DNA from: a virus
DNA length: 64,000 nt
Virus record (IMG/VR): IMGVR_UViG_3300044634_004833
Span: 1 to 64,000 of that record
Strand: one strand, 5' to 3'
This document shows, one piece after another, positions 1-64,000 of this stretch; within the stretch, counting starts at the first letter, position 1, and the number at the start of each line of letters is the position of its first letter. Made by a program: the position numbers and the translations under genes. The notes under the pieces were generated by a model. That model made no database searches. It was not told the DNA's origin and was given only the letters and a program-made list of their open reading frames with translations.

Positions 1-4
1 TAAC

Positions 5-1108
5 ATGAAGACTGTGATACAAGCAAAAATTCTGGCATCCAAAGAAGAGTCCAAAGCATTATTGGATACGATGCAAGTTTTTAACCAAGCTTGCCAAGAA
101 ATTGCCGAAGTTTGCTACAAAGAAAAATTAACATCACAATTTAAAATTCAGAAATTGGTTTACCACGAAATTAAATATAAATATAAATTATCAGCACAGT
201 TGGTAATCTTGGCAATCTGTAAAGCTTGTCAGTCTTATGCAAAAAATACAAAAGTTTGTCCTAAAATTAAAAAACATTCTGCCATGACTTATGATCCAAG
301 ATGTTTGACATTTAAAGGATTAACCCATGTAAGCATTAGTACAATTCATGGCAGAAAAAAATATGCAATACAAATAAGAGATTACTTCCAAGGCAATGCA
401 AAAAGAATCAAAGGACAAGTAGACTTGTTGTATAAAAACAATGAGTTTTATTTGTATGCTACTTGTGAAACACCGGAAGACCTTGAATACAAACCAGTTG
501 ATATTCTGGGAATTGATCTTGGTGTAACTAATATTGCCGTAGATTCCACCAAAGAATTTTACAATAATAGTCAATTAGAAAATAAAAGAACTAAGTATGC
601 GAAACTAAGAAAGCATTTACAAAAGAAGCAAACGAAATCAGCCAAAAGAAAGCTGAAAAAGATTAGTGGCAAAGAGTCAAGATTTAGAAAGGATGTTAAT
701 CATCAAATAAGTAAAAAGATTGTTTCTAAGGCAAAAAGCACAAACTCTGCAATAGCACTTGAAGACCTCAAGGGTATTAAAGAGCGGACAATTGTTAAAA
801 AATGCCGTAAGAAACAAAGAGACAAAAGGAATGCTTGGAGTTTCTACCAGTTGAGGTTGTTTATTAGTTATAAAGCTCAATTGGCTGGTGTTCCTGTTGT
901 CATAATAAATCCTGCTTATACATCGCAAATGTGCCCTAAGTGTACAGCAATTGATAAGGAGAACAGGAAGACACAAAGTGAATTTTGTTGCACAGGCTGC
1001 AACTACACCGAACATGCTGATGTAGTGGGATCAATTAACATTGCATCAGCAGGAGCCACATCAATTGGCTTAATGTCGTCCGCTAACTTGCTACAAAAAG
1101 CTAGTTAG
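5..1108 (+). CDS. tnpB: TnpB-family RNA-guided nuclease (IS200/IS605 OrfB type)
   Basis: A 367-residue TnpB. The RuvC-like catalytic acids are visible: Asp in GIDLGVTN (about residue 169), Glu in ALEDLKG (about 251) and Asp in HADVVGS (about 338). A C-terminal zinc finger, CPKC...CTGC (about 307-335), precedes the last Asp. TnpB proteins are omega-RNA-guided DNA nucleases that keep IS200/IS605 elements at their donor site. No TnpA transposase is visible, but the window starts 4 bases before the ATG, so one could lie upstream. All catalytic residues are present, so the protein is probably active. The stretch just 3' carries the usual GC-rich hairpin of such elements. Confidence 0.93.
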   Translation: MKTVIQAKILASKEESKALLDTMQVFNQACQEIAEVCYKEKLTSQFKIQKLVYHEIKYKYKLSAQLVILAICKACQSYAKNTKVCPKIKKHSAMTYDPRCLTFKGLTHVSISTIHGRKKYAIQIRDYFQGNAKRIKGQVDLLYKNNEFYLYATCETPEDLEYKPVDILGIDLGVTNIAVDSTKEFYNNSQLENKRTKYAKLRKHLQKKQTKSAKRKLKKISGKESRFRKDVNHQISKKIVSKAKSTNSAIALEDLKGIKERTIVKKCRKKQRDKRNAWSFYQLRLFISYKAQLAGVPVVIINPAYTSQMCPKCTAIDKENRKTQSEFCCTGCNYTEHADVVGSINIASAGATSIGLMSSANLLQKAS

Positions 1109-1467
1109 AATTGGAATGACAAGCTCCCGGCTTCAGCCGGGGGTAGTTGAAAAAGATTTCCTTGAATTTCTTTAATGGTAGATGATCCTGCATAGTCAAT
1201 ATATAGGACCATGTAGCCTATTGCCATAGAGTTGTCGATCTTTATTTCGTAGGTAATAGTAAATGTTAATCCTAGGTTATCTAGCTTGCTACTTTTTACT
1301 ATAACTTTATTTCCTGTAAAATTCACTTGTGATTGGACTAACGTCCAGTTCCTAGCATATAATTTAATTGTGTTGATTGCAAAATCTAAGAGAACTTTGT
1401 AATCAATAAACTTTGTCCAATTTTGTGTCAAAGTATCTTCTAGTTTCTCTTTTTTTAACATTTGCAT
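1105..1467 (-). CDS. Hypothetical protein with 3' end supplied by the TnpB element
   Basis: A 120-residue protein of unknown function with a charged N-terminus (MQMLKKEKLEDTL) and alternating beta-type segments. Its last roughly 15 residues (QLPPAEAGSLSFQF) are the reverse reading of the TnpB element's right-end hairpin. The insertion has therefore probably replaced the native C-terminus. Its start faces the + gene that begins at about 1466, so the two diverge with almost no spacer. Whether the truncated product still works cannot be told. Confidence 0.6.
   Translation of the reverse strand: MQMLKKEKLEDTLTQNWTKFIDYKVLLDFAINTIKLYARNWTLVQSQVNFTGNKVIVKSSKLDNLGLTFTITYEIKIDNSMAIGYMVLYIDYAGSSTIKEIQGNLFQLPPAEAGSLSFQF
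1109..1152 (+). ncRNA. Candidate omega-RNA 3' end / right end of the TnpB element
   Basis: Directly after tnpB lies a GC-rich hairpin (CCCGGCT at 1126-1132, AGCCGGG at 1135-1141, two-base loop), followed by GGGTAGTTGA. In IS200/IS605 elements the 3' end of tnpB plus the right-end hairpin forms the omega-RNA scaffold, and bases just past the element act as guide. By analogy the guide would start near 1151. The exact end is inferred from the hairpin alone. Confidence 0.55.
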
Positions 1468-1762
1468 GGGGAATGCTATGCCTCCTAGGCAAACAAAGCC
1501 TGTTTTGAGAAATTTTAGCTACAACCTGACTGACAAAGATCTTGCATTTATTTGTAGCAGATTGCATTACAATTATCAAGATGATCTTTCTGATGTTTGT
1601 AATTTTTTATCTTTAGCCCAAACGGAAAACGTCGAAGTTATTCGTGGTTGGTTAGAAAGTGCAGAGTCATCGGGAGATTTTTACTCTGTAGTTGACGAAA
1701 TTAAAAGTTCTGTGGACAAGGAGTTTGAAAGACGAGGCGGTAAGTTCACAGAAATTATTTGA
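1466..1762 (+). CDS. Hypothetical protein
   Basis: A 98-residue, mostly helical, acidic protein (LTDKDLAFICSRLHYNYQD...) of unknown family. The start is uncertain: ATG at 1466 has no ribosome-binding site, while ATG at 1478 follows GGGGAATGCT and may be the true one. It diverges from the minus-strand gene at 1467. Confidence 0.55.
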   Translation: MGNAMPPRQTKPVLRNFSYNLTDKDLAFICSRLHYNYQDDLSDVCNFLSLAQTENVEVIRGWLESAESSGDFYSVVDEIKSSVDKEFERRGGKFTEII

Positions 1763-1764
1763 TA

Positions 1765-1835
1765 TTTGAGTCTGTTTCCTTTAAAGGGGGTGATTTCTTT
1801 TAGACTCAAACCACGGGCTGGATTTCCAGCCCGTG
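1765..1835 (+). promoter_or_regulatory. Structured leader upstream of the helicase gene
   Basis: Two nested inverted repeats followed by a strong hairpin. TTTGAGTCT (1765-1773) pairs with AGACTCAAA (1802-1810) and encloses the palindrome CCTTTAAAGG (1778-1787). CACGGGCTGG (1812-1821) then pairs with CCAGCCCGTG (1826-1835). There is no long U-tract after the last stem, so it is not a clear terminator. A role as RNA stabiliser or translational control element for the next gene is inferred. Confidence 0.5.
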
Positions 1836-1853
1836 TTGCATTATTATGGGCGC

Positions 1854-3845
1854 ATGCAAACAATATCTATTTCTGATGCTCCTCATCCAATTTCTACTTC
1901 TGCGTTTGAACACGCTGTTTTTCCTTTTCAAGAATTTAATATTGTACAATCTGCATTGTTGCCAATTATAGAAAAAGATTGCAATATATTAATTGCATCT
2001 GCTACTTCTAGTGGCAAAACAGTAATGGCAGAAATGTTTGGTAGTTATGAAATACGAAAAAATAAAAAAAAGATGTTATTTTTATGCCCTTTAAGAGCAT
2101 TAGCAAGTGAAAAATATAATGACTGGACTAACGAATCTTATCATTTTTCTGATTTAAATGTGGGTATTTATACAGGTGATTACAGAGGTGAATCAGATGC
2201 TGAGACTCTTGAAAAGCACGATATAATAATAATGACATCTGAAATGCTAAATCATAAAATAAGAAATACAAAAACTAAAAACGATTGGATTAAAAATATT
2301 AATTTAATTGTTATAGATGAAAGCCATTTGTTAACAGTTCCTGGCAGAGGCGATCATCTTGAGTCGGCAATAATAAACTTCTCTCTTATTAATAGAGATT
2401 GTAGATTTGTTTTGTTGTCCGCAACTTTGCCAAACGTAGAAGAAGTTGCTGGATGGTTCTCAAATATTATTAATAAAAAAGATACTTATGTTTTAAGGAG
2501 CACACACAGGCCCTGTCCTTTAAAAACACATATTATGCAATACGATGATGAGTCATCAATAAGACCAAGTGTTCATGAGCTTATTGATGAAATTTGTAAA
2601 TGTGTATCCAAATATTCTTTGGATAAATTTCTTGTTTTTGTTCATGCTAAAAAAATAGGAGAGATGATTGTTGAAGGTTTAGCAAGGAGAAATATTACTG
2701 CTGGATTTCATAATGCAAATTTAGATTCGGCTCAAAGATCAAACTTGGAAAATAAATTTAAACAAACCAAAGAAGCCAGAGTGATGGTCGCCACAAGCAC
2801 CTTAGCTTGGGGCGTTAATCTTGCTGCTAGAAGGGTCGTAATAGCAGGGGCTACAAGAGGTCCAGAAGTAGTCCCTTCCTACGATATACTGCAAATGATG
2901 GGCAGAGCAGGCAGGCCCCCATATGACACCGAGGGCGATGCTCATATTTTCTTGCCAGCAAGTCGAAGTAGAGAAATAGCTAAGATTATTTTAACCGCAC
3001 AGCCTATTCAAAGTAGGATGTTAGATGTTTCATGTTTTGGCACCTATGATGTATTAGCTTTTCATATTGTGTATGAAATATCAGTTGGAAATATTAAAAA
3101 TAAAAATGATGTTATAAAGTTTTATGATATGACATTTGGAAGTTTTCAAAAACAAAAAATTAAATTAGATGTATTAAACATTACTATTGATAGATTGATG
3201 AAGGGCGGAATAATATTTACAGATGATTTAACTGGTGAATATAATGTAACCACAATTGGCAAAGTTTCTGCAATTTTTTATTATAATCCTTTCGATCTTT
3301 CAAATCTTAGTAGTAATTTTACCAAGCTTTTTAAAATGGAAAAGTTTGATGATATTGAACTAAGCCTTGCTTTGGCCAATACTTCCAGCAATATCATAGG
3401 CTCTCTAAGCAAGCAAGATAGATTGGATATGCAGTCATATCTTACAAAAGTAGATGATAAGAAACTAAACTATCCAGAAAATGTGTTAAAGATAGGATAT
3501 TTGTATAATAAAATTTTAAATGGAAGGTATGAACAAAGGCATGGTTCATTGTACAAAACTTTGCAAAATGATTTGCAAAGATTAACAGAAGTTTTACGGG
3601 TAGTAGACAACATGTCTAAAAGATGGGGCAAAAACGAGTTTTTTAAAGTTTTATCTAAAAGATCTATTTATGGCGTTTCTTCTAAGCTAATTAGCTTAAT
3701 AGAAATAAAAGGAATTGGAAAAATCAGAGCTGAAAAACTTTATAACAATGGTTTTAAAAATAAAAATGATATAATGAGCAATATTGAAGCTGCTTCATCG
3801 TTAGTTGGAATTAGCAAAGAAAACCTAATTAAATCTATTCAGTAG
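1854..3845 (+). CDS. Ski2/Hel308-like DEAD/H-box helicase
   Basis: A 663-residue SF2 helicase. The motifs in order are: Walker A SATSSGKT (about residues 49-56), DESH (about 154), LSATLPN, a second RecA domain with VFVHAKK, TSTLAWGVN, and motif VI QMMGRAGR (about 347). A C-terminal helix-hairpin-helix (IKGIGKIRAEKL, about 617) matches the Hel308/Brr2 arrangement. Such enzymes unwind forked or recombining DNA 3'-5' with ATP, so a role in replication restart or recombination is likely. ATG at 1854 is preferred to the in-frame GTG at 1833, which lies inside the upstream hairpin. The stop overlaps the convergent gene at 3835. Confidence 0.9.
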   Translation: MQTISISDAPHPISTSAFEHAVFPFQEFNIVQSALLPIIEKDCNILIASATSSGKTVMAEMFGSYEIRKNKKKMLFLCPLRALASEKYNDWTNESYHFSDLNVGIYTGDYRGESDAETLEKHDIIIMTSEMLNHKIRNTKTKNDWIKNINLIVIDESHLLTVPGRGDHLESAIINFSLINRDCRFVLLSATLPNVEEVAGWFSNIINKKDTYVLRSTHRPCPLKTHIMQYDDESSIRPSVHELIDEICKCVSKYSLDKFLVFVHAKKIGEMIVEGLARRNITAGFHNANLDSAQRSNLENKFKQTKEARVMVATSTLAWGVNLAARRVVIAGATRGPEVVPSYDILQMMGRAGRPPYDTEGDAHIFLPASRSREIAKIILTAQPIQSRMLDVSCFGTYDVLAFHIVYEISVGNIKNKNDVIKFYDMTFGSFQKQKIKLDVLNITIDRLMKGGIIFTDDLTGEYNVTTIGKVSAIFYYNPFDLSNLSSNFTKLFKMEKFDDIELSLALANTSSNIIGSLSKQDRLDMQSYLTKVDDKKLNYPENVLKIGYLYNKILNGRYEQRHGSLYKTLQNDLQRLTEVLRVVDNMSKRWGKNEFFKVLSKRSIYGVSSKLISLIEIKGIGKIRAEKLYNNGFKNKNDIMSNIEAASSLVGISKENLIKSIQ

Positions 3846-4113
3846 AATTTTTTTCCTGATCTTTTCCAAAGAAGTCTTCGGGGTATTCAATTTTTACTAC
3901 TCCATCTCCTTCTGTTGGATTGCCTTTTTCATCTTCTACCCACCAACGGACTTGCTTTACCTCTATTTGTAATTCGTCCATATGACATTTATCTCCAGGA
4001 TCAACTGGCATGTGGTATTCTTTACCATTAAGTAATATTGCCACTTTACAAGTAGAATTTTCCCTGTTATATAAAAAACAATTATTACAAATTTTTTCTA
4101 TTTCTTTTCCCAT
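3835..4113 (-). CDS. Small cysteine-containing hypothetical protein
   Basis: A 92-residue protein with CNNC near the N-terminus, then C22 and C44, which could hold a metal. The C-terminal half is acidic. Family unknown. The gene has no Shine-Dalgarno; TATAAT lies 5 bases before the ATG (+ strand 4119-4124), so the transcript may be leaderless. Its end overlaps the helicase gene by 11 bases. Confidence 0.65.
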   Translation of the reverse strand: MGKEIEKICNNCFLYNRENSTCKVAILLNGKEYHMPVDPGDKCHMDELQIEVKQVRWWVEDEKGNPTEGDGVVKIEYPEDFFGKDQEKNSTE

Positions 4114-4177
4114 GTTAAATTATAGTTTTTTTGCGAAGACTTTTCTGGTAAAATGTCAATAATGGAGGATTATAACC

Positions 4178-4495
4178 GTGCATATCGCATCAAGAGTATA
4201 CAGAGCGCTAAAACATATTAATTCCGAAACAACTCATACAATTGATTTTGGTCAGGCATGGAAAATGTATGATGGATCTAAAAATGATAAAAGTTTTGTG
4301 TTTTATAATGCCCCAAAGCATTATCAAAACAGCGGAGGGATAGAAAGAATATGGTGGGTTGAAACAGATAATGGACCATTTATTTTGAAGGATGATGATG
4401 ATACTCGGTGGATAAGCAACAAATCAGGAATAAGTTTTGAATTTTTAAAAAATTTGTTTGAAAAAACTACATCTGATACAGTTTTTTCTAAATAG
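4178..4495 (+). CDS. Hypothetical protein
   Basis: A 105-residue protein of unknown function, rich in aromatic residues (ERIWWVETDNGPF). It starts at GTG 4178, 8 bases after a good GGAGG ribosome-binding site; no ATG start fits as well. It ends next to the palindrome at 4496. Confidence 0.7.
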   Translation: MHIASRVYRALKHINSETTHTIDFGQAWKMYDGSKNDKSFVFYNAPKHYQNSGGIERIWWVETDNGPFILKDDDDTRWISNKSGISFEFLKNLFEKTTSDTVFSK

Positions 4496-4520
4496 CCTTT
4501 CTGTTATAATAACAGAAAGG
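4496..4520 (+). promoter_or_regulatory. Perfect 12-bp palindrome covering the ribosome-binding site of the next gene
   Basis: CCTTTCTGTTAT, one A, then ATAACAGAAAGG form a perfect inverted repeat. Its 3' arm contains the first part of the AAAGGAGA ribosome-binding site (4517-4524) of the gene at 4530. Folded, it would hide the binding site; alternatively it is a protein operator or an intercistronic RNA-processing hairpin. No U-tract follows. Confidence 0.6.
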
Positions 4521-4529
4521 AGAATTTGG

Positions 4530-5150
4530 ATGCGCCATGAGCAACTACCATTTGAACAAAGGTTAAAAATATCAGATAATCAAACATTTCAAATAATGAA
4601 CTCTTTGTTTGAAAAAAAAATTATTAAAAAATTTGTAAAAGCCCAGCTAGATGAAGACAAGGAAGGAATTGATTATTTTGTAGACATGGACGACTTTTAT
4701 GCAGCTCCTATACAGTGTAAAACAAGACTCAAAGGTAAAAAAGATATTCCAATAGTAAGATATCAACCATTTAGAGGAATAGATCACGATTCTATTGTTG
4801 TAGGAAGAGATTACAAAGGATTGAAAAACGGCAAAACTTTATTGTATCTTACAGGAAGTCAAGACAAAAATAATTCGAAAAAATTTAATAATGTAAGTAT
4901 TATATGTGCTAAAAAGCTATTTGCCCTAATAACAACAGCAGAAAAAGAATGGTTTCCAGATGAAAAACATTGGGATTATTTTAATTACGAAACTTATAAA
5001 AATACAATTAATAAAGGAAGAAATAGCTACAGATTAAAAGTTGCTTCAAATGGAGTTGAAGCTTGGTTTAAGAAAAACCCTCAAGAAAGTTTTGGAAAGA
5101 TAAACTACTATGTTCCTCATTCTGAAGTAGATAGGAACGTGCCAATCTAA
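4530..5150 (+). CDS. Hypothetical protein, possible PD-(D/E)XK nuclease
   Basis: A 206-residue protein of unknown family starting at ATG 4530 behind AAAGGAGA. A stretch near residues 45-70 (EGIDYFVDMDD...PIQCKTR) has the spacing of a PD-(D/E)XK active site: Asp in a beta strand, then Q-x-K on the next strand. That assignment is tentative. The 3' end overlaps the convergent dNMP kinase gene by 4 bases. Confidence 0.6.
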   Translation: MRHEQLPFEQRLKISDNQTFQIMNSLFEKKIIKKFVKAQLDEDKEGIDYFVDMDDFYAAPIQCKTRLKGKKDIPIVRYQPFRGIDHDSIVVGRDYKGLKNGKTLLYLTGSQDKNNSKKFNNVSIICAKKLFALITTAEKEWFPDEKHWDYFNYETYKNTINKGRNSYRLKVASNGVEAWFKKNPQESFGKINYYVPHSEVDRNVPI

Positions 5151-5764
5151 AAAAACGTGCAGATAAAAGGAATTAACTGCTTGTTTATTTTATTATAAAA
5201 ATCTTCTCTGCTTCCATTGTTAATTATAAAAAAATCAAAGCATTCTAGCCCTTTTGGATATTCTTTGTGACCAAAAAGATTGATTGGTCCTTCGGCTATT
5301 TTGGTTTCTAAGCAATATTGAATTATTGGTTTCAATTGTGCTTCAGATGGATTAGGATCATCATTTAAATAACCATCTCTATAAATCAAAATGTTTAATC
5401 CATTTTTATTATGAACTGCTTTTGCTTCATTAATATATCTGCCATCAGATATGATTAGATTATCTTCTGAACGCAAAGCAATATCGATCCAAATACTTGG
5501 TACAATTTGCCTGAACCCATCTCCTATAAATTGAAGACTTTTTCTAACATTCATTAACATGCCTGGAGGGCATTCATTTTTTCTTTTCCATTCTTCAATA
5601 AACTCTCTAGTAACACCAAAAGCTTTGCAATAGGTATCTTTCACCGCATTTGCAAACGCTCCTCTAGTCCAATTTTTATTTTTTGGTAAAACATCTACGA
5701 GATAATCGCAAAGAGTATCTTTTCCATTTGCGAGCTGAGCATAAGTGGCAATGATATTACCCAT
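5147..5764 (-). CDS. Deoxynucleoside monophosphate kinase (phage T4 gp1-like)
   Basis: A 205-residue P-loop kinase. The N-terminus (IIATYAQLANGKDTLCDYL) holds the GKDT variant P-loop typical of phage dNMP kinases, and IISDGRYINEA is the central Walker-B-like region with the invariant Arg. The family phosphorylates dNMPs to dNDPs for phage DNA synthesis, alongside ThyX and dUTPase found elsewhere here. TAGGAGAA precedes the start. The reduced P-loop (NGKDT) is normal for this family. Confidence 0.8.
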   Translation of the reverse strand: MGNIIATYAQLANGKDTLCDYLVDVLPKNKNWTRGAFANAVKDTYCKAFGVTREFIEEWKRKNECPPGMLMNVRKSLQFIGDGFRQIVPSIWIDIALRSEDNLIISDGRYINEAKAVHNKNGLNILIYRDGYLNDDPNPSEAQLKPIIQYCLETKIAEGPINLFGHKEYPKGLECFDFFIINNGSREDFYNKINKQLIPFICTFF

Positions 5765-5812
5765 ACAATTTCTCCTAGGTATAGGAAATTGTACTATTTA
5801 ATAACTTTTGAT

Positions 5813-6442
5813 TCAATTAATATTTTTACCTTCTTTGAGAAGCTTGAGTCCCTTTTCGGTCAGGATAATAAAATCCCAGTTTCTTTTTTTGCAATAAGAA
5901 CCTGCCGCAGACCACTTTGCTAAATTTTTTGGAAGCTTTGTTTGATTTTTAGGCTTGATTTCCCATAATTGCATTTTGCCATTTGCATATTCAACTAAAA
6001 TATCTGGGATATATTTGTGACCATACCCTTCAAACATGTAATCTATTTCAATTGGCTCAACACTGTATTTTAATACATCTTTTTTTGTTTCTAACACTTT
6101 GTAAAATTGACATTCAAGGCCAGACCTGAAATAAAGTTCTTTATTATTTTTTTTAGAAAAGAAAAATCCTGTTTTAAACTTTGGCAACTTTTTAGGCCTT
6201 TTTGCAAATGCGTCTCTAAGAATAAGCGGTCTTAAAGGATAGTCTTTAGGTATCGTTTTTTCAGGATGTTTTATAGCATAGTGCTTTCTAAGTTCTCTTA
6301 AAGGCATTTTGCATTCAGGACAAACAATGTAATCTGTACCTTCTTCATGATTATTAAGAATATGATTTCTAAATCCTTCAAGATTGTCGAAGGATTCGAA
6401 ACAAACAAAGCAGGTGTATGATCTTTGTCTATTGATCATCAA
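5813..6442 (-). CDS. C2H2 zinc-finger / TnsA-like PD-(D/E)XK endonuclease
   Basis: A 209-residue protein. Residues 10-35 form a classic C2H2 finger (YTCFVCFESF...HILNNH), followed by a second CPEC...H...H finger (about 41-59). From about residue 95 comes a TnsA-type nuclease core: Glu in SGLECQFY, Asp in YIPDILVEY, and E-x-K in LWEIKPK. The three acidic/basic residues give a complete PD-(D/E)XK site. TnsA-like nucleases cut DNA at a defined side of a bound site, and in phages similar folds act in DNA processing or packaging. Its start overlaps the end of the next upstream minus-strand gene. Confidence 0.78.
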   Translation of the reverse strand: MMINRQRSYTCFVCFESFDNLEGFRNHILNNHEEGTDYIVCPECKMPLRELRKHYAIKHPEKTIPKDYPLRPLILRDAFAKRPKKLPKFKTGFFFSKKNNKELYFRSGLECQFYKVLETKKDVLKYSVEPIEIDYMFEGYGHKYIPDILVEYANGKMQLWEIKPKNQTKLPKNLAKWSAAGSYCKKRNWDFIILTEKGLKLLKEGKNIN

Positions 6443-6845
6443 TTAAAATGTTTTCTTTTTCTTTGGATCCAGCAACTGGCTCATCAGTTATTTTATTTTT
6501 TAGCTTTTTAACAACTTCTTCTTCCTCTATTATTTTGATCTTATCAGCTTTTGGTTTATTAAAGCCAACGGAGTTGTTAACAACAGGGTCGCTAGATCTA
6601 TCATTAAGAGCTTTTTCTACATCTACAGCAGTAAAAACAACATCTGGTTCTAATCTGTGTCTTGAATTAATGTCCATCATTGTTGCAAAAACCATTCTGT
6701 CATCTTCCCCAGCTGCATAATACTTGTCTTCAAATTTAAAAAACATTATTAAATTATGAGAATCAAAGAAAGAACGAATTGAATCTGCATCTGCTTCACT
6801 AATTATAAATGTTTTAAAATCTAATAATGTTGAATTGTTGCTCAT
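6429..6845 (-). CDS. Tagged small protein, candidate internal head protein
   Basis: A 138-residue protein of unknown function. Residues 8-17 (LDFKTFIISE) fit the F-x-x-F-I...(I)-x-E tag shared by at least ten proteins here, and resemble the T4 capsid-targeting sequence with its prohead-protease site (I-x-E). The C-terminal half is highly charged (EEEEVVKKLKNK). No Shine-Dalgarno is present; the start lies 17 bases from the divergent start at 6863. Confidence 0.7.
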   Translation of the reverse strand: MSNNSTLLDFKTFIISEADADSIRSFFDSHNLIMFFKFEDKYYAAGEDDRMVFATMMDINSRHRLEPDVVFTAVDVEKALNDRSSDPVVNNSVGFNKPKADKIKIIEEEEVVKKLKNKITDEPVAGSKEKENILIDDQ

Positions 6846-6862
6846 ATTAACATATATATTAT
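6846..6862. promoter_or_regulatory. 17-bp divergent promoter between two start codons
   Basis: The two tagged genes at 6845 (-) and 6863 (+) are separated by only 17 AT-only bases plus one C. On the + strand TATATT (6855-6860) lies 2 bases from ATG; on the minus strand TATAAT (6858-6863) lies 12 bases from ATG. Neither side has a ribosome-binding site, so both mRNAs are probably leaderless or nearly so. Confidence 0.5.
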
Positions 6863-7225
6863 ATGCAAAGTTTAAATTTTAAAAGGTTTTTTGAGGAAGC
6901 TGATGGAGCAGATGCCGTAGGTGCTTTGACAAGCTTTTTAGGTATCGATCCTAAAGATATACCAGAAGTTATGGTAGAACCAAAGCTATTATCGCAAATG
7001 GTTTTTGGCAAACAACAAGTTTCTGTAGCTCCATATGAAGTAAAACCTGTTTATAGAAATGGAAATTGTGTTGGAGCTTATTTAAAAATAAATCCAGAAT
7101 ATTCCAAACCATCTTATGTTTATATTAATTCATCTTTAAATAGTAATAGAAATAAAAAAATTCAAGGAGCAATATCATTAGATAGTTTAGATAAATTATT
7201 AACACTAGGATTACAAGCACAATGA
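6863..7225 (+). CDS. Tagged small protein, candidate internal head protein
   Basis: A 120-residue protein of unknown function. The N-terminus (LNFKRFFEEADG) carries the shared F-x-x-F-F...E tag. The rest is a compact alpha/beta domain without recognised motifs. It starts directly beside a TATA-like box with no Shine-Dalgarno. The next tagged gene overlaps it by 4 bases (ATGA), so they form one unit. Confidence 0.7.
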   Translation: MQSLNFKRFFEEADGADAVGALTSFLGIDPKDIPEVMVEPKLLSQMVFGKQQVSVAPYEVKPVYRNGNCVGAYLKINPEYSKPSYVYINSSLNSNRNKKIQGAISLDSLDKLLTLGLQAQ

Positions 7226-7425
7226 TTACTAATTTTAAAGATTGGTTAAAAATACAAGAAACCACCACAACATCAAATGTAGTTTCTGGAGCATCTGGTA
7301 CAGATACTGGAAATATTGCTTCATTTAAAATGCCAGTAGGCGGTGGATTGCTCAAGAATAATAATGCAAATAAAAATCAATATAGAAAATGTGGTCTGGC
7401 TGGTTGTCCTCAAAAAAGTAATTAA
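7222..7425 (+). CDS. Tagged small protein, candidate internal head protein
   Basis: A 67-residue protein. MITNFKDWLKIQE is a clear form of the shared tag and ends in I-Q-E, a good T4-type prohead-protease site. The remainder is low-complexity (Thr/Ser/Gly/Asn-rich) with C57 and C62 near the end (KCGLAGCPQK). Its ATG overlaps the stop of the preceding tagged gene. Confidence 0.7.
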   Translation: MITNFKDWLKIQETTTTSNVVSGASGTDTGNIASFKMPVGGGLLKNNNANKNQYRKCGLAGCPQKSN

Positions 7426-7500
7426 AAAATTATTTTTAGACACTATATTATTGTGTAACCTTTGTTTTGTTTAATAAATTTTGTTTACTATTATTTTTAT

Positions 7501-7528
7501 TTGTTTTTTTAATATTTGATAATATAAT
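7501..7528 (+). promoter_or_regulatory. Sigma70-like promoter upstream of thyX
   Basis: TTGTTT (7501-7506), 16 bases, then a perfect TATAAT (7523-7528). Transcription would begin near 7535 and run through a leader with the palindrome GGCAAATATTTGCC (7557-7570) and the terminator at 7579 before reaching thyX. Confidence 0.55.
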
Positions 7529-7578
7529 AAATATGAGCTTATGAGGTTACAAAAGCGGCAAATATTTGCCACGGTTCT

Positions 7579-7613
7579 GGCGGGGTTTCCGAAAAACCCC
7601 GCCAATTTTTTTT
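7579..7613 (+). terminator. Intrinsic terminator in the thyX leader
   Basis: GGCGGGGTTT (7579-7588) pairs with AAACCCCGCC (7594-7603), followed by a run of eight T. It lies about 45 bases after the predicted promoter start and 55 bases before thyX. It would end a short RNA of about 80 bases or act as an attenuator. The rest of the 243-base gap (7426-7667) is AT-rich with no gene. Confidence 0.85.
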
Positions 7614-7667
7614 GTCTTGATCGCAAATACAATTCGTTTTAGAATTCTTCAAACACAGGAGAATCAT

Positions 7668-8537
7668 ATGGACGCTCTCGATCTCGTTCCTAATAAAAAA
7701 ATTCAATGCCTCGACCTCGGCTTCGTTGAACTAATCGATGTAATGCCTCGCATCGTCCCAGATGGACAAACCTGCGATTATGCCATTTGCCAAATGGCTA
7801 GAACTAGCTACGGGGCTGGCACCAAAACTGTTAATGAAGACAAGGGTCTTATTAATTACCTTCTTAGAGCAGCGCACACTTCTCCTTTTGAAGCCATAGA
7901 AATAAAAATTCATATGAAAATGCCCATTTTTGTTGCTAGACAAATGATTCGGCACAGATCAAGCAGCGTGAATGAGTCGTCATTAAGATATAGTGTAACA
8001 AAAGATGAATTCTATTTACCAACTGCACAAGAATTAAGACTTCAATCTAAGACAAATAAACAAGGTTCTGAAGGTGCATTAGATTTAGAACAAGCAGAAA
8101 AATATGTAAAGATTATAGAAGACCAAAGTAGAGAGTGTTATAAATGGTATTTGGATATGCTTGATGCCGGAATATCCAGAGAACAAGCCAGAATGATTCT
8201 TCCAGTCAATCTTTACACAGAATGGTATTGGAAACAAGATTTACACAATCTTATGCATCTAATGGCATTAAGATGCGACCACCATGCACAATACGAAATT
8301 CAAGTCTATGGCAATGCCATTTTGGAAATCGTAAGACACCTATGCCCTTGGACTATCGAAGCATGGGATAAATACCACCCCCTCCGTGGAGCAATAAAAC
8401 TAACCAGCCTTGAAAAAGATGCTATTAAAAAACATAATATAGAAAACAATTCTATTTCTTCGATAGGAGAAATAGCCACAGAAAATAAAAGAGAACAGGG
8501 AGAATGGAAAACGAAAGCTAAAGAATTAGGATTTTAA
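7668..8537 (+). CDS. thyX: Flavin-dependent thymidylate synthase
   Basis: A 289-residue ThyX with the signature RHRSSSVNESSLRYS (about residues 94-108), matching RHRxxSxNExSxRY. The enzyme makes dTMP from dUMP using FAD, NADPH and methylene-tetrahydrofolate. Later conserved blocks (SREQARMILPVNLYTEWYWK and HAQYEIQVYGNAI) are intact. ATG 7668 is chosen for its CAGGAGAATC binding site; an in-frame upstream start would fall before the terminator. With dNMP kinase and dUTPase it forms the phage thymidine supply. Confidence 0.96.
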   Translation: MDALDLVPNKKIQCLDLGFVELIDVMPRIVPDGQTCDYAICQMARTSYGAGTKTVNEDKGLINYLLRAAHTSPFEAIEIKIHMKMPIFVARQMIRHRSSSVNESSLRYSVTKDEFYLPTAQELRLQSKTNKQGSEGALDLEQAEKYVKIIEDQSRECYKWYLDMLDAGISREQARMILPVNLYTEWYWKQDLHNLMHLMALRCDHHAQYEIQVYGNAILEIVRHLCPWTIEAWDKYHPLRGAIKLTSLEKDAIKKHNIENNSISSIGEIATENKREQGEWKTKAKELGF

Positions 8538-8561
8538 CAAACAGAATACTAAATATTAATT

Positions 8562-8996
8562 ATGGAAAACTTTATCAATTGGCTTAAAAAAGAAAAAGAA
8601 GTTAGTGCAGAGGAAATCAACAATTCCTCATCTGTGGAGGACATTATTAATAATGTCAAAGCAGTTTGTGTTGACAAATTAAGTATGCAGACAGAAGAGC
8701 AGGTTCCTGCAGCCAAGATTCCCGCTCCACAAACGAAGCCCATGAGTTCTCCAACCGTTGGGGGAGGCAAAGGACAAGTTGCCGGGCCACAGAAAGTGGT
8801 TCCACAACAAAAGGGACAAGCTCCTGCACCACAACAACCACCCGGACAACAACAAGCTAGGCCTTTGGTAGGTGATGGTGGGACTGCGCCAGCCCAAATT
8901 CAAGGACAGAAAGTTAATTTGCCAACTGACCCTACGGCAAGAGAAAAAATGCTTAAAGCCATGCTACAGCGTGGACAAGGGCAAGTTAAAAAATAA
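8562..8996 (+). CDS. Tagged Pro/Gln-rich protein, candidate internal head protein
   Basis: A 144-residue protein. MENFINWLKKEKE is the shared N-terminal tag. After an acidic segment it becomes a low-complexity Pro/Gln/Gly/Ala region (residues 45-120) with a short basic C-terminus (MLQRGQGQVKK), which could bind DNA. TAAATA (8550-8555) lies 6 bases before the ATG and no Shine-Dalgarno is present. It ends in the shared terminator at 8990. Confidence 0.7.
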   Translation: MENFINWLKKEKEVSAEEINNSSSVEDIINNVKAVCVDKLSMQTEEQVPAAKIPAPQTKPMSSPTVGGGKGQVAGPQKVVPQQKGQAPAPQQPPGQQQARPLVGDGGTAPAQIQGQKVNLPTDPTAREKMLKAMLQRGQGQVKK

Positions 8997-9030
8997 TGCA
9001 GACTTTTTGTCTGCATTATTTTAATTTTTG
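8990..9030. terminator. Bidirectional terminator between convergent genes
   Basis: AAATAATGCAGAC (8991-9003) pairs perfectly with GTCTGCATTATTT (9009-9021) around a T5 loop. A U-rich run follows on both strands, so it can end the gene at 8562 (+) and the operon ending at 9040 (-). Confidence 0.88.
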
Positions 9031-9039
9031 AATTAATAA

Positions 9040-10014
9040 TCAAAATTTCCAGCGCAATTTTCTTAATGGGAATCCTTCGACTCCGCTATAGCAGAAGCTA
9101 TCTCCTTGTTTTAGCATTCTGTCTATTACGCTGCTGTGTGCATAGAAGCCTGCTGGGCTTGGATTGCCGGGACCAATATTATTGGTTCCCATATAAAGAC
9201 CCCAGCTATTTAAAATGAAACCATATTCTTGACCTTCTATTGTGGCGTATCCCAAAATTGCCATTTGGTGCGCCCAAGATCCGCTAGGACGACATATACC
9301 ATTCTTATCTCTGCTTGTTGTAAATCCTTGATTAGATGCAACACTTAATGCATAGCCTTGAGCTAATGCTTTCTTGGCAGAAGTCCAATCAGAAACTTTA
9401 GTGGTTGATTTTACAGGATGCTTCTTAACTAGAGGCTCTAAATCATTTGGAACTCCACTCGATCCCCATTGACGGCATAATGACTGAGAGTAATTTGTTA
9501 AATCATATTTGCCATCTAGGAATACTCCACGATTAATAATTCCATATGTATTAACAAATTTAGCAGCCCATGCACCGATGGAGCCATCGCCACGCAATCC
9601 GCCATTTCCTATTTCAATCCTACTTCCTCCATATACAACTTCTTGAACAAGAGGTTGGAATTCTTCATTTTGTCCTTGTGCTATCTCAATGCACATAACA
9701 TGTTCTATTGCTGAACAGCAACCGAATGCGACACAGCTTCCGACTTGACCTTGGTTGCGAGCAGGTAGTACATCACCAGTAACTTGTTTGGCAAAATCCC
9801 AGAGGTATACATGGTCTGGAAGTTCTTCGTCAGCATATGAAAAAGCAGGTGCCTCTGTGAAGTCTTTGATAGGTAGAGTATCGACTATGGCGGTAACAGC
9901 TACTGGGTCATCAACCCACCCGAATTCAACGCCATCTGGCACATAAGTAACTGAGGAATCAAAGCCTTCATTGGCTAGATTAGTCATATATGTTAAATAA
10001 TGTTCATTAGACAT
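9040..10014 (-). CDS. Papain-like (C1 family) cysteine protease
   Basis: A 324-residue C1-type peptidase. ARNQGQVGSCVAF gives the oxyanion Gln88 and nucleophile Cys94 with the papain spacing of six. SWAHQMAILGY gives His249 and FILNSWG gives Asn269. All four catalytic positions are present. No signal peptide is visible, and residues 1-80 may be a propeptide. It is the last gene of a four-gene minus-strand operon, overlapping the preceding gene by 8 bases behind TAGGAGGC. Papain-type proteases are uncommon in phages; the target (host surface or phage precursor) is unknown. Confidence 0.88.
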   Translation of the reverse strand: MSNEHYLTYMTNLANEGFDSSVTYVPDGVEFGWVDDPVAVTAIVDTLPIKDFTEAPAFSYADEELPDHVYLWDFAKQVTGDVLPARNQGQVGSCVAFGCCSAIEHVMCIEIAQGQNEEFQPLVQEVVYGGSRIEIGNGGLRGDGSIGAWAAKFVNTYGIINRGVFLDGKYDLTNYSQSLCRQWGSSGVPNDLEPLVKKHPVKSTTKVSDWTSAKKALAQGYALSVASNQGFTTSRDKNGICRPSGSWAHQMAILGYATIEGQEYGFILNSWGLYMGTNNIGPGNPSPAGFYAHSSVIDRMLKQGDSFCYSGVEGFPLRKLRWKF

Positions 10015-10729
10015 TGATGCCTCCTAGAGCGGTTAGTATTTTATTGAAGTTAGCTTTAATTTTTGTTCTGACTTCTGGTGTTAAAGAAGTGTTGCTATCG
10101 GTTCCGATTTCAGCGTCTGATTTATCGGCGCACATTTCTCTAATAGAGTCAATTTTTCCAGATTGAAGATTTCTATTTGAGAATGTTTTTACAGTAGCAA
10201 ATAGATCTCCTTGTGTTTTGTAATTAGGATTATCTACTTCCTTTAGGGCAAAAGAGTAGATGCTTATTAACTTTTTTACAGAAGCCGACTTGTCTTGTTC
10301 TTGTAATCCACCGTACATACTTTGAACAGCTTCATTGAATTGCTGGTCAGGAGGTGTTGGCGGAACAGGATTTGGCGGCATGGGACCGGGAGGAGTTGGC
10401 GGCACAGGATTGGGTGGCAATGGATCTGGACCGGGGTTTCCGACAACGAGTGTTGTGATGGCGGGATTACTTGGTTTGTTATCAATAGAGGTATAAGCCA
10501 GAACTCTGTATTTTCCTGGTTTTGATGCTACAACAACAGTAGTTTTTCTATCTGTTAGTAGATTTGATGGGAAAACAGATAGTCCTGCGTCTAATGGGAC
10601 GAATTGTACAATTTCGCCTTTTGTTACGGCGGTAATTGGAATGAATACAGAGGGCTCTCCCTTGACTGTTTCTGGCAGAGATATGTCTTGTCCAGAAATT
10701 AAAAACGAAGCGAATAATTGTAAGAACAT
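10007..10729 (-). CDS. Exported Ig-like protein with proline-rich linker
   Basis: A 240-residue protein. The first roughly 15 residues (MFLQLFASFLISGQ) look like a signal peptide. Residues 20-95 have the beta-rich pattern of an Ig-like domain (GKYRVLAYTS...TTLVV). A Pro/Gly linker (PGPDPLPPNPVPPTPP, repeated, about 100-127) leads to a helical C-terminal domain with one Cys. It sits between an unknown gene and the papain-like protease in one operon. The role is unknown; extracytoplasmic action is inferred. Confidence 0.72.
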   Translation of the reverse strand: MFLQLFASFLISGQDISLPETVKGEPSVFIPITAVTKGEIVQFVPLDAGLSVFPSNLLTDRKTTVVVASKPGKYRVLAYTSIDNKPSNPAITTLVVGNPGPDPLPPNPVPPTPPGPMPPNPVPPTPPDQQFNEAVQSMYGGLQEQDKSASVKKLISIYSFALKEVDNPNYKTQGDLFATVKTFSNRNLQSGKIDSIREMCADKSDAEIGTDSNTSLTPEVRTKIKANFNKILTALGGINV

Positions 10730-10738
10730 TTTTTCTCC

Positions 10739-11224
10739 TTATAGTTTTACTGATTCTTTGGTTTGTTCTTTAGATGTCCATTCTTCTATGGCTTTTATAA
10801 CAGCATCTAAAAGTTGAGGTCCATATTTTTGAATAAGAAATGGTAACAGCTTTTCAAATATAACACTTATAAGTTTTGGATTAAGACCTTTTATGTCTAA
10901 ATCTTTGAATAGAGTTGCTATTTCGGGGTCTGATTGTATAACATTTCCTAGTTCTGAAAATGGTTCTTGTTGTTCTCCGACAAGTCCTTTTGGTTTTTCT
11001 TCTTTTGTTTTCCACAAGGATACAATAAAGTCTAGAACTGTAGGGCCAAATAAACGCAGGCATTCCATTACAAATGGAAGGCTAAATCCATTTTTTAAAG
11101 CCGAAGAAACAATACTTAGTACTGTTGGGCCATATTTATTTAATAATTCTCCAACATCAGATGGTGAAAGACCAAATGATTGGGCTTCTAATATACCTAG
11201 TGATTGTGTTTCATTGTTTGACAT
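10739..11224 (-). CDS. Hypothetical helical protein with repeated GPxxL motifs
   Basis: A 161-residue helical protein with three copies of a [YF]GP[TQ][VL]L motif: KYGPTVLSIVS, LFGPTVLDFIV and KYGPQLLDAVI. These probably mark three related amphipathic helices. There is no signal peptide. Family unknown. It is the second gene of the minus-strand operon that ends with the papain-like protease. Confidence 0.65.
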   Translation of the reverse strand: MSNNETQSLGILEAQSFGLSPSDVGELLNKYGPTVLSIVSSALKNGFSLPFVMECLRLFGPTVLDFIVSLWKTKEEKPKGLVGEQQEPFSELGNVIQSDPEIATLFKDLDIKGLNPKLISVIFEKLLPFLIQKYGPQLLDAVIKAIEEWTSKEQTKESVKL

Positions 11225-11226
11225 GA

Positions 11227-11877
11227 TTAATTGCCTTTCGGTTGTAAGTTGTCCAATATGTCTGTGAATAATTTTAAATCTTTTGGAATGTTGCCAAAAT
11301 ATACATTGTTATTTTTAGTATCTTTTACAATAAGCATTCCTTGTGGAAAATTCTTAGAAGCATCTTTATATTGATCATCTGATAAAGAAGCTATATCAAT
11401 AGTTTTAAATGTTATACTGTTATATTTGCCGCCAAAATCTGTATATGGAACATTTATTATTTTGTTTTGTTCTGTGGTTAAAGAATTGTAATTTACATAA
11501 ATTGTAACAGAATATTTATCTGATGGTTTTTCTGGGGCTTTTGCTCCTTCTACTGTTATTTTTGTATTTGCAAAATCTGTTAATCCATTTTTTGTATTTG
11601 CTATAGCAAAAACATTAATAATTGATATGTCTTCAACATTATTAAATGTTAAAGTTTTTTTTGTTGAATCTTCTTTGTATAGACATGGTTTATTTGAAAT
11701 TACCAGCCATTTTACATTACCTTCTGTTCTAGCATTTACAACTATTTGTTTTGTATTTGGTAAAACTTTTATATCTGGAGTCAATTCTAATCCCGGCACA
11801 GCATTTAATTTTTGTGATTGGGATAAAGCAAAATTTGAAAGTAGAAATAATAAGGCTATAGATAATATATTTTTCAT
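11227..11877 (-). CDS. Exported beta-rich hypothetical protein
   Basis: A 216-residue protein with a clear signal peptide (MKNILSIALLFLLSNFALS, cleavage near QSQ). The mature part looks like one Ig-like domain (LPNTKQIVVNARTEG...) followed by an alpha/beta segment. It is the first gene of the four-gene minus-strand operon, with GGAGAGCCC as ribosome-binding site. Secretion to the periplasm is inferred. Confidence 0.7.
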   Translation of the reverse strand: MKNILSIALLFLLSNFALSQSQKLNAVPGLELTPDIKVLPNTKQIVVNARTEGNVKWLVISNKPCLYKEDSTKKTLTFNNVEDISIINVFAIANTKNGLTDFANTKITVEGAKAPEKPSDKYSVTIYVNYNSLTTEQNKIINVPYTDFGGKYNSITFKTIDIASLSDDQYKDASKNFPQGMLIVKDTKNNNVYFGNIPKDLKLFTDILDNLQPKGN

Positions 11878-11892
11878 AGGGCTCTCCTTACT

Positions 11893-11910
11893 AATTGTAT
11901 GTATACAATT
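11893..11910. promoter_or_regulatory. Inverted repeat in the intergenic region, candidate operator
   Basis: AATTGTAT and ATACAATT are perfect 8-bp arms separated by GT. The site lies 15 bases upstream of the minus-strand operon start and next to a possible + promoter (TTGGAA 11909-11914, TATATT 11933-11938). It could be a repressor site serving both directions. Confidence 0.4.
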
Positions 11911-11986
11911 GGAATTTTTTCCTACTGAATACTATATTGAATTTGGGAAGCGAAATAATTGCTTGCCATGTTTTTCTCCTGCTCTC

Positions 11987-12022
11987 AGAGCGTGTAATTT
12001 TTCGGAATTACACGCTCTTTTT
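11987..12022 (+). terminator. Terminator-like hairpin immediately before hldE
   Basis: AGAGCGTGTAATT (11987-11999) pairs perfectly over 13 bp with AATTACACGCTCT (12006-12018), followed by T-rich sequence. It ends only 7 bases before the hldE ATG and there is no ribosome-binding site between, so it likely controls hldE expression. Confidence 0.75.
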
Positions 12023-12028
12023 ATTTAT

Positions 12029-13399
12029 ATGGACGAATTACTTATTGACTTTTTAGCCAAAGATTCAGAATCTAATATTAAAATTAATGTTATTGGCGAT
12101 TCAATGTTTGATGAATATCACAATGTTGAAGTTAAAAGAATAAGCCCGGAATTTCCTATTCCTGTATATAAATCGAATTCTGAAGTGGCATCTAATGGCC
12201 TTTTGCCTGGTGGAGCCGCTAATGTTGCGGCTCAATTAAAATATTTTAATGTTAATGTCGAGTTGGTTTCTTTAATTACGAATTTGGCGAAAGTAGTATT
12301 TGAATCGAATGATGTTAGTACAAAATATTCAAAAATAATAGACAATATGCAGATTCCCACGAAGAGAAGAATATATTCTGAAGGAATTCCTTTGGTAAGG
12401 TGGGATATTGAAAAAGAAAATTTTGGTTTAGATGATATTAAAAAATATTTGATGGATTTAATTATTCCTGATAGTGATTTCAATATTTTTTCTGATTATT
12501 CAAAAGGTTTGTTTAGTTATCCTTGGTTTAGGAAATTTTTTAATCAAGCTCCTTCTTTGGTAGATCCTAAAAATTCTGAAATAGACTTTTGGCAAGATTG
12601 CACTTATTTTAAGCCAAACAGCATAGAGGCTAGGTATTTATCAGAAAAAAAGAACTGGAAAGATCAAATTGAATATTTTATTGATTCAATAAGATGCAAG
12701 CATGTTGTAATTACACAAGGTGGAAATGGAATAGTAGGAAAAGATGAAGATTATTTTGAATACAATCCAAAAGACTTATCTGTAAATCCAGAAAGTTTGG
12801 TAGGGGCAGGAGATTGTTTTGCAGCATTTTTATCGATGGCAGCATGTCGAGGATTCAAGTTGGAGGATGCTGCAAAGATAGCTTATGTTGCCGGTTCATT
12901 GTATGTTAAGAGGAATTTTAACAAGCCTATAAGTCCCGGCGAATTATTGATTCATGCTGGAATTAAACATGTCACAGCCCCGCAGATTTTACAAAACAGA
13001 AATTTTAAATTAGTTGCTACAAATGGTTGTTTTGATTTGGTTCATGCTGGCCATTTGCAAAGTCTTAGGTATGCAAAGCAACAGGGAGATCGTTTAGTAG
13101 TATTGATTAATTCTGATGATAGCGTGGCAAAATTGAAAGGTGACTCCAGACCTATTTTGCCACTTCACAATAGACTACAGATGATAAAGAGTCTGGACAT
13201 GGTTGATTTTGTTGTTGTTTTTGATGAAAACACACCAGAAAATGTTCTTAGGAAAATAATGCCAGATGTTCTAGTAAAAGGTACTGAATACGAAAATAAA
13301 GAAGTGGTTGGTAGTAGCTTTATCAAGGAAATAAAGCTTGCTCCTATGATCAAAGGCATCTCTACAACGGATATTATAAAAAAAATAAAAAATTCATAG
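12029..13399 (+). CDS. hldE: Bifunctional ADP-heptose synthesis enzyme HldE-like (kinase + nucleotidyltransferase)
   Basis: A 456-residue two-domain protein. Residues 15-310 are a PfkB-type sugar kinase (IGDSMFDEYH, PGGAANVAAQL, and GAGDCFAAF at about 259, which carries the catalytic Asp). Residues 325-456 are a cytidylyltransferase-like domain (TNGCFDLVHAGHLQ, GTEY). This is the HldE/RfaE layout, which phosphorylates heptose-7-phosphate at C1 and later makes ADP-heptose for LPS core. ATG 12029 gives the usual N-terminus; the frame is open upstream, but that stretch runs through the divergent gene. A phage role in sugar modification is inferred from the several glycosyltransferase-like genes in the window. 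Confidence 0.92.
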   Translation: MDELLIDFLAKDSESNIKINVIGDSMFDEYHNVEVKRISPEFPIPVYKSNSEVASNGLLPGGAANVAAQLKYFNVNVELVSLITNLAKVVFESNDVSTKYSKIIDNMQIPTKRRIYSEGIPLVRWDIEKENFGLDDIKKYLMDLIIPDSDFNIFSDYSKGLFSYPWFRKFFNQAPSLVDPKNSEIDFWQDCTYFKPNSIEARYLSEKKNWKDQIEYFIDSIRCKHVVITQGGNGIVGKDEDYFEYNPKDLSVNPESLVGAGDCFAAFLSMAACRGFKLEDAAKIAYVAGSLYVKRNFNKPISPGELLIHAGIKHVTAPQILQNRNFKLVATNGCFDLVHAGHLQSLRYAKQQGDRLVVLINSDDSVAKLKGDSRPILPLHNRLQMIKSLDMVDFVVVFDENTPENVLRKIMPDVLVKGTEYENKEVVGSSFIKEIKLAPMIKGISTTDIIKKIKNS

Positions 13400-13412
13400 T
13401 AAATAACTTACT

Positions 13413-13664
13413 ATGAAAAAATTCTCTATTTGGATGGAAGAACGGCTACACGAATTGGCAGCGCCGGGGCAGCAGCCTGCTACTGGTACAGCCCCAGCTA
13501 CTACCAACACTTCTGCTACACAAAAAAACGATCCTAATAGTCCTGCATACAAACTTTTGTTGGCTAAAAATATTGGCAAAGTGATGACAGGCAATAAAAA
13601 AGACACTTTGGCAAACCAATTGGCTTTAGCTGTTGGCGCTACAGGTGAAGGGAAACAAGTTTAA
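13413..13664 (+). CDS. Tagged small protein, candidate internal head protein
   Basis: An 83-residue protein. MKKFSIWMEERLHE is the shared tag, ending in L-H-E. It continues with a Pro/Ala/Thr/Gln-rich stretch (residues 18-42) and a short helical end. TAAATA (13400-13405) lies 7 bases before the ATG with no Shine-Dalgarno. The next tagged gene starts on its stop codon (TAATG). Confidence 0.7.
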   Translation: MKKFSIWMEERLHELAAPGQQPATGTAPATTNTSATQKNDPNSPAYKLLLAKNIGKVMTGNKKDTLANQLALAVGATGEGKQV

Positions 13665-13825
13665 TGACCTTCAAAGAATTTATAAAAATGGATGAGCATA
13701 AATGGAATAATCATGGTGGAGATAGAATGAAAACAATGAGTTCTCATATTAGAAAAGCTTTGCACACAAGCAGAAAGCCTTATATGGGAAGCATACATGA
13801 TTTTAAAAGTAAAAAAGGAAAGTAA
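13664..13825 (+). CDS. Tagged basic 53-residue protein
   Basis: A short gene between the two neighbouring tagged genes. The product begins MTFKEFIKMDEHKW, the closest match here to the T4 capsid-targeting sequence, then is Lys/Arg/His-rich (FKSKKGK at the end), which could suit DNA contact inside a capsid. ATG overlaps the preceding stop, and the following gene starts 1 base after its stop. Confidence 0.72.
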   Translation: MTFKEFIKMDEHKWNNHGGDRMKTMSSHIRKALHTSRKPYMGSIHDFKSKKGK

Positions 13826-13826
13826 G

Positions 13827-15179
13827 ATGTTTGTTGATATTTCTTTTGCTGAATGGCTATTGTTTTCGGAAATGGCAGTTGGTGGTGCGCCACATACATT
13901 CTTGCAGAAGAATCCAAGAAAGCCAGATCAGTCAGATCAGGATTTTATGGTTGTAGCCGGAAATACATTTCCTGTGAAAGATGATTTGAAGAGTGCTGGA
14001 TTTCAATTTTATATGCCGACAAAAACATGGAGCATACCTAGATGGAAATACAAAAGCATGAAGCCAGATTTAAAGGTTAGTTTGGAAAAGAAAGGAATTA
14101 GTTTTGATCCATTCGATATGCCAAGGGAGCAGATGCTGCCCCAAGAAGCACAAGAAAAAACGACTGACGAACAAATAAAAGATGACATTGAAAAAATTGC
14201 TAAAATGAGCAAAAATCAGCAGTATGAAAAGCTTGATGAAATGTTAGAAAAGCTTATCGATGATATTGGCACAATGACAGACGAAGCGAAAAAGAGTCAG
14301 TTGGTTAAGGACTTTTTGGCTATTGCAGCAAAGCTTTATCAATATTCTCCAAGAAACCAATGGCTAATATTTATCCAAAATCCTAAAGCTACAGATGTTC
14401 AAAGCGTTACCAAGTGGCAAAAGCTTGGCAGAAGACTTAAGCAAGGTGCTGATAAGAATAAGATTGCAATCTTTATTCCAATAGTTAAAAAAGAAGAAGC
14501 TATAAAACTTTCACAAGAAGAAGAAGAAAGATTAAAAGACCCACAAATTGAACCGTGGGAAGAAATCGAACTCAGAGATAAACAAAGAGGCGCAGCAACT
14601 GTTTATGGATACAAGATTGGTTATGTTTACGACATTCAAGATACAGAAGCTATTCCAGGTGCAAAAGCATATGATCCAGTATCTTATAGAACAGATAAGA
14701 ATGAGCCAGTTGAGGAATTAAAAGGAATTGTTGCAGCCTTATTAAATTATGCAAGCGAAAAAGGAATTCCTGTAACTTTTGAAGGCATGGATATAAAGAC
14801 TGGTGGATTTGCAACTAAAGACAAAGTAGTAATAAATAATACTTTTGATGGTATTAATAAAGCATCGGTCTTAATTCATGAGCTAGCACATAAATTTTTA
14901 CATTTTGGTCCCGAGAGAAAATCTTATAGAACTAAAGAGGAATATCAAATTGGAGAACTTGAAGCTGAATCAATAGCATCAATTGTATTAAACTTTTTTG
15001 GCTTCAATCCAACTACAGCTCCAAATTATCTTGCTTTATGGCGTGGCGATAAGAAACAAATCAAAGCCAGATCTGAAACTATTAAGAAGGGTGTTCAGGA
15101 ATTTATAAAAGCAATTGAAAAATATTATAGAGATTCTCATGTTCATGAAGACGAGTTTGAACAACAAGAAACAGTATAA
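13827..15179 (+). CDS. ArdC-like antirestriction protein with N-terminal capsid-targeting-like tag
   Basis: A 450-residue protein. Residues 1-15 (DISFAEWLLFSE) carry the shared tag. Residues about 38-75 resemble the small DUF5710-type domain often joined to ArdC-like proteins. Residues about 168-260 match the ArdC N-terminal single-stranded-DNA-binding domain (LYQYSPRNQWLIF and WQKLGRRLKQG). Residues about 330-440 are a zinc metallopeptidase-like domain with HELAH (about 351-355) and a downstream Glu-rich helix (GELEAESIAS). ArdC proteins protect incoming plasmid DNA from restriction. ATG 13827 is chosen over an earlier in-frame ATG at 13797 because AAGGAAAG precedes it and the upstream gene ends at 13825. 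Confidence 0.85.
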   Translation: MFVDISFAEWLLFSEMAVGGAPHTFLQKNPRKPDQSDQDFMVVAGNTFPVKDDLKSAGFQFYMPTKTWSIPRWKYKSMKPDLKVSLEKKGISFDPFDMPREQMLPQEAQEKTTDEQIKDDIEKIAKMSKNQQYEKLDEMLEKLIDDIGTMTDEAKKSQLVKDFLAIAAKLYQYSPRNQWLIFIQNPKATDVQSVTKWQKLGRRLKQGADKNKIAIFIPIVKKEEAIKLSQEEEERLKDPQIEPWEEIELRDKQRGAATVYGYKIGYVYDIQDTEAIPGAKAYDPVSYRTDKNEPVEELKGIVAALLNYASEKGIPVTFEGMDIKTGGFATKDKVVINNTFDGINKASVLIHELAHKFLHFGPERKSYRTKEEYQIGELEAESIASIVLNFFGFNPTTAPNYLALWRGDKKQIKARSETIKKGVQEFIKAIEKYYRDSHVHEDEFEQQETV

Positions 15180-15237
15180 TTAAAATAATATTAATTAATT
15201 AGTTTAAATAGATACCAAATATTTATTTTTTGCTAGT

Positions 15238-15266
15238 TTGTATTAATTTTGTTTTATATATAAATA
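15238..15266 (+). promoter_or_regulatory. Promoter candidate with TATAAATA box
   Basis: TTGTAT (15238-15243) and TATAAATA (15259-15266) with 15 bases between. TATAAATA is the exact T4 late-promoter -10 consensus. It lies 65 bases before the gene at 15331, in the 150-base gap after the ArdC-like gene, which holds no other feature. Confidence 0.45.
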
Positions 15267-15330
15267 AAGTGTTTAGTATGAATGAAATGTGTGTAAGAAA
15301 GGATTTTTAGTAATATATAGGAGGTTTATT

Positions 15331-15600
15331 ATGTCAAAGCGCTTTGATTTTGGTGAAGACGATTTCTTCAAGAAAGACGACGACGGCAGCAGCGAAGAAA
15401 TAAACTTCAGAGATGAGTTGTTTGCAGCACAGCAGGAACAAACAGATCTTTTGAAAATGGATGTAGACGAAAAGATTTTAAATGATGCAATATCTTTGGC
15501 GAGTAAAGATTGGATTTGGTGTTTTAGAAGTGCAAAAAGTAAAATTGATATTATTGCTAGAACATATAGAAGTTTGAAAAAAATTGTTGATAAGAAATAA
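15331..15600 (+). CDS. Hypothetical acidic protein
   Basis: An 89-residue protein with an acidic first half (GEDDFFKKDDDGSSEE) and a basic helical second half (WIWCFRSAKSKIDII). Family unknown. ATG 15331 follows a strong TAGGAGG ribosome-binding site. A terminator follows it at 15623. Confidence 0.75.
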   Translation: MSKRFDFGEDDFFKKDDDGSSEEINFRDELFAAQQEQTDLLKMDVDEKILNDAISLASKDWIWCFRSAKSKIDIIARTYRSLKKIVDKK

Positions 15601-15622
15601 AAAAATAATTTTTCTAACTTTA

Positions 15623-15660
15623 TTAACCGGAGAGAGAAATCCTCCGGTTAATTTTTTTTT
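15623..15660 (+). terminator. Intrinsic terminator before the PrkA operon
   Basis: TTAACCGGAG (15623-15632) pairs with CTCCGGTTAA (15642-15651), then nine T. The GGAG right after the T-run serves the next gene at 15672, so that operon would need read-through or its own start. Confidence 0.92.
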
Positions 15661-15671
15661 GGAGATAGCTT

Positions 15672-15998
15672 ATGCCTGTCTATGTTTTTACTTGCACCAA
15701 CTGCAATCATTATTATGAAAGTTTAGAATCATTTGATCCAACTGGGAAATACAAACAAGTTTCCTGTACTCAATGTAAATCAAAAAGAAAAAAGTTAGGC
15801 GTAACTGCTGCAGCAATTAAGTTTACAAATCCTAAAGATACAAGTAAGTTTGATAACTTTGACTATCGTGCTGGATATAATTTAGAGCAGGCTCAGAATC
15901 TAAGAAGAGAAGCCGAAAAGGAATCTCATGTTGGTTCTAGTCCGTATAATAGTATAGATGACATAAGTGGCGGCGAGCACTTTGGAGAAGTTGAATAA
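15672..15998 (+). CDS. FmdB-like zinc-ribbon protein
   Basis: A 108-residue protein with an N-terminal zinc ribbon: MPVYVFTCTNCNHYYE...CTQCKSK (CxxC...CxxC, residues 8-38), the pattern of FmdB/CxxC_CxxC_SSSS regulatory proteins. The C-terminal half is low-complexity and acidic. It is the first gene of the prkA-yeaH-spoVR run, behind GGAG at 15661. A role in nucleic-acid or protein contacts is inferred only. Confidence 0.72.
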   Translation: MPVYVFTCTNCNHYYESLESFDPTGKYKQVSCTQCKSKRKKLGVTAAAIKFTNPKDTSKFDNFDYRAGYNLEQAQNLRREAEKESHVGSSPYNSIDDISGGEHFGEVE

Positions 15999-16019
15999 TT
16001 CAAAGATTGGAGAAGTTTA

Positions 16020-18092
16020 ATGAGCAAGCTTAGTGAAATTGGAAAGAATTACAATAAAGAAGAATTTACAGTAATAAACGAAGAAATTAGCTTTGATGAG
16101 TATTTGGAAAAAATTTATAAAAATCCAAAGCTTGTTAGAACATCATATCAAAGATTGTATGATATGATTGTTTCTTGTGGTTCTTATGAAGTTGAAAAAT
16201 ATAGAAAAATAATAACACATTATAAGTTTTTTGACGATTTGTCTATACCAATTTTTGGATTGGAAGAAACTCTTGATAGATTTGTTAAGCACATTAAGGG
16301 TGCTGCGGGTTTTTATGGTACTGAAAAGAGAATTTTGCTTCTACACGGGCCGGTTGGTAGTTCCAAGAGTACGATTTGTAGATTGTTGAAGAAGGGTTTG
16401 GAAAAGTACAGTCGTACTGATGATGGTGCGTGGTATTCTTTTAAATGGGTAAATCTACCAACCGGCGCAGATGGTCTTTATGTTTCTGAAACAGATATGT
16501 GTCCTATGCACGAAGAACCTCTTCGTTTGCTTCCATTGGAAATGCGACAAGGTGTTTTAAAAGAACTAAATAAGGTTCACAGGGAACAAGCTGAAGAAAG
16601 TAGCTTGCCTACTTTGTATTCATTAAATGTTGAAGGTGAGTTAGATCCAAGATGCAAGTTTTTTATGAAGAGCTTGCTTAAAAAGTATAATGGAGACTGG
16701 GAAAAGGTTATTGAAAATCATATTCGTGTTGTAAGAATGGTTCATAGCGAATCTGACAGAGTTGGAATTGCTACATTTCAACCTAAAGATGAGAAGAATC
16801 AAGATAGCACTGAATTAACAGGTGATATTAACTTCTCTAAGATTAGTCAATTTGGTTCTGATTCAGACCCTAGAGCATTCTCTTTTGATGGAGAGCTTTG
16901 CATCGGCAACCGTGGTGTTGTCGAATTTATTGAAATGTTGAAGCTTGAGCAAGCCTTCTTATACGACTTGCTTGGAGCATCTCAAGAAAAGTCTATTAAG
17001 CCAAAGAAATTTAGTCAGATTCAAGTTGATATGGCTATTATTGGTCACACCAATCAACCTGAATTTGAGAAACTTAAGAACAATCCATTCATGGAAGCCT
17101 TGCGAGATAGAACTGTTAAGATTGATGTTCCATACCTATTAAAATGGACAGATGAATTGAAAGTCTTAGAGCAAGATTACGGCTCAGATAGAGTAAAGCA
17201 GCATGTTGCTCCTCACACATTAGAAATTGCATCTCTTTGGGCAATTCTTACAAGATTGGAAGATGACAAGGACGGAAAGCTTTCTTTGGTTGAAAAGGCC
17301 GAGCTTTATAATGACAAGATGTTGCCGGGATGGACTGAAGACAGTGTTAAGGAACTTCGTGACAAGTTTCCAAATGAAGGAATGAATGGAGGAGTTAGTG
17401 CAAGATATGTGCAAGATAAGATTGCAAATTGTCTATCAGATAGACATGATTACATAAATCCATTTATGGTTTTAAATGCTTTGCAAGATGGATTGGATAA
17501 TCATAGTTTGATTACTAATAAGGACCAAGCAAAGAGATACGCAGATTGTGTTATTTTTGCCAAGAATAAGTTAGATGATATTCTTAAGGCGGAGGTTCAA
17601 AAGGCTTTGATTGGTGATGAGGATGCCGTTGTAAGGTTGTGTGCCAATTATATTGATAATATAATGGCATACATTAACAAATCTAAGGTTAAGAATCCTT
17701 ATACTGGTAGAGAAGAAAGTCCAGATGAAAGATTCATGAGAAATATTGAATCTAAGATTGATGTTCCAGAAAATGGTGTTGATGATTTTAGGCGAATGAT
17801 CGCAGCTTTTATTGGTGAGTTAAGCCATAAAAAGAAGCAATTTCGCTGGGATTCTAATGCTTTGTTAAAGAAAGCGTTTGAAGCTAAATTATTTGAAGAT
17901 ACAAAGGATCATATTAAGCTTTCCAGTTTGCATGTTAGCGGCGCTACTGTTGTAGATGATAAGCATCAAGAGAAAATTGATGCTATAATTGAAAGGATGA
18001 AGTCTTTGGGCTACAACCAACAATCTGCAAGAGATGTGTTGGATTATGTTGGCTCAATATTCGCCCGAGGTGATTTGGCTGACCAAGATTAG
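16020..18092 (+). CDS. prkA: PrkA-family serine protein kinase (YeaG-like)
   Basis: A 690-residue PrkA homologue. An AAA+ N-terminal domain has the P-loop GPVGSSKST (about 110-118), followed by family blocks such as LPLEMRQGVLKEL, FDGELCIGNRGVVEFIEMLK and GHTNQPEF. The C-terminal part resembles the PrkA kinase domain (GGVSARYVQDKIANCL). E. coli YeaG is slightly shorter. In bacteria PrkA acts with YeaH/YhbH and SpoVR in stress and sporulation, and both partners follow here in the same order and direction. Confidence 0.94.
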   Translation: MSKLSEIGKNYNKEEFTVINEEISFDEYLEKIYKNPKLVRTSYQRLYDMIVSCGSYEVEKYRKIITHYKFFDDLSIPIFGLEETLDRFVKHIKGAAGFYGTEKRILLLHGPVGSSKSTICRLLKKGLEKYSRTDDGAWYSFKWVNLPTGADGLYVSETDMCPMHEEPLRLLPLEMRQGVLKELNKVHREQAEESSLPTLYSLNVEGELDPRCKFFMKSLLKKYNGDWEKVIENHIRVVRMVHSESDRVGIATFQPKDEKNQDSTELTGDINFSKISQFGSDSDPRAFSFDGELCIGNRGVVEFIEMLKLEQAFLYDLLGASQEKSIKPKKFSQIQVDMAIIGHTNQPEFEKLKNNPFMEALRDRTVKIDVPYLLKWTDELKVLEQDYGSDRVKQHVAPHTLEIASLWAILTRLEDDKDGKLSLVEKAELYNDKMLPGWTEDSVKELRDKFPNEGMNGGVSARYVQDKIANCLSDRHDYINPFMVLNALQDGLDNHSLITNKDQAKRYADCVIFAKNKLDDILKAEVQKALIGDEDAVVRLCANYIDNIMAYINKSKVKNPYTGREESPDERFMRNIESKIDVPENGVDDFRRMIAAFIGELSHKKKQFRWDSNALLKKAFEAKLFEDTKDHIKLSSLHVSGATVVDDKHQEKIDAIIERMKSLGYNQQSARDVLDYVGSIFARGDLADQD

Positions 18093-18103
18093 GAGATCTG
18101 AAC

Positions 18104-18331
18104 ATGGTTACGAATCTTAAGAACAAGTGGCTTACAAATGTTAAAAATCTTCAATTGATTGATGATTTGGACGAGCATCTTATGAATGCATGGGCATCTG
18201 ATGCTACTATCGGTGAGTTTTTGAATAGTTTGCCAGACAACTTGAAAAAAACTTTCCTAAATCTAACTTTAAATGTTCCTGTAAGGACTGATGAAGGATT
18301 TGAGATCAATCTAAATTTGCCCGCTAAGTGA
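18104..18331 (+). CDS. Hypothetical protein
   Basis: A 75-residue acidic helical protein (LIDDLDEHLMNAWASDA) of unknown family, between prkA and the yeaH homologue. GGAGATCTGAAC precedes the start. Probably part of the same operon. Confidence 0.7.
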   Translation: MVTNLKNKWLTNVKNLQLIDDLDEHLMNAWASDATIGEFLNSLPDNLKKTFLNLTLNVPVRTDEGFEINLNLPAK

Positions 18332-18345
18332 GTTAGTTTTATGGA

Positions 18346-18404
18346 TATCCTGCTTCTTTTTTATTTAAATTTGGTCACCCCAATTTATGAAAAGAAGCAG
18401 GATA
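18346..18404 (+). promoter_or_regulatory. Long hairpin around a small gene's start codon
   Basis: TATCCTGCTTCTTTT (18346-18360) pairs perfectly with AAAAGAAGCAGGATA (18390-18404), 15 bp, around a 29-base loop. The loop ends with the ATG of the small gene at 18387. It may control translation or processing within the prkA operon. No U-tract follows. Confidence 0.55.
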
Positions 18405-18557
18405 CTTACGTTATATCATTTGATATTTAAAAGTAAAAAAACTGAAAATTTTGTTTTAAGCCATATAGATTCAGTTGCTACAATTAATGGAATTAAAATT
18501 TTTTCAAACACAGAAAATGTGATTCTTGTAGAAAATGTAAATTTTTTTGAATATTAA
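18387..18557 (+). CDS. Small hypothetical protein
   Basis: A 56-residue open frame (MKRSRILTLYHLIFK...) filling the gap between the genes ending at 18331 and starting at 18572. The second half is beta-like (NGIKIFSNTENVILVENV). No ribosome-binding site is seen; the start sits in a hairpin loop. Assigned because it fills the gap and keeps normal codon use. Confidence 0.45.
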   Translation: MKRSRILTLYHLIFKSKKTENFVLSHIDSVATINGIKIFSNTENVILVENVNFFEY

Positions 18558-18571
18558 GAAAAGGGGCTGGT

Positions 18572-19750
18572 ATGCCTAGAAAAATTGGCGAAGATCACAA
18601 AGAATTCAGAGATGTAGTCTCTGGCAAGATCCGGAAAGCTCTTAAGAAGTTTGTTAAGTCCGGCTCTATATTTAGAAGCCGAGGTAAAAATGGCAAAATT
18701 TCTATTAGTATTCCGAAAATTGATATTCCTCATATCGTCTATGGAGAGAACAACTCCGGGGTCGGCAGAGGAGACGGAAACCCTGGCGACGTTATTGGAA
18801 GAGATAAAAAACAACCAGGAGGGAAAGGAAATCAAGCTGGTCAAGAAGAATCAGAAGGAATAATGATTAATCTTGAACTAGAAGATGTTTTAAAGTTCCT
18901 TCAAGATGAATTAGAATTACCCGATTTACAACCAAAACAAGATAATGTTTTCGAAGATGTAAAAATAAAATATAATAATATTTCACTAGTTGGTCCAGAA
19001 AGCTTAAGGCATACTAGAAGAACAATGTTAACCGCTTTAAAAAGAATGTGCAGTACGGACGAAATAAACAAGCTGCATTTTGTTCCTGGATACAAAGACC
19101 CCGTTAAACTAATTACTCCAATCAATAGCGATAAAAGATACCGTCAGTACAAAGAAATACGATATCCGTCAACTAATGCTTGCATAATATATGCAAGAGA
19201 TGGCTCCGCTAGTATGGATGCGGCAAAATGTGAAATTGTTTCAGACATGGCTTGGTGGATTGATGTTTGGATTAAAAGATTTTATAAGCGTGTAGAAAGA
19301 ATGTTTGTTTGGCATGATACTGTTGCACAAGAAGTTGATGAACAAAAATTTTATAAGTATAGATTCGGTGGTGGCACAACATGCTCCTCTGCTCTTAAAT
19401 TAATTTCAAAGCAGTTTGAAAATCGATTCCCTCCCAACAAGTGGAATATATATGTTTTTTATTTTACAGATGGAGAAAATTATGAAAGCGACAATTCAGA
19501 GTTTATTCAAACATTAAAAAAAGATTTTCCTCCGAACTTAGTTAATTTTGTTGGAATAACTCAAATTTACGCATACGACTATAGAAACTCTGTTTTAGAA
19601 AATGTAATAAAGGCACAAAAGGCAGATGTGCTTGGCGAAAATGTAAAAACAGCAGAAATTCCTTCAAATTCTGACACTATGAATGAAGGAAGAAACGAAG
19701 CTGTTCTTAAAGCGGTTAAAGATTTGTTAGGCAAAACAAAAATTAGTTGA
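18572..19750 (+). CDS. yeaH: YeaH/YhbH family protein (DUF444, VWA domain)
   Basis: A 392-residue YeaH/YhbH homologue. The family's N-terminus (KIGEDHKEFRDVVSGKIRKAL), a Gly-rich linker (about 60-95) and a von Willebrand A-type domain with the metal site DGSASM (about 209-214) are all present, as is FFYFTDGENYES-like strand sequence further on. It is the middle member of the conserved PrkA-YeaH-SpoVR set. AAAAGGGGCTGGT precedes the start. Confidence 0.92.
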   Translation: MPRKIGEDHKEFRDVVSGKIRKALKKFVKSGSIFRSRGKNGKISISIPKIDIPHIVYGENNSGVGRGDGNPGDVIGRDKKQPGGKGNQAGQEESEGIMINLELEDVLKFLQDELELPDLQPKQDNVFEDVKIKYNNISLVGPESLRHTRRTMLTALKRMCSTDEINKLHFVPGYKDPVKLITPINSDKRYRQYKEIRYPSTNACIIYARDGSASMDAAKCEIVSDMAWWIDVWIKRFYKRVERMFVWHDTVAQEVDEQKFYKYRFGGGTTCSSALKLISKQFENRFPPNKWNIYVFYFTDGENYESDNSEFIQTLKKDFPPNLVNFVGITQIYAYDYRNSVLENVIKAQKADVLGENVKTAEIPSNSDTMNEGRNEAVLKAVKDLLGKTKIS

Positions 19751-19757
19751 GGTTGAT

Positions 19758-21359
19758 ATGACAGAGAAATTTATGTACGGGTCTTCTTTGTTGCATGGAA
19801 GTGCAACTACTCCTGGCACTCACATGCCAAAAGAATTAGCTGTTTTAATACCAAAAATTTTACAAGATTGCAGAGACTTTGGCTTAGATTTCTATCCAAC
19901 TGTAGTTGAAATGCTTACTTATGACGAGATGTCAGAAATAGCAGCTTACGGCGGGTTCCCCAACCGCTATCCACATTGGCGCTGGGGCATGGAATATGAA
20001 GAACTTCAACGTGGATATATGTATGGACAACATAGAATATATGAATTAGTAATTAATTGCTCGCCTTGTTACATATATTGTCTTAACAGTAACACACTTC
20101 TAGACAATGTCACAGTTATTGCACATGCAACTGGTCATAATCATTTTTTTAAGAACAATATTTATTTTAAGCATACTAATACGAATATGCTTAACGAGTT
20201 GGCAAATCATGCAAGCAGAATTAGAAGGTACATGTCTCGCTGGGGCAAGGAAAGAGTTGGAGAATTTATTGATCATTTGTTAAGAATTGAAACACTTATA
20301 GATCCTACTAAAGCATGGGATGCCAGACAGATAAAAGACCCAATAATTAGGGATTCAAGGAAATATCGCTATCCCAAAAGAATTAAGATAGACAAGGACA
20401 GCATGTATATGGATACTTGGATTAATTCTAAAGAATATATAGAATCTCAAAGAGATGGTATCGAAAAGCAAGAAAAAATTGAAGGGCTTGGCATTCTACA
20501 AGATCCAGAGAGAGATATTTATGGCTGGATTAAAGATAATTGTAATTTGAAACCTTGGCAATCAGATATCATGAGCATGTTGTATGATGAAGCTTTGTAT
20601 TTTGCGCCACAGGGAATGACTAAGACTTTAAACGAAGGACTGGCTAGCTGGACAGATTATCATTTAATAGCAAAACAGGGACTATGTGCTTTGGGACAAG
20701 AAAAATATGATGATGGAATTGTTGATTATTCAATTCATAAGATGGGAGTATTGGGTGGAAAATATTCTACAAATCCATACAAGATTGGGTTTTGTTTATT
20801 ATCAGACATTGAAGAAAGATGGAACAAGGGAAGATTTGGTTCAGAGTATGAAGATTGTACAGACTGGAAGAGAAAAGAAAACTGGGACCTAAATCTGGGC
20901 TTGGGAAAAGAGAAGGTATTTGAGGTTGTAAAGCACTACAATGATATTAATTTGATTAATGAATTTTTTACTCAAGAATTTTGTGACAAATATCAATTTT
21001 TTGATTGGGAAAAACATCCAAACGGGGAATATGTAATTAAATCTAGAGATCACAGAGAAGTTAAAAAGAAGCTAATTAAAAAATATGTTAATAGAGGGCT
21101 TCCAGATATTAGATTGGTTGACCCCAACCATTTGAATAAAGGCATTATGCTTTTAGAACACAAATGGGATGGCAGGGTTTTACACAAGCCGTATCTTGTT
21201 GAAACATTGGCTTCTTTGAGATTCGTATCTGGCAAGACGGTTATGTTGGCAACAAGAAATGAAAATGAAGAAGAAGAAATATATGTTTGCGAAAATCAAG
21301 AAGTTGTGCCTATGAGCAGACAACAGTATAAAAATAATTTTGGAGTTATTATATCATGA
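19758..21359 (+). CDS. spoVR: SpoVR family protein (YcgB-like)
   Basis: A 533-residue SpoVR homologue, with family blocks FGLDFYPTVVEMLTYDEMSEIAAYGGFPNRYPHW split over residues 34-67, VIAHATGHNHFFKNN (about 115-129) and NEGLASWTDYHL (about 293-304). SpoVR acts with PrkA and YeaH/YhbH in bacteria, with unknown biochemistry. It starts 8 bases after the yeaH stop behind TTGAGGTTG. Confidence 0.93.
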   Translation: MTEKFMYGSSLLHGSATTPGTHMPKELAVLIPKILQDCRDFGLDFYPTVVEMLTYDEMSEIAAYGGFPNRYPHWRWGMEYEELQRGYMYGQHRIYELVINCSPCYIYCLNSNTLLDNVTVIAHATGHNHFFKNNIYFKHTNTNMLNELANHASRIRRYMSRWGKERVGEFIDHLLRIETLIDPTKAWDARQIKDPIIRDSRKYRYPKRIKIDKDSMYMDTWINSKEYIESQRDGIEKQEKIEGLGILQDPERDIYGWIKDNCNLKPWQSDIMSMLYDEALYFAPQGMTKTLNEGLASWTDYHLIAKQGLCALGQEKYDDGIVDYSIHKMGVLGGKYSTNPYKIGFCLLSDIEERWNKGRFGSEYEDCTDWKRKENWDLNLGLGKEKVFEVVKHYNDINLINEFFTQEFCDKYQFFDWEKHPNGEYVIKSRDHREVKKKLIKKYVNRGLPDIRLVDPNHLNKGIMLLEHKWDGRVLHKPYLVETLASLRFVSGKTVMLATRNENEEEEIYVCENQEVVPMSRQQYKNNFGVIIS

Positions 21360-21469
21360 GTATTTTATTTTATTTTTTAATTTTTGCTTTAGTTTTGTAC
21401 TGTTTTGTACCACCTCTTCCAACCAATGATGTTCCAACTCCGGTCGAAGACTCGGAAGATTCGGACTAG
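21356..21469 (+). CDS. Small single-pass membrane peptide
   Basis: A 37-residue peptide whose ATG overlaps the spoVR stop (ATGA). Residues 2-17 ([16 protein letters not shown]) are a transmembrane segment, followed by a Pro-rich and acidic tail (VEDSEDSD). Function unknown. Translational coupling to spoVR is likely. Confidence 0.55.
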
Positions 21470-21515
21470 ATTCAGCCTAATTTTTTCGTATACTTTCTTT
21501 CGAAGAGGAATTTTT

Positions 21516-22871
21516 ATGCGAAATGTTGGGTTTGAGCATCTTCATTTACACACCGATTACTCCCTCCTGGACGGATTTGGTCAGTGTGAAGAATATTCTG
21601 AACATTGGCATCATCATGGACAATATTTCTGTGTGTCTGATCATGGAATGATGGGGGCCGTTCCCAGACAGATTAAAGCATGTGATGAAATAAATGATAA
21701 GCATGGCAAGGGTAAGCTGAATCCCATATTTGCTATAGAGCTTTATGTAAACAGAATGCATAGTGAAGCCACTCCTACGGAGGAGGCTAGGGATAATTTT
21801 ATTGCACAACTAGGTCCAGAAGAGCTTAGTGAATTTAAGATAAAAGGAAGTCACTTGCTGGCCATAGCCACAACACAGCAAGGATATTCTAATCTTGTAC
21901 AGCTTTCATCGTGGGGCTTTCTAAATGGATTTTATAGTAAGCCAAGAGTTAATTATGAGATGCTTCAAAAGCACAAAGAAGGAATTATTTTTACTTCTTG
22001 TTGTTATGCAAGTGAGATAGGAAGGGCTTTTGATAAAAAGGGACCAGAAGCAGCAGAGGAAGTACTGGTCCGATATATGAACATGTTTCAAGGTCAATTT
22101 TACCTTGAAATAATGATGTTAGATTTTAAAAAGCAGAAACCATATGATCAATTCATTATAAGTATGAAAGATAAGTATAAGTTGCCGATAATATTATCAC
22201 AAGATGTTCATTATTGCAAGAAAGAAGATTCTCATTATCAGCGTCTTATGTTGATGATTCAAACCAAGAGAACCATTCCTGAAATCAATAAAATGATTGC
22301 AGAAAATGAGATGCAAGATTTATTTGAATTACAGGATACAAATTTATGGATGAAGACAGAAGAGGAATTGAATGAATTTTGGCAAGAGAAATACACTGAT
22401 ATTATTCCTTTGGAAATATTTGAAGAAGCAAAAGCTACTACTGTAAAAATATGTGAAATGGCAAAAGGTGTTGAGATTGATCGAAGCATAAAATTCCCTA
22501 TTCAAGATGATGAAAAAAGAGCTTTGGCTCAAGCTATAGGTGATGGATTTAAGTTTAGAAATCTTAGCACCAAAGGAGAATACGGAAGAAGGGTGAGCGA
22601 AGAATTTGATATTATTACAAGAAAAGGATTTGCCAGTTATTTTCTTGTTCAAAAGAAAATGACGGATGAAGCACGAAGAGTATGTCCTGAGTTGTTGGGC
22701 TGGGGCGATGGCAGAGAGGCTGTCGGGCCTGGAAGGGGATCTGGAGCTGGTAGTTTGATTTTGTATCTTCTTGGTGTTACTGATGTAGATCCAATAAAAC
22801 ACGGTTTACTTTTTTCAAGATTTCTTAGCGAAGCTAGAGGTGGCAAGCAAATTAAATTGAAGTTCACCTAA
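21516..22871 (+). CDS. dnaE: DNA polymerase III alpha subunit, N-terminal half (split DnaE)
   Basis: A 451-residue protein covering the DnaE PHP domain ([11 protein letters not shown] at 8-18, VSDHGMM) and the first palm part up to the [10 protein letters not shown] block (about 404) and [13 protein letters not shown]. Intact DnaE would continue into the PDxDxD catalytic motif. Here the gene stops (GKQIKLKFT), and the rest is encoded 2.6 kb downstream at 25518. ATG 21516 follows GAGGAA. No intein junction residues are seen, so the two chains must associate without splicing. Together they are the replicative polymerase. Confidence 0.9.
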
Positions 22872-22902
22872 TTAGCACCCTATAATATTTAGAGGTGTAT
22901 TT

Positions 22903-23424
22903 ATGCATGTATTTTTTAAAGATTTGTTTGATAAAGAAAGATGTGAATTATTATCTAAAGTTTTAATGGATGCTTATGATAAAGGGTCTGTAAATTACGA
23001 AGGAGTTAACAATGCTCATTATGGCAACTCATATGGAATAGGATGTTTGCCAGAATATGAAGTTATTTTAAGAGAACTAACTCCGATTATAATGGAAAAA
23101 ACTGGATATACAAATATAGCAGTAGAAAATTCTTATTCTAGAATTTACAGAAATGGAGGTCGGTTAGAAAAACATATTGATAGAGAAGGATTGGATTTGA
23201 CTCTTACTGTTTGTACTTATAACGATATAAACAAGCCTTGGCCTCTTTATGTAAGATGCATAGATGGTGTAGTTAGAGAATTTGAAACAGGTGTTGGCGA
23301 TGGGGCTTTAATTTTAGGCACAAAAATGGAACATTGGAGAGATCCATTGGTGTGCGACGATAACCAAAAAGTTTTGCAATCTTTTTTTCATTGGAGAATA
23401 CAACATGCTAAAAAAATCTTTTGA
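22903..23424 (+). CDS. 2OG-Fe(II) oxygenase-like protein
   Basis: A 173-residue protein with a double-stranded beta-helix pattern. HID (about residue 87) could supply the iron-binding HxD, and His in GTKMEHWRDP (about 147) the distal ligand, followed by HWRIQ. 2OG-Fe(II) dioxygenases hydroxylate proteins or nucleic acids. The start overlaps nothing upstream, and its 3' end overlaps the next oxygenase gene by 20 bases. Substrate unknown. Confidence 0.7.
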   Translation: MHVFFKDLFDKERCELLSKVLMDAYDKGSVNYEGVNNAHYGNSYGIGCLPEYEVILRELTPIIMEKTGYTNIAVENSYSRIYRNGGRLEKHIDREGLDLTLTVCTYNDINKPWPLYVRCIDGVVREFETGVGDGALILGTKMEHWRDPLVCDDNQKVLQSFFHWRIQHAKKIF

Positions 23425-24277
23425 TGATGATTGGAAATGGTGGCTTTGGACTTATGTAAAGCAAACAAAAAATAAAGAAGATTTGTTTACAATTCTTTTA
23501 AATTCAGAATTTGATTGGGATTTAATATCCAAAGAACTTAATTATTCTCCTTTAAAGAAAATGAATAATTTAAGAAAAAATAGACAAAAGAAGTTTGAAG
23601 AAGAAGGCAATGAAATTTATGTAACAAATCTTTATAAAACTTTGTCTGATAATCCTAGAGTTCATAGGGTTGAAACTCATAAGGCAGAAATATACGAAGT
23701 TGATGATTTTATTGGAAAAACAGATTGTGATACAATTATAGAAATTATGTCGTCGAATCTTACTCCATCTACTGTTACAAATCCAAAAGAAGATATTGCT
23801 TATGTAAGAACATCATCAACATCTCATTTAGATAAGAATTCTAGTCCATATATTAGACAAATAAATGACATGATTCATAAATTTATGAATATCTCAATAG
23901 AGCAAGGAGAGGAAGTTCAGGCTCAAAGATATTTGCCCGGGCAAGAATTTAAAGAACATACGGATTGGTTTGATTCGAGTTTGGATTATAATCAGGTCCA
24001 TCTTACTTCGGGGCAAAGGACTTGGACTTTGATGATTTATCTGAATGATGTTGAAGAGGGCGGGGAAACAGAATTTACTGAATTAGGATATAGTTTTAAG
24101 CCCAAGAAAGGCAAGGCTATAGTTTGGAATAATCTTTATCAAAATAAACAAGGGAATCCTTTTACAAAACACGCTGGAAAGCCAGTCATAAAAGGTGTAA
24201 AAAACATCATAACAAAGTGGTTCAGAGAAAAAAGCACGGTTCCACCTGTTGTAGAGATGCTTCCAAATTCTCCTTGA
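23405..24277 (+). CDS. Prolyl 4-hydroxylase-like 2OG-Fe(II) dioxygenase
   Basis: A 290-residue protein. The C-terminal 180 residues match P4H-type dioxygenases: EVDDFIGKTDCDTII, iron ligands HTD (about 184-186), EEGGETEFTELGYSFKPKKG, His in FTKHAGKPV (about 258) and the 2OG-binding Lys in VIKGVKNIITKWF. The N-terminal 90 residues are helical and unknown. The target (protein Pro, or a nucleotide) cannot be told. It lies inside the split dnaE gap. Confidence 0.85.
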   Translation: MLKKSFDDDWKWWLWTYVKQTKNKEDLFTILLNSEFDWDLISKELNYSPLKKMNNLRKNRQKKFEEEGNEIYVTNLYKTLSDNPRVHRVETHKAEIYEVDDFIGKTDCDTIIEIMSSNLTPSTVTNPKEDIAYVRTSSTSHLDKNSSPYIRQINDMIHKFMNISIEQGEEVQAQRYLPGQEFKEHTDWFDSSLDYNQVHLTSGQRTWTLMIYLNDVEEGGETEFTELGYSFKPKKGKAIVWNNLYQNKQGNPFTKHAGKPVIKGVKNIITKWFREKSTVPPVVEMLPNSP

Positions 24278-24288
24278 TGAGGCGTTAA

Positions 24289-24543
24289 ATGCGTCAGAAA
24301 TTTGAAGACTTTGCTAAAGAAAACGAAGTTGAACTTTGTTTTTGTGATGGTCATGACAATGCAATAATAGGACTAGGCAGAAAATTTAATACATTTTCTG
24401 TTATTTACAGCACAAAAATTGTATTGCAAAATTTAATGGCTGATATGGACTATGATGATGCTGTAGAATATTTTGAATACAACATCATAGGAGCTTATGT
24501 TGGGGAGAGTACTCCAACATTTTCTCTAGACGAGGATTTTTAA
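24289..24543 (+). CDS. Conserved phage-type hypothetical protein
   Basis: An 84-residue protein (AIIGLGRKFNTFSVIYS...YDDAVEYFEYNIIGAYVGE). The pattern recalls small proteins common in phages, but the function is unknown. Its N-terminus (KFEDFAKENE) loosely resembles the shared tag and is not counted here. It starts 12 bases after the P4H-like gene. Confidence 0.7.
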   Translation: MRQKFEDFAKENEVELCFCDGHDNAIIGLGRKFNTFSVIYSTKIVLQNLMADMDYDDAVEYFEYNIIGAYVGESTPTFSLDEDF

Positions 24544-24544
24544 C

Positions 24545-24976
24545 ATGAGCACGAGAGTTAGCCATTCCTATAGAACTGGAAAAGAATATTCTCATTTTTT
24601 TGAGGATGTTGCTGATGGATTATATCATATTGAAAAAGAACAAAAAAATTTAGTTAATTTAACATTAACATTAGAAGACGTTATTTCTATTGCTAAGTCT
24701 GTTAATATTGAAGAATTAACAAGGCAGTCAAGCATATCAGATGATCAAATAAAAAAATATGTTTTTGAAGAATATAATAAAAATAAATTAAAAATTGGAT
24801 TGTCATTTTGTTGGCTTTCAACAGTATATGGCAATTCTGAATTGTCTGATGAACAAAGGATAGAAAAAGGAATTTGTTATTATTCTAAAATAAGAGAAAA
24901 AATAAAAGAAACCCTAAATGTTGCCGAATCATATAGGGTTTCTCAAATAAGTTTTGGTTTAGAATGTATTAAATAA
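24545..24976 (+). CDS. Hypothetical helical protein
   Basis: A 143-residue helical protein (TLTLEDVISIAKSVNIEELTRQ) of unknown family. It starts 2 bases after the preceding stop. Its 3' end overlaps the convergent tagged gene and carries that gene's terminator hairpin (24894-24943). Confidence 0.65.
   Translation: MSTRVSHSYRTGKEYSHFFEDVADGLYHIEKEQKNLVNLTLTLEDVISIAKSVNIEELTRQSSISDDQIKKYVFEEYNKNKLKIGLSFCWLSTVYGNSELSDEQRIEKGICYYSKIREKIKETLNVAESYRVSQISFGLECIK
24894..24943 (-). terminator. Terminator for the minus-strand tagged gene, inside an opposing gene
   Basis: AGAAACCCTA (24907-24916) pairs with TAGGGTTTCT (24934-24943). On the minus strand the stem is followed by TTTTATTTTTTCT, a good U-tract. 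It lies 26 bases past the end of the gene 24969-25475 (-) and within the coding sequence of the gene at 24545. Confidence 0.7.
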
Positions 24977-25475
24977 CGGACTTCCACTTTTTGTGATAGT
25001 GCCTGTCTATCCAATTAGCATACTTGTTTAAGCAGCCAGTATCTTTTGCTTCTTTCATTAGAGCACTTAAAAGATTATCGTTTTCATTTGTTAAATATAC
25101 AATATATTTTATTGCTTGTATTGGATCTGGATGGTAAGAGCCGCTACTGTATGCAACTACAAAAGGGGCTTTTTTCTTTTCGCAGCCGCAATGTTCTTTT
25201 ATTTCTGTTACCTTGTCTACAACTGGTGATTTAGCGTCGAATTTAACATTTGGTGTTCCTAAGTCGCCAAGACCTTCGTTATCTTTTACCTTTGTTTGTT
25301 TTGCAGTATAATCATTTGGTTTTGTTTTGATTTGAGCTGGGAATTTAACCACGGCATCTTCATAGTTTTCTGGAGCCGCAGGAGGCTTTTCTTGCTTCAA
25401 ATCTTCTATATCTACGGCTTTTTCTATTGTTTTTCCCTTACCATTTAAGTATTCTAGGAATGTTTTACGGACCAT
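24969..25475 (-). CDS. Tagged protein, candidate internal head protein
   Basis: A 168-residue protein. VRKTFLEYLNGKGKTIE is the shared tag (F-L-E-Y-L), with the first suitable Glu after T-I. The middle is Lys/Pro/Glu-rich, and a C-terminal helical domain (residues 105-168, CGCEKKKAPFVVAY...) is the only folded part. TAAATA (25491-25496 on +) lies 15 bases upstream with an AGAGGTG binding site between. It stands alone on the minus strand between the two dnaE halves. Confidence 0.65.
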   Translation of the reverse strand: MVRKTFLEYLNGKGKTIEKAVDIEDLKQEKPPAAPENYEDAVVKFPAQIKTKPNDYTAKQTKVKDNEGLGDLGTPNVKFDAKSPVVDKVTEIKEHCGCEKKKAPFVVAYSSGSYHPDPIQAIKYIVYLTNENDNLLSALMKEAKDTGCLNKYANWIDRHYHKKWKSVI

Positions 25476-25517
25476 TGTTCACCTCTAGTTTATTTATGGT
25501 TTGCGGAGTTTTTTTAA

Positions 25518-28013
25518 ATGTCTATGGATCATCTTAAGAATATTATTCAAGAAAAAGCCAAATATTGTTCTTATTATACACATTTTAATTTTGCTGCTAG
25601 ATTAAAGTGGGAATTAATAGAAATAGATGTTCAAGATATGTCTGAATATTTTATTGGGATGTATAAGAATAATGAAAAGCATGATAATAAGAATAATCTT
25701 TTAATTCCTGTTATATTAGGCATTTGTGATATTGTGGATCTAGATATTGATCCTTCTACTAAGATGGGGGAATTTCCAGATGTAGATGTTGACTACCTTC
25801 CAATTGTTAGAGATTACTTGAAGAACGAATGGGCACCTAAAACTTTTGGTGCTGATAAAGTATGCAATATTGGTAATTATGGTACTTTTGGATTAAAAAG
25901 CACTTTAATTGATATGGCAAGAGTTCATGGGCTTGATAGAAATGAAATATTGAATATTACTACAAATCTTAGGATGAAAGATGATGAAGGCGATTTGCTT
26001 ACCTATGAAAGTGCCTTACGTCTTTATCCAGAATTGAAAGAATATTGTGAAAAGTATCCAGAAGTAGCTATTGCTACTCAGAAGCTTTTACATAGAAACA
26101 GGAGCATGGGAAAACATGCTGGTGGTCTAATCCTTTGCAATCAAGCAATTGATAAGTTTGTGCCATTGGTAAAAGGATCTGAAGGAGAGGCTGTTTCTGC
26201 ATGGGTAGAAGGCTTGCATGGGCAAGACCTGGGTCCAGTTGGTCTCATTAAGTTTGATTTACTCGTGGTAAAGAGTTTGTGGCAAATATGCTTAACTGTT
26301 AAACTGGTTAAAGAAAGACACTCTTTGAAAAATATTTGTGCTGCTCCAAACCAATGGGACTGGAGTGATTTATCTTATTTAAACGACCCTACAAGTTTGG
26401 AAATGGCAAATCGTGGAGATTTGCGATGTGTATTTCAATACGATTCAGATGGAATCAGAAAGCTTGTTAGGAAGGGTGGCATAGAATCGTTTGATGATTT
26501 GGTTGCATATGTAAGCCTTTACAGACCATCAACTTTACAGATGGGTATGGATGATACTTACTGTCTTAGGAAAAGGGGAAAGCAAGAATATGAAATACCT
26601 GAAATTCTTGAAGATGTTTTGAGAAAGACATACGCAGTTATGATTTATCAAGAACAGGTTATGCAGATACTTAGTATTGTTGGCAAGATTCCTTTAAGGG
26701 ATTGTTACCAAGTTATTAAAGCTATTTCAAAAAAGAAAAAAGAAGGATTTGAAAAATATAAAGATAAATTTGTTGAAAATGGACAAGTTACTTTGGGTAA
26801 ATCCAAAGAAGAAGTAGAAAAATATTGGGAGCATGTTGAAAGTTTTTGTGGGTACGGCTTCAATCTTTCGCATGCGACCAGCTATAGTTATATATCTGCA
26901 AAACAGCTTTATTTGAAGGCGCATTATCCATTGGAGTTTTATGCTGCGACTTTAATGTGTGAGCAAGACGATGAAAAAATAAGGGAATATATTACAGAGG
27001 CTGAAAATCATGGAGTGAGAGTTAAAAAGCTTGATTTAAATTTAAGCAAGGAAACATTTTCCATTTATGAAAATGAAATTTATATTGGATTTGGGAATAT
27101 AAAAGGAATTGGCGAAGAAAAGGCTAAGAAAATAGTCGAGATGCAGCCTTATGCTGGATTTGAAGATTTTCTTGCCAGATTTGGCACAGAGGCAAATGTA
27201 TTGAGAGCTTTAATACCTTTGGGTATTTTTAAAGAAGCATCTAATTTGATTCTTTACAAGTTTTGGATGCATTATTCTGAATTTGTTAAAAAGCAAAAAG
27301 ATAAAAAGAAACGGTTTGAAATAAGTTATGGTAAGTTTATTCAACAAGTTCAGGATATTTTACCAGTCAATTTTAGAAAAATAGAAAAAATTGACATTGA
27401 TCTTGTAAATGAAATGTTATTAATTGATAAAAGTTTGTCTATTAAGATTGATGATATTCGAAAGAAAGCAGCAGCTTCTTCTGCTAGAAACATTGCTAGT
27501 GCATTGCAAGCACCAACTTTGGCTGAATTTGATGAATCTAAAATTTTAATTGAAGATAAAGAGTTGATTACTTTATTAGAAGATGTAAGCCTTGCTGAAA
27601 AGACGTATTTTGGATTTGTTTGGGATAATCCACTGAGATTTTCTCCAGACTATAAACCGCATAAAAACTTTGCTGAATTTAATGTGTTGTGTGAAAATGG
27701 AATCAATATGGCGGCAGTAATGTGTCAAATAATTGAAGCAAAAGTTAAAAAATTTAAAAGTAACAAAGGTCAATTTTTGAGTATGACAGTTATGGATGAT
27801 AATTTTGAACTTGGAAGAATAACGATGTGGGATGATGATTATCAGAGATTTAAGGATGAGTTGAAGGAAGGAAATGTAATAAGCATTCAGATTACACCTC
27901 CGAGCAATGGTTTTTCAAGCTATACGTTTTTTTCTCCGCCAAGACATGAGAAATATAAGCTTCCAAAAGATAGGAACAAAGATTTAAGGTTGTGTTTACT
28001 TAGAAAGGTTTAA
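25518..28013 (+). CDS. dnaE: DNA polymerase III alpha subunit, C-terminal half (split DnaE)
   Basis: An 831-residue protein. After about 85 residues of linker-like N-terminus it enters DnaE at FPDVDVDY (about 86-93), the catalytic Asp pair, then KFDLLVVKSL (about 243, third Asp), fingers, a helix-hairpin-helix (NIKGIGEEKAKKI, about 524) and a C-terminal OB-like domain (RITMWDDDYQRF). It is thus complete apart from the PHP and first palm blocks carried by the gene at 21516. GGAG lies 9 bases before ATG. With the first half it forms the replicase. Confidence 0.92.
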   Translation: MSMDHLKNIIQEKAKYCSYYTHFNFAARLKWELIEIDVQDMSEYFIGMYKNNEKHDNKNNLLIPVILGICDIVDLDIDPSTKMGEFPDVDVDYLPIVRDYLKNEWAPKTFGADKVCNIGNYGTFGLKSTLIDMARVHGLDRNEILNITTNLRMKDDEGDLLTYESALRLYPELKEYCEKYPEVAIATQKLLHRNRSMGKHAGGLILCNQAIDKFVPLVKGSEGEAVSAWVEGLHGQDLGPVGLIKFDLLVVKSLWQICLTVKLVKERHSLKNICAAPNQWDWSDLSYLNDPTSLEMANRGDLRCVFQYDSDGIRKLVRKGGIESFDDLVAYVSLYRPSTLQMGMDDTYCLRKRGKQEYEIPEILEDVLRKTYAVMIYQEQVMQILSIVGKIPLRDCYQVIKAISKKKKEGFEKYKDKFVENGQVTLGKSKEEVEKYWEHVESFCGYGFNLSHATSYSYISAKQLYLKAHYPLEFYAATLMCEQDDEKIREYITEAENHGVRVKKLDLNLSKETFSIYENEIYIGFGNIKGIGEEKAKKIVEMQPYAGFEDFLARFGTEANVLRALIPLGIFKEASNLILYKFWMHYSEFVKKQKDKKKRFEISYGKFIQQVQDILPVNFRKIEKIDIDLVNEMLLIDKSLSIKIDDIRKKAAASSARNIASALQAPTLAEFDESKILIEDKELITLLEDVSLAEKTYFGFVWDNPLRFSPDYKPHKNFAEFNVLCENGINMAAVMCQIIEAKVKKFKSNKGQFLSMTVMDDNFELGRITMWDDDYQRFKDELKEGNVISIQITPPSNGFSSYTFFSPPRHEKYKLPKDRNKDLRLCLLRKV

Positions 28014-28014
28014 A

Positions 28015-28494
28015 ATGATACAAGATCTAATTATTGACGAAACTAATTTTTACGATCATTTCAGGCCGGTAGAAAGCGGTTCTCCTAAAGAAGGGGAGAT
28101 TCTTGCTACATTTAGAAGCATGGCAGAATTACAAGATGGCGAAATAAAGCGGGATATAGTCAGGCTTTTATCTACGGAAACTCTTGGTCCTAAAATGGCC
28201 ATTCAATTAATGCAAAAACTATGCCATGCGGATGAGCGATGGGCAACGAGGCTTGTTACTCAAATATGTTCTGATTTGCATTATGGAATGAAAGTAGAAG
28301 ATGTATACACAAGAAGATATGAATTTATGGTAGAAATGAAATTTTATACCAAAAGAGAAAATGTGCCAATTGATAATAAACATTGGTCAACTATAGAGTT
28401 GAAAAATAATAAAGAAATTGAACAAAACATGAATATGATAATAAATGATGAAAAAATTGTCGAAGAAGAAAATAAAAGAGTTTGTCAAGAATGA
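28015..28494 (+). CDS. Hypothetical protein
   Basis: A 159-residue mostly helical protein (MAIQLMQKLCHADERWATRLVTQICSD split over residues 63-89) of unknown family. It starts 1 base after the dnaE stop and overlaps the next gene by 50 bases, so co-expression with the polymerase is likely. Confidence 0.7.
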   Translation: MIQDLIIDETNFYDHFRPVESGSPKEGEILATFRSMAELQDGEIKRDIVRLLSTETLGPKMAIQLMQKLCHADERWATRLVTQICSDLHYGMKVEDVYTRRYEFMVEMKFYTKRENVPIDNKHWSTIELKNNKEIEQNMNMIINDEKIVEEENKRVCQE

Positions 28495-29011
28495 TATTTG
28501 TGAAATACCAATATTATATTCGAATCCTAATATAGCATTTTCTATAGCTGAAGATTTTAAAAAAAGGATATGTGTTCCTTGTTGGTATGACTGCAGAGAA
28601 ATATTTCATGCTGATTATCCAAAAGCCAATCATATTTTTGTAAATCATAAGAAAAATAACAATAATAGGCTTGCAAGTTTTCTTTTTTCTATTGAAAAAC
28701 TTATTGGTGTTTCTAAAAAGTCAAAATATTATAAGACAGTAAGAAAAACTGGAAGTTTATTTATTTTATCATCTTTTTGGAAAACCCCTCTAAGATTTAG
28801 TTTGTTAACTTTTCTTTTGAGAGCTGCTGCTTATTATAATCTAACTTCTTATTCAAATAAGGTTTTTAATTATTGCAAATATTTGAATGACACAAAGAAT
28901 GCGGTGAAAATGTTTATGGATGGAAAAGTTAATTATGAAGGTCAAATGTACAGTTGGTACAAACAATTCAAATATTTATCTATTAAAGATTGTGAGAAAT
29001 TATTATCATAA
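28445..29011 (+). CDS. Hypothetical protein, paralogue of the gene at 57066
   Basis: A 188-residue basic, aromatic protein. It shares ordered blocks with the protein at 57066: DCREIF, FLFSIEKL, SSFW and RFSLLTFLLRAAAYYN. No known domain is recognised. ATG at 28445 or 28448 is the start. The 3' part of the preceding gene overlaps it. Confidence 0.65.
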   Translation: MMKKLSKKKIKEFVKNDICEIPILYSNPNIAFSIAEDFKKRICVPCWYDCREIFHADYPKANHIFVNHKKNNNNRLASFLFSIEKLIGVSKKSKYYKTVRKTGSLFILSSFWKTPLRFSLLTFLLRAAAYYNLTSYSNKVFNYCKYLNDTKNAVKMFMDGKVNYEGQMYSWYKQFKYLSIKDCEKLLS

Positions 29012-29045
29012 CAATAGATAATGAAGTAACTCACAGAGGTTCAAA

Positions 29046-29744
29046 ATGACCAATTCATGGGAAAATAGCAAAGACGAATTTGATAAACTATGTGGTTTAT
29101 GGGATAAGGCTTTGAGCGATGGAATATTTAACGATGCAACTCAACCAAAACGTGAGCCAAAAGATTTCTTTGGAAATACGCACTTTGATGTTTCTAAAAA
29201 TATTAATAATAAAGATGCAGAATACTGGGATGACGTAATTTCTCGCTCCGGAGAGATTATGCCAGATGAAAACATGATATTAATGGAAGCTGCTAAAAAA
29301 GAAGGCAAAAAAAAGTCAAATGAAAGCAAGAAGGATGAAAAGCCATTGGGAGATATGAGTGGAAACAAGCCATTCGATCTTCATAAAGCCAGAGTAAAAA
29401 CAAGCTTAGAAACAAGCGGCAAAGGTGGAACAGAAGCAAAGAAGGCTAAGATTTTAGCTAATACTCCAAATTTTGTTTCTCCAAATACTGTTGGTCCTGA
29501 TACGGTTGATAAGGAAAACAAGACAAAAATTACTTCTGGTTTAGCCGCAAGTGAAACATTTACTGAATTAGAAAAACTAAAGTTAAAACTATATGATTTA
29601 GAAGTAAAGATGAATAATTCAAATGGTTTGGATGAGAAAAAAGCCAAATCACTACAAAAGCAATTTATAAATGTTCGTCAAAAAATTGAAGATATTAGCA
29701 ATAGTTTTGGCGGTTCATACAAAGATAGAGAATATTATAGTTGA
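29046..29744 (+). CDS. Hypothetical charged protein
   Basis: A 232-residue, highly charged protein. Residues 80-175 are low-complexity (Lys/Ser/Glu/Asp), and residues 170-215 form a coiled-coil-like helix (TELEKLKLKLYDLEVKMNN). A scaffold-like or DNA-associated role is possible but unsupported. CAGAGGTTC precedes the start. Confidence 0.65.
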   Translation: MTNSWENSKDEFDKLCGLWDKALSDGIFNDATQPKREPKDFFGNTHFDVSKNINNKDAEYWDDVISRSGEIMPDENMILMEAAKKEGKKKSNESKKDEKPLGDMSGNKPFDLHKARVKTSLETSGKGGTEAKKAKILANTPNFVSPNTVGPDTVDKENKTKITSGLAASETFTELEKLKLKLYDLEVKMNNSNGLDEKKAKSLQKQFINVRQKIEDISNSFGGSYKDREYYS

Positions 29745-29773
29745 TTTATTTTAAAATTTAATTATAATATTAC

Positions 29774-29956
29774 ATGGAAAATAAATTTAATATCCGCTGC
29801 ATGAAGTGCAAGTGGTATAAGCTAACAACAGGCATTTCTGAAGATTTAAAAGATCTATATGAAGTTAAAAATCATTGTACTGATTGCGGCAAACCTAGGG
29901 AGTTTCGCTGTCCAAAATGCGGAACTTCTTGTAAGATGCTGAGATTAAAGAATTGA
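29774..29956 (+). CDS. Small zinc-ribbon protein
   Basis: A 60-residue protein with three CxxC motifs (RCMKCKW, HCTDCGK, RCPKCGTSC), enough for one or two zinc ribbons. TATAAT (29763-29768) lies 5 bases before ATG and no Shine-Dalgarno is seen, so the mRNA may be leaderless. The stop overlaps the next gene's TTG start. Confidence 0.7.
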   Translation: MENKFNIRCMKCKWYKLTTGISEDLKDLYEVKNHCTDCGKPREFRCPKCGTSCKMLRLKN

Positions 29957-31113
29957 TCAGAAAATTATTTAATTATAATTTTTATAACAATTTGGATGGC
30001 GGTCCTTTAGTTCGTGAGGACCGTCTATCACACTTAAAAATACACAAAAATATATACAAATCAAGCAGCCTGCCAGCAATTTACATTCTTGGATTTGTTG
30101 AGTTTGGCTGTGAAACATTCTTTCCTTATTATGTTTTGCCAAATATTATAAAAGAAAATCCTAATTACAAAATAGTATTTGTTGGTTGGTGTGGTAGAGA
30201 ATATTTTTACAAACATCTTGTTCATGAATATTGGGAACTAGATGAAAGTTTTATGCATTTGCGACAAACCGCTAGAGCAATGTCTTATGAATCGTGGAAT
30301 CTTAGGCAGCTAGAAACATATTTTTCTAGAATTGGAATTGTTTTAAGAAGTGATGCTATAGGAAATAATTTAATAGAATATATGTGTTTAGATTGCCGCC
30401 ATAAATCTGGGTATGCTAGACATTTAAAAGGTTGTCCTGTTTGCGGATCAAATAAAATAAGGCAATCTCTTTTGTCAAATCAGTCCGAGTTAAATAAAAA
30501 ACTTTATCCATTGCCCGAGATAAAAGAATCAAAGCTTGATTGGGCAAAGAGCATAATCCCCAAAAATGCAGTTGCAATTTTTGCTAGAAAAAGAGAAGCT
30601 TACGGAAGAAATTTAAATTCTGATTTTTATAAGAGGCTAATATTTCTTCTTAAAAAAATGGGATATGTTCCTGTTTGGATAGGTGAAAAAAATTCATCAC
30701 TTGCTTGTCCAGATACTTCTGTTTTAGATATAACATCACTATCTGATAGAAATGATTTAGAAAAAGTTTTGGCAATAATTTCTCTATGTGAATTTACTAT
30801 TCAGCTTTGGACTGCTTCAACACGTTTAAGTATGATTGCAAATACAAAATTTTTTTTAGTAGAATGCCCCGATCAGATTTATGGGAATGGCCAAGAGGGC
30901 ATTCGTTTAAAAATATTTAATCTTAAAAACACTCCCAGTAAATTATTTCTTTGCAATTATTGTAAATTTGTTGAAGATTATGATAAAACATTTAATTGTT
31001 TGGAAAAATCATTAAATGAATTCTTAATTGAACAAAACTATAACGACACTATTGATATGATAGATAATAAAAAATTATTAGAGGGATTGAAAGTAAAAAA
31101 TGCTTTTAGATAG
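29953..31113 (+). CDS. Glycosyltransferase-like protein (GT-B type), with zinc ribbon insert
   Basis: A 386-residue protein likely to have a two-domain GT-B-like fold. Residues 145-165 hold a zinc ribbon (CLDCRHKSGYARHLKGCPVC). The second half has strands and loops such as AIFARKREAYGRN and VWIGEKNSS that recall sugar-transferase C-terminal domains. The start is TTG at 29953, overlapping the preceding stop. It is followed by a related protein. The donor sugar is not evident; ADP-heptose from HldE is one possibility. Confidence 0.5.
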   Translation: MIRKLFNYNFYNNLDGGPLVREDRLSHLKIHKNIYKSSSLPAIYILGFVEFGCETFFPYYVLPNIIKENPNYKIVFVGWCGREYFYKHLVHEYWELDESFMHLRQTARAMSYESWNLRQLETYFSRIGIVLRSDAIGNNLIEYMCLDCRHKSGYARHLKGCPVCGSNKIRQSLLSNQSELNKKLYPLPEIKESKLDWAKSIIPKNAVAIFARKREAYGRNLNSDFYKRLIFLLKKMGYVPVWIGEKNSSLACPDTSVLDITSLSDRNDLEKVLAIISLCEFTIQLWTASTRLSMIANTKFFLVECPDQIYGNGQEGIRLKIFNLKNTPSKLFLCNYCKFVEDYDKTFNCLEKSLNEFLIEQNYNDTIDMIDNKKLLEGLKVKNAFR

Positions 31114-32230
31114 CGAAAATTATTTAGCTAGATATACAAATAATTTGGGGATTTCTAGAAAAAGAAATTCTACAAAAACCATTCCGGCATTACAAAACAT
31201 AAGAATTTTATATTGCTACGGTGACTTAGATTCTATTTTAATGTTTTGCAATACCATTTATCCAAACATAGTATACAATGATAAATTTTATAACATATTT
31301 ATAACATGGAATGGATTTGAGTTTGCTAATAAGTATGCGGATGAAGTTTGGTCTTTTAATGATGAAAAAATAACAGATATGTTTTATAAAAGCACAAATG
31401 GAATTCAAAATACTTCAGATGGAGTGTTTTCTCTCACAAGAAGCTTAAATGAAAATTTTATTAATGTAGAAGGTCCTCAGAAATATGAAAAATACTTTAC
31501 AACTAATTTACAAGATTTATTTGTAAAAGAATTTAAAACTTTAAATATAAAAACGCTCGAATTACAAAGCCAGTCTATTATAAATGACAATATTTTAAAA
31601 AGAATTTCTGAAGATAAGAAAAAAGTTTGTATAATACCATTTAAGTATGCATATCATTGGGATACAAATAAAAAAATATGCATAGAACAAAATCAAGAGG
31701 TTCATGAAGAGGTGGCTAAAATACTTGCTGGCATTGATTACAAGGTGCTAGTTATTCAAAATTCTTTTACATTAGATTTAAGTAAAAATATTCAAAATGA
31801 TAATGTTGTTATAGTCAGAGAAAGTAATTTTGAAAAAATACTAGTTATGATAAAATTGTGCGGAATGTATCTTGACATATTTGCAAATAGTTTTGCTTTA
31901 GGTGGAATTGCCAAGGTTCCGACTGTTAGTGTTTTTGATAAGCCATCATGGATGGCATTTAAAAAGTACGAAGATGTTGAGCTATTTTTACAAAAAGGTT
32001 TCTATAATTTTGTTCCGTCGTTTAATTATTTTTCAAAAACAGAGTATAATACGAATAAACTGTTTGTTCGTAAAATTGCAAATACAGTAAAGTTATTCTA
32101 TAATAAAAATGTAGGAAGTCCAACTTATTCAAAAGAAATAAGTTTTGATACAGAAAACTTTTGTCATTCAAAGCTTAATTACTTCCGTACAAAAAAGGTT
32201 TTTTTCTTGAGGAGTCCTAGTGATGCGTAA
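31100..32230 (+). CDS. Glycosyltransferase-like protein
   Basis: A 376-residue protein with the same overall layout as its neighbour at 29953: a Rossmann-like N-terminal half (IRILYCYGDLDSILMFCNT) and a C-terminal half with KVCIIPFKYAYHW and FALGGIAKVPTVSVFDKP, which recalls GT-B acceptor/donor loops. Overlaps both neighbours. Family assignment is tentative. Confidence 0.45.
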   Translation: MLLDSENYLARYTNNLGISRKRNSTKTIPALQNIRILYCYGDLDSILMFCNTIYPNIVYNDKFYNIFITWNGFEFANKYADEVWSFNDEKITDMFYKSTNGIQNTSDGVFSLTRSLNENFINVEGPQKYEKYFTTNLQDLFVKEFKTLNIKTLELQSQSIINDNILKRISEDKKKVCIIPFKYAYHWDTNKKICIEQNQEVHEEVAKILAGIDYKVLVIQNSFTLDLSKNIQNDNVVIVRESNFEKILVMIKLCGMYLDIFANSFALGGIAKVPTVSVFDKPSWMAFKKYEDVELFLQKGFYNFVPSFNYFSKTEYNTNKLFVRKIANTVKLFYNKNVGSPTYSKEISFDTENFCHSKLNYFRTKKVFFLRSPSDA

Positions 32231-32507
32231 AGCAAATGTCAGAGTTGAGGCCAGAGATCTTCCTTTTAATGCTTCTCGTGAAGAAAGAGAAAGAAATTTT
32301 AAAGGTTTAATGAGTACTTTCAGACAAGCATGTAATAAGGCTGGTATTATGAAGCAAATCAAGAAGAAGGAATACTATGAATCTCCTTCTATACTTGCAA
32401 GAAGAAAGAAGAGAGAAAAGGAAGCGACTATTCTTAAGTTGAAGCTGAAAGAGTTATTTCCAGAAGCTGGCAATCCTCCAAAAAGCAAAAATAGAAATAG
32501 GGATTAA
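32223..32507 (+). CDS. rpsU: Ribosomal protein bS21-like
   Basis: A 94-residue protein with the bS21 core: F-x-x-x-CNKAGIMKQIKKKEYYE (about residues 37-55) followed by a long Arg/Lys-rich helix (RRKKREKEATILK). Host S21 is about 70 residues, so this one has about 25 extra N-terminal residues. S21 sits beside the anti-Shine-Dalgarno of the 30S subunit and affects initiation. Large phages are known to carry S21 genes. ATG 32223 follows GAGGAGTCC; a GTG at 32220 is the alternative start. Confidence 0.82.
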   Translation: MRKANVRVEARDLPFNASREERERNFKGLMSTFRQACNKAGIMKQIKKKEYYESPSILARRKKREKEATILKLKLKELFPEAGNPPKSKNRNRD

Positions 32508-32508
32508 A

Positions 32509-32778
32509 ATGCCTTCAAATAAAAAATCTAAAACATTTAATGTTTATTTAGAGCAAGAGTATCAAGGCATACTAAAAGAATATGCAAAAGCATCCGGCAT
32601 ATCAGTTAGTCAATTATTGAGAAATTTAATTAATAAGTATTTAAAAGTTGAATCGGGAACCAAAAAGGTAGTTCTTAATATACCTAAAGAGGTGGCTGTT
32701 GATTCAGAGGAGCTTGATAAGTGGCTTACAACCAAAAAGAATGCTTTGGTAAACTATTTCAAGGGCATTTCCCCTTAG
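32509..32778 (+). CDS. Ribbon-helix-helix DNA-binding protein
   Basis: An 89-residue protein. KTFNVYLEQEYQGILKEYAK and SVSQLLRNLINKYLK give the beta strand and two helices of an RHH (Arc/MetJ) domain (residues 8-47). Such proteins are usually dimeric repressors. The target is unknown; the peptide deformylase gene overlaps its end by 58 bases. Confidence 0.68.
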   Translation: MPSNKKSKTFNVYLEQEYQGILKEYAKASGISVSQLLRNLINKYLKVESGTKKVVLNIPKEVAVDSEELDKWLTTKKNALVNYFKGISP

Positions 32779-33260
32779 TTATAGTTTCATCTGAAAAAAT
32801 ACCCAAAGCAGAAGATATTATTTCTTTTCGTGAAAACGAGATAGATTTTTATATAAAAACGGCTGTTAACATGCAGATACTTTGTTCTGTAAAAAACGGG
32901 TATGGATTGTCTGCTGTTCAATGTGGAATTCCATTAAAATTGTTTGTTACAAATGATGGCACAAATCAATTTAGAACTTTTATAGATTGTGATTATGTTG
33001 GAAATGGAGAAAAGGCAGAATCTTTAGAAGGTTGCTTGAGTTTGAGATTAGGAAGCGGGTCAATTAGAAGGTTTATTGTCCCTAGATACAAAGATATTCG
33101 TGTGTCAGGATATGAAATTTTTATTAATTCAATCGATAAAAAATTTGCCAAGATAGAAGACAATTTTTCTGGAATCCCTGCCATAGTGTTGCAACATGAG
33201 ATAGATCATAATAATGGAATTTTAATAAGTGATATAGGTAAAGAAGTAGAGGTTTTTTGA
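32721..33260 (+). CDS. def: Peptide deformylase
   Basis: A 179-residue peptide deformylase. All three motifs are present: GYGLSAVQ (motif I), EGCLSL (motif II, metal Cys) and QHEIDHNNG (motif III, metal His pair and catalytic Glu). The enzyme removes the formyl group from nascent proteins. Phage deformylases are known. The only suitable start in frame is GTG at 32721, which overlaps the RHH gene by 58 bases. It sits close to S21 and IF-3, forming a translation-related group. Confidence 0.9.
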   Translation: MAYNQKECFGKLFQGHFPLVIVSSEKIPKAEDIISFRENEIDFYIKTAVNMQILCSVKNGYGLSAVQCGIPLKLFVTNDGTNQFRTFIDCDYVGNGEKAESLEGCLSLRLGSGSIRRFIVPRYKDIRVSGYEIFINSIDKKFAKIEDNFSGIPAIVLQHEIDHNNGILISDIGKEVEVF

Positions 33261-33517
33261 TGCCATTATCCAAATTGCAAGTAATAAATGTATGTCAACC
33301 CAAAGGTGAGGTTGTTTGCAGATATCTTTCTGAAGACGAGTTTGATCCAAACATTTATTTTTGTTTAAAGAAGACAAGCCGCAAGTCTGTGATTGACGAA
33401 ATGGTTGAAAAAAGCACAAAAGGTAAAAAAGATACATCTGATATGCCTGTTGGAGATAATTGCAAGGGATATCCTTTGCTAAGGCATGTTGAAGTTGGAT
33501 ATGATAAAAAAAATTGA
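33260..33517 (+). CDS. Hypothetical protein
   Basis: An 85-residue protein (ATG 33260; a TTG at 33257 is possible) of unknown family, with three Cys and a basic middle (KSTKGKKD). Follows the deformylase gene without a gap. Confidence 0.6.
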   Translation: MPLSKLQVINVCQPKGEVVCRYLSEDEFDPNIYFCLKKTSRKSVIDEMVEKSTKGKKDTSDMPVGDNCKGYPLLRHVEVGYDKKN

Positions 33518-33554
33518 AAAAAAATGATGTTTTGCTCTGGCAACCCAAGAAGAT

Positions 33555-34043
33555 ATGAGCTACAATCTTGAACTACAATCTTCGACTACTGGCAGGAGGC
33601 CTTGGATGTCAAAACTTTTCTTTCGTAATGGCGATTTTTCAAGCGCTTTTGATCTAGTAGAAGATAACGACTCAATAAATATCTCCGAAGTAGAGATAGA
33701 CATAACCAAGCCAGAGTACATTCAAGGAATGTACTCTAAAGTCTTTGGGCAAGATGAAAAAATTACTCCTAAAGAGTTGCAAATCATAAGCACTTTTAGT
33801 ATTGAAAAAAGTTTCGAGCGGGCCGTAACTTTATGTCACAAGATGATATCTGCATATGACCCCATGCAAGATGAAGATGTTGTTCACGATTCCGAAGAGG
33901 ATGATGCAGAATACACTCCCGATTCTTGTGATGTTTCAACAAAAATTATTATAGAATCTCATAATACTCTTATAGAGAATAAGGTCCCTCATGTTTATAA
34001 AGCGGGAATGTTGTTGATATCAGTATTAAAAAGAAAGAGATGA
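33555..34043 (+). CDS. Hypothetical acidic protein
   Basis: A 162-residue protein with an acidic segment near residues 104-122 (DEDVVHDSEEDDAEY). Unknown family. The next gene starts 1 base after its stop, so it belongs to the run of small genes 33.5-35.1 kb. Confidence 0.65.
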   Translation: MSYNLELQSSTTGRRPWMSKLFFRNGDFSSAFDLVEDNDSINISEVEIDITKPEYIQGMYSKVFGQDEKITPKELQIISTFSIEKSFERAVTLCHKMISAYDPMQDEDVVHDSEEDDAEYTPDSCDVSTKIIIESHNTLIENKVPHVYKAGMLLISVLKRKR

Positions 34044-34044
34044 T

Positions 34045-34368
34045 ATGCCGAGTTATTTTGAGAAAAACGTTGCGTTTATAAATCAAAATTACGAAAGATT
34101 TCAAATACCTAAAGAGTTTTCATTTCTAAAAAAGTATTTTAGAACCAAGCCTCAGAAAGCGTTTTTGCGATATTATTTTATTATGAGAGATGGGCGTTAT
34201 TTTTCAAGACACACAGGACATGCAGCGCATGATTCATTTGTAAGCAAGATGAAATCAAAATTTAATTACTTTATGAATATGTATGAAAAAGCCAAAGTTG
34301 ATATGGATTTTGAAACAATTGCTAAATTAAATTCTAGAGAAATTATTCTTATTAAGAGGCTAAGGTGA
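34045..34368 (+). CDS. Hypothetical basic protein
   Basis: A 107-residue basic, aromatic protein (KKYFRTKPQKAFLRYYF) of unknown function. ATG follows GATATG with a weak binding site (AAAGAGATG). The next gene starts before its stop (overlap 4 bases). Confidence 0.65.
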   Translation: MPSYFEKNVAFINQNYERFQIPKEFSFLKKYFRTKPQKAFLRYYFIMRDGRYFSRHTGHAAHDSFVSKMKSKFNYFMNMYEKAKVDMDFETIAKLNSREIILIKRLR

Positions 34369-34739
34369 ATAAGAAATTTTATCAAATAAAAAAACTAGAA
34401 GGCATAACTTCTGTTTATTTTACAATTAAGAGTCAAGATACAAACCAAAATAGAAAATTTGAAATAAATGCAGATGATTTTTTATGTTTAAATAATGTTT
34501 TAATAGATTATACAATTAATAAATATATTTTTTACGCAAAAGAAATTGAATTAGTAAAAATAGAAAAATATGTTTTAGAACTTTCGTTAAAAGATGAGCC
34601 AAATAATTTTAGAAAAATAATTCCCATACCAATAAGAAGCTTTTTTAAAAATGGGTATGATGATTTTTACAACAACCTTATTGAACAAAATCCAAATTGC
34701 AAGGTAGAAGTATTTCAATTCTATAAACATGGAAAATGA
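34365..34739 (+). CDS. Hypothetical protein
   Basis: A 124-residue beta-rich protein (YFTIKSQDTNQNRKFEINADD) of unknown family. The start is GTG at 34365, overlapping the preceding stop. It overlaps the next gene by 11 bases. Confidence 0.6.
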   Translation: MNKKFYQIKKLEGITSVYFTIKSQDTNQNRKFEINADDFLCLNNVLIDYTINKYIFYAKEIELVKIEKYVLELSLKDEPNNFRKIIPIPIRSFFKNGYDDFYNNLIEQNPNCKVEVFQFYKHGK

Positions 34740-35115
34740 TATTTTTTTAATGTCTGTGGCAATTTTAAACGCATGGCGCACCGGCCATGTAACCAAAAAC
34801 TATAGTGCTGTTATTGCTAGCAAAGAATTCGAACTGCTGAAAACTATAGTTGTTCCCCAAAATAAATTTATAACAGAAGGTGCTTTGGCATTAAGTCTTT
34901 TTGGACACAATCTTAAATATTGTGATTCAAATATTTATATTAATTTTATACCAAATGCAAACATTGCAAGTTGTGCAAAGATGAAAGAAGTTGGCAGACT
35001 AGTTTATTATGGGGACCGTAATACAAAGGATTTAGAGGACTATTCTGATTTTTGTATTAATTTCGATTATAATTTTGGATCTATAATAGATTTATTAGCC
35101 ACCATAGATAAATAA
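34729..35115 (+). CDS. Hypothetical protein
   Basis: A 128-residue protein (MENDIFLMSVAILNAWRTG...) of unknown family, last of a four-gene overlapping run. Several Cys occur (CDSN, SCAKM, FCIN) without a clear metal motif. Confidence 0.6.
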   Translation: MENDIFLMSVAILNAWRTGHVTKNYSAVIASKEFELLKTIVVPQNKFITEGALALSLFGHNLKYCDSNIYINFIPNANIASCAKMKEVGRLVYYGDRNTKDLEDYSDFCINFDYNFGSIIDLLATIDK

Positions 35116-35119
35116 TTTT

Positions 35120-35836
35120 ATGATTAATTATAATAAAAATATAGAATATGGGTGTGATGGAATACCAAACCTATGTCCAGATTTTACAATCAAGAGGCAT
35201 GATACAAGGCCTGTATTTAAGGTTGATATTACCGACTGTGACCTACCTGTTGATTTAACAGGGTTGGTTATTGAGGCAAGCATGTGGTTGAATACAAAAT
35301 TAAAAGCAGCTATAACAACATCCTCTTTGGCCATACAATTCGCAGATAACATAGGATTTGAACAAATAAATGAAAACACAATAATACAAATTGGCGATAA
35401 TAGAAAATTTGAAAGAATGTTAATTGATTATATAGATGAAGATTCTAAAACTATATATGTATTCAGGGGTCAGCTAGACACAAATAGTTATAGTTTTGCA
35501 AAAGGATCTAAAGTAAAATTATTAAGATTTATTAATGCTCCTGCTCAAGCCGAGCTGGAGTACCAAGATATTGAAAACCTTGATGGTACAATATCAAAAA
35601 ATACTTTGGTAAGAAGCACACTAATTTATGAATGGCAGCCAGATGATACTTGCTTTTGGGGTAAATACTTTTTAGAATTTAAAGTGATGGAAGTTCAATC
35701 AATAAAAACTCCTGTTGTATCAAACATACCTAATTACCATTGTAGCTTAGGTGCTGGTGTTGTCTGGGCTAGAAGATTTCCTTCTGATAGAGAAGGATTT
35801 TTAATTAACATATTTGATTCTCCAACAGCAGAATAG
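35120..35836 (+). CDS. Probable virion protein, baseplate/tail-associated beta-domain
   Basis: A 238-residue beta-rich protein. Residues 22-55 (DTRPVFKVDITDCDLPVDLTGLVIEASMW split across strands) match the pattern of BppU-like N-terminal domains found in phage baseplate and tail proteins. The C-terminal half is also beta-rich. Function as a structural adaptor is inferred. It sits 11 bases upstream of the IF-3 gene. Confidence 0.5.
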   Translation: MINYNKNIEYGCDGIPNLCPDFTIKRHDTRPVFKVDITDCDLPVDLTGLVIEASMWLNTKLKAAITTSSLAIQFADNIGFEQINENTIIQIGDNRKFERMLIDYIDEDSKTIYVFRGQLDTNSYSFAKGSKVKLLRFINAPAQAELEYQDIENLDGTISKNTLVRSTLIYEWQPDDTCFWGKYFLEFKVMEVQSIKTPVVSNIPNYHCSLGAGVVWARRFPSDREGFLINIFDSPTAE

Positions 35837-35846
35837 GAAATTTTAG

Positions 35847-36416
35847 ATGCATTTTGAAAAGAATAAGTATTTTATAAACAATAAAATTCGTGCCAATTTA
35901 GTTCGTGTTACTCATGAAAATAATCAATTAGGTGTTATGCCTATACAAGAAGCTTTGAATTATTCTTTTCAAAGAGGCTTGGATTTAATACTTATAAATT
36001 CACAAACAAATCCTCCTTTGTGCATTGTTGAAGAATTTGGTAAATTTAAGTATGAAAACAAAATAAAAGAAAAAGAAGTTAGAAAAAAGCAAAAAGAAGC
36101 TGTTGTTGTTATTAAAGAAGTAAGAATGACACCAACAATATCAGATCATGATTTACAAACCAAATTAAAGTCGGTTATTTCTTTTTTAGAATCTGGTAAA
36201 TCTGTTCAGGTACAAATACGATTTTCTCATAGAGAATTAAATCATAAAGAAATAGGTATACAAAAAATTGATATAATTATAGAGAGTACAAAAAATATTG
36301 CTTCAATTGAACAGAAGCCTTCTTTTTTTGGAAAATCATTAGTTTGCAAACTCGTGCCTCTGAGGAAAAAAAATGGAATCCAAAGAAACGACAATGTTAA
36401 ACAATCAAATACATGA
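35847..36416 (+). CDS. infC: Translation initiation factor IF-3
   Basis: A 189-residue full-length IF-3. Both domains are clear: N-terminal VRVTHENNQLGVMPIQEAL and GKFKYENKIKEKEVRKKQK, then C-terminal KEVRMTPTISDHDLQTKL and VQIRFSHRELNHKEIG. IF-3 keeps 30S subunits free and checks start codons and initiator tRNA. A phage copy could steer host initiation toward phage mRNAs. GGAAATTTTAG precedes the start. The C-terminus is extended by a few basic residues, overlapping the next gene. Confidence 0.93.
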   Translation: MHFEKNKYFINNKIRANLVRVTHENNQLGVMPIQEALNYSFQRGLDLILINSQTNPPLCIVEEFGKFKYENKIKEKEVRKKQKEAVVVIKEVRMTPTISDHDLQTKLKSVISFLESGKSVQVQIRFSHRELNHKEIGIQKIDIIIESTKNIASIEQKPSFFGKSLVCKLVPLRKKNGIQRNDNVKQSNT

Positions 36417-37296
36417 GTCTATAACAGATCATAAAAAATATTTTGTAAAAATTTATAATAAAAATAAAATAAAAGTATTTTTAAACTTATTTAAAAAGAA
36501 CTGGCTTTCACAGAGCTTCCCAGATGTTCTATATTTTTTTGAATCCATAGATATGAAACATCCTGATTTGTCTTGCTTCATAGAATCTTTATTTTATGAA
36601 GATTTTATAGATAAAGCTAAATCTATAGATACAATTATAGATTTTTGTAATAAGAAAAAAATAAATAATATTAATATTGAAAGTACCTTGCCATCTGTTT
36701 TATTAAACAGTGTTAATAACAGATTGGCAACAAATTTAGGAAACCCAGAAACAACTTTAAATCATATAAGATTTTTATCTAGTTCAAAAAGATGGATTGC
36801 CAGATCATATAAAAAAAATCAGGTTGTGTATGCAAAAGAAAAGCATGTAAATAATTTGACAAATGAAGAAACTCTTGAATATTTTGGCCACAACTCAATG
36901 AAGATAGAAGAATATTATCAAGAATTATTGCAAAAGTATGATAATTTTAAAAAAATAAATTGCAATAACATGGCCAAAGAGTTGTCTAATTATATTGAAA
37001 AGGTAAAAGAAAATTTAAATCAAAAAAAATATGGTTTTTATAGAGTTCCAATTAGCAAAATAATCAATATTATCGCAGCACAAAAATCTTTTGATGTTGT
37101 CGAAATCATACCAGTAAAAGATTTAAATTATTTAAAAAATAGAAACTGCCCTGATTTTATTAAGATTTGTGAAAACTTCTTTGGCAAAAATCATGGTATA
37201 TTTGATCATTATGCAGAAATAAAGTTTGGTGGTATAAGCACATCTTATTTAATTGGCGAAATTGATTCCAGATCATATTTTATAGGAGCTATTTAA
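36373..37296 (+). CDS. Hypothetical protein
   Basis: A 307-residue basic protein with many Lys/Asn/Ile, largely helical, of unknown family. It overlaps the 3' end of infC by 44 bases and touches the next gene (TAATGG). A later ATG (36394, MLNNQIHES) is also possible as start. Confidence 0.65.
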   Translation: MESKETTMLNNQIHESITDHKKYFVKIYNKNKIKVFLNLFKKNWLSQSFPDVLYFFESIDMKHPDLSCFIESLFYEDFIDKAKSIDTIIDFCNKKKINNINIESTLPSVLLNSVNNRLATNLGNPETTLNHIRFLSSSKRWIARSYKKNQVVYAKEKHVNNLTNEETLEYFGHNSMKIEEYYQELLQKYDNFKKINCNNMAKELSNYIEKVKENLNQKKYGFYRVPISKIINIIAAQKSFDVVEIIPVKDLNYLKNRNCPDFIKICENFFGKNHGIFDHYAEIKFGGISTSYLIGEIDSRSYFIGAI

Positions 37297-37715
37297 TGGC
37301 TGCAGAAAACATAGGCATTAACATTCATTATTCAGAGCTTAGAAAATTTTTAATAGATCTTTATAAAGAGGCCATTAATTCTTATGCAGATTTGGCAGAA
37401 TCGATTGTTGATCAGAAAATACAACTTCTCATTGAAAAAAAGCATTTGTCTAATGCTTCCTCGGTTAAATTTAGCGTTTTAGATGACAATGGTGAAAAGG
37501 CGCAAAAGCATCAAGCTGCTGGTGTATCTAGTTCGTGGGCATCAGTTAATAGTTCTATTTCTAGTTTTGGAAGCTATGCATTGCCATCTTATAATGGATA
37601 TTTACAAAGTTTAACAGGAACTGTAGAAATTAGTGGCAATTCTTCTTCTAATTTTCCATATGTTGTATCTGGGGATACTATAATGTTTTCAGGAGGCTCT
37701 AATCCAGCCAATTAA
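37296..37715 (+). CDS. Hypothetical protein with Ser-rich C-terminus
   Basis: A 139-residue protein. The first half is helical (LRKFLIDLYKEAINSYADLAES), the second Ser/Gly-rich and beta-like. Possibly a structural protein; family unknown. Its start overlaps the preceding stop. Confidence 0.6.
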   Translation: MAAENIGINIHYSELRKFLIDLYKEAINSYADLAESIVDQKIQLLIEKKHLSNASSVKFSVLDDNGEKAQKHQAAGVSSSWASVNSSISSFGSYALPSYNGYLQSLTGTVEISGNSSSNFPYVVSGDTIMFSGGSNPAN

Positions 37716-37729
37716 CCTTAGAGGTAAAA

Positions 37730-38104
37730 ATGAGTTCTACAAAGAAAACGTGTGATAGTAAGGGTTGTAAGTCTGAAGCACCTTGTGGAGCATATACTGC
37801 TCCAAAGGAAGTTCAATCAGTAAAGGGATGTGTGCCAGTAGCATCTCAGGTTTTGCTTGAGTTGTTGACATCTCAAGAAATTATGAACACCAGACTCCAT
37901 CTTAACAATAACAAGCCAGCAGGCGAATATCAGGCTTTCGTTTTGGCGACTGGGCCAAAGTTTGATGGTGATGCATGGGGCTTCAAGACGGGAGACAGAG
38001 TTTTAGTTTCTGGTTCTGGCGTTCCTGTTCCAAACTATGATTACGGCGAACGAGATCGTGTTTTGATGGAACCACATTCTATTAAGGGCGTGTTGCTGTC
38101 TTGA
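37730..38104 (+). CDS. GroES-like co-chaperonin
   Basis: A 124-residue protein. From residue 34 it follows the GroES fold: PVASQVLLELL, a mobile-loop-like stretch (SQEIMNTRLHLNNN), GEYQAFVLATGPKF, FKTGDRVLVSG and a closing SIKGVLL. The N-terminal 30 residues hold four Cys (CDSKGCKSEAPC) not usual in GroES. Phages such as T4 (gp31) use their own co-chaperonin to fold capsid protein with host GroEL. The dnaJ gene follows, overlapping the stop. Confidence 0.75.
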   Translation: MSSTKKTCDSKGCKSEAPCGAYTAPKEVQSVKGCVPVASQVLLELLTSQEIMNTRLHLNNNKPAGEYQAFVLATGPKFDGDAWGFKTGDRVLVSGSGVPVPNYDYGERDRVLMEPHSIKGVLLS

Positions 38105-39054
38105 ATTATTATGAGATTCTTGGCCTTGACCGCAGTTGCAGCCAAGAAGAAATAGAAAAAAATTACAGGAAGAAAGCTCTTGAGCATCATCCGGATAGAA
38201 ATCCGGGTGATGCTTCTGCACATCAAAAGTTTTTAGAAGTTCAAGAAGCTTATGATGTTTTAAAAGATAAGTCCAAAAAAATAAATTACGATAATAATTT
38301 AAATGGATTTAATGACCAGCCTATTGGCAACATGTTTGAGCAAGAAAATTTAGATATTAAAATTTCTATTACGTTTACAATTTCTGATACTATTTTTGGA
38401 AAACAAAAAAGCTTAAAGTTATCTAGAGCCAATCCATGTGATGTTTGTAGCGGAAAAGGCTACAAAACTTTTGATTTTTGCAAGCAGTGTAATGGTTCTG
38501 GTTCTGTTGTTACAATGCCCAATCCATTTTTTAATTTTAGAACTTTATGTGGCAAATGTGTAGGCAAAGGAAGAATACCAAAAGATAGTTGCAATTCTTG
38601 TTTAGGACAAAGATACAAGCAAATGCCAGAAGAAGAAATTTCTTATACCATTCCTAAAGGATTGATGGACGGCATGGGCCTGTGTTTAAAAGGCATGGGA
38701 AATTTTGGTGTTTCTGGTCATGTAGGAAATTTGTTCTTAGATTGCAGAATAGAACATGATAATAATTATAAAGTTGATAATTTGAATTTGATATCTACAA
38801 AAAAGATTAAATATAGCACTTTGGTTTTCGGAGGCAAAATAGAAGTACCAACTCCAGATGGAGATATTATAGTTGTTGATATACCAGCAAGCACAGAGTG
38901 TTTAACAAAGTTTACTGTTAAAAATAAAGGATTATATGATATTAAAGATACGAAAAAAAGAGGAGATCTCATAGTTTCAACAGTTGTTGCTTTGCCGAGC
39001 AAAGTAGAAAATGCAGAAGCATTAAAAACTATTTTAGAATTGCATGGAATTTAA
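38101..39054 (+). CDS. dnaJ: DnaJ-family co-chaperone (type I)
   Basis: A 317-residue DnaJ. The J domain (NYYEILGLDRSCSQEEIEK, HPD at about 34-36) is followed directly by the client domain, which holds four Cys repeats: CDVCSGKG, CKQCNGSG, CGKCVGKG and CNSCLGQR (the last degenerate). The C-terminal beta domain is intact. There is little Gly/Phe linker. It would drive host DnaK. Start is TTG 38101, overlapping the groES-like stop. A terminator lies at 39061. Confidence 0.92.
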   Translation: MNYYEILGLDRSCSQEEIEKNYRKKALEHHPDRNPGDASAHQKFLEVQEAYDVLKDKSKKINYDNNLNGFNDQPIGNMFEQENLDIKISITFTISDTIFGKQKSLKLSRANPCDVCSGKGYKTFDFCKQCNGSGSVVTMPNPFFNFRTLCGKCVGKGRIPKDSCNSCLGQRYKQMPEEEISYTIPKGLMDGMGLCLKGMGNFGVSGHVGNLFLDCRIEHDNNYKVDNLNLISTKKIKYSTLVFGGKIEVPTPDGDIIVVDIPASTECLTKFTVKNKGLYDIKDTKKRGDLIVSTVVALPSKVENAEALKTILELHGI

Positions 39055-39524
39055 AAGGCAACGCCAGGACCTGGCGTATTTTTTATTTTATATTGATTTT
39101 TCAAAGCATCATCCCCTGTAAATCTAGATTTGCAGGATGATACTCTAGATGTATTTAAAGTTTTATCTTTTGGATTTCTATCAAAAGTTATTTCAATTTC
39201 TGTTAAATTTGGAATAAAAGGTTTATCTCCAGAAATTCTTTCATATTGATCTCTTGTTAAATATATTCTTGTTTTTTCTTTATCATCTAATATAACTGTT
39301 ATTGGATTTCTTTTAAAAAATAAATATTTTACTTTGGCTGTTTTTTTTATTTGCGGAACATTCATTCCATTATTTGCCATCATATCAAGACTGGGCAAAA
39401 AAGCACTGTGACCAGAAAGCGATTTGGTTTCATCTCCTTCGCTTCCTGTTTGGTCTGATGTCAGCAAGGAACCGGCACCAACAAATTCCATGAATTCCTT
39501 AAATTTAATTTCAATTTTTTCCAT
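39051..39524 (-). CDS. Tagged protein, candidate internal head protein
   Basis: A 157-residue protein. EIKFKEFMEFVGAG is the shared tag in a less perfect form; no Glu follows in the next 15 residues. The rest is basic and beta-like (FFKRNPITVILDDKEKTRIYLTRD is split here as residues 69-92). TATATT lies 5 bases before the ATG with no Shine-Dalgarno. Its last residues are encoded by the dnaJ terminator. Confidence 0.6.
   Translation of the reverse strand: MEKIEIKFKEFMEFVGAGSLLTSDQTGSEGDETKSLSGHSAFLPSLDMMANNGMNVPQIKKTAKVKYLFFKRNPITVILDDKEKTRIYLTRDQYERISGDKPFIPNLTEIEITFDRNPKDKTLNTSRVSSCKSRFTGDDALKNQYKIKNTPGPGVAF
39061..39090 (+). terminator. Intrinsic terminator after dnaJ
   Basis: ACGCCAGG (39061-39068), one A, CCTGGCGT (39070-39077), then ATTTTTTATTTT. 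It ends the + operon and overlaps the last codons of the convergent tagged gene 39051-39524 (-). Confidence 0.85.
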
Positions 39525-39538
39525 ACTATAATATATGT
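39525..39538. promoter_or_regulatory. 14-bp divergent promoter between two start codons
   Basis: Only 14 bases (ACTATAATATATGT) separate the starts of genes 39524 (-) and 39539 (+). TATAAT (39527-39532) lies 6 bases before the + ATG, and TATATT on the minus strand lies 5 bases before the other ATG. Both mRNAs would be leaderless. Confidence 0.5.
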
Positions 39539-39802
39539 ATGATAGAAGTTAAATCTATAAAGCCATTTTTAATTAATATCGATGAAAATCAAGAAATTAT
39601 TTATTTCATTCCAGAAACAAATACGTTGATTGGTTGCAAATTTACAAAGCAACAAGAGAAAGAAATTTTAGAAAAAATCCTTGCCGATATGCCTCCAGAA
39701 ACACCTGTAGTTCTAGATGAATCAATTTTAGAAGAGGCCATGTCAATAAAGGAAGATGCTCAGAAAAGACTAGATAAAATTAAGGAATTGTATGTCAACT
39801 GA
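39539..39802 (+). CDS. Hypothetical protein
   Basis: An 87-residue protein: a beta-rich N-terminal half (PFLINIDENQEIIYFIPETN) and a helical, Lys/Glu-rich C-terminus. Unknown family. Starts beside the divergent TATAAT box without Shine-Dalgarno. Confidence 0.6.
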   Translation: MIEVKSIKPFLINIDENQEIIYFIPETNTLIGCKFTKQQEKEILEKILADMPPETPVVLDESILEEAMSIKEDAQKRLDKIKELYVN

Positions 39803-40244
39803 AAACTTAAACTTCAAAGTATTTAATATTTCTTCTGCTTTAAATGGATTATCAGAAAGAGATAAAAAGTTAAGAGCAACTAATCCAACTACTTTGTTAT
39901 ATTTGGAAGATGTGTACAGATTAATTGAAATTAAAACAAGTAACATTGAATTGCAAAATGTTTTGAAAGAAGAAGCTAAAAAAATTCCATACAAAGCTCT
40001 TCCTAAATTTGTTTCAAGGCTTGATCATTTGGTTGGACTACGCCTGCGCCAAATGAATGTAGAAAAATATACTTCTGATAATTTAAACCCAGTAAAAGCT
40101 AATGAAGAAGCACCTATCACTTCCGAAGATCTGGTTTCAATCCAAGATAACTTGTATAATTCAATGAATCATAATGGAGATGAAGATGCTAAGCAGTCTG
40201 TGGAACAACCTGTTCAGGAAGAAACAAACAATAATTCCGAATAA
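39792..40244 (+). CDS. Hypothetical protein
   Basis: A 150-residue, mainly helical protein with an acidic Glu/Asn-rich tail (residues 110-150). Unknown family. Overlaps both neighbours, so it is translated with the dUTPase gene. Confidence 0.6.
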   Translation: MSTENLNFKVFNISSALNGLSERDKKLRATNPTTLLYLEDVYRLIEIKTSNIELQNVLKEEAKKIPYKALPKFVSRLDHLVGLRLRQMNVEKYTSDNLNPVKANEEAPITSEDLVSIQDNLYNSMNHNGDEDAKQSVEQPVQEETNNNSE

Positions 40245-40683
40245 TTCATTAGAAATAAAATTAGTAGCAGATGTTCCAGAGATTTTGCCCACTAGACAAA
40301 CAAAAGGTGCTGCTGGATACGATATCAGGGCTAGAATAAAAGGTGGAAACTTTCCACTCTTGCCCTATATGCCAACAATTATTAGTTGTGGCTTTAAAAT
40401 AGAGCTTCCTGATGGCTATCATGCCAAAATATGTCAAAGAAGCTCTATGGGCAAAAAAGGAGTTATAATTCCTAACTCTCCTGGAATTGTAGATTCAGAT
40501 TATCGTGGTTATGTTTCTGTAATATTATTAAACTTAAATTCTGAAGTTGTTCAAATTAAAAATGGAGAAAGAATAGCACAAATGCTTATTGAAAAAAATA
40601 TAGATGCTAGTTGGATTTTGGTTGAAAGCTTGAACGAAACCCAGAGAGGTGCTGGCGGATTTGGCAGCACTAAGGAGATTTAG
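40174..40683 (+). CDS. dut: dUTP diphosphatase
   Basis: A 169-residue trimeric-type dUTPase. Conserved motifs: GAAGYDIRA (I), QRSSMGKKG (II), PNSPGIVDSDYRG (III), NGERIAQML (IV) and RGAGGFGST (V, C-terminal P-loop-like). It hydrolyses dUTP to dUMP, the ThyX substrate, and keeps uracil out of phage DNA. The only good start is ATG 40174, overlapping the preceding gene by 71 bases. Confidence 0.95.
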   Translation: MEMKMLSSLWNNLFRKKQTIIPNNSLEIKLVADVPEILPTRQTKGAAGYDIRARIKGGNFPLLPYMPTIISCGFKIELPDGYHAKICQRSSMGKKGVIIPNSPGIVDSDYRGYVSVILLNLNSEVVQIKNGERIAQMLIEKNIDASWILVESLNETQRGAGGFGSTKEI

Positions 40684-40684
40684 A

Positions 40685-40897
40685 ATGAAAATTTATTTAT
40701 GCATTACAGTTGGTCAAGAAATAAATGGCAAAAATGCCGTTGTTAAAGTTGATAAAGCATCTTTGAAAAAAGAAGATATTGATCAATATGTTTCAAAATC
40801 TCAAACAACATGGGTTGAAAAAATAGAAGTTCCCGGCGGAAAAGTTGATTTCTTCTGTGAAAGACACATACAAGAAGTTGAGGTTGAAAATGAATAA
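40685..40897 (+). CDS. Hypothetical protein
   Basis: A 70-residue protein (MKIYLCITVGQEINGKNAV...) of unknown family. ATG 40685 follows AAGGAGATTT and is preferred to an in-frame ATG inside dut. The next gene starts 8 bases before its end. Confidence 0.65.
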   Translation: MKIYLCITVGQEINGKNAVVKVDKASLKKEDIDQYVSKSQTTWVEKIEVPGGKVDFFCERHIQEVEVENE

Positions 40898-41624
40898 TAA
40901 ATATATGCATAACCCGTTGGAAGGAAATAAACCCGAACTTGTTATAGATTTAGAGAAAAGTGTCGGAGTTCCAGTAAGCATAATTATTATACATAAAGAT
41001 AGACCAGAATATTTAAATATTTTGCTACAAAGCATTGTTGTTTGTTCACAAAATTCTAGTTATGAAATTATTGTTGTAGATAATGGATCAGCAAGAGAAA
41101 CACAAGATTTCCTAACAGATATACAAAAAGAAGTTAAAGTTATTAGGAATTTAAAAAATCAATACTGGTCCGCTGCAGCCAATCATGGCACAAGAGCGGC
41201 AGATCCTAGGTCTAAATATTTTATTTTCCTTCATTCTGATGTTGTGATATTAAATCCATCATGGATAGATTTATTAATTTCTGTTGCAGAATCGAATAAT
41301 TCTGGAATGGTTGGGATTGAAACAGCATCTTATGTTGTTGGAAATCAAAAAGTAGATTTTATAAGCGAATGGTGCATGCTTATAAGTCGTGACGCTTTTG
41401 AAAAAATAGGACCTTGGCCCGAAATTCTTCCACTGGTTGGCAATTCATTCATTATGACAGTAAAAGCTCAAATTGAAAAAATAAAACCACAAGTAATGAA
41501 AAATATTATTGCACATCACTATAAGATATTTGGCGTAAATAGCAATGAATATGAAGAAATCACAGAAAAAGCCACTGCGATGATTCCTAAAATTTATCAA
41601 CAAGTTCAAGCAACGGAGTTATAG
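40890..41624 (+). CDS. GT2-like glycosyltransferase
   Basis: A 244-residue family 2 glycosyltransferase-like protein: PVSIIIIHKDRPEYLNILL, YEIIVVDNGS, NQYWSAAANHGTRAA and FLHSDVVILNPSW (the D-x-D-like metal site is HSDV). GT2 enzymes transfer sugars from nucleotide-sugars. ATG 40890 follows AGGTTGAAA. Acceptor unknown; virion, DNA or host surface are possible. A second GT2 lies at 62349. Confidence 0.75.
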   Translation: MNNKYMHNPLEGNKPELVIDLEKSVGVPVSIIIIHKDRPEYLNILLQSIVVCSQNSSYEIIVVDNGSARETQDFLTDIQKEVKVIRNLKNQYWSAAANHGTRAADPRSKYFIFLHSDVVILNPSWIDLLISVAESNNSGMVGIETASYVVGNQKVDFISEWCMLISRDAFEKIGPWPEILPLVGNSFIMTVKAQIEKIKPQVMKNIIAHHYKIFGVNSNEYEEITEKATAMIPKIYQQVQATEL

Positions 41625-41634
41625 ATAGATTACC

Positions 41635-42330
41635 ATGAGAAAAAATAAAAGAATATCAAAAAAAGACAACACCGAAATAATTTCAACAAATGTTGCCCCA
41701 AAAAAGAAGGCTGGAAGTTTTCATTTTGAATTCTTAAACGCCCAGCAAAGAAAAGCATGGGAAACTATTGAACAAAATGAAATTACATTCCTAATAGGAC
41801 CCGCTGGTTCTGCTAAAAGCTTCATTAGTTCAGCATATGCTTGTTCTTCTATCCTAACCAAAAGACAGCAGAAAATACTTCTTACAAGACCTATTGTTGA
41901 AAGTTCGAGAGGCCTCGGATTTTTGCCTGGAACGTTCGAAGAAAAGGTGAATCCATATATAACACCTATTTACGATGCTCTTGATGAATTAGTTGGTCCA
42001 GTTGGATTCCAAAGAGAAATAGTAAACAAATGCATTCAAATTAGACCTTTGAATTATTTAAGAGGATGTAATTTTAATGATGCTATTTGTTTGATGGACG
42101 AAGCTCAAAATAATAATTTTAAAGAATTAATGTTATACATTACAAGGCTTGCTAAGAATAGCAAGATGATTATAAATGGCGATCCTAATCAATGTGACAT
42201 ATCAGACAGTGCGTTGATGGATGTGGTGAAAAGATTAGAAGGTCTGCCCGGCATTGGGATAGTAAAATTTGATGCTTCTGCAATTGTAAGAAATCCTCTA
42301 ATATCAAGCATACTAGAAAGACTATCCTAG
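41635..42330 (+). CDS. phoH: PhoH-like ATPase
   Basis: A 231-residue PhoH-like P-loop ATPase. Walker A is GPAGSAKS (about 55-62), then LTRPIVES, GFLPGTFEEKVNPYITPIYD, Walker B ICLMDEAQN and NGDPNQCD. The N-terminal 30 residues are basic. PhoH proteins are frequent in phages; the role is ill-defined (RNA-linked ATPase). It precedes the adhesin genes by 10 bases. Confidence 0.92.
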   Translation: MRKNKRISKKDNTEIISTNVAPKKKAGSFHFEFLNAQQRKAWETIEQNEITFLIGPAGSAKSFISSAYACSSILTKRQQKILLTRPIVESSRGLGFLPGTFEEKVNPYITPIYDALDELVGPVGFQREIVNKCIQIRPLNYLRGCNFNDAICLMDEAQNNNFKELMLYITRLAKNSKMIINGDPNQCDISDSALMDVVKRLEGLPGIGIVKFDASAIVRNPLISSILERLS

Positions 42331-42339
42331 TGGAGAAGA

Positions 42340-45300
42340 ATGTCAGTTACAATCGATCCTTACTATAGCGGCTCTTATACTGTAACCCAAATAGCAAATC
42401 CCGGTGGATATTGCCCAATTTATGATTATTCAAATACTAATAGAATTCTTATTGGAACAAGTAAGGGTTTTGATCTTGTCGAATTAATAAGAGATTCTAT
42501 AACAAAAAAAATTACTGGCATATCAGCAACTGGTAGAATTAGTAATTATATTAGCACACCGAAAGGTCAATACCCTTCCTATGGAAGCGCATATCTTGAT
42601 GACTATACTTTAATTTATACAGACCTTCAGGGTTATGTTTGTCAAGTAAAACCTGGCGATACCGTAGTTGGCAAAAGGGATAAGGACATATACATAAAAA
42701 CAGGTGTCTTGGACATGCCAATGTCATATTTCACAGAACCTGACACAGGAAAAATTCTTGCAACGGTAGGAACCGATAATCAAGCAGGGCTCGGACAAGG
42801 AACTGTTTATTTTTTTATTGGCGAGTATAAAAATTCATATAACTATCCTCCTTATAAAGACATTATTTTGAATAATACCGGAGAAAGAATGTCTGGGGTA
42901 GAACGTGGCAGCAGAGGAATGGTAATAGTTCCTTTGACATCGGCTTTGTTTCCAAACAAATCTTTTCTTATTATAGAAAGTGGGTTTAATGTATATTCAT
43001 GCGAATATGATTCAAATTTAAAGCCAATACCATCTACCAAGAGGCGTTTTTGTAGCACTCCTGTAGTAGGATCTATACCCCCAAGATTTCGTGGTGGATT
43101 TATTGACCCGGTAACAAATGACTTTGTTTTATTCTGGTCCAACTATACTTACATTATTTCTGGATTTGCGGCTCCTACACAACAAGAAGTGATTCCGCCA
43201 AATACTAATTGTTATTCTGCTGGTGACAATAGCCAAGGTTCTTTTGGATTATTAAACAATATAACGCCTTTGTATTATTTTACAAAAATCGGCAGAGACA
43301 AGAGCATTTATTCAGCTAAGGCTGGGCAAAATTTTTCTGTCATACTTCAAGAAGATGGTAAGTTATTTGGCACTGGATTGAATGATCAAGGGCAGCTTGG
43401 CAATCCTTCTGTATCTTTAAGTCTTAAATTCATTCAAATTGGAGTGGATTCTGACTGGAGTGATTTGGCAGTAGGCGGCAGCCATATTATAGCATTGAAA
43501 TCTAATGGGGATATGTATGGTTGTGGTTCAAATAGTTCTGGACAACTTGGACAAGTTGTTACAACTACAAAAGTAAATTCGCTAACAAAACTTAACAATA
43601 CTAAATGGAGTAAAATTTCTTCTTTCAATAATTTTACTTTTGGAATAGCTTCTGATGGAACGTTGTGGTCAACTGGGGACAACTCAAAGGGACAGCTTGG
43701 AAGAGGAACAAAAGTAAATTCTTATCTGTTTAGACAAATAGGTACAGATACTGATTGGGTTGATGTATCATGTGGATATGATTTTACATATGCAATAAAA
43801 AGCAGTGGAGAAGCTTATGCTGTTGGAAATAATGAATATGGTCAATTAGGAATTGGCAATACATTTGATCAATTAGTATTTACAAAAACAGGATTTGATA
43901 AAAATGGAGGAGTTACTAAATTTAGAAAAGTATCAGCAGGAACGACCCATGCTATGGGATTAACGAAAAACAATCTGATGTATGGTGTTGGATACAATCT
44001 TTATGGAGAATTAGGATTAGGAGATAAGGTTTTTCGAGAGTATTTTACTAAAATAGGAACAGATGTTTGGTCGGAAGTATCTGCTGGATCGGGATATACT
44101 TTAGCCATAAAATCAGATTCTACATTATGGGGAACTGGTTCTAATTATTTGGGGGTTATTGGTCTAGGCTCTGTATCTTCTCCTACTAAAGATATTAACT
44201 ACACAAGCTTTACACAAATTTTATTACAATCAGTTAATTCGCAGCCTTCTTGGCTTAGAGTGTTTGGTTCTTATGACCAATCAATTGCTTTGACAACTTA
44301 TAGTTTAACATCTAGTACCACAACTACATCTACGACTAGCACATCTACTACTAGTACATCTACTACTAGTACGACTAGTACATCTACTACTAGTACGACT
44401 AGTACATCTACTACTAGTACATCTCCAATACCTAATTATGCTTTTTATGGCGGGTATTATGTAGCTGGCTCAAGAGATAGCAGAGGTAATTTTGCAGGAA
44501 CTAACATAACAGATAAATTAAACTTTTTTTATGAAATTACATATAGGTCTACTGTATCAGATATTTCATATAATACTGATAGGCTTTTTGGTATGTCAGA
44601 TATGACAACAACTGGGTATGTTGCTGGGGGATATACAACTGATGTGTATGATTCTTTTTCAAGTACAATATCAAAAATAAACTATGCAACAGATGTTGCA
44701 AGCTTAGATTCTGCAACTCTTATGCAGGGCAGGTACTATGGCGCTGCTATAACCGATGCAGATAGCAATAGGGGTTATATTAGCGGTGGATATACTTCTT
44801 CTTCATCTGTTAATTCTACAGAAATATTTGATTTTTCAACAGACGTAGTAAGCAGTAATACTAATTCCAATTTATCATCGGCAAGATCTATAATGGCTTC
44901 TTTTAGTGATTCTAGCGCAAAAGGATTTTATTTAGGAGGAATAAGTGGCAATTTAAATAATTCAAATTATAGTATTTTGTCTATTGTCGATAAAATTTAT
45001 TTTCCAACAAATACTACATCTGTATCTTCTATAACACTATCAAATAGTACTTTTGGTGCAGTTGGATTGTTTTCATCTTATTCTTATGGTTATTATGTAG
45101 GAGGATATAGCACTGTAGCATCTCAATCTGTTTCAAGGTTAAATTTTGTTGTAGAAGTACTTGAATCTCTTAGCCCTGCGTCTATTAGTTTAATATCAAT
45201 TAATAGTGCATCTTTAAGTCTTACATACATAAAAGGATTTGTAAGTGGCGGCAGACTCAAAGTAAATGATGCCACTTCAAATGCAACTACAAATATAACT

Positions 45301-45414
45301 TATAGAATTCTTTTTGCTATACCTGAATCTGTAGCGGTTGCCTCTGCGGCAAGTCTTTCAGAAGCTAGGTGGGGACTTGCTGGAGTTTCTTATTCTGCTG
45401 ATGCTAAATGCTAA
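42340..45414 (+). CDS. RCC1/kelch-like adhesin, candidate tail fibre
   Basis: A 1024-residue protein. Residues 1-285 are an unknown beta domain. Residues about 287-650 contain about seven RCC1-type repeats (GTGLNDQGQLGN, GCGSNSSGQLGQ, STGDNSKGQLGRG), a beta-propeller. A Thr/Ser linker (about 657-695) leads to kelch-like repeats (GYVAGGYTTD, GYISGGYTSS, GFYLGGISG) to the end. RCC1/kelch propellers in phage fibres usually bind host surface molecules. No signal peptide. GGAGAAG precedes the start. The next gene is a larger relative. Confidence 0.85.
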   Translation: MSVTIDPYYSGSYTVTQIANPGGYCPIYDYSNTNRILIGTSKGFDLVELIRDSITKKITGISATGRISNYISTPKGQYPSYGSAYLDDYTLIYTDLQGYVCQVKPGDTVVGKRDKDIYIKTGVLDMPMSYFTEPDTGKILATVGTDNQAGLGQGTVYFFIGEYKNSYNYPPYKDIILNNTGERMSGVERGSRGMVIVPLTSALFPNKSFLIIESGFNVYSCEYDSNLKPIPSTKRRFCSTPVVGSIPPRFRGGFIDPVTNDFVLFWSNYTYIISGFAAPTQQEVIPPNTNCYSAGDNSQGSFGLLNNITPLYYFTKIGRDKSIYSAKAGQNFSVILQEDGKLFGTGLNDQGQLGNPSVSLSLKFIQIGVDSDWSDLAVGGSHIIALKSNGDMYGCGSNSSGQLGQVVTTTKVNSLTKLNNTKWSKISSFNNFTFGIASDGTLWSTGDNSKGQLGRGTKVNSYLFRQIGTDTDWVDVSCGYDFTYAIKSSGEAYAVGNNEYGQLGIGNTFDQLVFTKTGFDKNGGVTKFRKVSAGTTHAMGLTKNNLMYGVGYNLYGELGLGDKVFREYFTKIGTDVWSEVSAGSGYTLAIKSDSTLWGTGSNYLGVIGLGSVSSPTKDINYTSFTQILLQSVNSQPSWLRVFGSYDQSIALTTYSLTSSTTTTSTTSTSTTSTSTTSTTSTSTTSTTSTSTTSTSPIPNYAFYGGYYVAGSRDSRGNFAGTNITDKLNFFYEITYRSTVSDISYNTDRLFGMSDMTTTGYVAGGYTTDVYDSFSSTISKINYATDVASLDSATLMQGRYYGAAITDADSNRGYISGGYTSSSSVNSTEIFDFSTDVVSSNTNSNLSSARSIMASFSDSSAKGFYLGGISGNLNNSNYSILSIVDKIYFPTNTTSVSSITLSNSTFGAVGLFSSYSYGYYVGGYSTVASQSVSRLNFVVEVLESLSPASISLISINSASLSLTYIKGFVSGGRLKVNDATSNATTNITYRILFAIPESVAVASAASLSEARWGLAGVSYSADAKC
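44311..44425 (+). repeat. Thr/Ser-coding DNA repeat in the first adhesin
   Basis: Near-identical ACATCTACTACTAGT-type units recur in direct orientation across 115 bases and encode a Thr/Ser linker. Such tracts can gain or lose copies by slippage or recombine with the related tracts downstream. Confidence 0.85.
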
Positions 45415-45466
45415 TGTTTTGCTATTAAAAAAGATATATATTATGTATTCTTAAGAAAGACATTAA

Positions 45467-48400
45467 ATGGCAACAGGTTATCTTTACTCTTTTGGTGCAA
45501 ATAATCACGGACAGCTTGGTTATGGAACCTTTAGTAATAATTCTTATAGTTTTCCAGCAATTGTAGGAACTAATTACAATTGGACTGAAATATCAGGTGG
45601 TCATCAGTGCGCCTTTGCGATAAACACAGCAGGCGAGATGTATTCTTGGGGATATGCTGGAGGCGGTCTTGCTTTAGGGACTGGGGCAACAACTGATCAA
45701 TCTTCCCCTGTTAGAATTGGCACTAGTTTATGGTCAAAAGTTTCCGCTTTGGGAAGAATAGGCGGAACAAATGCTTTTGCTATTAGGAATGATGGAAAGC
45801 TTTACTTCTGGGGCTCTCTTGCAATAAGTCCTGCAAAGAACGCAACAACTCCCACACTTTTAGATGCTTCCACAAATTGGTCTGTTATTTCTTCAGGAAT
45901 GGGTTTTGGATTTGCAATTAAAAGCGATGGAACTTTGTGGAGTATTGGAACAAATCAATATGGGCAATTAGGACTTGGAGACACAACACAAAGAACAACA
46001 CTTACCAGAGTGGGTTCTGATAGTGATTGGGCTTATGTTAACTGTGGAGATGCTCATACAATTGCCATCAAGACAGATGGAAGAGTTTATGGCTGTGGTC
46101 AAAATTATTATGGGCAACTTGGACAAGGAAATGCAACAAATTTATCTGTTCTAACACAGATTGGAACCAATACATGGTGGTCTAAAATTTATGCTGGAGA
46201 GCATTCAACTTTATTATTAAAGAATGATGGAACAATATGGGGAACTGGAGCTGAATCAGATTCTATTTTTGGATATGCTGCATCTACAAATAAATTAAAT
46301 TTATTTCAATGTATAAAACTTGGTGGTAGTTGGTCAAGGTTGGCTCTTGGACATTTGTTTGGAATTGGACTGAAAACTGATGGAACATTGTGGGGATGGG
46401 GATTCCAGCCAGCAGGTTATTCAATAACTCCATCTAAAACAACCGCATATACAGATTATGTTGATATTACAGCGGCAAATAACGCAGGATATATTTTAAA
46501 AACGAGTGCAATACCAACAACAACTTCCACAACAACAACTTCCACAACAACAACTTCCACAACATCTACAACATCTACAAGTACTACAAGCACATCTACT
46601 ACATCTACTACTACGACGACTACAACAACTTTGCCACCTTTGTTAACATGGGCTCAGAGAACGAGGCCGTCAAATTCAGTTACTTCTTCAAGTTTTGACA
46701 CAACAGTTCAAAATTTTGTTCTTGTTGGCAATAGCACATATGGTATTCTTACTCCAAATGGCATAGCCTATTCGACAGTAAGTCTTTTAAATAATTTAAA
46801 TTGGACAAATGTTGAGTTTGGAAATGGAATATTTTTTGCAATATCATCTCCTGGAACTTCATTTTCTAAATCAAATGATGGAGGAAGCACTTGGATAAAT
46901 GTCCCCTCTCCAAACACATCATATCAATATTCTGCTTTAACTTATGGAGCAGGCAAGTTTGTCACATTGGCAAAAAACACAAATATTGCGTACTACACAA
47001 CAAATAATGGAGTTAGTTGGGCACAGTCTACTTTACCATATAGTGCAAATTGGAAAAGCATAGCCTATGGCAACAATTCTTTTTTAGCGGTTGATGACAC
47101 AAACTTATTTGCATTAAGTACAGATAATGGCCTTACATGGTCTCAAGTAAATTCTTATACAAACGGAACGTGGTCTGAAATAACATTTAAAAGCGGTTAT
47201 TTTGTTGTAGTAGGAACTTCTTCAAATGTTAGTTTAAGAACATCAAATGGATACGATTGGATTCGTGGAACTCTTCCGGTGACTCAGGATTGGAATTCTG
47301 TTACTTCTTCTAATGATTTATATGTTGCCGTAGGAAACTCTGCAATAGCTGCGTCTTCTTATGATGGCTTAACATGGAGAACAGAAAATATGCCAGCTTC
47401 TGGAAACTGGATAACAGTTTCTTATGGTGGCGGTTTATATTTGGCATCTCAGGACTCTTCAACAATAGCAGCAACCGCTGGAACAGCTCCCACTACAACA
47501 ACAACTACTACTACAACTACAACAACTTCTACAACAAGTACAAGTACAACTTCTACCACAAGTACAAGCACAACTTCTACTACAACAACTTCTACCACCC
47601 CTATTCCAGCCCCGCTTATTTGGTACTTGGGTAGCCAGCCTTTAATAAGCAGTAGTGTTTGTGCATTTGGAAATGGATATTTTGTACTATTAGATAATGC
47701 TTCTTCTTCATCTTTGCGGACAACAAATGGTAATGTCGTATCGGTAACAAATACTAATACTAATCAAGGATGGAATGATTTATATTTCGCTGGTAGTTTT
47801 TTTGCAGTACCTGCTGGACCATCATCTGTATGGGAGACTTCTTCTGCTGGCGCTTCTTGGTCTACAATTTCATCTCCTAATTCTTTAGGAGAATTTAAAA
47901 GCATTGCCGCTGGAGGAGGTAAGTTTGTTGCTCCTCAATATAACTCTGGTAATTTTTATTATAGCTTGGATGGTGGTGCAACATGGAACTTAACTGTTAA
48001 TTCAATTTCTTCAAATTGGAAAAAAATTGCATATGGAAATGGAATATTTTTAGCATTATCAGATAATAATCCAGTTTGGTATAAAAGTACAGATGGAATT
48101 TCATGGGTGCAGGTTGTACAGGGAGATTTTACAACTTGGTCTGATTTAGTATTTGGAGGTGGTTATTTTTACGCCTTATCGTCTGCTGGAAAAGTTGCAT
48201 CAACCACAGATGGTATTAGTTTTTATTCTACAAATTTACCAAGCTCAGGAAATTGGTCATCTTTAACTGTAGGCGAAGACATAATAGCTGCAGTTGCAAG
48301 CGGATCTGAAACAAAAACTTCCTTTGGATACATTTCTAGTTTGCCGCAGTGGTCAACAGCCTTGATGCCTGTTTCTGGTGATTGGCGATTTGTTGAATAT

Positions 48401-51400
48401 GGAAATAATATTTTCTTTTCTTCTAGTTATAATTCAACAGATACAGCCTATACTGGCCTTGTTCCAACTACTACAACAACTACTACAACTACTACATCTA
48501 CATCTACATCTACAACTTCTACAACAACTACATCTACAACAACTACATCTACTACTTCAACAACAACAACATCTACTACTTCAACAACATGTGCTCCTGT
48601 TTGCGTTTCTGTAAATAGTTCAAATATGTTTAATCAAACATATTTATCTTGTCCAGATGATGGTTATTATTATGAAAATGCAGAAATAGGTTCTGGAACT
48701 GCTACTCAAGAATTTGCAATAAATTGTACAGGAACAATTAAAGTTGAATGTTTTGCAAATAATATTTTTGCAAATGTAGATGTCACAATAAAAACATCTG
48801 TTTCTTCAACACCTTTTACAGTTGCAGTTAGTAAATCTAATCCATTAAATACAACATATTCTGTTTTATCCGGCGGAACGATTTCTTTTTCTTTTCCGGC
48901 TTCAACATATTTTGGTATTGCAGCAGTAAGTGGCAAAGTATTAACTTATAGACCTGTTACAACGACGACTACTACAACTACAACAACAACTTCAACTACT
49001 AGTACTACTAGCACAACTAGCACAACACCTGCTCCTGTTCCAAAGGTAACATGGGTTCAAAGAACATCCCCTACTTTAAGTACAAAAAATATAGTTTATG
49101 GAAATAACGATTTTATAATTCTAAGTGATTTTAATACTACTGCTTATAAAACATCTGACGGCATTACTTTTACGCCAATAACTCTCCCTATTTCTAATGC
49201 ATGGAATTCAGTCGCTATTGGAACTAATTATTTCCTTGCTTCAACAAATGCATCTCCATATTTTATTGGTTCATCTGATGGAACCAACTGGCTTACAGTG
49301 AATTCTCCTAATTCTACGGATAATTTTACATGTTTGACTTATGGAAATTCAAAATTTATAACAGTAGGGGATAATACTACTTCTTTGTATTATAGTTCAG
49401 ATACAACCAGCTGGACATTAAGCACATTACCAAATGCTAGAGCTTGGACATCTGCAGCATACGGCAGCAATAAATATATAATTGTTGCAACTGGAACAAA
49501 CAAATATGTTTATAGTTCTGATGCAATAACATGGACTGAAGCAGATTTACCATCAGTTGCAAATTGGTCAAAAATTATTTATGCAAATGGTAGATTTGTA
49601 GCGATATCTTCAGATTCAACAATTTCTGCAATTAGTGTTAATGGATTAACTTGGACTCTTGGAACTTTACCAGCAAGTGCAAAATGGACTGGATTGGCAT
49701 ATGGCAATGGTTTATTTGTTGCCACAGCAGATTCAACATATTCTGCTTCTTCTTTCAATGGAATTACATGGGTTGAAGAATTTTTACCTGTTAGCGGGTC
49801 TTATAGCTCAGTAGCATTTGGAAATAAAACATTTTTAACATCTTCATATAATAATACGGTTGCCGCAACAGCATTTTATGGTGCAGCCACAACAACAACT
49901 ACAACTACTCTAAGTCCATATAATCAAAATATATTTGGATATATTTGTGGTGGTATAAATAATAATTCAAGTAATAATTACATGAGTAAAATAGACATGA
50001 TATTCATGTCAACTGGTGTTGTTTATAGTAGTCCAAATCCATTGCTTGTTCCAAAATATGCAGCAACATCTGTAAGTTCTAGTACTTCGGGATATGTTTG
50101 TGGAGGGTCTTCTTCTTCATATCGTACTGGTAATTATTCAGCATCAATAAATAAAATAAATTATAGTACCAATACAGTTGTTTCTATATCTGCATCTCTT
50201 TCTCAGCCCAGCATTCGAGCTTCTGGATTTTCAACTTCTCAATATGGATACATTTTAGGAGGATTAAGAACGGCTCTTGGCTTGAGATCTACAGATCAAA
50301 TACAGTTTTCAACAGATGTGCAATCATACTTTATACAATCAAATCCTAGTTTTTTTGCTGGATGTGGATTTGCTCAAAGTTCTACAAATGGATATATGGC
50401 TGGGGGATTTGTAAACTCATCAGCGAGTACAGGCTGGCAAAATAATAATTATATTAATGCTTTTGGTTTGACAACAGGAATTACATCTCTTGTTTCTTCT
50501 TTTATTTCTGATAATTTTTATGGCACTGGACTTCAATCTGTATTAAGAGGTTATTTTGTAGGTGGAAGCACAGTTAATTTTGTTCCGACCAAAAACACTT
50601 ATGCTCTAGACTTTTCAACTAACACATATTTCTTGAACAGCTATAGCATGTATTATGCGAGATATTGTGCTTCATCTGTTTCTGGAAGCACTTTGGGCTA
50701 CATTGCTGGAGGATCTGATTCTTACAGTGCCATTTCCACAATTGAAGTTTTAGATTTTAATACAGACATTTATTCTCTCAATAAATATGCTCTCACCCAA
50801 CCAACTACTGGCTCAACAGGGAACATGGTATCAGTTACTGTGTCACCTGCAGAGCCACCTCCCGGCGTTTCTTGTTATGTTACAGATTATTATAGAAATA
50901 AATATGATGTTTATGATTTGGGAAGCATTATAGGATACGATGAAGTTTATTCCATTGCTTTTAAAAATGGATTTTCAAATATTTTGACTGCATCTGTAAA
51001 AGATGGAACTTCCAATAAAATATTAGAGATTCCAGTAAGAAGAGACGCTTTAACAAACAATGTTGTTTCTTTGGGAATTCCCACAGTTATAAATACAATT
51101 CCTGATTTAATTTGGGGCAATATGTTTACTGCTCCAAATGGCACTTTGTTTGCTAACAAAGATAAGCCAGTAGCAGACGGCGCATTTACTTTGTGGCAAA
51201 TTAATTCTCTTGGAAATTTTGACGAAACAAATTTGTCTTCAAATGGGATAATTTCTGAGAAGTATGGATTGGGAGGAGTTTCCATAGCTCCAGATTCTCA
51301 CTATGGTTCTGGGAAAGCTGCTGTATTAACTGTTGAAAATTCTTATTTTTATCTTTTTGAAATAGAAGAAACAGTTGATGACTATTATTCTTTTGGAATG

Positions 51401-54400
51401 AGGCAACAAAGTGTTGATTTAGATAATAGCTCATCTGGATTTTCATATGTTGCTCCGAATTCAACTTTGCTTAATGAAAACTGGATATTGGTAAATGAGT
51501 ATGAATATGAAGGAAGAATTGTTGCGTATCAATTAGATTCAGACGGAGTGCCAGACAAAACAACAAGAAGAGTTTTTGCAGAATCTGTAATAGACCCAAT
51601 AAGTTCTGCCGTCGATCCATTGACTGGCGATATTTTAATAACTTATTATAATGAATGTACAGGCAAAAGAGCAATATATGTATTTACTGGAGGGTTTAAG
51701 CCTTTTAGCCCAGCATCTCAACCTGCTGCTCTTGGTGGTTCAGATGGTTATTTTTTAGGCGGCTCTGGTGTTAATGGAGCTACAAATGTTATTGAAAAAT
51801 TAAATTATTCAACTGATGTTACAACTCAATCTACATCTACTTTATCTTACTCTATAAATTCTGCATTTTCACTATCTGATGGAAACATAAATGGATATGT
51901 AACTGATGGCGGTCAGTATTTACAAAAATTAAATTATGCAACAGATATAGTTACATCTAGTATTAATAATTTAAGCAGGCAAAGATATGATGGTGGAAGC
52001 ACATCGTTTTTAAATATTAGCGGTTACATTTATGGAGGCCGATTAACACAAGCTAGTACAGAGGCTCCATCAAGTTATACTGATAAGTTTTCTTATTCTA
52101 CTGGTATATTTTCTTTCTTGAATAATTCACTAGAGCAATTCAAGATTTTTACCACTGGTATTTCGGATGCTGCAAGTAGTGGATACTTTTGTGGAGGATT
52201 TAATGGTGTTGGAGCTACAAATGCAGTTGTAAAAGTAGATTATTCTTCTGATACTTTTTCTTTGTTATCTTCAACTCTTTCTGAAAACAGACAATCTCTA
52301 TCTTCTGTTTCAAGTTTTACAAATTATGGTTTTATCGCTGGTGGAATTTCTTCAAGCGCATCTTCTGTTTGTGACAGGCTTAACTTTAGTCAAGAAACCC
52401 TTATTGCAGTTTCAAGTGCTGCTTTGCCTGTTGCAACCTCTGGTTCTTCGGGTCTTTCTCAGGGCGGAATTAAAGGTTATATAGGTGGAGGCAGCAATAA
52501 AGCTGGACCTACTGCAGCAGTATACAAAATAGATTTTGGCACAGAGCAAACATCTTATTCAACTAATTCTTCTCTTTTAACCCCAAGAAATTATCCCGGT
52601 GCTTTAAGCAGGACATACAGCTTCTTACCTCAAGGATATATTGCTGGCGGAAGTGGTTCTAATAGCATAACTGCTTTTACACAAAAAATAGTATTTAATG
52701 TTGATGCCATAGTGAACCAACCAACAGCATATTTGGCAAATCCAAAGTATGGTTTGTCTGGAGTTAGCAATGAATCAAGTAAAGGTTACTTTTTAGGTGG
52801 CTCAACTACTTTCAATGCTAATAATTTTGTTCCTAGTATTGAAAAAATTACATATTCTACTGAATTAACAACCAGCATTAGTTCTGTCTTAGGAACAGCT
52901 AGAGGGTTTGCGTTTAATGTTTCAAATGTTGCAAGCGCTGGATATATTGCTGGAGGAAAAGGAAGCATATTAACATCAATAGAAAAAATAGTTTATAGTA
53001 CAGATGTTACATCTTTGGTTGGAACGGCATCTTTAGCCGTTGGAACAAGCAATGGTGCTTCTCTGTATTCATCTTTGATTGGATACTTCTTAGGAGGTTT
53101 AACCAATACAGGGGCTACTAATTTTATAAGTAAATTTGTTTTTGCTTCCGAAACAATATCTGGATCTAGTTCGGTACTACCAGTTAATGCTCAAAGTTTA
53201 TCTGGTTTATCATTTTTAGATATTACTGGATATGTTGCTGGAGGAATTGATGGCTACTTAATGGGCTCTGTTTACAGTTTATTTTATTCAACTGATTCAA
53301 TTTCCTCTAGTTCGGCATTGTCTTATGTAAGAAGTGGTTTGACAGCAGTAACACAAGGCATTCAAAAAGGATATTTTGTTGGTGGTGAAAACTCTGCTGG
53401 TGCAGTTAATTATATTGAAAAAATTTATTTTCCGAATGGATATTTAAGCAATGTTCAATCTGGAGATTTTTTACAAAGATTCTTTAGTGGAAGTGTCTCC
53501 AAGTTTTCTCAAGGCGGGGACATATCGTATATAATGTCCGGAATAATAAATGTTGAAGGATCATCAAAAGTAATATACCAAAAAGTAGTTGTTGGTTCTG
53601 GGACTATAGTTATAACAGGCAACACAAGATATTCTATTGATGGAACAATATCTCTTCCTTTAACATATAGAATTTTGGAAGGATTAAATACTGCACTTCC
53701 GATAAACTACCAACAGGGAAGGAAAGTTCTTTATGCGTTTAGAGTTGAAGGAGTTTGTTTAAGCCTAACTAATGGAGAGGCCCCATTTATTAACAATGAG
53801 ATTTTGTGTAATTCAAGAAGCATACAGACAATAATTGCAAGCAATCCAAGAGAAGTTTGTCAAAAGTTAATAGATCAAAATTGGATATGGCCAATAAAAA
53901 GATTTCAGCGTTATACAAAGCCAATTTATAAGGAAGATGAATCTTATTTAGAATCTTTTGATTTATATGATCCAAATGATGTTAGATTTGTTAATGAACC
54001 TTTTTGTACATATAAAGAGTGCTTGGATTTCTGCGCCGATTTTATCATTACAGAAACAATTACCTTGCAAAGTTTTTCTTTATTGAGTAGCAATGCTGTA
54101 ATTATGGAAGGAAATGTTTACGTTTCTGGAAGTGTTGCAATAACTTCATCTAAATTTAAATATACTGGTTCTGGAACGATAATAATAAATGGCTATTTTG
54201 GTGTTTCAACAAGTTGGACTGTAACAAATTATACTGGTTCTGGTAATATTCTTGTAACTGGATCTTCTACAGTTGAATCATCTTATTTGGGAGAATTTGT
54301 TGAAGACTGCACTATACTGTCTGAAATAACTCCAATTGAATTTATTTATGGAATTACATCTGGACTTGAGTTAAAATCAATTTCTAATAATTTGCTTATT

Positions 54401-54946
54401 GATCAATGTGGTTGTACAGATATACAAAGTAGGTTTAATTTAGTTACAAATTTTGATAGAAGGCCATCAAAGTTCACAAACTTTATACTATCTAATAATT
54501 TGAAATTTAATCCAATTTTTGTATTAAATTATAATACTAATACAGGTGTATATTTATATACCAAACAGTTTTTAAACAGTAGTAAAGATGAAAAATGGTC
54601 TATAACAACATCTTTAATGTGTGATACAGATCTAAGCAATTTTGATACTAATTCTATTTGGGTTATGAATTTGCATTTTAAACAATATAAAAAATCTTTA
54701 AATAATAAAACTATTGAAACAAATGTAAGAATTTGGATACCAAATAATATAATTTGTCCAAATATATTGCAAAACAAAATGTCATTTGACATAACAGTAA
54801 ATTTAAATTCTAAAATAGCAATCACTAATAATGGGCAAATTTTAAACAATGTTTATATTAACGACCAAATAGGTCTTTTCTCATCTACATCTTGGACAGC
54901 AGCACCAGATTTTAGAATTTATTATTCAGCTTTTGGAAATGTTTAG
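45467..54946 (+). CDS. Giant modular adhesin (RCC1, Asp-box and kelch modules), 3159 residues
   Basis: Residues 1-348 are an RCC1 propeller (GANNHGQLGYG, GTNQYGQLGLG). A Thr/Ser linker follows. Three copies of a roughly 285-residue module with Asp-box-like repeats (SNDGGSTW, STDNGLTWSQV) lie at about 390-674, 711-999 and 1188-1473, separated by Thr/Ser linkers at 675-710, 1000-1041 and 1164-1187. A Cys-bearing domain (CAPVCVSV, about 1042-1163) lies between copies two and three. Kelch-like repeats (GYICGG, GYIAGG, GYFLGG) fill about 1484-1790 and 2088-2697 around another propeller-like domain. The C-terminal 460 residues are unique and have several Cys. Probably a tail fibre or virion surface fibre for receptor binding. 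Confidence 0.85.
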   Translation: MATGYLYSFGANNHGQLGYGTFSNNSYSFPAIVGTNYNWTEISGGHQCAFAINTAGEMYSWGYAGGGLALGTGATTDQSSPVRIGTSLWSKVSALGRIGGTNAFAIRNDGKLYFWGSLAISPAKNATTPTLLDASTNWSVISSGMGFGFAIKSDGTLWSIGTNQYGQLGLGDTTQRTTLTRVGSDSDWAYVNCGDAHTIAIKTDGRVYGCGQNYYGQLGQGNATNLSVLTQIGTNTWWSKIYAGEHSTLLLKNDGTIWGTGAESDSIFGYAASTNKLNLFQCIKLGGSWSRLALGHLFGIGLKTDGTLWGWGFQPAGYSITPSKTTAYTDYVDITAANNAGYILKTSAIPTTTSTTTTSTTTTSTTSTTSTSTTSTSTTSTTTTTTTTLPPLLTWAQRTRPSNSVTSSSFDTTVQNFVLVGNSTYGILTPNGIAYSTVSLLNNLNWTNVEFGNGIFFAISSPGTSFSKSNDGGSTWINVPSPNTSYQYSALTYGAGKFVTLAKNTNIAYYTTNNGVSWAQSTLPYSANWKSIAYGNNSFLAVDDTNLFALSTDNGLTWSQVNSYTNGTWSEITFKSGYFVVVGTSSNVSLRTSNGYDWIRGTLPVTQDWNSVTSSNDLYVAVGNSAIAASSYDGLTWRTENMPASGNWITVSYGGGLYLASQDSSTIAATAGTAPTTTTTTTTTTTTSTTSTSTTSTTSTSTTSTTTTSTTPIPAPLIWYLGSQPLISSSVCAFGNGYFVLLDNASSSSLRTTNGNVVSVTNTNTNQGWNDLYFAGSFFAVPAGPSSVWETSSAGASWSTISSPNSLGEFKSIAAGGGKFVAPQYNSGNFYYSLDGGATWNLTVNSISSNWKKIAYGNGIFLALSDNNPVWYKSTDGISWVQVVQGDFTTWSDLVFGGGYFYALSSAGKVASTTDGISFYSTNLPSSGNWSSLTVGEDIIAAVASGSETKTSFGYISSLPQWSTALMPVSGDWRFVEYGNNIFFSSSYNSTDTAYTGLVPTTTTTTTTTTSTSTSTTSTTTTSTTTTSTTSTTTTSTTSTTCAPVCVSVNSSNMFNQTYLSCPDDGYYYENAEIGSGTATQEFAINCTGTIKVECFANNIFANVDVTIKTSVSSTPFTVAVSKSNPLNTTYSVLSGGTISFSFPASTYFGIAAVSGKVLTYRPVTTTTTTTTTTTSTTSTTSTTSTTPAPVPKVTWVQRTSPTLSTKNIVYGNNDFIILSDFNTTAYKTSDGITFTPITLPISNAWNSVAIGTNYFLASTNASPYFIGSSDGTNWLTVNSPNSTDNFTCLTYGNSKFITVGDNTTSLYYSSDTTSWTLSTLPNARAWTSAAYGSNKYIIVATGTNKYVYSSDAITWTEADLPSVANWSKIIYANGRFVAISSDSTISAISVNGLTWTLGTLPASAKWTGLAYGNGLFVATADSTYSASSFNGITWVEEFLPVSGSYSSVAFGNKTFLTSSYNNTVAATAFYGAATTTTTTTLSPYNQNIFGYICGGINNNSSNNYMSKIDMIFMSTGVVYSSPNPLLVPKYAATSVSSSTSGYVCGGSSSSYRTGNYSASINKINYSTNTVVSISASLSQPSIRASGFSTSQYGYILGGLRTALGLRSTDQIQFSTDVQSYFIQSNPSFFAGCGFAQSSTNGYMAGGFVNSSASTGWQNNNYINAFGLTTGITSLVSSFISDNFYGTGLQSVLRGYFVGGSTVNFVPTKNTYALDFSTNTYFLNSYSMYYARYCASSVSGSTLGYIAGGSDSYSAISTIEVLDFNTDIYSLNKYALTQPTTGSTGNMVSVTVSPAEPPPGVSCYVTDYYRNKYDVYDLGSIIGYDEVYSIAFKNGFSNILTASVKDGTSNKILEIPVRRDALTNNVVSLGIPTVINTIPDLIWGNMFTAPNGTLFANKDKPVADGAFTLWQINSLGNFDETNLSSNGIISEKYGLGGVSIAPDSHYGSGKAAVLTVENSYFYLFEIEETVDDYYSFGMRQQSVDLDNSSSGFSYVAPNSTLLNENWILVNEYEYEGRIVAYQLDSDGVPDKTTRRVFAESVIDPISSAVDPLTGDILITYYNECTGKRAIYVFTGGFKPFSPASQPAALGGSDGYFLGGSGVNGATNVIEKLNYSTDVTTQSTSTLSYSINSAFSLSDGNINGYVTDGGQYLQKLNYATDIVTSSINNLSRQRYDGGSTSFLNISGYIYGGRLTQASTEAPSSYTDKFSYSTGIFSFLNNSLEQFKIFTTGISDAASSGYFCGGFNGVGATNAVVKVDYSSDTFSLLSSTLSENRQSLSSVSSFTNYGFIAGGISSSASSVCDRLNFSQETLIAVSSAALPVATSGSSGLSQGGIKGYIGGGSNKAGPTAAVYKIDFGTEQTSYSTNSSLLTPRNYPGALSRTYSFLPQGYIAGGSGSNSITAFTQKIVFNVDAIVNQPTAYLANPKYGLSGVSNESSKGYFLGGSTTFNANNFVPSIEKITYSTELTTSISSVLGTARGFAFNVSNVASAGYIAGGKGSILTSIEKIVYSTDVTSLVGTASLAVGTSNGASLYSSLIGYFLGGLTNTGATNFISKFVFASETISGSSSVLPVNAQSLSGLSFLDITGYVAGGIDGYLMGSVYSLFYSTDSISSSSALSYVRSGLTAVTQGIQKGYFVGGENSAGAVNYIEKIYFPNGYLSNVQSGDFLQRFFSGSVSKFSQGGDISYIMSGIINVEGSSKVIYQKVVVGSGTIVITGNTRYSIDGTISLPLTYRILEGLNTALPINYQQGRKVLYAFRVEGVCLSLTNGEAPFINNEILCNSRSIQTIIASNPREVCQKLIDQNWIWPIKRFQRYTKPIYKEDESYLESFDLYDPNDVRFVNEPFCTYKECLDFCADFIITETITLQSFSLLSSNAVIMEGNVYVSGSVAITSSKFKYTGSGTIIINGYFGVSTSWTVTNYTGSGNILVTGSSTVESSYLGEFVEDCTILSEITPIEFIYGITSGLELKSISNNLLIDQCGCTDIQSRFNLVTNFDRRPSKFTNFILSNNLKFNPIFVLNYNTNTGVYLYTKQFLNSSKDEKWSITTSLMCDTDLSNFDTNSIWVMNLHFKQYKKSLNNKTIETNVRIWIPNNIICPNILQNKMSFDITVNLNSKIAITNNGQILNNVYINDQIGLFSSTSWTAAPDFRIYYSAFGNV
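46513..46632 (+). repeat. Thr/Ser-coding repeat tract 1 of the giant adhesin
   Basis: Repeated ACAACAACTTCC and ACATCTAC units, about 120 bases, code for the linker between the RCC1 domain and Asp-box module 1. Confidence 0.85.
47490..47597 (+). repeat. Thr/Ser-coding repeat tract 2 of the giant adhesin
   Basis: Repeated ACTACAACTAC and ACAAGTACAACTTCTACC units form the linker between Asp-box modules 1 and 2. Confidence 0.85.
48465..48591 (+). repeat. Thr/Ser-coding repeat tract 3 of the giant adhesin
   Basis: ACTACATCTACAACA-type units, about 127 bases, link Asp-box module 2 to the Cys-bearing domain. Confidence 0.85.
48957..49028 (+). repeat. Thr/Ser-coding repeat tract 4 of the giant adhesin
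   Basis: A 72-base Thr/Ser tract linking the Cys-bearing domain to Asp-box module 3. A fifth, very short tract (49887-49912) precedes the kelch region. Confidence 0.8.
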
Positions 54947-54966
54947 CCAAATGTATAAAATATTTT

Positions 54967-55323
54967 ATGGAAGAAATTAGCCTAGAATGTTTTTTTATAC
55001 TCCTGATTAGCATCGCTTCTTTTGCGTTGTCTTTTATTAATTTTTTTTACATTTTAAAATTTAGAAAATTTTATGAAGATGTTAATAAAGATTATGTTCA
55101 GGCATTATCAAGCATTATGAAAGTTACGAACGATGGTTTTCGCAATAATTTTGCAAGTTTAGAAGCTATACAAAAATGGAATGAAAAGGCATTTGAAAAA
55201 AAAGTTGAGATAGATAATGAAAACGCAAAAAAAATAATTGATGCAATTGCAAGAGAACAAAATTTTTTGAGCAAGATAGGAGAGCAATTAGGCTATAGGC
55301 CAAGAACTGATTTAGAGATTTGA
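54967..55323 (+). CDS. Single-pass membrane protein with coiled coil
   Basis: A 118-residue protein. Residues 7-31 (CFFILLISIASFALSFINFFY) form a transmembrane helix, followed by a long charged helix up to residue 105. Possibly a lysis or anchoring protein; family unknown. TATAAA (54954-54959) lies 7 bases before ATG with no Shine-Dalgarno. Confidence 0.7.
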   Translation: MEEISLECFFILLISIASFALSFINFFYILKFRKFYEDVNKDYVQALSSIMKVTNDGFRNNFASLEAIQKWNEKAFEKKVEIDNENAKKIIDAIAREQNFLSKIGEQLGYRPRTDLEI

Positions 55324-55324
55324 T

Positions 55325-56251
55325 ATGGAATTGAAAAATTTAAAATTTGACACAAACAGGTGTTTTGGTGTTGAGATAGAAGTTGGAAAAGAAGTTAATA
55401 GAGATTTAATTATAAATTTTATAAAGTCTAATACACACAGATATGTTAAAAAAAGCTTCTATAGACCAACAATAAATAATTCTTATTGGGATGTAAAACA
55501 TGATGGTTCATGTGGTGCTAAGTACATAAATGGAATAAATGAAGGTGGATTTGAGATTAATAGCTATAAAGCTTCTGGTATTTATCAATTAAAAGATATT
55601 TGTTATGTTATTTCAAAACTAAAAACTATAGGAGTAAAAGTAAACAGTAACTGCGGATTTCATGTTCATGTTGAAGTTTCTGATTTTGATACAGACGATG
55701 TTGGAACTCTTCTTAATAATTGGATATATGTTGAAAATATGATATTTTCATGTGTTCCTAAAAAAAGAAAAGATAACAAGTATTGTCAAAGAATAGCATT
55801 TGATTATAATTTATCTAAAGATGATTTTAAAAAACCAATAGATTTTTGGAATTTATATAAGCCAAAAACAACAACTTTGAATAATTTTGATCGTAAAAGA
55901 TCTTTGAATATAAATAATTATTATCGTTCAATTTCATTAAAAAAATTTAATAGAAAAACAATAGAGTTTAGATTTATGGAAAGCACTTTATGTGAAAAGA
56001 ATATTAAAAACTGGGTAAGATTTTTAGTTCACTTTGTAGGTTTTTGCAAGAATAGAAAAAAAATATTTCATGGGCCTTTTATTAATGATGTTGAAGAATT
56101 TTTAAATTCAGTTGGACTTGGAAGTTTAAATAATGGGTGGTGCCTTAGTCCTGGATTATTAGAAACTAGAAAATGGGTTCTACAAAGACTTTCAAGACAT
56201 GGTACTATTTTTAAAAAAGAAGCAAAATTAATTCTTGGGGGAGAAATCTAG
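55325..56251 (+). CDS. Amidoligase-like protein (COOH-NH2 ligase fold)
   Basis: A 308-residue protein matching the putative amidoligase family (Pfam PF12224): N-terminal RCFGVEIEVG, KHDGSCG, GFEINS, NSNCGFHVHVEVSDF (about 105-119) and RKTIEFRFMESTL (about 213-225). The family is predicted to join carboxyl and amino groups, as glutamate-cysteine ligases do. The substrate is unknown (peptide tags or cell-wall peptides are possible). It starts 1 base after the preceding stop and overlaps the next gene. Confidence 0.8.
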   Translation: MELKNLKFDTNRCFGVEIEVGKEVNRDLIINFIKSNTHRYVKKSFYRPTINNSYWDVKHDGSCGAKYINGINEGGFEINSYKASGIYQLKDICYVISKLKTIGVKVNSNCGFHVHVEVSDFDTDDVGTLLNNWIYVENMIFSCVPKKRKDNKYCQRIAFDYNLSKDDFKKPIDFWNLYKPKTTTLNNFDRKRSLNINNYYRSISLKKFNRKTIEFRFMESTLCEKNIKNWVRFLVHFVGFCKNRKKIFHGPFINDVEEFLNSVGLGSLNNGWCLSPGLLETRKWVLQRLSRHGTIFKKEAKLILGGEI

Positions 56252-56478
56252 TGAAAGATAAGAATGAATACAAATACCAATTATACAGCAACTTTTGCAA
56301 TAAGTATAAGAATATAAACAGGCAAATTATTTTTAAAACTGTAGATATGGCTTCTTCTCCTGGAAAAGCGTTTGACATTCTAGAAGAATTTATATCAGAA
56401 TTCCCAATTTCTTTTAATTTAGAAAAGAATGTATGGGAACCAGAAGTGCTTCTTGAATTTGAAATTTCTCAAGGTTAA
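56251..56478 (+). CDS. Hypothetical protein
   Basis: A 75-residue protein starting at GTG 56251 on the amidoligase stop, behind GGGGGAGA. Unknown family; two Cys-free helices and an acidic end. Probably works with its neighbours. Confidence 0.6.
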   Translation: MKDKNEYKYQLYSNFCNKYKNINRQIIFKTVDMASSPGKAFDILEEFISEFPISFNLEKNVWEPEVLLEFEISQG

Positions 56479-56480
56479 AT

Positions 56481-57065
56481 ATGCTTTTATATGAAAAATA
56501 TTTGTTAAAAATAAACAAAAACAAATATACATTTCCTCTTATTGAAAGCAATGGTATTATTGCATATGAATTGGATTTAGAAAATAGAAAAAAAGTTTTT
56601 TTTATAAAATTTACATCATCTAGTCAAAAAAATAATTTAATTAAATATAATTTTAAGTATTTCGAAACAAAGTCAGATTCATATGGATGTAATTACTTAA
56701 ATAATTATTTTAATGAAGTTGATTACAACAATTATTTTAGTTGCATTGAAAATATTAAAATTAAAATTAAAAAAGAAAAGCATAGGGTTGCAGCATCATA
56801 TGATGAATTTTTTTGTATGATATGGAAGTCTTTTTTGATGATTAATGATGAATGGTTTAGTGAAAATTATTCTAAATTGTCTGGAAAAATTTTTGATACA
56901 ATTGATGATAATTTATCTTTTTCAGAAAAAACAGATAATATAAACGAGATAATTAATTCTTTTAAAACAAATTTTTATCAAATTTATTATGGATGGACTG
57001 TGCATATTTCTAATTTTAGTGATGTTACGCATTTAAAATGGTTTAATGAATTTGTGGAGAATTAA
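56481..57065 (+). CDS. Hypothetical protein
   Basis: A 194-residue, Asn/Lys/Phe-rich protein (extremely AT-rich gene) of unknown family. It lies 2 bases from its neighbours on both sides, so it is part of the amidoligase cluster. Confidence 0.6.
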   Translation: MLLYEKYLLKINKNKYTFPLIESNGIIAYELDLENRKKVFFIKFTSSSQKNNLIKYNFKYFETKSDSYGCNYLNNYFNEVDYNNYFSCIENIKIKIKKEKHRVAASYDEFFCMIWKSFLMINDEWFSENYSKLSGKIFDTIDDNLSFSEKTDNINEIINSFKTNFYQIYYGWTVHISNFSDVTHLKWFNEFVEN

Positions 57066-57710
57066 ATGTTTGAAACTGATAAAGTTTTTACAATTAGAAC
57101 ATTAAACATGTGTGAAAGCATTGGTTATTTTTGCATAATTAGAACAGACAGTTCTAATGCACTTTATTGGGATAGTTGTAGAGAAATTTTTGCAAAGAAT
57201 TTTAATTATAATTCATATGGATTTTATTATGTTGTAGATATTAAAAAAGTAGATTATATTTTATCATTTTTAATAGAGGCAGAAAAAGTTTTAAATCTTA
57301 AGGAATTCACAAAGTTTTATAGAACAAATAAAGAAAGCATTATAGCTATAATTCCTTCAAGCTTTTGGATGAAATGTTTTTTAAAAAGATCTTTTTTTAC
57401 ATTACTTTGTAGAGTTGCTTTTTTTCATAATAAAGATTCAACTTTTGAAGAGACTTTGTTTTCAGATGTTGATTGTAAAGTTGAATCAAAAATTGATTCT
57501 AATAAAAAAGATGTTGTAAAAACTAAAAGTGCAGTACTTAGATTTTTTTTAGGATATACCAAATTTTCAGGTGCTGTATTAGCAACGCCTGAACTTGGAC
57601 CTTGGAAACATGGATGGGTAGAAGAGTTTTTAAATAAAACAGACAGCCAAATCAAAAGGTTATTAGTAGCCGAAAATATGAGTTTGGCAAATATTTTGTT
57701 TTCCGATTGA
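57066..57710 (+). CDS. Hypothetical protein, paralogue of the gene at 28445
   Basis: A 214-residue protein sharing ordered blocks with the protein at 28445: SCREIF, ILSFLIEAEK, IPSSFW and RSFFTLLCRVAFFHN. It is longer, with a Lys-rich stretch and a C-terminal segment (GPWKHGWVEEFLN). No known domain. The gap 57711-57866 after it is AT-rich and holds no gene. Confidence 0.65.
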   Translation: MFETDKVFTIRTLNMCESIGYFCIIRTDSSNALYWDSCREIFAKNFNYNSYGFYYVVDIKKVDYILSFLIEAEKVLNLKEFTKFYRTNKESIIAIIPSSFWMKCFLKRSFFTLLCRVAFFHNKDSTFEETLFSDVDCKVESKIDSNKKDVVKTKSAVLRFFLGYTKFSGAVLATPELGPWKHGWVEEFLNKTDSQIKRLLVAENMSLANILFSD

Positions 57711-57866
57711 ATTTAATTTTTTTTGTAGTATGGAATGCAAATACAATTTTTATTGAAAAATCATAAAAATATTTGAAATTTATCAACAATAAACATAAAA
57801 TTGGAATAAGTTGAAATTAAATGGAAAAAATAGTAAAAAATTGGAAATGAGGAACATAGATAAATT

Positions 57867-58034
57867 ATGGAAATTATTTTAGTCAATATAAGCAAAGCAG
57901 CAAAGATTCTTGGTGTAACAACCAAAACTCTAAGAAACTGGGAAGATCAAGGCAAATTAAAACCTGTTAGAACTTTAGGCAAGCATCGCAGATATAACTT
58001 AGAGGAAATAAAGGCTTTGTTTCAAGAAAAATGA
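57867..58034 (+). CDS. MerR-type HTH protein (N-terminal part of an IS607 TnpA)
   Basis: A 55-residue protein. NISKAAKILGVTTKTLRNWE (residues 7-26) is a MerR/IS607-type helix-turn-helix, followed by the wing GKLKPVRTLGKHRRYNLEEI. The serine recombinase domain of IS607 TnpA is missing. It may bind element ends or the tnpB promoter. ATG follows a weak AGGAACATAG site. The stop overlaps tnpB (ATGA). Confidence 0.8.
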   Translation: MEIILVNISKAAKILGVTTKTLRNWEDQGKLKPVRTLGKHRRYNLEEIKALFQEK

Positions 58035-59251
58035 TTAGATCAACACAATTAACTTTGAAATTTGCCAATCAAGCAAAGCTTGACAAAGTTAATTATTTTC
58101 TTGATGAATACAAAAAAGTTACTCAATACTTTGTTGATTATCTTTGGGACAATTTTACCATCGGACAAAAGATTCCCAGCCTATTACCAAAAAATATTAC
58201 TGAACAAGCTAATACATGGTTAAGTGCTAGAGCAATCCAAGCAAGTGCTAAACAAGCTTCAGGAATCGTTAGAGGTTGTAGGAAGAAACATGAAAAAAGA
58301 CTTTATATCTTTAATTTGCTAACCAAAGAAGGCAAACATAGAAAAGCCAGAAAACTAGCTAATACTATAAAGAAAAAACCAATATCCAAACCAATATTAA
58401 ACACAATTGAAGCAGAACTTGATGAACGATTTGTTAAATTTGATAACAGTAAAGAAACTACATTTGATACTTGGATTAATATTACATCAATAGGAAATAA
58501 TTGTAAAATCATTTTACCAATTAAAAATCATAAACATTTTAAAGAATTAGAAAATGAGGGAATTCAATTAAAAGGGATTAGAATAAGCAAGAAATCTGTT
58601 AATATAAGTTTTGAAATTCCCGATCAATCAAAAATTGTTGGCAAGACAATTGGGATTGATATTGGAATGAATACTGCTTTTGCCTCAAGTGATAATCATT
58701 ATTCAGAACAATCGTTGAATGGTCATACAATTGAATCAGTCTGCAAGATAATTTCAAGAAAGAAAAAAGGAAGCAAAGGATTCAAAAGAGCTTACAGACA
58801 TAGAAAGAACTTAATTGGTTTTTATAAGAATCAACTTGATTGGAAAAACATCCAAACCATCAAGATTGAAAATATTAAAAACCTTCGATATAAAAAAAGA
58901 ACTTCAAGATATCTAAGTTCTTTTGTTTATCATGAATTCTTTGAACAGTTGAGACAAACTGCTGAAAGACTTGGTGTCCAAGTCCAAACTGTTTGTCCAA
59001 CTTACACAAGTCAAAGATGTTCATGTTGTGGTTGGACTCGCAAGAGAAATCGTAGCGGCAAAAGGTTTAAGTGCAGCAAATGTGGTTATACCATTGATGC
59101 CGACCTTAACGGTGCTGTTAATATTTCTCTTGACCTTGAACCGATAGGTAAAAAGGAACGAGAGAAACGATTAAACTTGACTGGTTTTTATTGGTCAAGT
59201 AAAGTTGATTCTGGACAGGAGCTTATAGTCCCTGTTGTCCAAAAACCTTAA
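58031..59251 (+). CDS. tnpB: TnpB-family RNA-guided nuclease (IS607 type)
   Basis: A 406-residue TnpB of a type different from the one at 5. Catalytic residues are present: Asp in GIDIGMNT (about 207), Glu in KIENIKNL (about 280) and Asp in IDADLNGA (about 357). The zinc finger is CSCCGW...CSKCGY. Intact acids argue against a dead, regulator-type TnpB. The overlap with the HTH gene suggests co-translation. Confidence 0.92.
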   Translation: MIRSTQLTLKFANQAKLDKVNYFLDEYKKVTQYFVDYLWDNFTIGQKIPSLLPKNITEQANTWLSARAIQASAKQASGIVRGCRKKHEKRLYIFNLLTKEGKHRKARKLANTIKKKPISKPILNTIEAELDERFVKFDNSKETTFDTWINITSIGNNCKIILPIKNHKHFKELENEGIQLKGIRISKKSVNISFEIPDQSKIVGKTIGIDIGMNTAFASSDNHYSEQSLNGHTIESVCKIISRKKKGSKGFKRAYRHRKNLIGFYKNQLDWKNIQTIKIENIKNLRYKKRTSRYLSSFVYHEFFEQLRQTAERLGVQVQTVCPTYTSQRCSCCGWTRKRNRSGKRFKCSKCGYTIDADLNGAVNISLDLEPIGKKEREKRLNLTGFYWSSKVDSGQELIVPVVQKP

Positions 59252-59320
59252 TTTCATGTTTTTCATGATTTTGAGGAACTATAGTACTTGTAGGCACTCT
59301 TTTTACACCCGTGGTTCGCT

Positions 59321-59662
59321 ATGAAAAAATATGTAAATATTGCCGATAGACTCTTTATAAAAATTATAAATGAGTTTGGATTGATTTTTGAAAATGGAAT
59401 GTATAAACTTACTAATATTAATGATCCCAAATGTCATTTGTTAGAAATATGTTTGATTACTGATAAAGCTAAAATGACTGGCAATAAAATTAAGGATATT
59501 AAAAGCAATTTAAATGTTAGTGAAAAATGGATATTGGGATTTTTTCACGCTAGCAAAAGAGAGCAGCCAAAATTCTCAAACAAAGATTATTTAGATGGTT
59601 ATAAAGAGTGCATAGATACAGAAGAAAAAAATGTGCAAATGCAGTTATTGTGCAAAAAGTAA
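59321..59662 (+). CDS. Hypothetical protein
   Basis: A 113-residue protein of unknown family with a basic middle and a few Cys. It starts at ATG 59321 after the TnpB unit, behind no clear binding site. Its end overlaps nothing real, and the next gene begins at 59691. Confidence 0.6.
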   Translation: MKKYVNIADRLFIKIINEFGLIFENGMYKLTNINDPKCHLLEICLITDKAKMTGNKIKDIKSNLNVSEKWILGFFHASKREQPKFSNKDYLDGYKECIDTEEKNVQMQLLCKK

Positions 59663-59680
59663 TTTGTTTAATTTTAACTA

Positions 59681-59688
59681 TATAAATA
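59681..59688 (+). promoter_or_regulatory. TATAAATA box 2 bases before a start codon
   Basis: Exact T4-late-type TATAAATA, followed by GT and the ATG at 59691. A promoter this close would make a leaderless mRNA. No Shine-Dalgarno sequence is present. Confidence 0.45.
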
Positions 59689-59690
59689 GT

Positions 59691-59981
59691 ATGGAAAATG
59701 ACGTTAGTACATTAGAAAACCCTGTTCAAAGTGCTAGAGAAAGAATTTGGAAAATATTCCTATTCTTTTTGGGATTCCTTCGTTATGTTGGGTTTTTTGT
59801 TTTGGGAATAATTATTGGGATGGGCATAGTTCTTAAAGATCCTCCTGCCAGTAAAGAACAACAACTAAAAATTGTTCAGCTAGAAAAACAAAATGCCGAA
59901 TTAAAAGCCAAAATAGAAAATAAATTTAACGACAAATCAGCCCCAGATGTAAGCATTAAAAATGCTTTTGTAATAGACTAA
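59691..59981 (+). CDS. Single-pass membrane protein with coiled coil
   Basis: A 96-residue protein. Residues 20-47 (IWKIFLFFLGFLRYVGFFVLG...) form a transmembrane helix, and residues 52-80 a Gln/Glu/Lys coiled coil (EQQLKIVQLEKQNAELKAKIE). The layout resembles phage spanin or anchor proteins, but nothing proves it. ATG 59691 follows TATAAATA. Confidence 0.65.
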   Translation: MENDVSTLENPVQSARERIWKIFLFFLGFLRYVGFFVLGIIIGMGIVLKDPPASKEQQLKIVQLEKQNAELKAKIENKFNDKSAPDVSIKNAFVID

Positions 59982-60439
59982 TCTGGCATTTTGAAGGTAT
60001 CAGGACAAGGGTCTCCCCACCTTTCTGCTTTTCTATCTACCAAATTTGGTGGCAAGCACTGCGGTTCTGATACCATGCATTTTTGTTTGTTTCTATTAGT
60101 AACTTTTATTAATTTTTCATCAGGGTCTGGCGGTAATGGTTTAAATGGCTTGACATCGCCTGGAGGCAATTTTGCTGTTGCTGCGACATATAGTTTTTTG
60201 CCATGTGGCTTTGTCCAAATTGGCACAGGCTTTAAATGATCAATTTTAAATGGTTCTTTTTCCCAGCACTTTTGTAAACGTTCGTCAGCAGATATGTAAT
60301 AAATAGCATCTGCACTACCGGGTAAAAGATATTCAGGAGGATACTGGCCTACACCTCCATATCCAAGAGGATATAAACCAGTTTTTCCACTAGTTTTTCC
60401 TTCATTAATAACTTGTAAATACTCATAGAATTTGATCAT
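59978..60439 (-). CDS. Tagged protein, candidate internal head protein
   Basis: A 153-residue protein. MIKFYEYLQVINEGKT is a near-ideal form of the shared tag, ending in I-N-E, the same as the T4 prohead-protease consensus. The rest is Pro-rich with several Lys and Cys (EKCWEK-like and CMVSEPQC segments). TAAATA (60444-60449 on +) lies 4 bases upstream of ATG with no Shine-Dalgarno. It stands alone on the minus strand and overlaps the end of the gene at 59691. Confidence 0.7.
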   Translation of the reverse strand: MIKFYEYLQVINEGKTSGKTGLYPLGYGGVGQYPPEYLLPGSADAIYYISADERLQKCWEKEPFKIDHLKPVPIWTKPHGKKLYVAATAKLPPGDVKPFKPLPPDPDEKLIKVTNRNKQKCMVSEPQCLPPNLVDRKAERWGDPCPDTFKMPD

Positions 60440-60505
60440 ATTTTATTTAGAATTGAATTGAATATATTTTCAAGTTAAAATTTAATAAGGAAAGAGGATT
60501 TTAAA

Positions 60506-60775
60506 ATGGGAAATGATCCAGAATTTTATAGGCGAATTTCTGATTTAGAACAAATTTCAACTACATTGAGTGCTGTTGCAAATATTCTGGCCGCATATTT
60601 TAAATCTTTAGTTGATGCAGGATTTTGTAAAAAGGATGCTTTGAAGCTTACTATATCTTATCAAGAAATACTATTAAAAAATGCATTAGAATCAATAAAA
60701 GATCAAGCAATAGAAGATGAAGACGAAGATGATGATTATACTGAAGGAGATGATGATGAATATTCTACAAATTGA
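60506..60775 (+). CDS. Hypothetical protein with acidic tail
   Basis: An 89-residue helical protein with an Asp/Glu-rich C-terminal tail (residues 70-88). GGAAAGAGGATTT precedes the start. Unknown family. The next gene overlaps it. Confidence 0.65.
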   Translation: MGNDPEFYRRISDLEQISTTLSAVANILAAYFKSLVDAGFCKKDALKLTISYQEILLKNALESIKDQAIEDEDEDDDYTEGDDDEYSTN

Positions 60776-61037
60776 AAATGGAAAACATATTTGCGGAGAT
60801 ATAAATTGTGAGGAGTGTTGTCATGGTTATCCAGCCAAATGTCAATGTGGGGGCTTAATTCATGCAGAACATCTTGGATCTCATGCCGTTACCAGAGATA
60901 ATCCTTTTGGAATAAAGTGTTTGTGCGATAAATGCGGCGGCAGATTTATGCGTGTTTTTAGGAATAATAGAGGGGTAAGGAATCGTGCATTACATAACTC
61001 CAGACCTAATCAATCAAATCAACACCGAGGAAGGTGA
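60756..61037 (+). CDS. Zinc-ribbon-like hypothetical protein
   Basis: A 93-residue protein with many Cys: CGDINCEECC, CQCGG, and CLCDKCGG, likely one or two zinc sites. ATG 60756 is preferred after GAAGGAG (60744-60750); two ATGs just before it are alternatives. The C-terminus is basic. It overlaps the next gene by 53 bases. Confidence 0.65.
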   Translation: MNILQIENGKHICGDINCEECCHGYPAKCQCGGLIHAEHLGSHAVTRDNPFGIKCLCDKCGGRFMRVFRNNRGVRNRALHNSRPNQSNQHRGR

Positions 61038-61464
61038 TGATCTTGAAAAGTTATGGAATGAGAAAATTGATTCGTTGATTAATAATTCCAATAGGATTAA
61101 AGATTATCTTCCTATAAACGCTAGAAAATTTATGGAAACTTATGATTTCATGAATTTTACGGCATTTTGTCGATCTTCAAGTTTTTATAGGGATGAATAT
61201 GCTTTTGTAATTGGAGATGCTTCTTCAGAAGAAATATACATGATTTCTTATCAAATACCAAAAGATGTCAATCCTTCTGTTGAAACATTTGAAGGAAGGG
61301 GTTTTGGCCAGTCAGAAATAGCAATTTGGCTTTACGACGAGTTTCATTATAAAAAAAGTTATTTTGAACATCATGTTATTTTTAGTGATGGCGCAAGTTA
61401 TATTATACCATTCACTAATTTTTCTTGTCGAAAAACATCTTGGTTTGCAGAATTTGGAGATTAA
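60985..61464 (+). CDS. Hypothetical protein
   Basis: A 159-residue protein starting at GTG 60985 (TAAGGAATC upstream). Alpha/beta, aromatic-rich, of unknown family. It is followed closely by the HNH gene. Confidence 0.6.
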   Translation: MHYITPDLINQINTEEGDDLEKLWNEKIDSLINNSNRIKDYLPINARKFMETYDFMNFTAFCRSSSFYRDEYAFVIGDASSEEIYMISYQIPKDVNPSVETFEGRGFGQSEIAIWLYDEFHYKKSYFEHHVIFSDGASYIIPFTNFSCRKTSWFAEFGD

Positions 61465-61467
61465 AGT

Positions 61468-62121
61468 TTGTTTACAAGATCAGTAGATATGTTAATGCTT
61501 CCCAAGCTTACCAAACCAGTATTGATTTTAAACAAGAACTGGACAGCAATAGGAACGGCTCCTGTTTATAAGGTGCTGAATTTACTTTTGTCTGGACCGC
61601 CAAAAGCTGAAGTTATTGATGAAAGTTGTGTTCCATATACATGGGAAGAATGGTCTAAAATTAAACCTCCGAAAGACTCTGAAGAAGCAATTCATACTGT
61701 AAATTACATTTTTAGAATACCTGAGATTATTAAGTTGAATAAGTATGACAGGTATCCAAGGCAATTAATTATATTTTCTAGGGCTAATATTTTTAGGCGA
61801 GATGATTACCGATGTCAGTATTGTGGAATTAAGCCAGGTAGCGAAGAGCTTACTATTGATCATATTTTGCCAAAATCAAAGGGCGGCAAAACAACATGGA
61901 CAAATTGTGTATTAAGTTGTGTTGAATGTAACTCTATTAAAGGAGACTATTTGTTAGATAAGGTCAAGAATAAAAAATTCCCTTCTGGAATGAAATTATT
62001 TAAAGACCCAAGGAAGCCCAAAATACGAGATTTTAAATTTCATATACATTATAAATCTTGGGAACAATGGCTTGATGCAGCGTACTGGAATATAGAATTG
62101 GAGAATGAAAATGCCCGTTGA
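61468..62121 (+). CDS. HNH endonuclease
   Basis: A 217-residue protein with a clear HNH domain: CQYCGI (about 112), LTIDHILPKSKGG (the catalytic His, about 128), TNCVLSCVECNSIKGD. The N-terminal 100 residues match the bacterial/phage HNH family that begins with VLILNKNWTAIG. TTG at 61468 or a later ATG at 61489 starts it. It may be a free-standing homing-type nuclease or a repair/restriction enzyme; no target can be named. Confidence 0.82.
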   Translation: MFTRSVDMLMLPKLTKPVLILNKNWTAIGTAPVYKVLNLLLSGPPKAEVIDESCVPYTWEEWSKIKPPKDSEEAIHTVNYIFRIPEIIKLNKYDRYPRQLIIFSRANIFRRDDYRCQYCGIKPGSEELTIDHILPKSKGGKTTWTNCVLSCVECNSIKGDYLLDKVKNKKFPSGMKLFKDPRKPKIRDFKFHIHYKSWEQWLDAAYWNIELENENAR

Positions 62122-62356
62122 AAATCATAGAGTTTTTGATAATTTTTATTTTGTAAATGATAGGGTTGTTATAAATATAAATCAAGTTACTCATGGCGAA
62201 GTAATTAACGACCCAATGAATCCTGCAAGGCATTACGCTTTATATTTTACAAAGCAATCAAGTGCTGATAGAATTTTTCTTAACAAAGAAGAATCTGTTA
62301 AATTTTTAGCATACGTTAGTAAAACAGAAGTTTTGGAAACTTTTTATCGTGAATGA
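62105..62356 (+). CDS. Hypothetical protein
   Basis: An 83-residue protein of unknown family, beta-rich, possibly starting at ATG 62111 behind GGAGAATG. Overlaps both neighbours. Confidence 0.6.
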   Translation: MKMPVENHRVFDNFYFVNDRVVININQVTHGEVINDPMNPARHYALYFTKQSSADRIFLNKEESVKFLAYVSKTEVLETFYRE

Positions 62357-63128
62357 ACTGCAACCGAATAATATAGCTGTTAAAAAAGTAATATATAAAA
62401 ATATAAGTCAGCCTCAGAAAATAAAGCTGAGTATAGTATTACCATTTTATAAAAAATTAGATATTTGTAGTAACTTAATTGATTCAATTTACAACAAATC
62501 TTTATATATTGATTTTGAAATAATTGCCGTAAGCGATGATACTGCTAATTTGGGAACCGAACAATTTTTTAGTAATATACCCAGAGCTAAGTATTTTTGC
62601 ACCCAAAAAAACAAGGGTTTTGGACATGCAGTTAATTTAGGTTTAGAAAAAGCTAACAATGAATTAGTTTGTATAATGCATAGTGATACAGTTGTGACAG
62701 AACAAAAAATGTTTGCAAACTTGGTTAATGATTTGTTATCTTTAAAAAATCAAGGTGTTGTGACAGTTAGTGCGACAACAAATAATTTTATGTCTAAAGA
62801 ATTTGTTTCTTACCAGCAAAATGAGTCGGCAGATTTAGATCCTGTGATTATACAGAGGCCATCTCCATTTATTTGTACTATGGGATATAAAACAATTTTA
62901 TTAAAGGCAGGCGGATTTCCAGAATACCCATTTTGTTGGTTTGAAGGCGATATGATGGGGGCAAGATTGGCTAAGCTAGGTTATAAGCAAGCTATATCCA
63001 AACGTGCTTTTGTAAAGCACTTAGGCGGCGCAACTGTATTGGATTTAATAAAAAATAATTCATCTGCAAAAACCACAATTGCTGAGAATTTTAAATTATA
63101 TAAAAGGGATTTGGAAATTTTGGTTTGA
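62349..63128 (+). CDS. GT2-like glycosyltransferase
   Basis: A 259-residue family 2 glycosyltransferase: LSIVLPFYKKLDICSNLIDS, FEIIAVSDD, NKGFGHAVNLGLEKA, CIMHSDTVVT (metal site) and FPFCWFEGD-like acceptor region. It resembles the protein at 40890 in size. Acceptor and donor unknown; supports a phage glycosylation activity. Confidence 0.8.
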   Translation: MNELQPNNIAVKKVIYKNISQPQKIKLSIVLPFYKKLDICSNLIDSIYNKSLYIDFEIIAVSDDTANLGTEQFFSNIPRAKYFCTQKNKGFGHAVNLGLEKANNELVCIMHSDTVVTEQKMFANLVNDLLSLKNQGVVTVSATTNNFMSKEFVSYQQNESADLDPVIIQRPSPFICTMGYKTILLKAGGFPEYPFCWFEGDMMGARLAKLGYKQAISKRAFVKHLGGATVLDLIKNNSSAKTTIAENFKLYKRDLEILV

Positions 63129-63132
63129 GAAG

Positions 63133-63160
63133 TTGTATTTGCTTTTGGTTTCCCTATAAT
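63133..63160 (+). promoter_or_regulatory. Sigma70-like promoter before the ParB-like gene
   Basis: TTGTAT (63133-63138), 16 bases, TATAAT (63155-63160). It lies 48 bases before the ATG at 63209, with GAGAGGGTTTG as a likely binding site. Confidence 0.5.
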
Positions 63161-63208
63161 TTCATCCGGTGTCACATTTCGTTTATTTGGGATTGAGAGG
63201 GTTTGGAC

Positions 63209-64000
63209 ATGGATGCCAATATAAAGAATGGAATTAAAAAGAACTTGGTGGCCGACAATCTTTACTCTGTTTCGTTTGAGGATATCAAAAAAGATAGTTT
63301 TGAACTCAAAGAAAAAGGGTTCGATTTTTCTAATCCTAGGATTATTTGCGAAACTTTTAATTCATCGCCAGTAGGCATGAACCAAGATGAAATGGAATAT
63401 CTTAAAGAATCCATTCAAAGAAAGGGTTTGTTGACCCCTCTTATTGCTAGGGCTAATGGCGAACAGATAACTCTTATTAATGGCCATCGTCGATACTTGG
63501 CTATTGAAGAACTGATTAAAGAGAATGCTGAATGTTTTGACATGAATACTGGCAAACTTATTCCTGCTAAAGAACTATACGAAAACGTTCTTGTTCGCAT
63601 TTTCGAAAATGCGACAGATATTGACTCTTATCATTTGGCTTTTGAAGAAGACAAAACCAAAATTAAGTTTGGTCATGGTGTTGAATACAAGTTTGTTGAT
63701 TACTGTATTGAAAAGAAAGTAGAAGATTCTAAAATTTTATTAATGACTGGAAATACTCAAGCATGGCTTGATGGTGTAAAAAGTCTTTTGAAAAAACTCG
63801 ATGGCTCTCATCCAATAGACTACGAGGTTAGAGATTGTGTTTTTAACGAAAAGATGAGCATTGCAGCAGCTAGGGTTTTGTCGGATATAGAAAATGCCGA
63901 AGATAAATCTAAAGCATTTAAAGAAGCACAGCAGGCAGCTCAAGCCGAAGCAAATGCCAAGATTGAAAAATTAGGCAAGCAATTAAAAAACATTCGCAAG
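63209..64000 (+). CDS. ParB-like protein (partial)
   Basis: The first 264 residues of a protein that runs off the window. Residues 70-110 match the ParB N-terminal domain: LKESIQRKGLLTPLIARANG and INGHRRYLAIEEL (the G-x-RR box). The visible C-terminal part becomes a Glu/Ala/Lys helix. ParB-like proteins bind centromere-like DNA, hydrolyse CTP or cut DNA; phages use them in several ways. The absence of a stop before 64000 is due to the window edge. Confidence 0.75.
   Translation, partial: MDANIKNGIKKNLVADNLYSVSFEDIKKDSFELKEKGFDFSNPRIICETFNSSPVGMNQDEMEYLKESIQRKGLLTPLIARANGEQITLINGHRRYLAIEELIKENAECFDMNTGKLIPAKELYENVLVRIFENATDIDSYHLAFEEDKTKIKFGHGVEYKFVDYCIEKKVEDSKILLMTGNTQAWLDGVKSLLKKLDGSHPIDYEVRDCVFNEKMSIAAARVLSDIENAEDKSKAFKEAQQAAQAEANAKIEKLGKQLKNIRK

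Follow-up and report, generated by a model that had tools for sequence, protein, structure and literature searches.

Proteins with a common N-terminal sequence

The 64,000-nucleotide window analyzed here (positions 1–64,000 of IMG/VR virus record IMGVR_UViG_3300044634_004833, which is 155 kb long and contains 188 genes) encodes ten proteins that begin with variants of one short sequence, and raises the question of what such a shared N-terminus does. The initial annotation likened it to the sequence carried by T4 internal head proteins. All ten N-termini that it quoted are present at the positions and on the strands it gave, and its description of the proteins as otherwise unrelated holds, as no pair is similar at E<1e-4 by blastp (the 13827 product being included as a subject only). 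The tag is very probably a T4-type capsid-targeting sequence (CTS) in a greatly expanded head-cargo system, with virion location and cleavage inferred, and the tagged set is larger than was first noted.

Tags were sought as F-x-x-[FWY]-[ILMFV] within the first 25 residues of each gene product, and with a held-out profile trained on related phages only. The leftmost protein (6429..6845, minus strand; 138 aa) opens with MSNNSTLLDFKTFIISE, continues ADAD, and is identified by both the regular expression and the profile (score 10.8). It is followed on the plus strand by a 120 aa protein with MQSLNFKRFFEEADGA (6863..7225; profile 10.4), a 67 aa protein with MITNFKDWLKIQE then TTTT (7222..7425; 13.9), a 144 aa protein with MENFINWLKKEKEVSAE (8562..8996; 10.9), an 83 aa protein with MKKFSIWMEERLHE then LAAP (13413..13664; 13.9), and a 53 aa protein with MTFKEFIKMDE then HKWN (13664..13825; 12.6). 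The next plus-strand gene (13797..15179) encodes a putative ArdC-N/M78-like metalloprotease, with Pfam matches just below cut-off, that carries DISFAEWLLFSE followed by MAVGG; this N-terminus was found as annotated from 13827, and the true start may instead be at 13797. Its G006 orthologue (57401) retains the tag as F.EW.L..E, and its other phage homologues are remote. The remaining three are on the minus strand: a 168 aa protein with MVRKTFLEYLNGKGKTIEKAV (24969..25475; 11.1), a 157 aa protein with MEKIEIKFKEFMEFVGAG (39051..39524; 13.2) whose G006 homologue (16494) opens MQFNKFLEISE, and a 153 aa protein with MIKFYEYLQVINE then GKTSGKTGLYP (59978..60439; 8.8) whose G003 homologue is identical from INE onwards and different before it. 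A Glu context had been proposed for the eight better examples, and seven of these have an [ILMF]-x-E (MDE, IQE, INE, ISE, LHE, FEE and FSE); the 8562 product has just KEKE.

The observation is confirmed across the whole record. The motif is present in 32–34 of the 188 genes in the whole record, compared with 4.9–5.2 expected from its internal rate (p about 1e-17), and the stricter F..W[ILMFV] in 17–18 against 1.1 on the same basis. When N-terminal 25-mers are shuffled, the 12 of 80 genes matching in the window compare with 3.0 (maximum of 10 in 2000 shuffles), and the 34 in the whole record with 6.4 (maximum of 15). The held-out profile identifies 24 tagged proteins in the whole record against 0.7 expected, the majority of them outside the window. 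The regular expression is loose and also yields false matches such as signal peptides (10007 and 93360); the omission of 10007 and 32509 from the initial set was appropriate, as both are probably not tags. Lower conservation of the tagged genes is only weakly significant (p 0.03–0.07).

Resemblance to the T4 capsid-targeting sequence

Positions outside the search motif also converge, giving F-K-E-W-L...[IL]-x-E, which matches the T4 CTS MKTYQEFIAE. Among these unselected positions, K is at +1 in 42% of tags (against 14%) and E at +2 in 42% (against 7%), and [ILMFV]xE follows the tag in 71% (against 14%). The narrower [IL]xE accompanies 61% of tagged proteins in this record and 12% of internal motifs, and is weaker in relatives (27% versus 12% in G003, and 29% versus 7% in LR756511). 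The position of the Glu varies and a clear [ILMFV]xE is missing in at least a quarter of the tagged proteins, so that some may not be cut. Residues 4 and 7 of the T4 CTS are needed for targeting and residues 8 and 10 for processing (PMC9026906), and these correspond to the positions conserved in the tags. A profile built from the huge phages recovers T4 IPII and IPIII as third and sixth of 263 T4 proteins. The tags share with the CTSs of T4 IPI, IPII and IPIII (and the Alt propeptide) a length of 10–19 residues, a location at the extreme N-termini of unrelated and variable cargo proteins, and a pair of aromatic residues three apart followed by a hydrophobic residue, with the Glu of an [IL]-x-E site within about 10–20 residues. 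The CTS of IPIII alone carries a foreign protein into the prohead (PMC9026906), and IPI, one CTS-bearing member, is a restriction inhibitor (PMC9026906, PMC3012670). T4 differs in having only a handful of such proteins, whereas we count about 26 in this partial genome and roughly 40–60 in its relative LR756511; the tags of this group prefer W and F over F and Y, their Glu is often two residues later, the cargo includes large enzymes, and the late promoter lies directly against the ATG.

The record is a fragment with no protease, scaffold or capsid gene, and the prohead protease to be expected with such tags was located instead in LR756511, the closest large relative, which is 595 kb long, collinear, and shares 48 genes with the record. 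LR756511 encodes T4-type gp20, gp21 and gp23 in the T4 gene order, with an S77 prohead protease (E 7e-28) beside a gp23-type capsid gene (E 5e-87) that is directly followed by tagged genes, and has a weak match to gp55 (E 1e-5). S77 is present in eight of 17 tagged IMG/VR contigs; PF03420 was not found in sixteen DNA-polymerase relatives, of which the close ones are fragments. The likeness to T4 internal head proteins proposed at the outset is thus supported by the conserved positions, the recovery of IPII and IPIII, the S77 protease of the relative, and late-promoter cores.

We infer core binding, cleavage, packaging and ejection of the tagged proteins as follows. Tagged genes would be transcribed late in infection, in many cases through a T4-type late promoter of their own, and the F-K-E-W-L segment, probably an amphipathic helix, would bind the scaffold core as the prohead grows, drawing each tagged protein inside. 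The gp21-type prohead protease would then cut after the Glu of [IL]-x-E and free the body from the core, to remain in the head with the DNA and be ejected into the next host. Any short shared N-terminal helix could sort proteins, and the tag might instead direct them to a membrane, the cell pole, a phage-made compartment or the tail; we consider such a destination unlikely given the position-by-position match to the T4 CTS, the recovery of IPII and IPIII, the gp21-type site behind the tag, the late promoters, and the tagged genes directly after the capsid gene of LR756511.

Late promoters and a proposed tag cassette

In T4-type phages, late genes are preceded by TATAAATA-like promoter elements whose reading involves gp55, and elements of this kind are present here. 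The TAAATA core preferentially precedes tagged genes and is the top 6-mer upstream of them in two genomes, although only some of these genes, about a quarter to a half, have it. In the window there are plus-strand cores 6 nt before the 8562 ATG (8550..8555) and 7 nt before the 13413 ATG (13400..13405), a minus-strand core 5 nt before the 60439 ATG (60445..60450; ctaaataaaat-ATG), and a TAAATA 15 nt upstream of the gene starting at 25475; the assignment of the first three as promoters rests on sequence and on the enrichment of the class. The spacing from TAAATA to ATG is 4–6 nt for tagged genes, compared with about 21–30 nt in T4, and leaderless late mRNAs are therefore predicted.

In other contigs there are neighboring genes with near-identical tags and unrelated bodies, including one pair that shares 33 identical nucleotides extending exactly from the ATG to the Glu codon, and a tagged NADAR protein corresponds to its untagged paralogue with 14 aa added. 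Promoter and tag act together like a cassette, able to be added ahead of new genes. Near-identical promoter and tag blocks before unrelated genes could also be functionless relics of duplication or recombination around promoters that have spread passively, but this is very unlikely given that the identical blocks stop at the Glu, that homologous pairs retain the tag pattern though the residues differ, and that the motif is conserved at the amino acid level across genomes of 33–42% G+C. Still less credible is that the motif is a by-product of first codons favoring initiation on leaderless mRNAs: many tagged genes do have TAAATA 4–6 nt before the ATG and A/T-rich first codons, but W and fixed charged residues belong to the motif, its offset from the start varies, it is missing from untagged genes whose promoter spacing is the same, many tagged genes have no such promoter, and T4 IPII and IPIII carry the same sequence despite ordinary leaders.

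Distribution and probable cargo

Shifted-spacing and reversed-order control motifs are not enriched in the record or LR756511. In G003 the controls are somewhat enriched (reversed motif 16–19 versus 5; F...[FWY] 13–15 versus 5), and the real motif (35–38 versus 6) is well above them. Genes neighboring pattern matches in IMG/VR contigs are tagged in 41 of 256 cases against 6.3, compared with one of 295 at the loci of distant DNA-polymerase relatives. Together with the shuffles, internal rates, held-out profiles and control phages, these results leave a negligible probability that the tags arise by chance in an AT-rich genome or from gene-calling artefacts, notwithstanding the false matches of the loose expression.

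Expansion of the tag is not a general trait of large T4-type phages, as LR756508 and Mel-JY01 lack it and CM1 and XacN1 have few such genes. Similar N-termini (for example MRTFQEFLQLCE, MRFVQYLIEAS and MTQSFKQFLIEA), in several cases preceded by TAAATA, are found in P-SSM2, XacN1 and Stenotrophomonas CM1, but each has few CTS-like genes and no strong genome-wide enrichment of the W form. In SPN3US, a giant phiKZ-type phage, proteins that enter the head and are later ejected carry propeptides that a prohead protease removes (PMC5694885); phiKZ-type propeptides differ from these tags in being mostly >100 residues, and the motif is not enriched in phiKZ (4 versus 8.5). Searches of an open-access collection of the literature returned no description of a comparable CTS expansion.

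Most tagged cargo has no recognizable function, and no phage homologue was found for the 135234 product; two cargo proteins modelled with AlphaFold gave structures of too low a quality for use (mean pLDDT 48 and 40). The recognizable cargo includes ArdC/M78, UvrD, NADAR, RNA-repair enzymes and C39 peptidases, which from their domains look like counter-defence and host-takeover enzymes and fit with injected proteins. These observations suggest that a huge T4-related phage injects a large ready-made set of proteins along with its DNA. We lean modestly towards the broader proposal that this phage group uses capsid loading as a general delivery platform, in which a cassette combining a leaderless late promoter with a self-removing tag of 11–15 residues can convert a captured gene into injected cargo, so that 25–60 different proteins would enter the host with the DNA.

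A few convincing tags are also present at C-termini (89993, ...TFKEWLDINAL; 108667, ...KTFKEFLENK; LR756511 474464, ...SFKEWLSQRI), although we do not claim a C-terminal class because its overall enrichment is weak. The majority of huge-phage genes lack an assigned role. Should the tag mark head cargo, a single short sequence rule would place dozens of genes per genome among those whose products are delivered at the very start of infection, when counter-defence is most important; which proteins a phage injects would become a sequence search, and the tags could serve as natural signals for loading proteins into phage heads. Applied to T4, the same rule predicts that gp61.1, which opens with MKTFKEFIKED, is a possible further head protein.

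Enrichment and spread of the N-terminal tag

Genes were called over the whole 154,941-bp record, whose bases 1–64000 form the window, with a simple codon-usage caller that is blind to the motif. All ten tagged N-termini quoted in the initial annotation were located where it had placed them, and a search of the whole record reveals a strong N-terminal excess: F-x-x-[FWY]-[ILMFV] lies within the first 25 residues of 32–34 of the 188 gene products, compared with ~5 predicted by its frequency in the interior of these proteins (p ~1e-17), and F-x-x-W-[ILMFV] is N-terminal in 17–18 (1.1 expected). Shuffling the N-terminal 25-mers, which preserves the composition of the N-terminus, gives a mean of 6.4 and a maximum of 15 against 34 observed in the record, and a mean of 3.0 against 12 observed in the window alone. 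Neither the record nor its collinear 595-kb relative LR756511 is enriched in motifs whose spacing was altered or whose order was reversed. A nine-column held-out profile, trained on LR756511 and the related phage genomes G003 and G006, identifies 24 proteins in the record, whereas 0.7 would be expected at the threshold used. Our count of tagged proteins for the record is ~26, including ten within the window; the ~26 are 25 listed proteins (three lower-scoring ones added and two excluded by hand) and that at 13827, which escaped the list because the caller placed its start further upstream.

The tag is also abundant in the relatives, with 65–67 N-terminal motif proteins in LR756511 (30 expected; 41 against 3.6 with a held-out profile), 35–38 in G003 (6 expected) and 18 in G006 (4 expected). 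T4, KVP40, lambda and phiKZ have little or nothing above chance, and the excess in P-SSM2 and Staphylococcus phage K is mild. Among large phages with a gp23-type capsid protein, no expansion was seen in LR756508 or Mel-JY01, and CM1 and XacN1 have just a few genes resembling those with a T4 capsid-targeting sequence (CTS); the expansion is thus a feature of one group and not a general rule. A scan of IMG/VR for TAAATA, 4–6 nt, ATG and F-K-E-W returned 30 stretches, and 41 of 256 neighbours of these matches are tagged (6.3 expected), although the contigs are partly redundant. A gp21-type (S77) prohead protease is present in 8 of 17 contigs tested, most from this set; at loci of distant DNA polymerase relatives 1 of 295 genes is tagged. 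We found no published description of such an expansion in the open-access literature.

Likeness to T4 and the tag as a probable cassette

Three features that played no part in motif selection are biased in the tags: K or R follows the F in 42% (14% of internal motif occurrences), E comes next in 42% (7% internally), and [ILMFV]-x-E follows shortly after the motif in 71% (14% internally). W is favoured at the aromatic position, and the consensus is F-K-E-W-L-x-(I/L)-x-E; 37 aligned tagged proteins of LR756511 have little in common beyond MxxFxxW. MKTYQEFIAE is the start of both IPII and IPIII, two internal head proteins of T4. In the T4 CTS, targeting to the prohead core depends on residues 4 and 7, and processing on residues 8 and 10 (PMC9026906); these correspond to the aromatic pair, hydrophobic residue and Glu conserved in the tags. 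The proposed likeness to T4 internal head proteins is thus borne out at the targeting and processing positions, and also by the huge-phage profile, which, once F or Y is permitted in its first column, places IPII 3rd and IPIII 6th among 263 T4 proteins. Dmd, which is not known to be a head protein, ranks 1st, and gp61.1 (MKTFKEFIKED) 2nd. The product of T4 gene 61.1 (18966–19130), scoring above both internal proteins, may be an overlooked head protein.

Tag-like sequences also occur at the extreme C-terminus (record 89993–90517 and 108667–108843; LR756511 474464–474877; G003 87940 and 117950), as in ...TFKEWLDINAL, ...KTFKEFLENK and ...SFKEWLSQRI, and the tag could possibly work there too.

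Several comparisons suggest that the tag behaves as a cassette. In contig L254, two genes are identical over the 33 nucleotides from ATG to the Glu codon and their bodies beyond are unrelated; a third gene and the adjoining pattern match bear close tag variants in the common context TAAATA-aact-ATG-AAC. L254 was fetched for one of its tagged genes, the other three, with F-K-S-W, lying outside the search pattern. Sharing of the same kind occurs in contigs L257 and L267. In LR756511, the alignment of a tagged NADAR protein (521964) to its untagged NADAR-like paralogue (230668) begins only at residue 15. The window protein 59978 and its relative in G003 diverge up to the end of the tag but match exactly over some 17 residues starting at INE. 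These apparent cassette boundaries fall at the predicted cleavage site.

Late promoters and head genes

The T4 late promoter is TATAAATA, with the core TAAATA. In both the record and LR756511, TAAATA shows the strongest enrichment of any 6-mer in front of the tagged genes. It precedes 14 of 29 tagged and 17 of 159 other genes in the record, and 17 of 59 and 54 of 980 respectively in LR756511. This enrichment independently supports late expression, together with the head, for many of the tagged genes. The distance from TAAATA to the start codon peaks at ~20–30 nt in T4, P-SSM2 and KVP40, but at 4–6 nt in the tagged-phage group (the record, LR756511, G003 and G006), so that transcription is expected to start at or adjoining the ATG; the spacing predicts leaderless late mRNAs. 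At 3–8 nt, TAAATA precedes 15 of 59 tagged and 19 of 980 other genes in LR756511 (p 3e-11) and 8 of 29 and 8 of 159 in the record (p 7e-4); G003 and G006 agree in direction. Both spacings occur in XacN1 and CM1. Untagged genes with a close TAAATA also exist, such as that for a 1640-aa protein of LR756511 (569769).

Among public phages, the only one that matches the tested stretch at the DNA level is LR756511, a metagenomic phage, which carries homologues of 48 record genes in an order largely collinear with the window. Its matches to T4 gp13, gp15, gp17, gp19, gp20, gp21, gp23, gp41, UvsX, gp46, gp47 and, weakly, gp55 mark it as a T4-superfamily phage, although some of these names are presumptive and follow gene position. 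Its head module follows the T4 order of protease, gene at the scaffold position and capsid gene, after which come three genes that are tagged or tag-like (521964, 520504 and 516905) with two others interspersed. The prohead protease that had been sought is present in the relative, but neither it nor a capsid gene was found in the record, which is a fragment, and a T4-type head is accordingly inferred for this phage from LR756511. A second, weaker S77 match (LR756511 242621–242989, minus strand, in L010) lies distant from the head module.

Putative tagged cargo and other genes

The majority of tagged proteins have no known domain. Those recognised in the record are a UvrD helicase and an ArdC-N/M78 metalloprotease (just under Pfam cut-offs), and those in relatives include a poly(A)-polymerase-type nucleotidyltransferase, NADAR, HAD, tRNA-ligase or LigT phosphoesterase, C39 peptidases and a phosphoribosyltransferase; these families would fit counter-defence roles. 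By analogy, we infer that tagged proteins would bind the core and be packaged, cleaved and ejected. The chitinase ORF272 of XacN1 was detected in virions by mass spectrometry (PMC5852040). Read from an upstream ATG, ORF272 (162627–163334) gains MKNNPFIKWFEYPDVGLRITEEPT behind TAAATA-taacc-ATG, and its annotated start is probably too late, given the in-frame TAAATA and tag-like N-terminus just upstream. This is one experimental hint of packaging, a single case that could be chance.

The record's DNA polymerase gene is in two ORFs (21405–22871 and 25518–28013) separated by genes including a 2OG-Fe(II) oxygenase and phrog_2954; it is also split in G003 and G006, and is a single 1179-aa protein in LR756511. 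Three adjacent conserved genes (16020–21359; 55–68% identical in relatives) resemble a PrkA-kinase/DUF444/SpoVR set, the sole phrog support being a weak 'sporulation protein' match. Large RCC1-repeat proteins are encoded at 42340–54946 and 119306–123562; those at 42340 and 119306 match RCC1 (Pfam), and the 3159-aa protein at 45467 has an RCC1-like repeat at its start, judged by eye. Finally, the translation of 9040–10014 (minus strand) resembles, also by eye, a papain-type cysteine peptidase.
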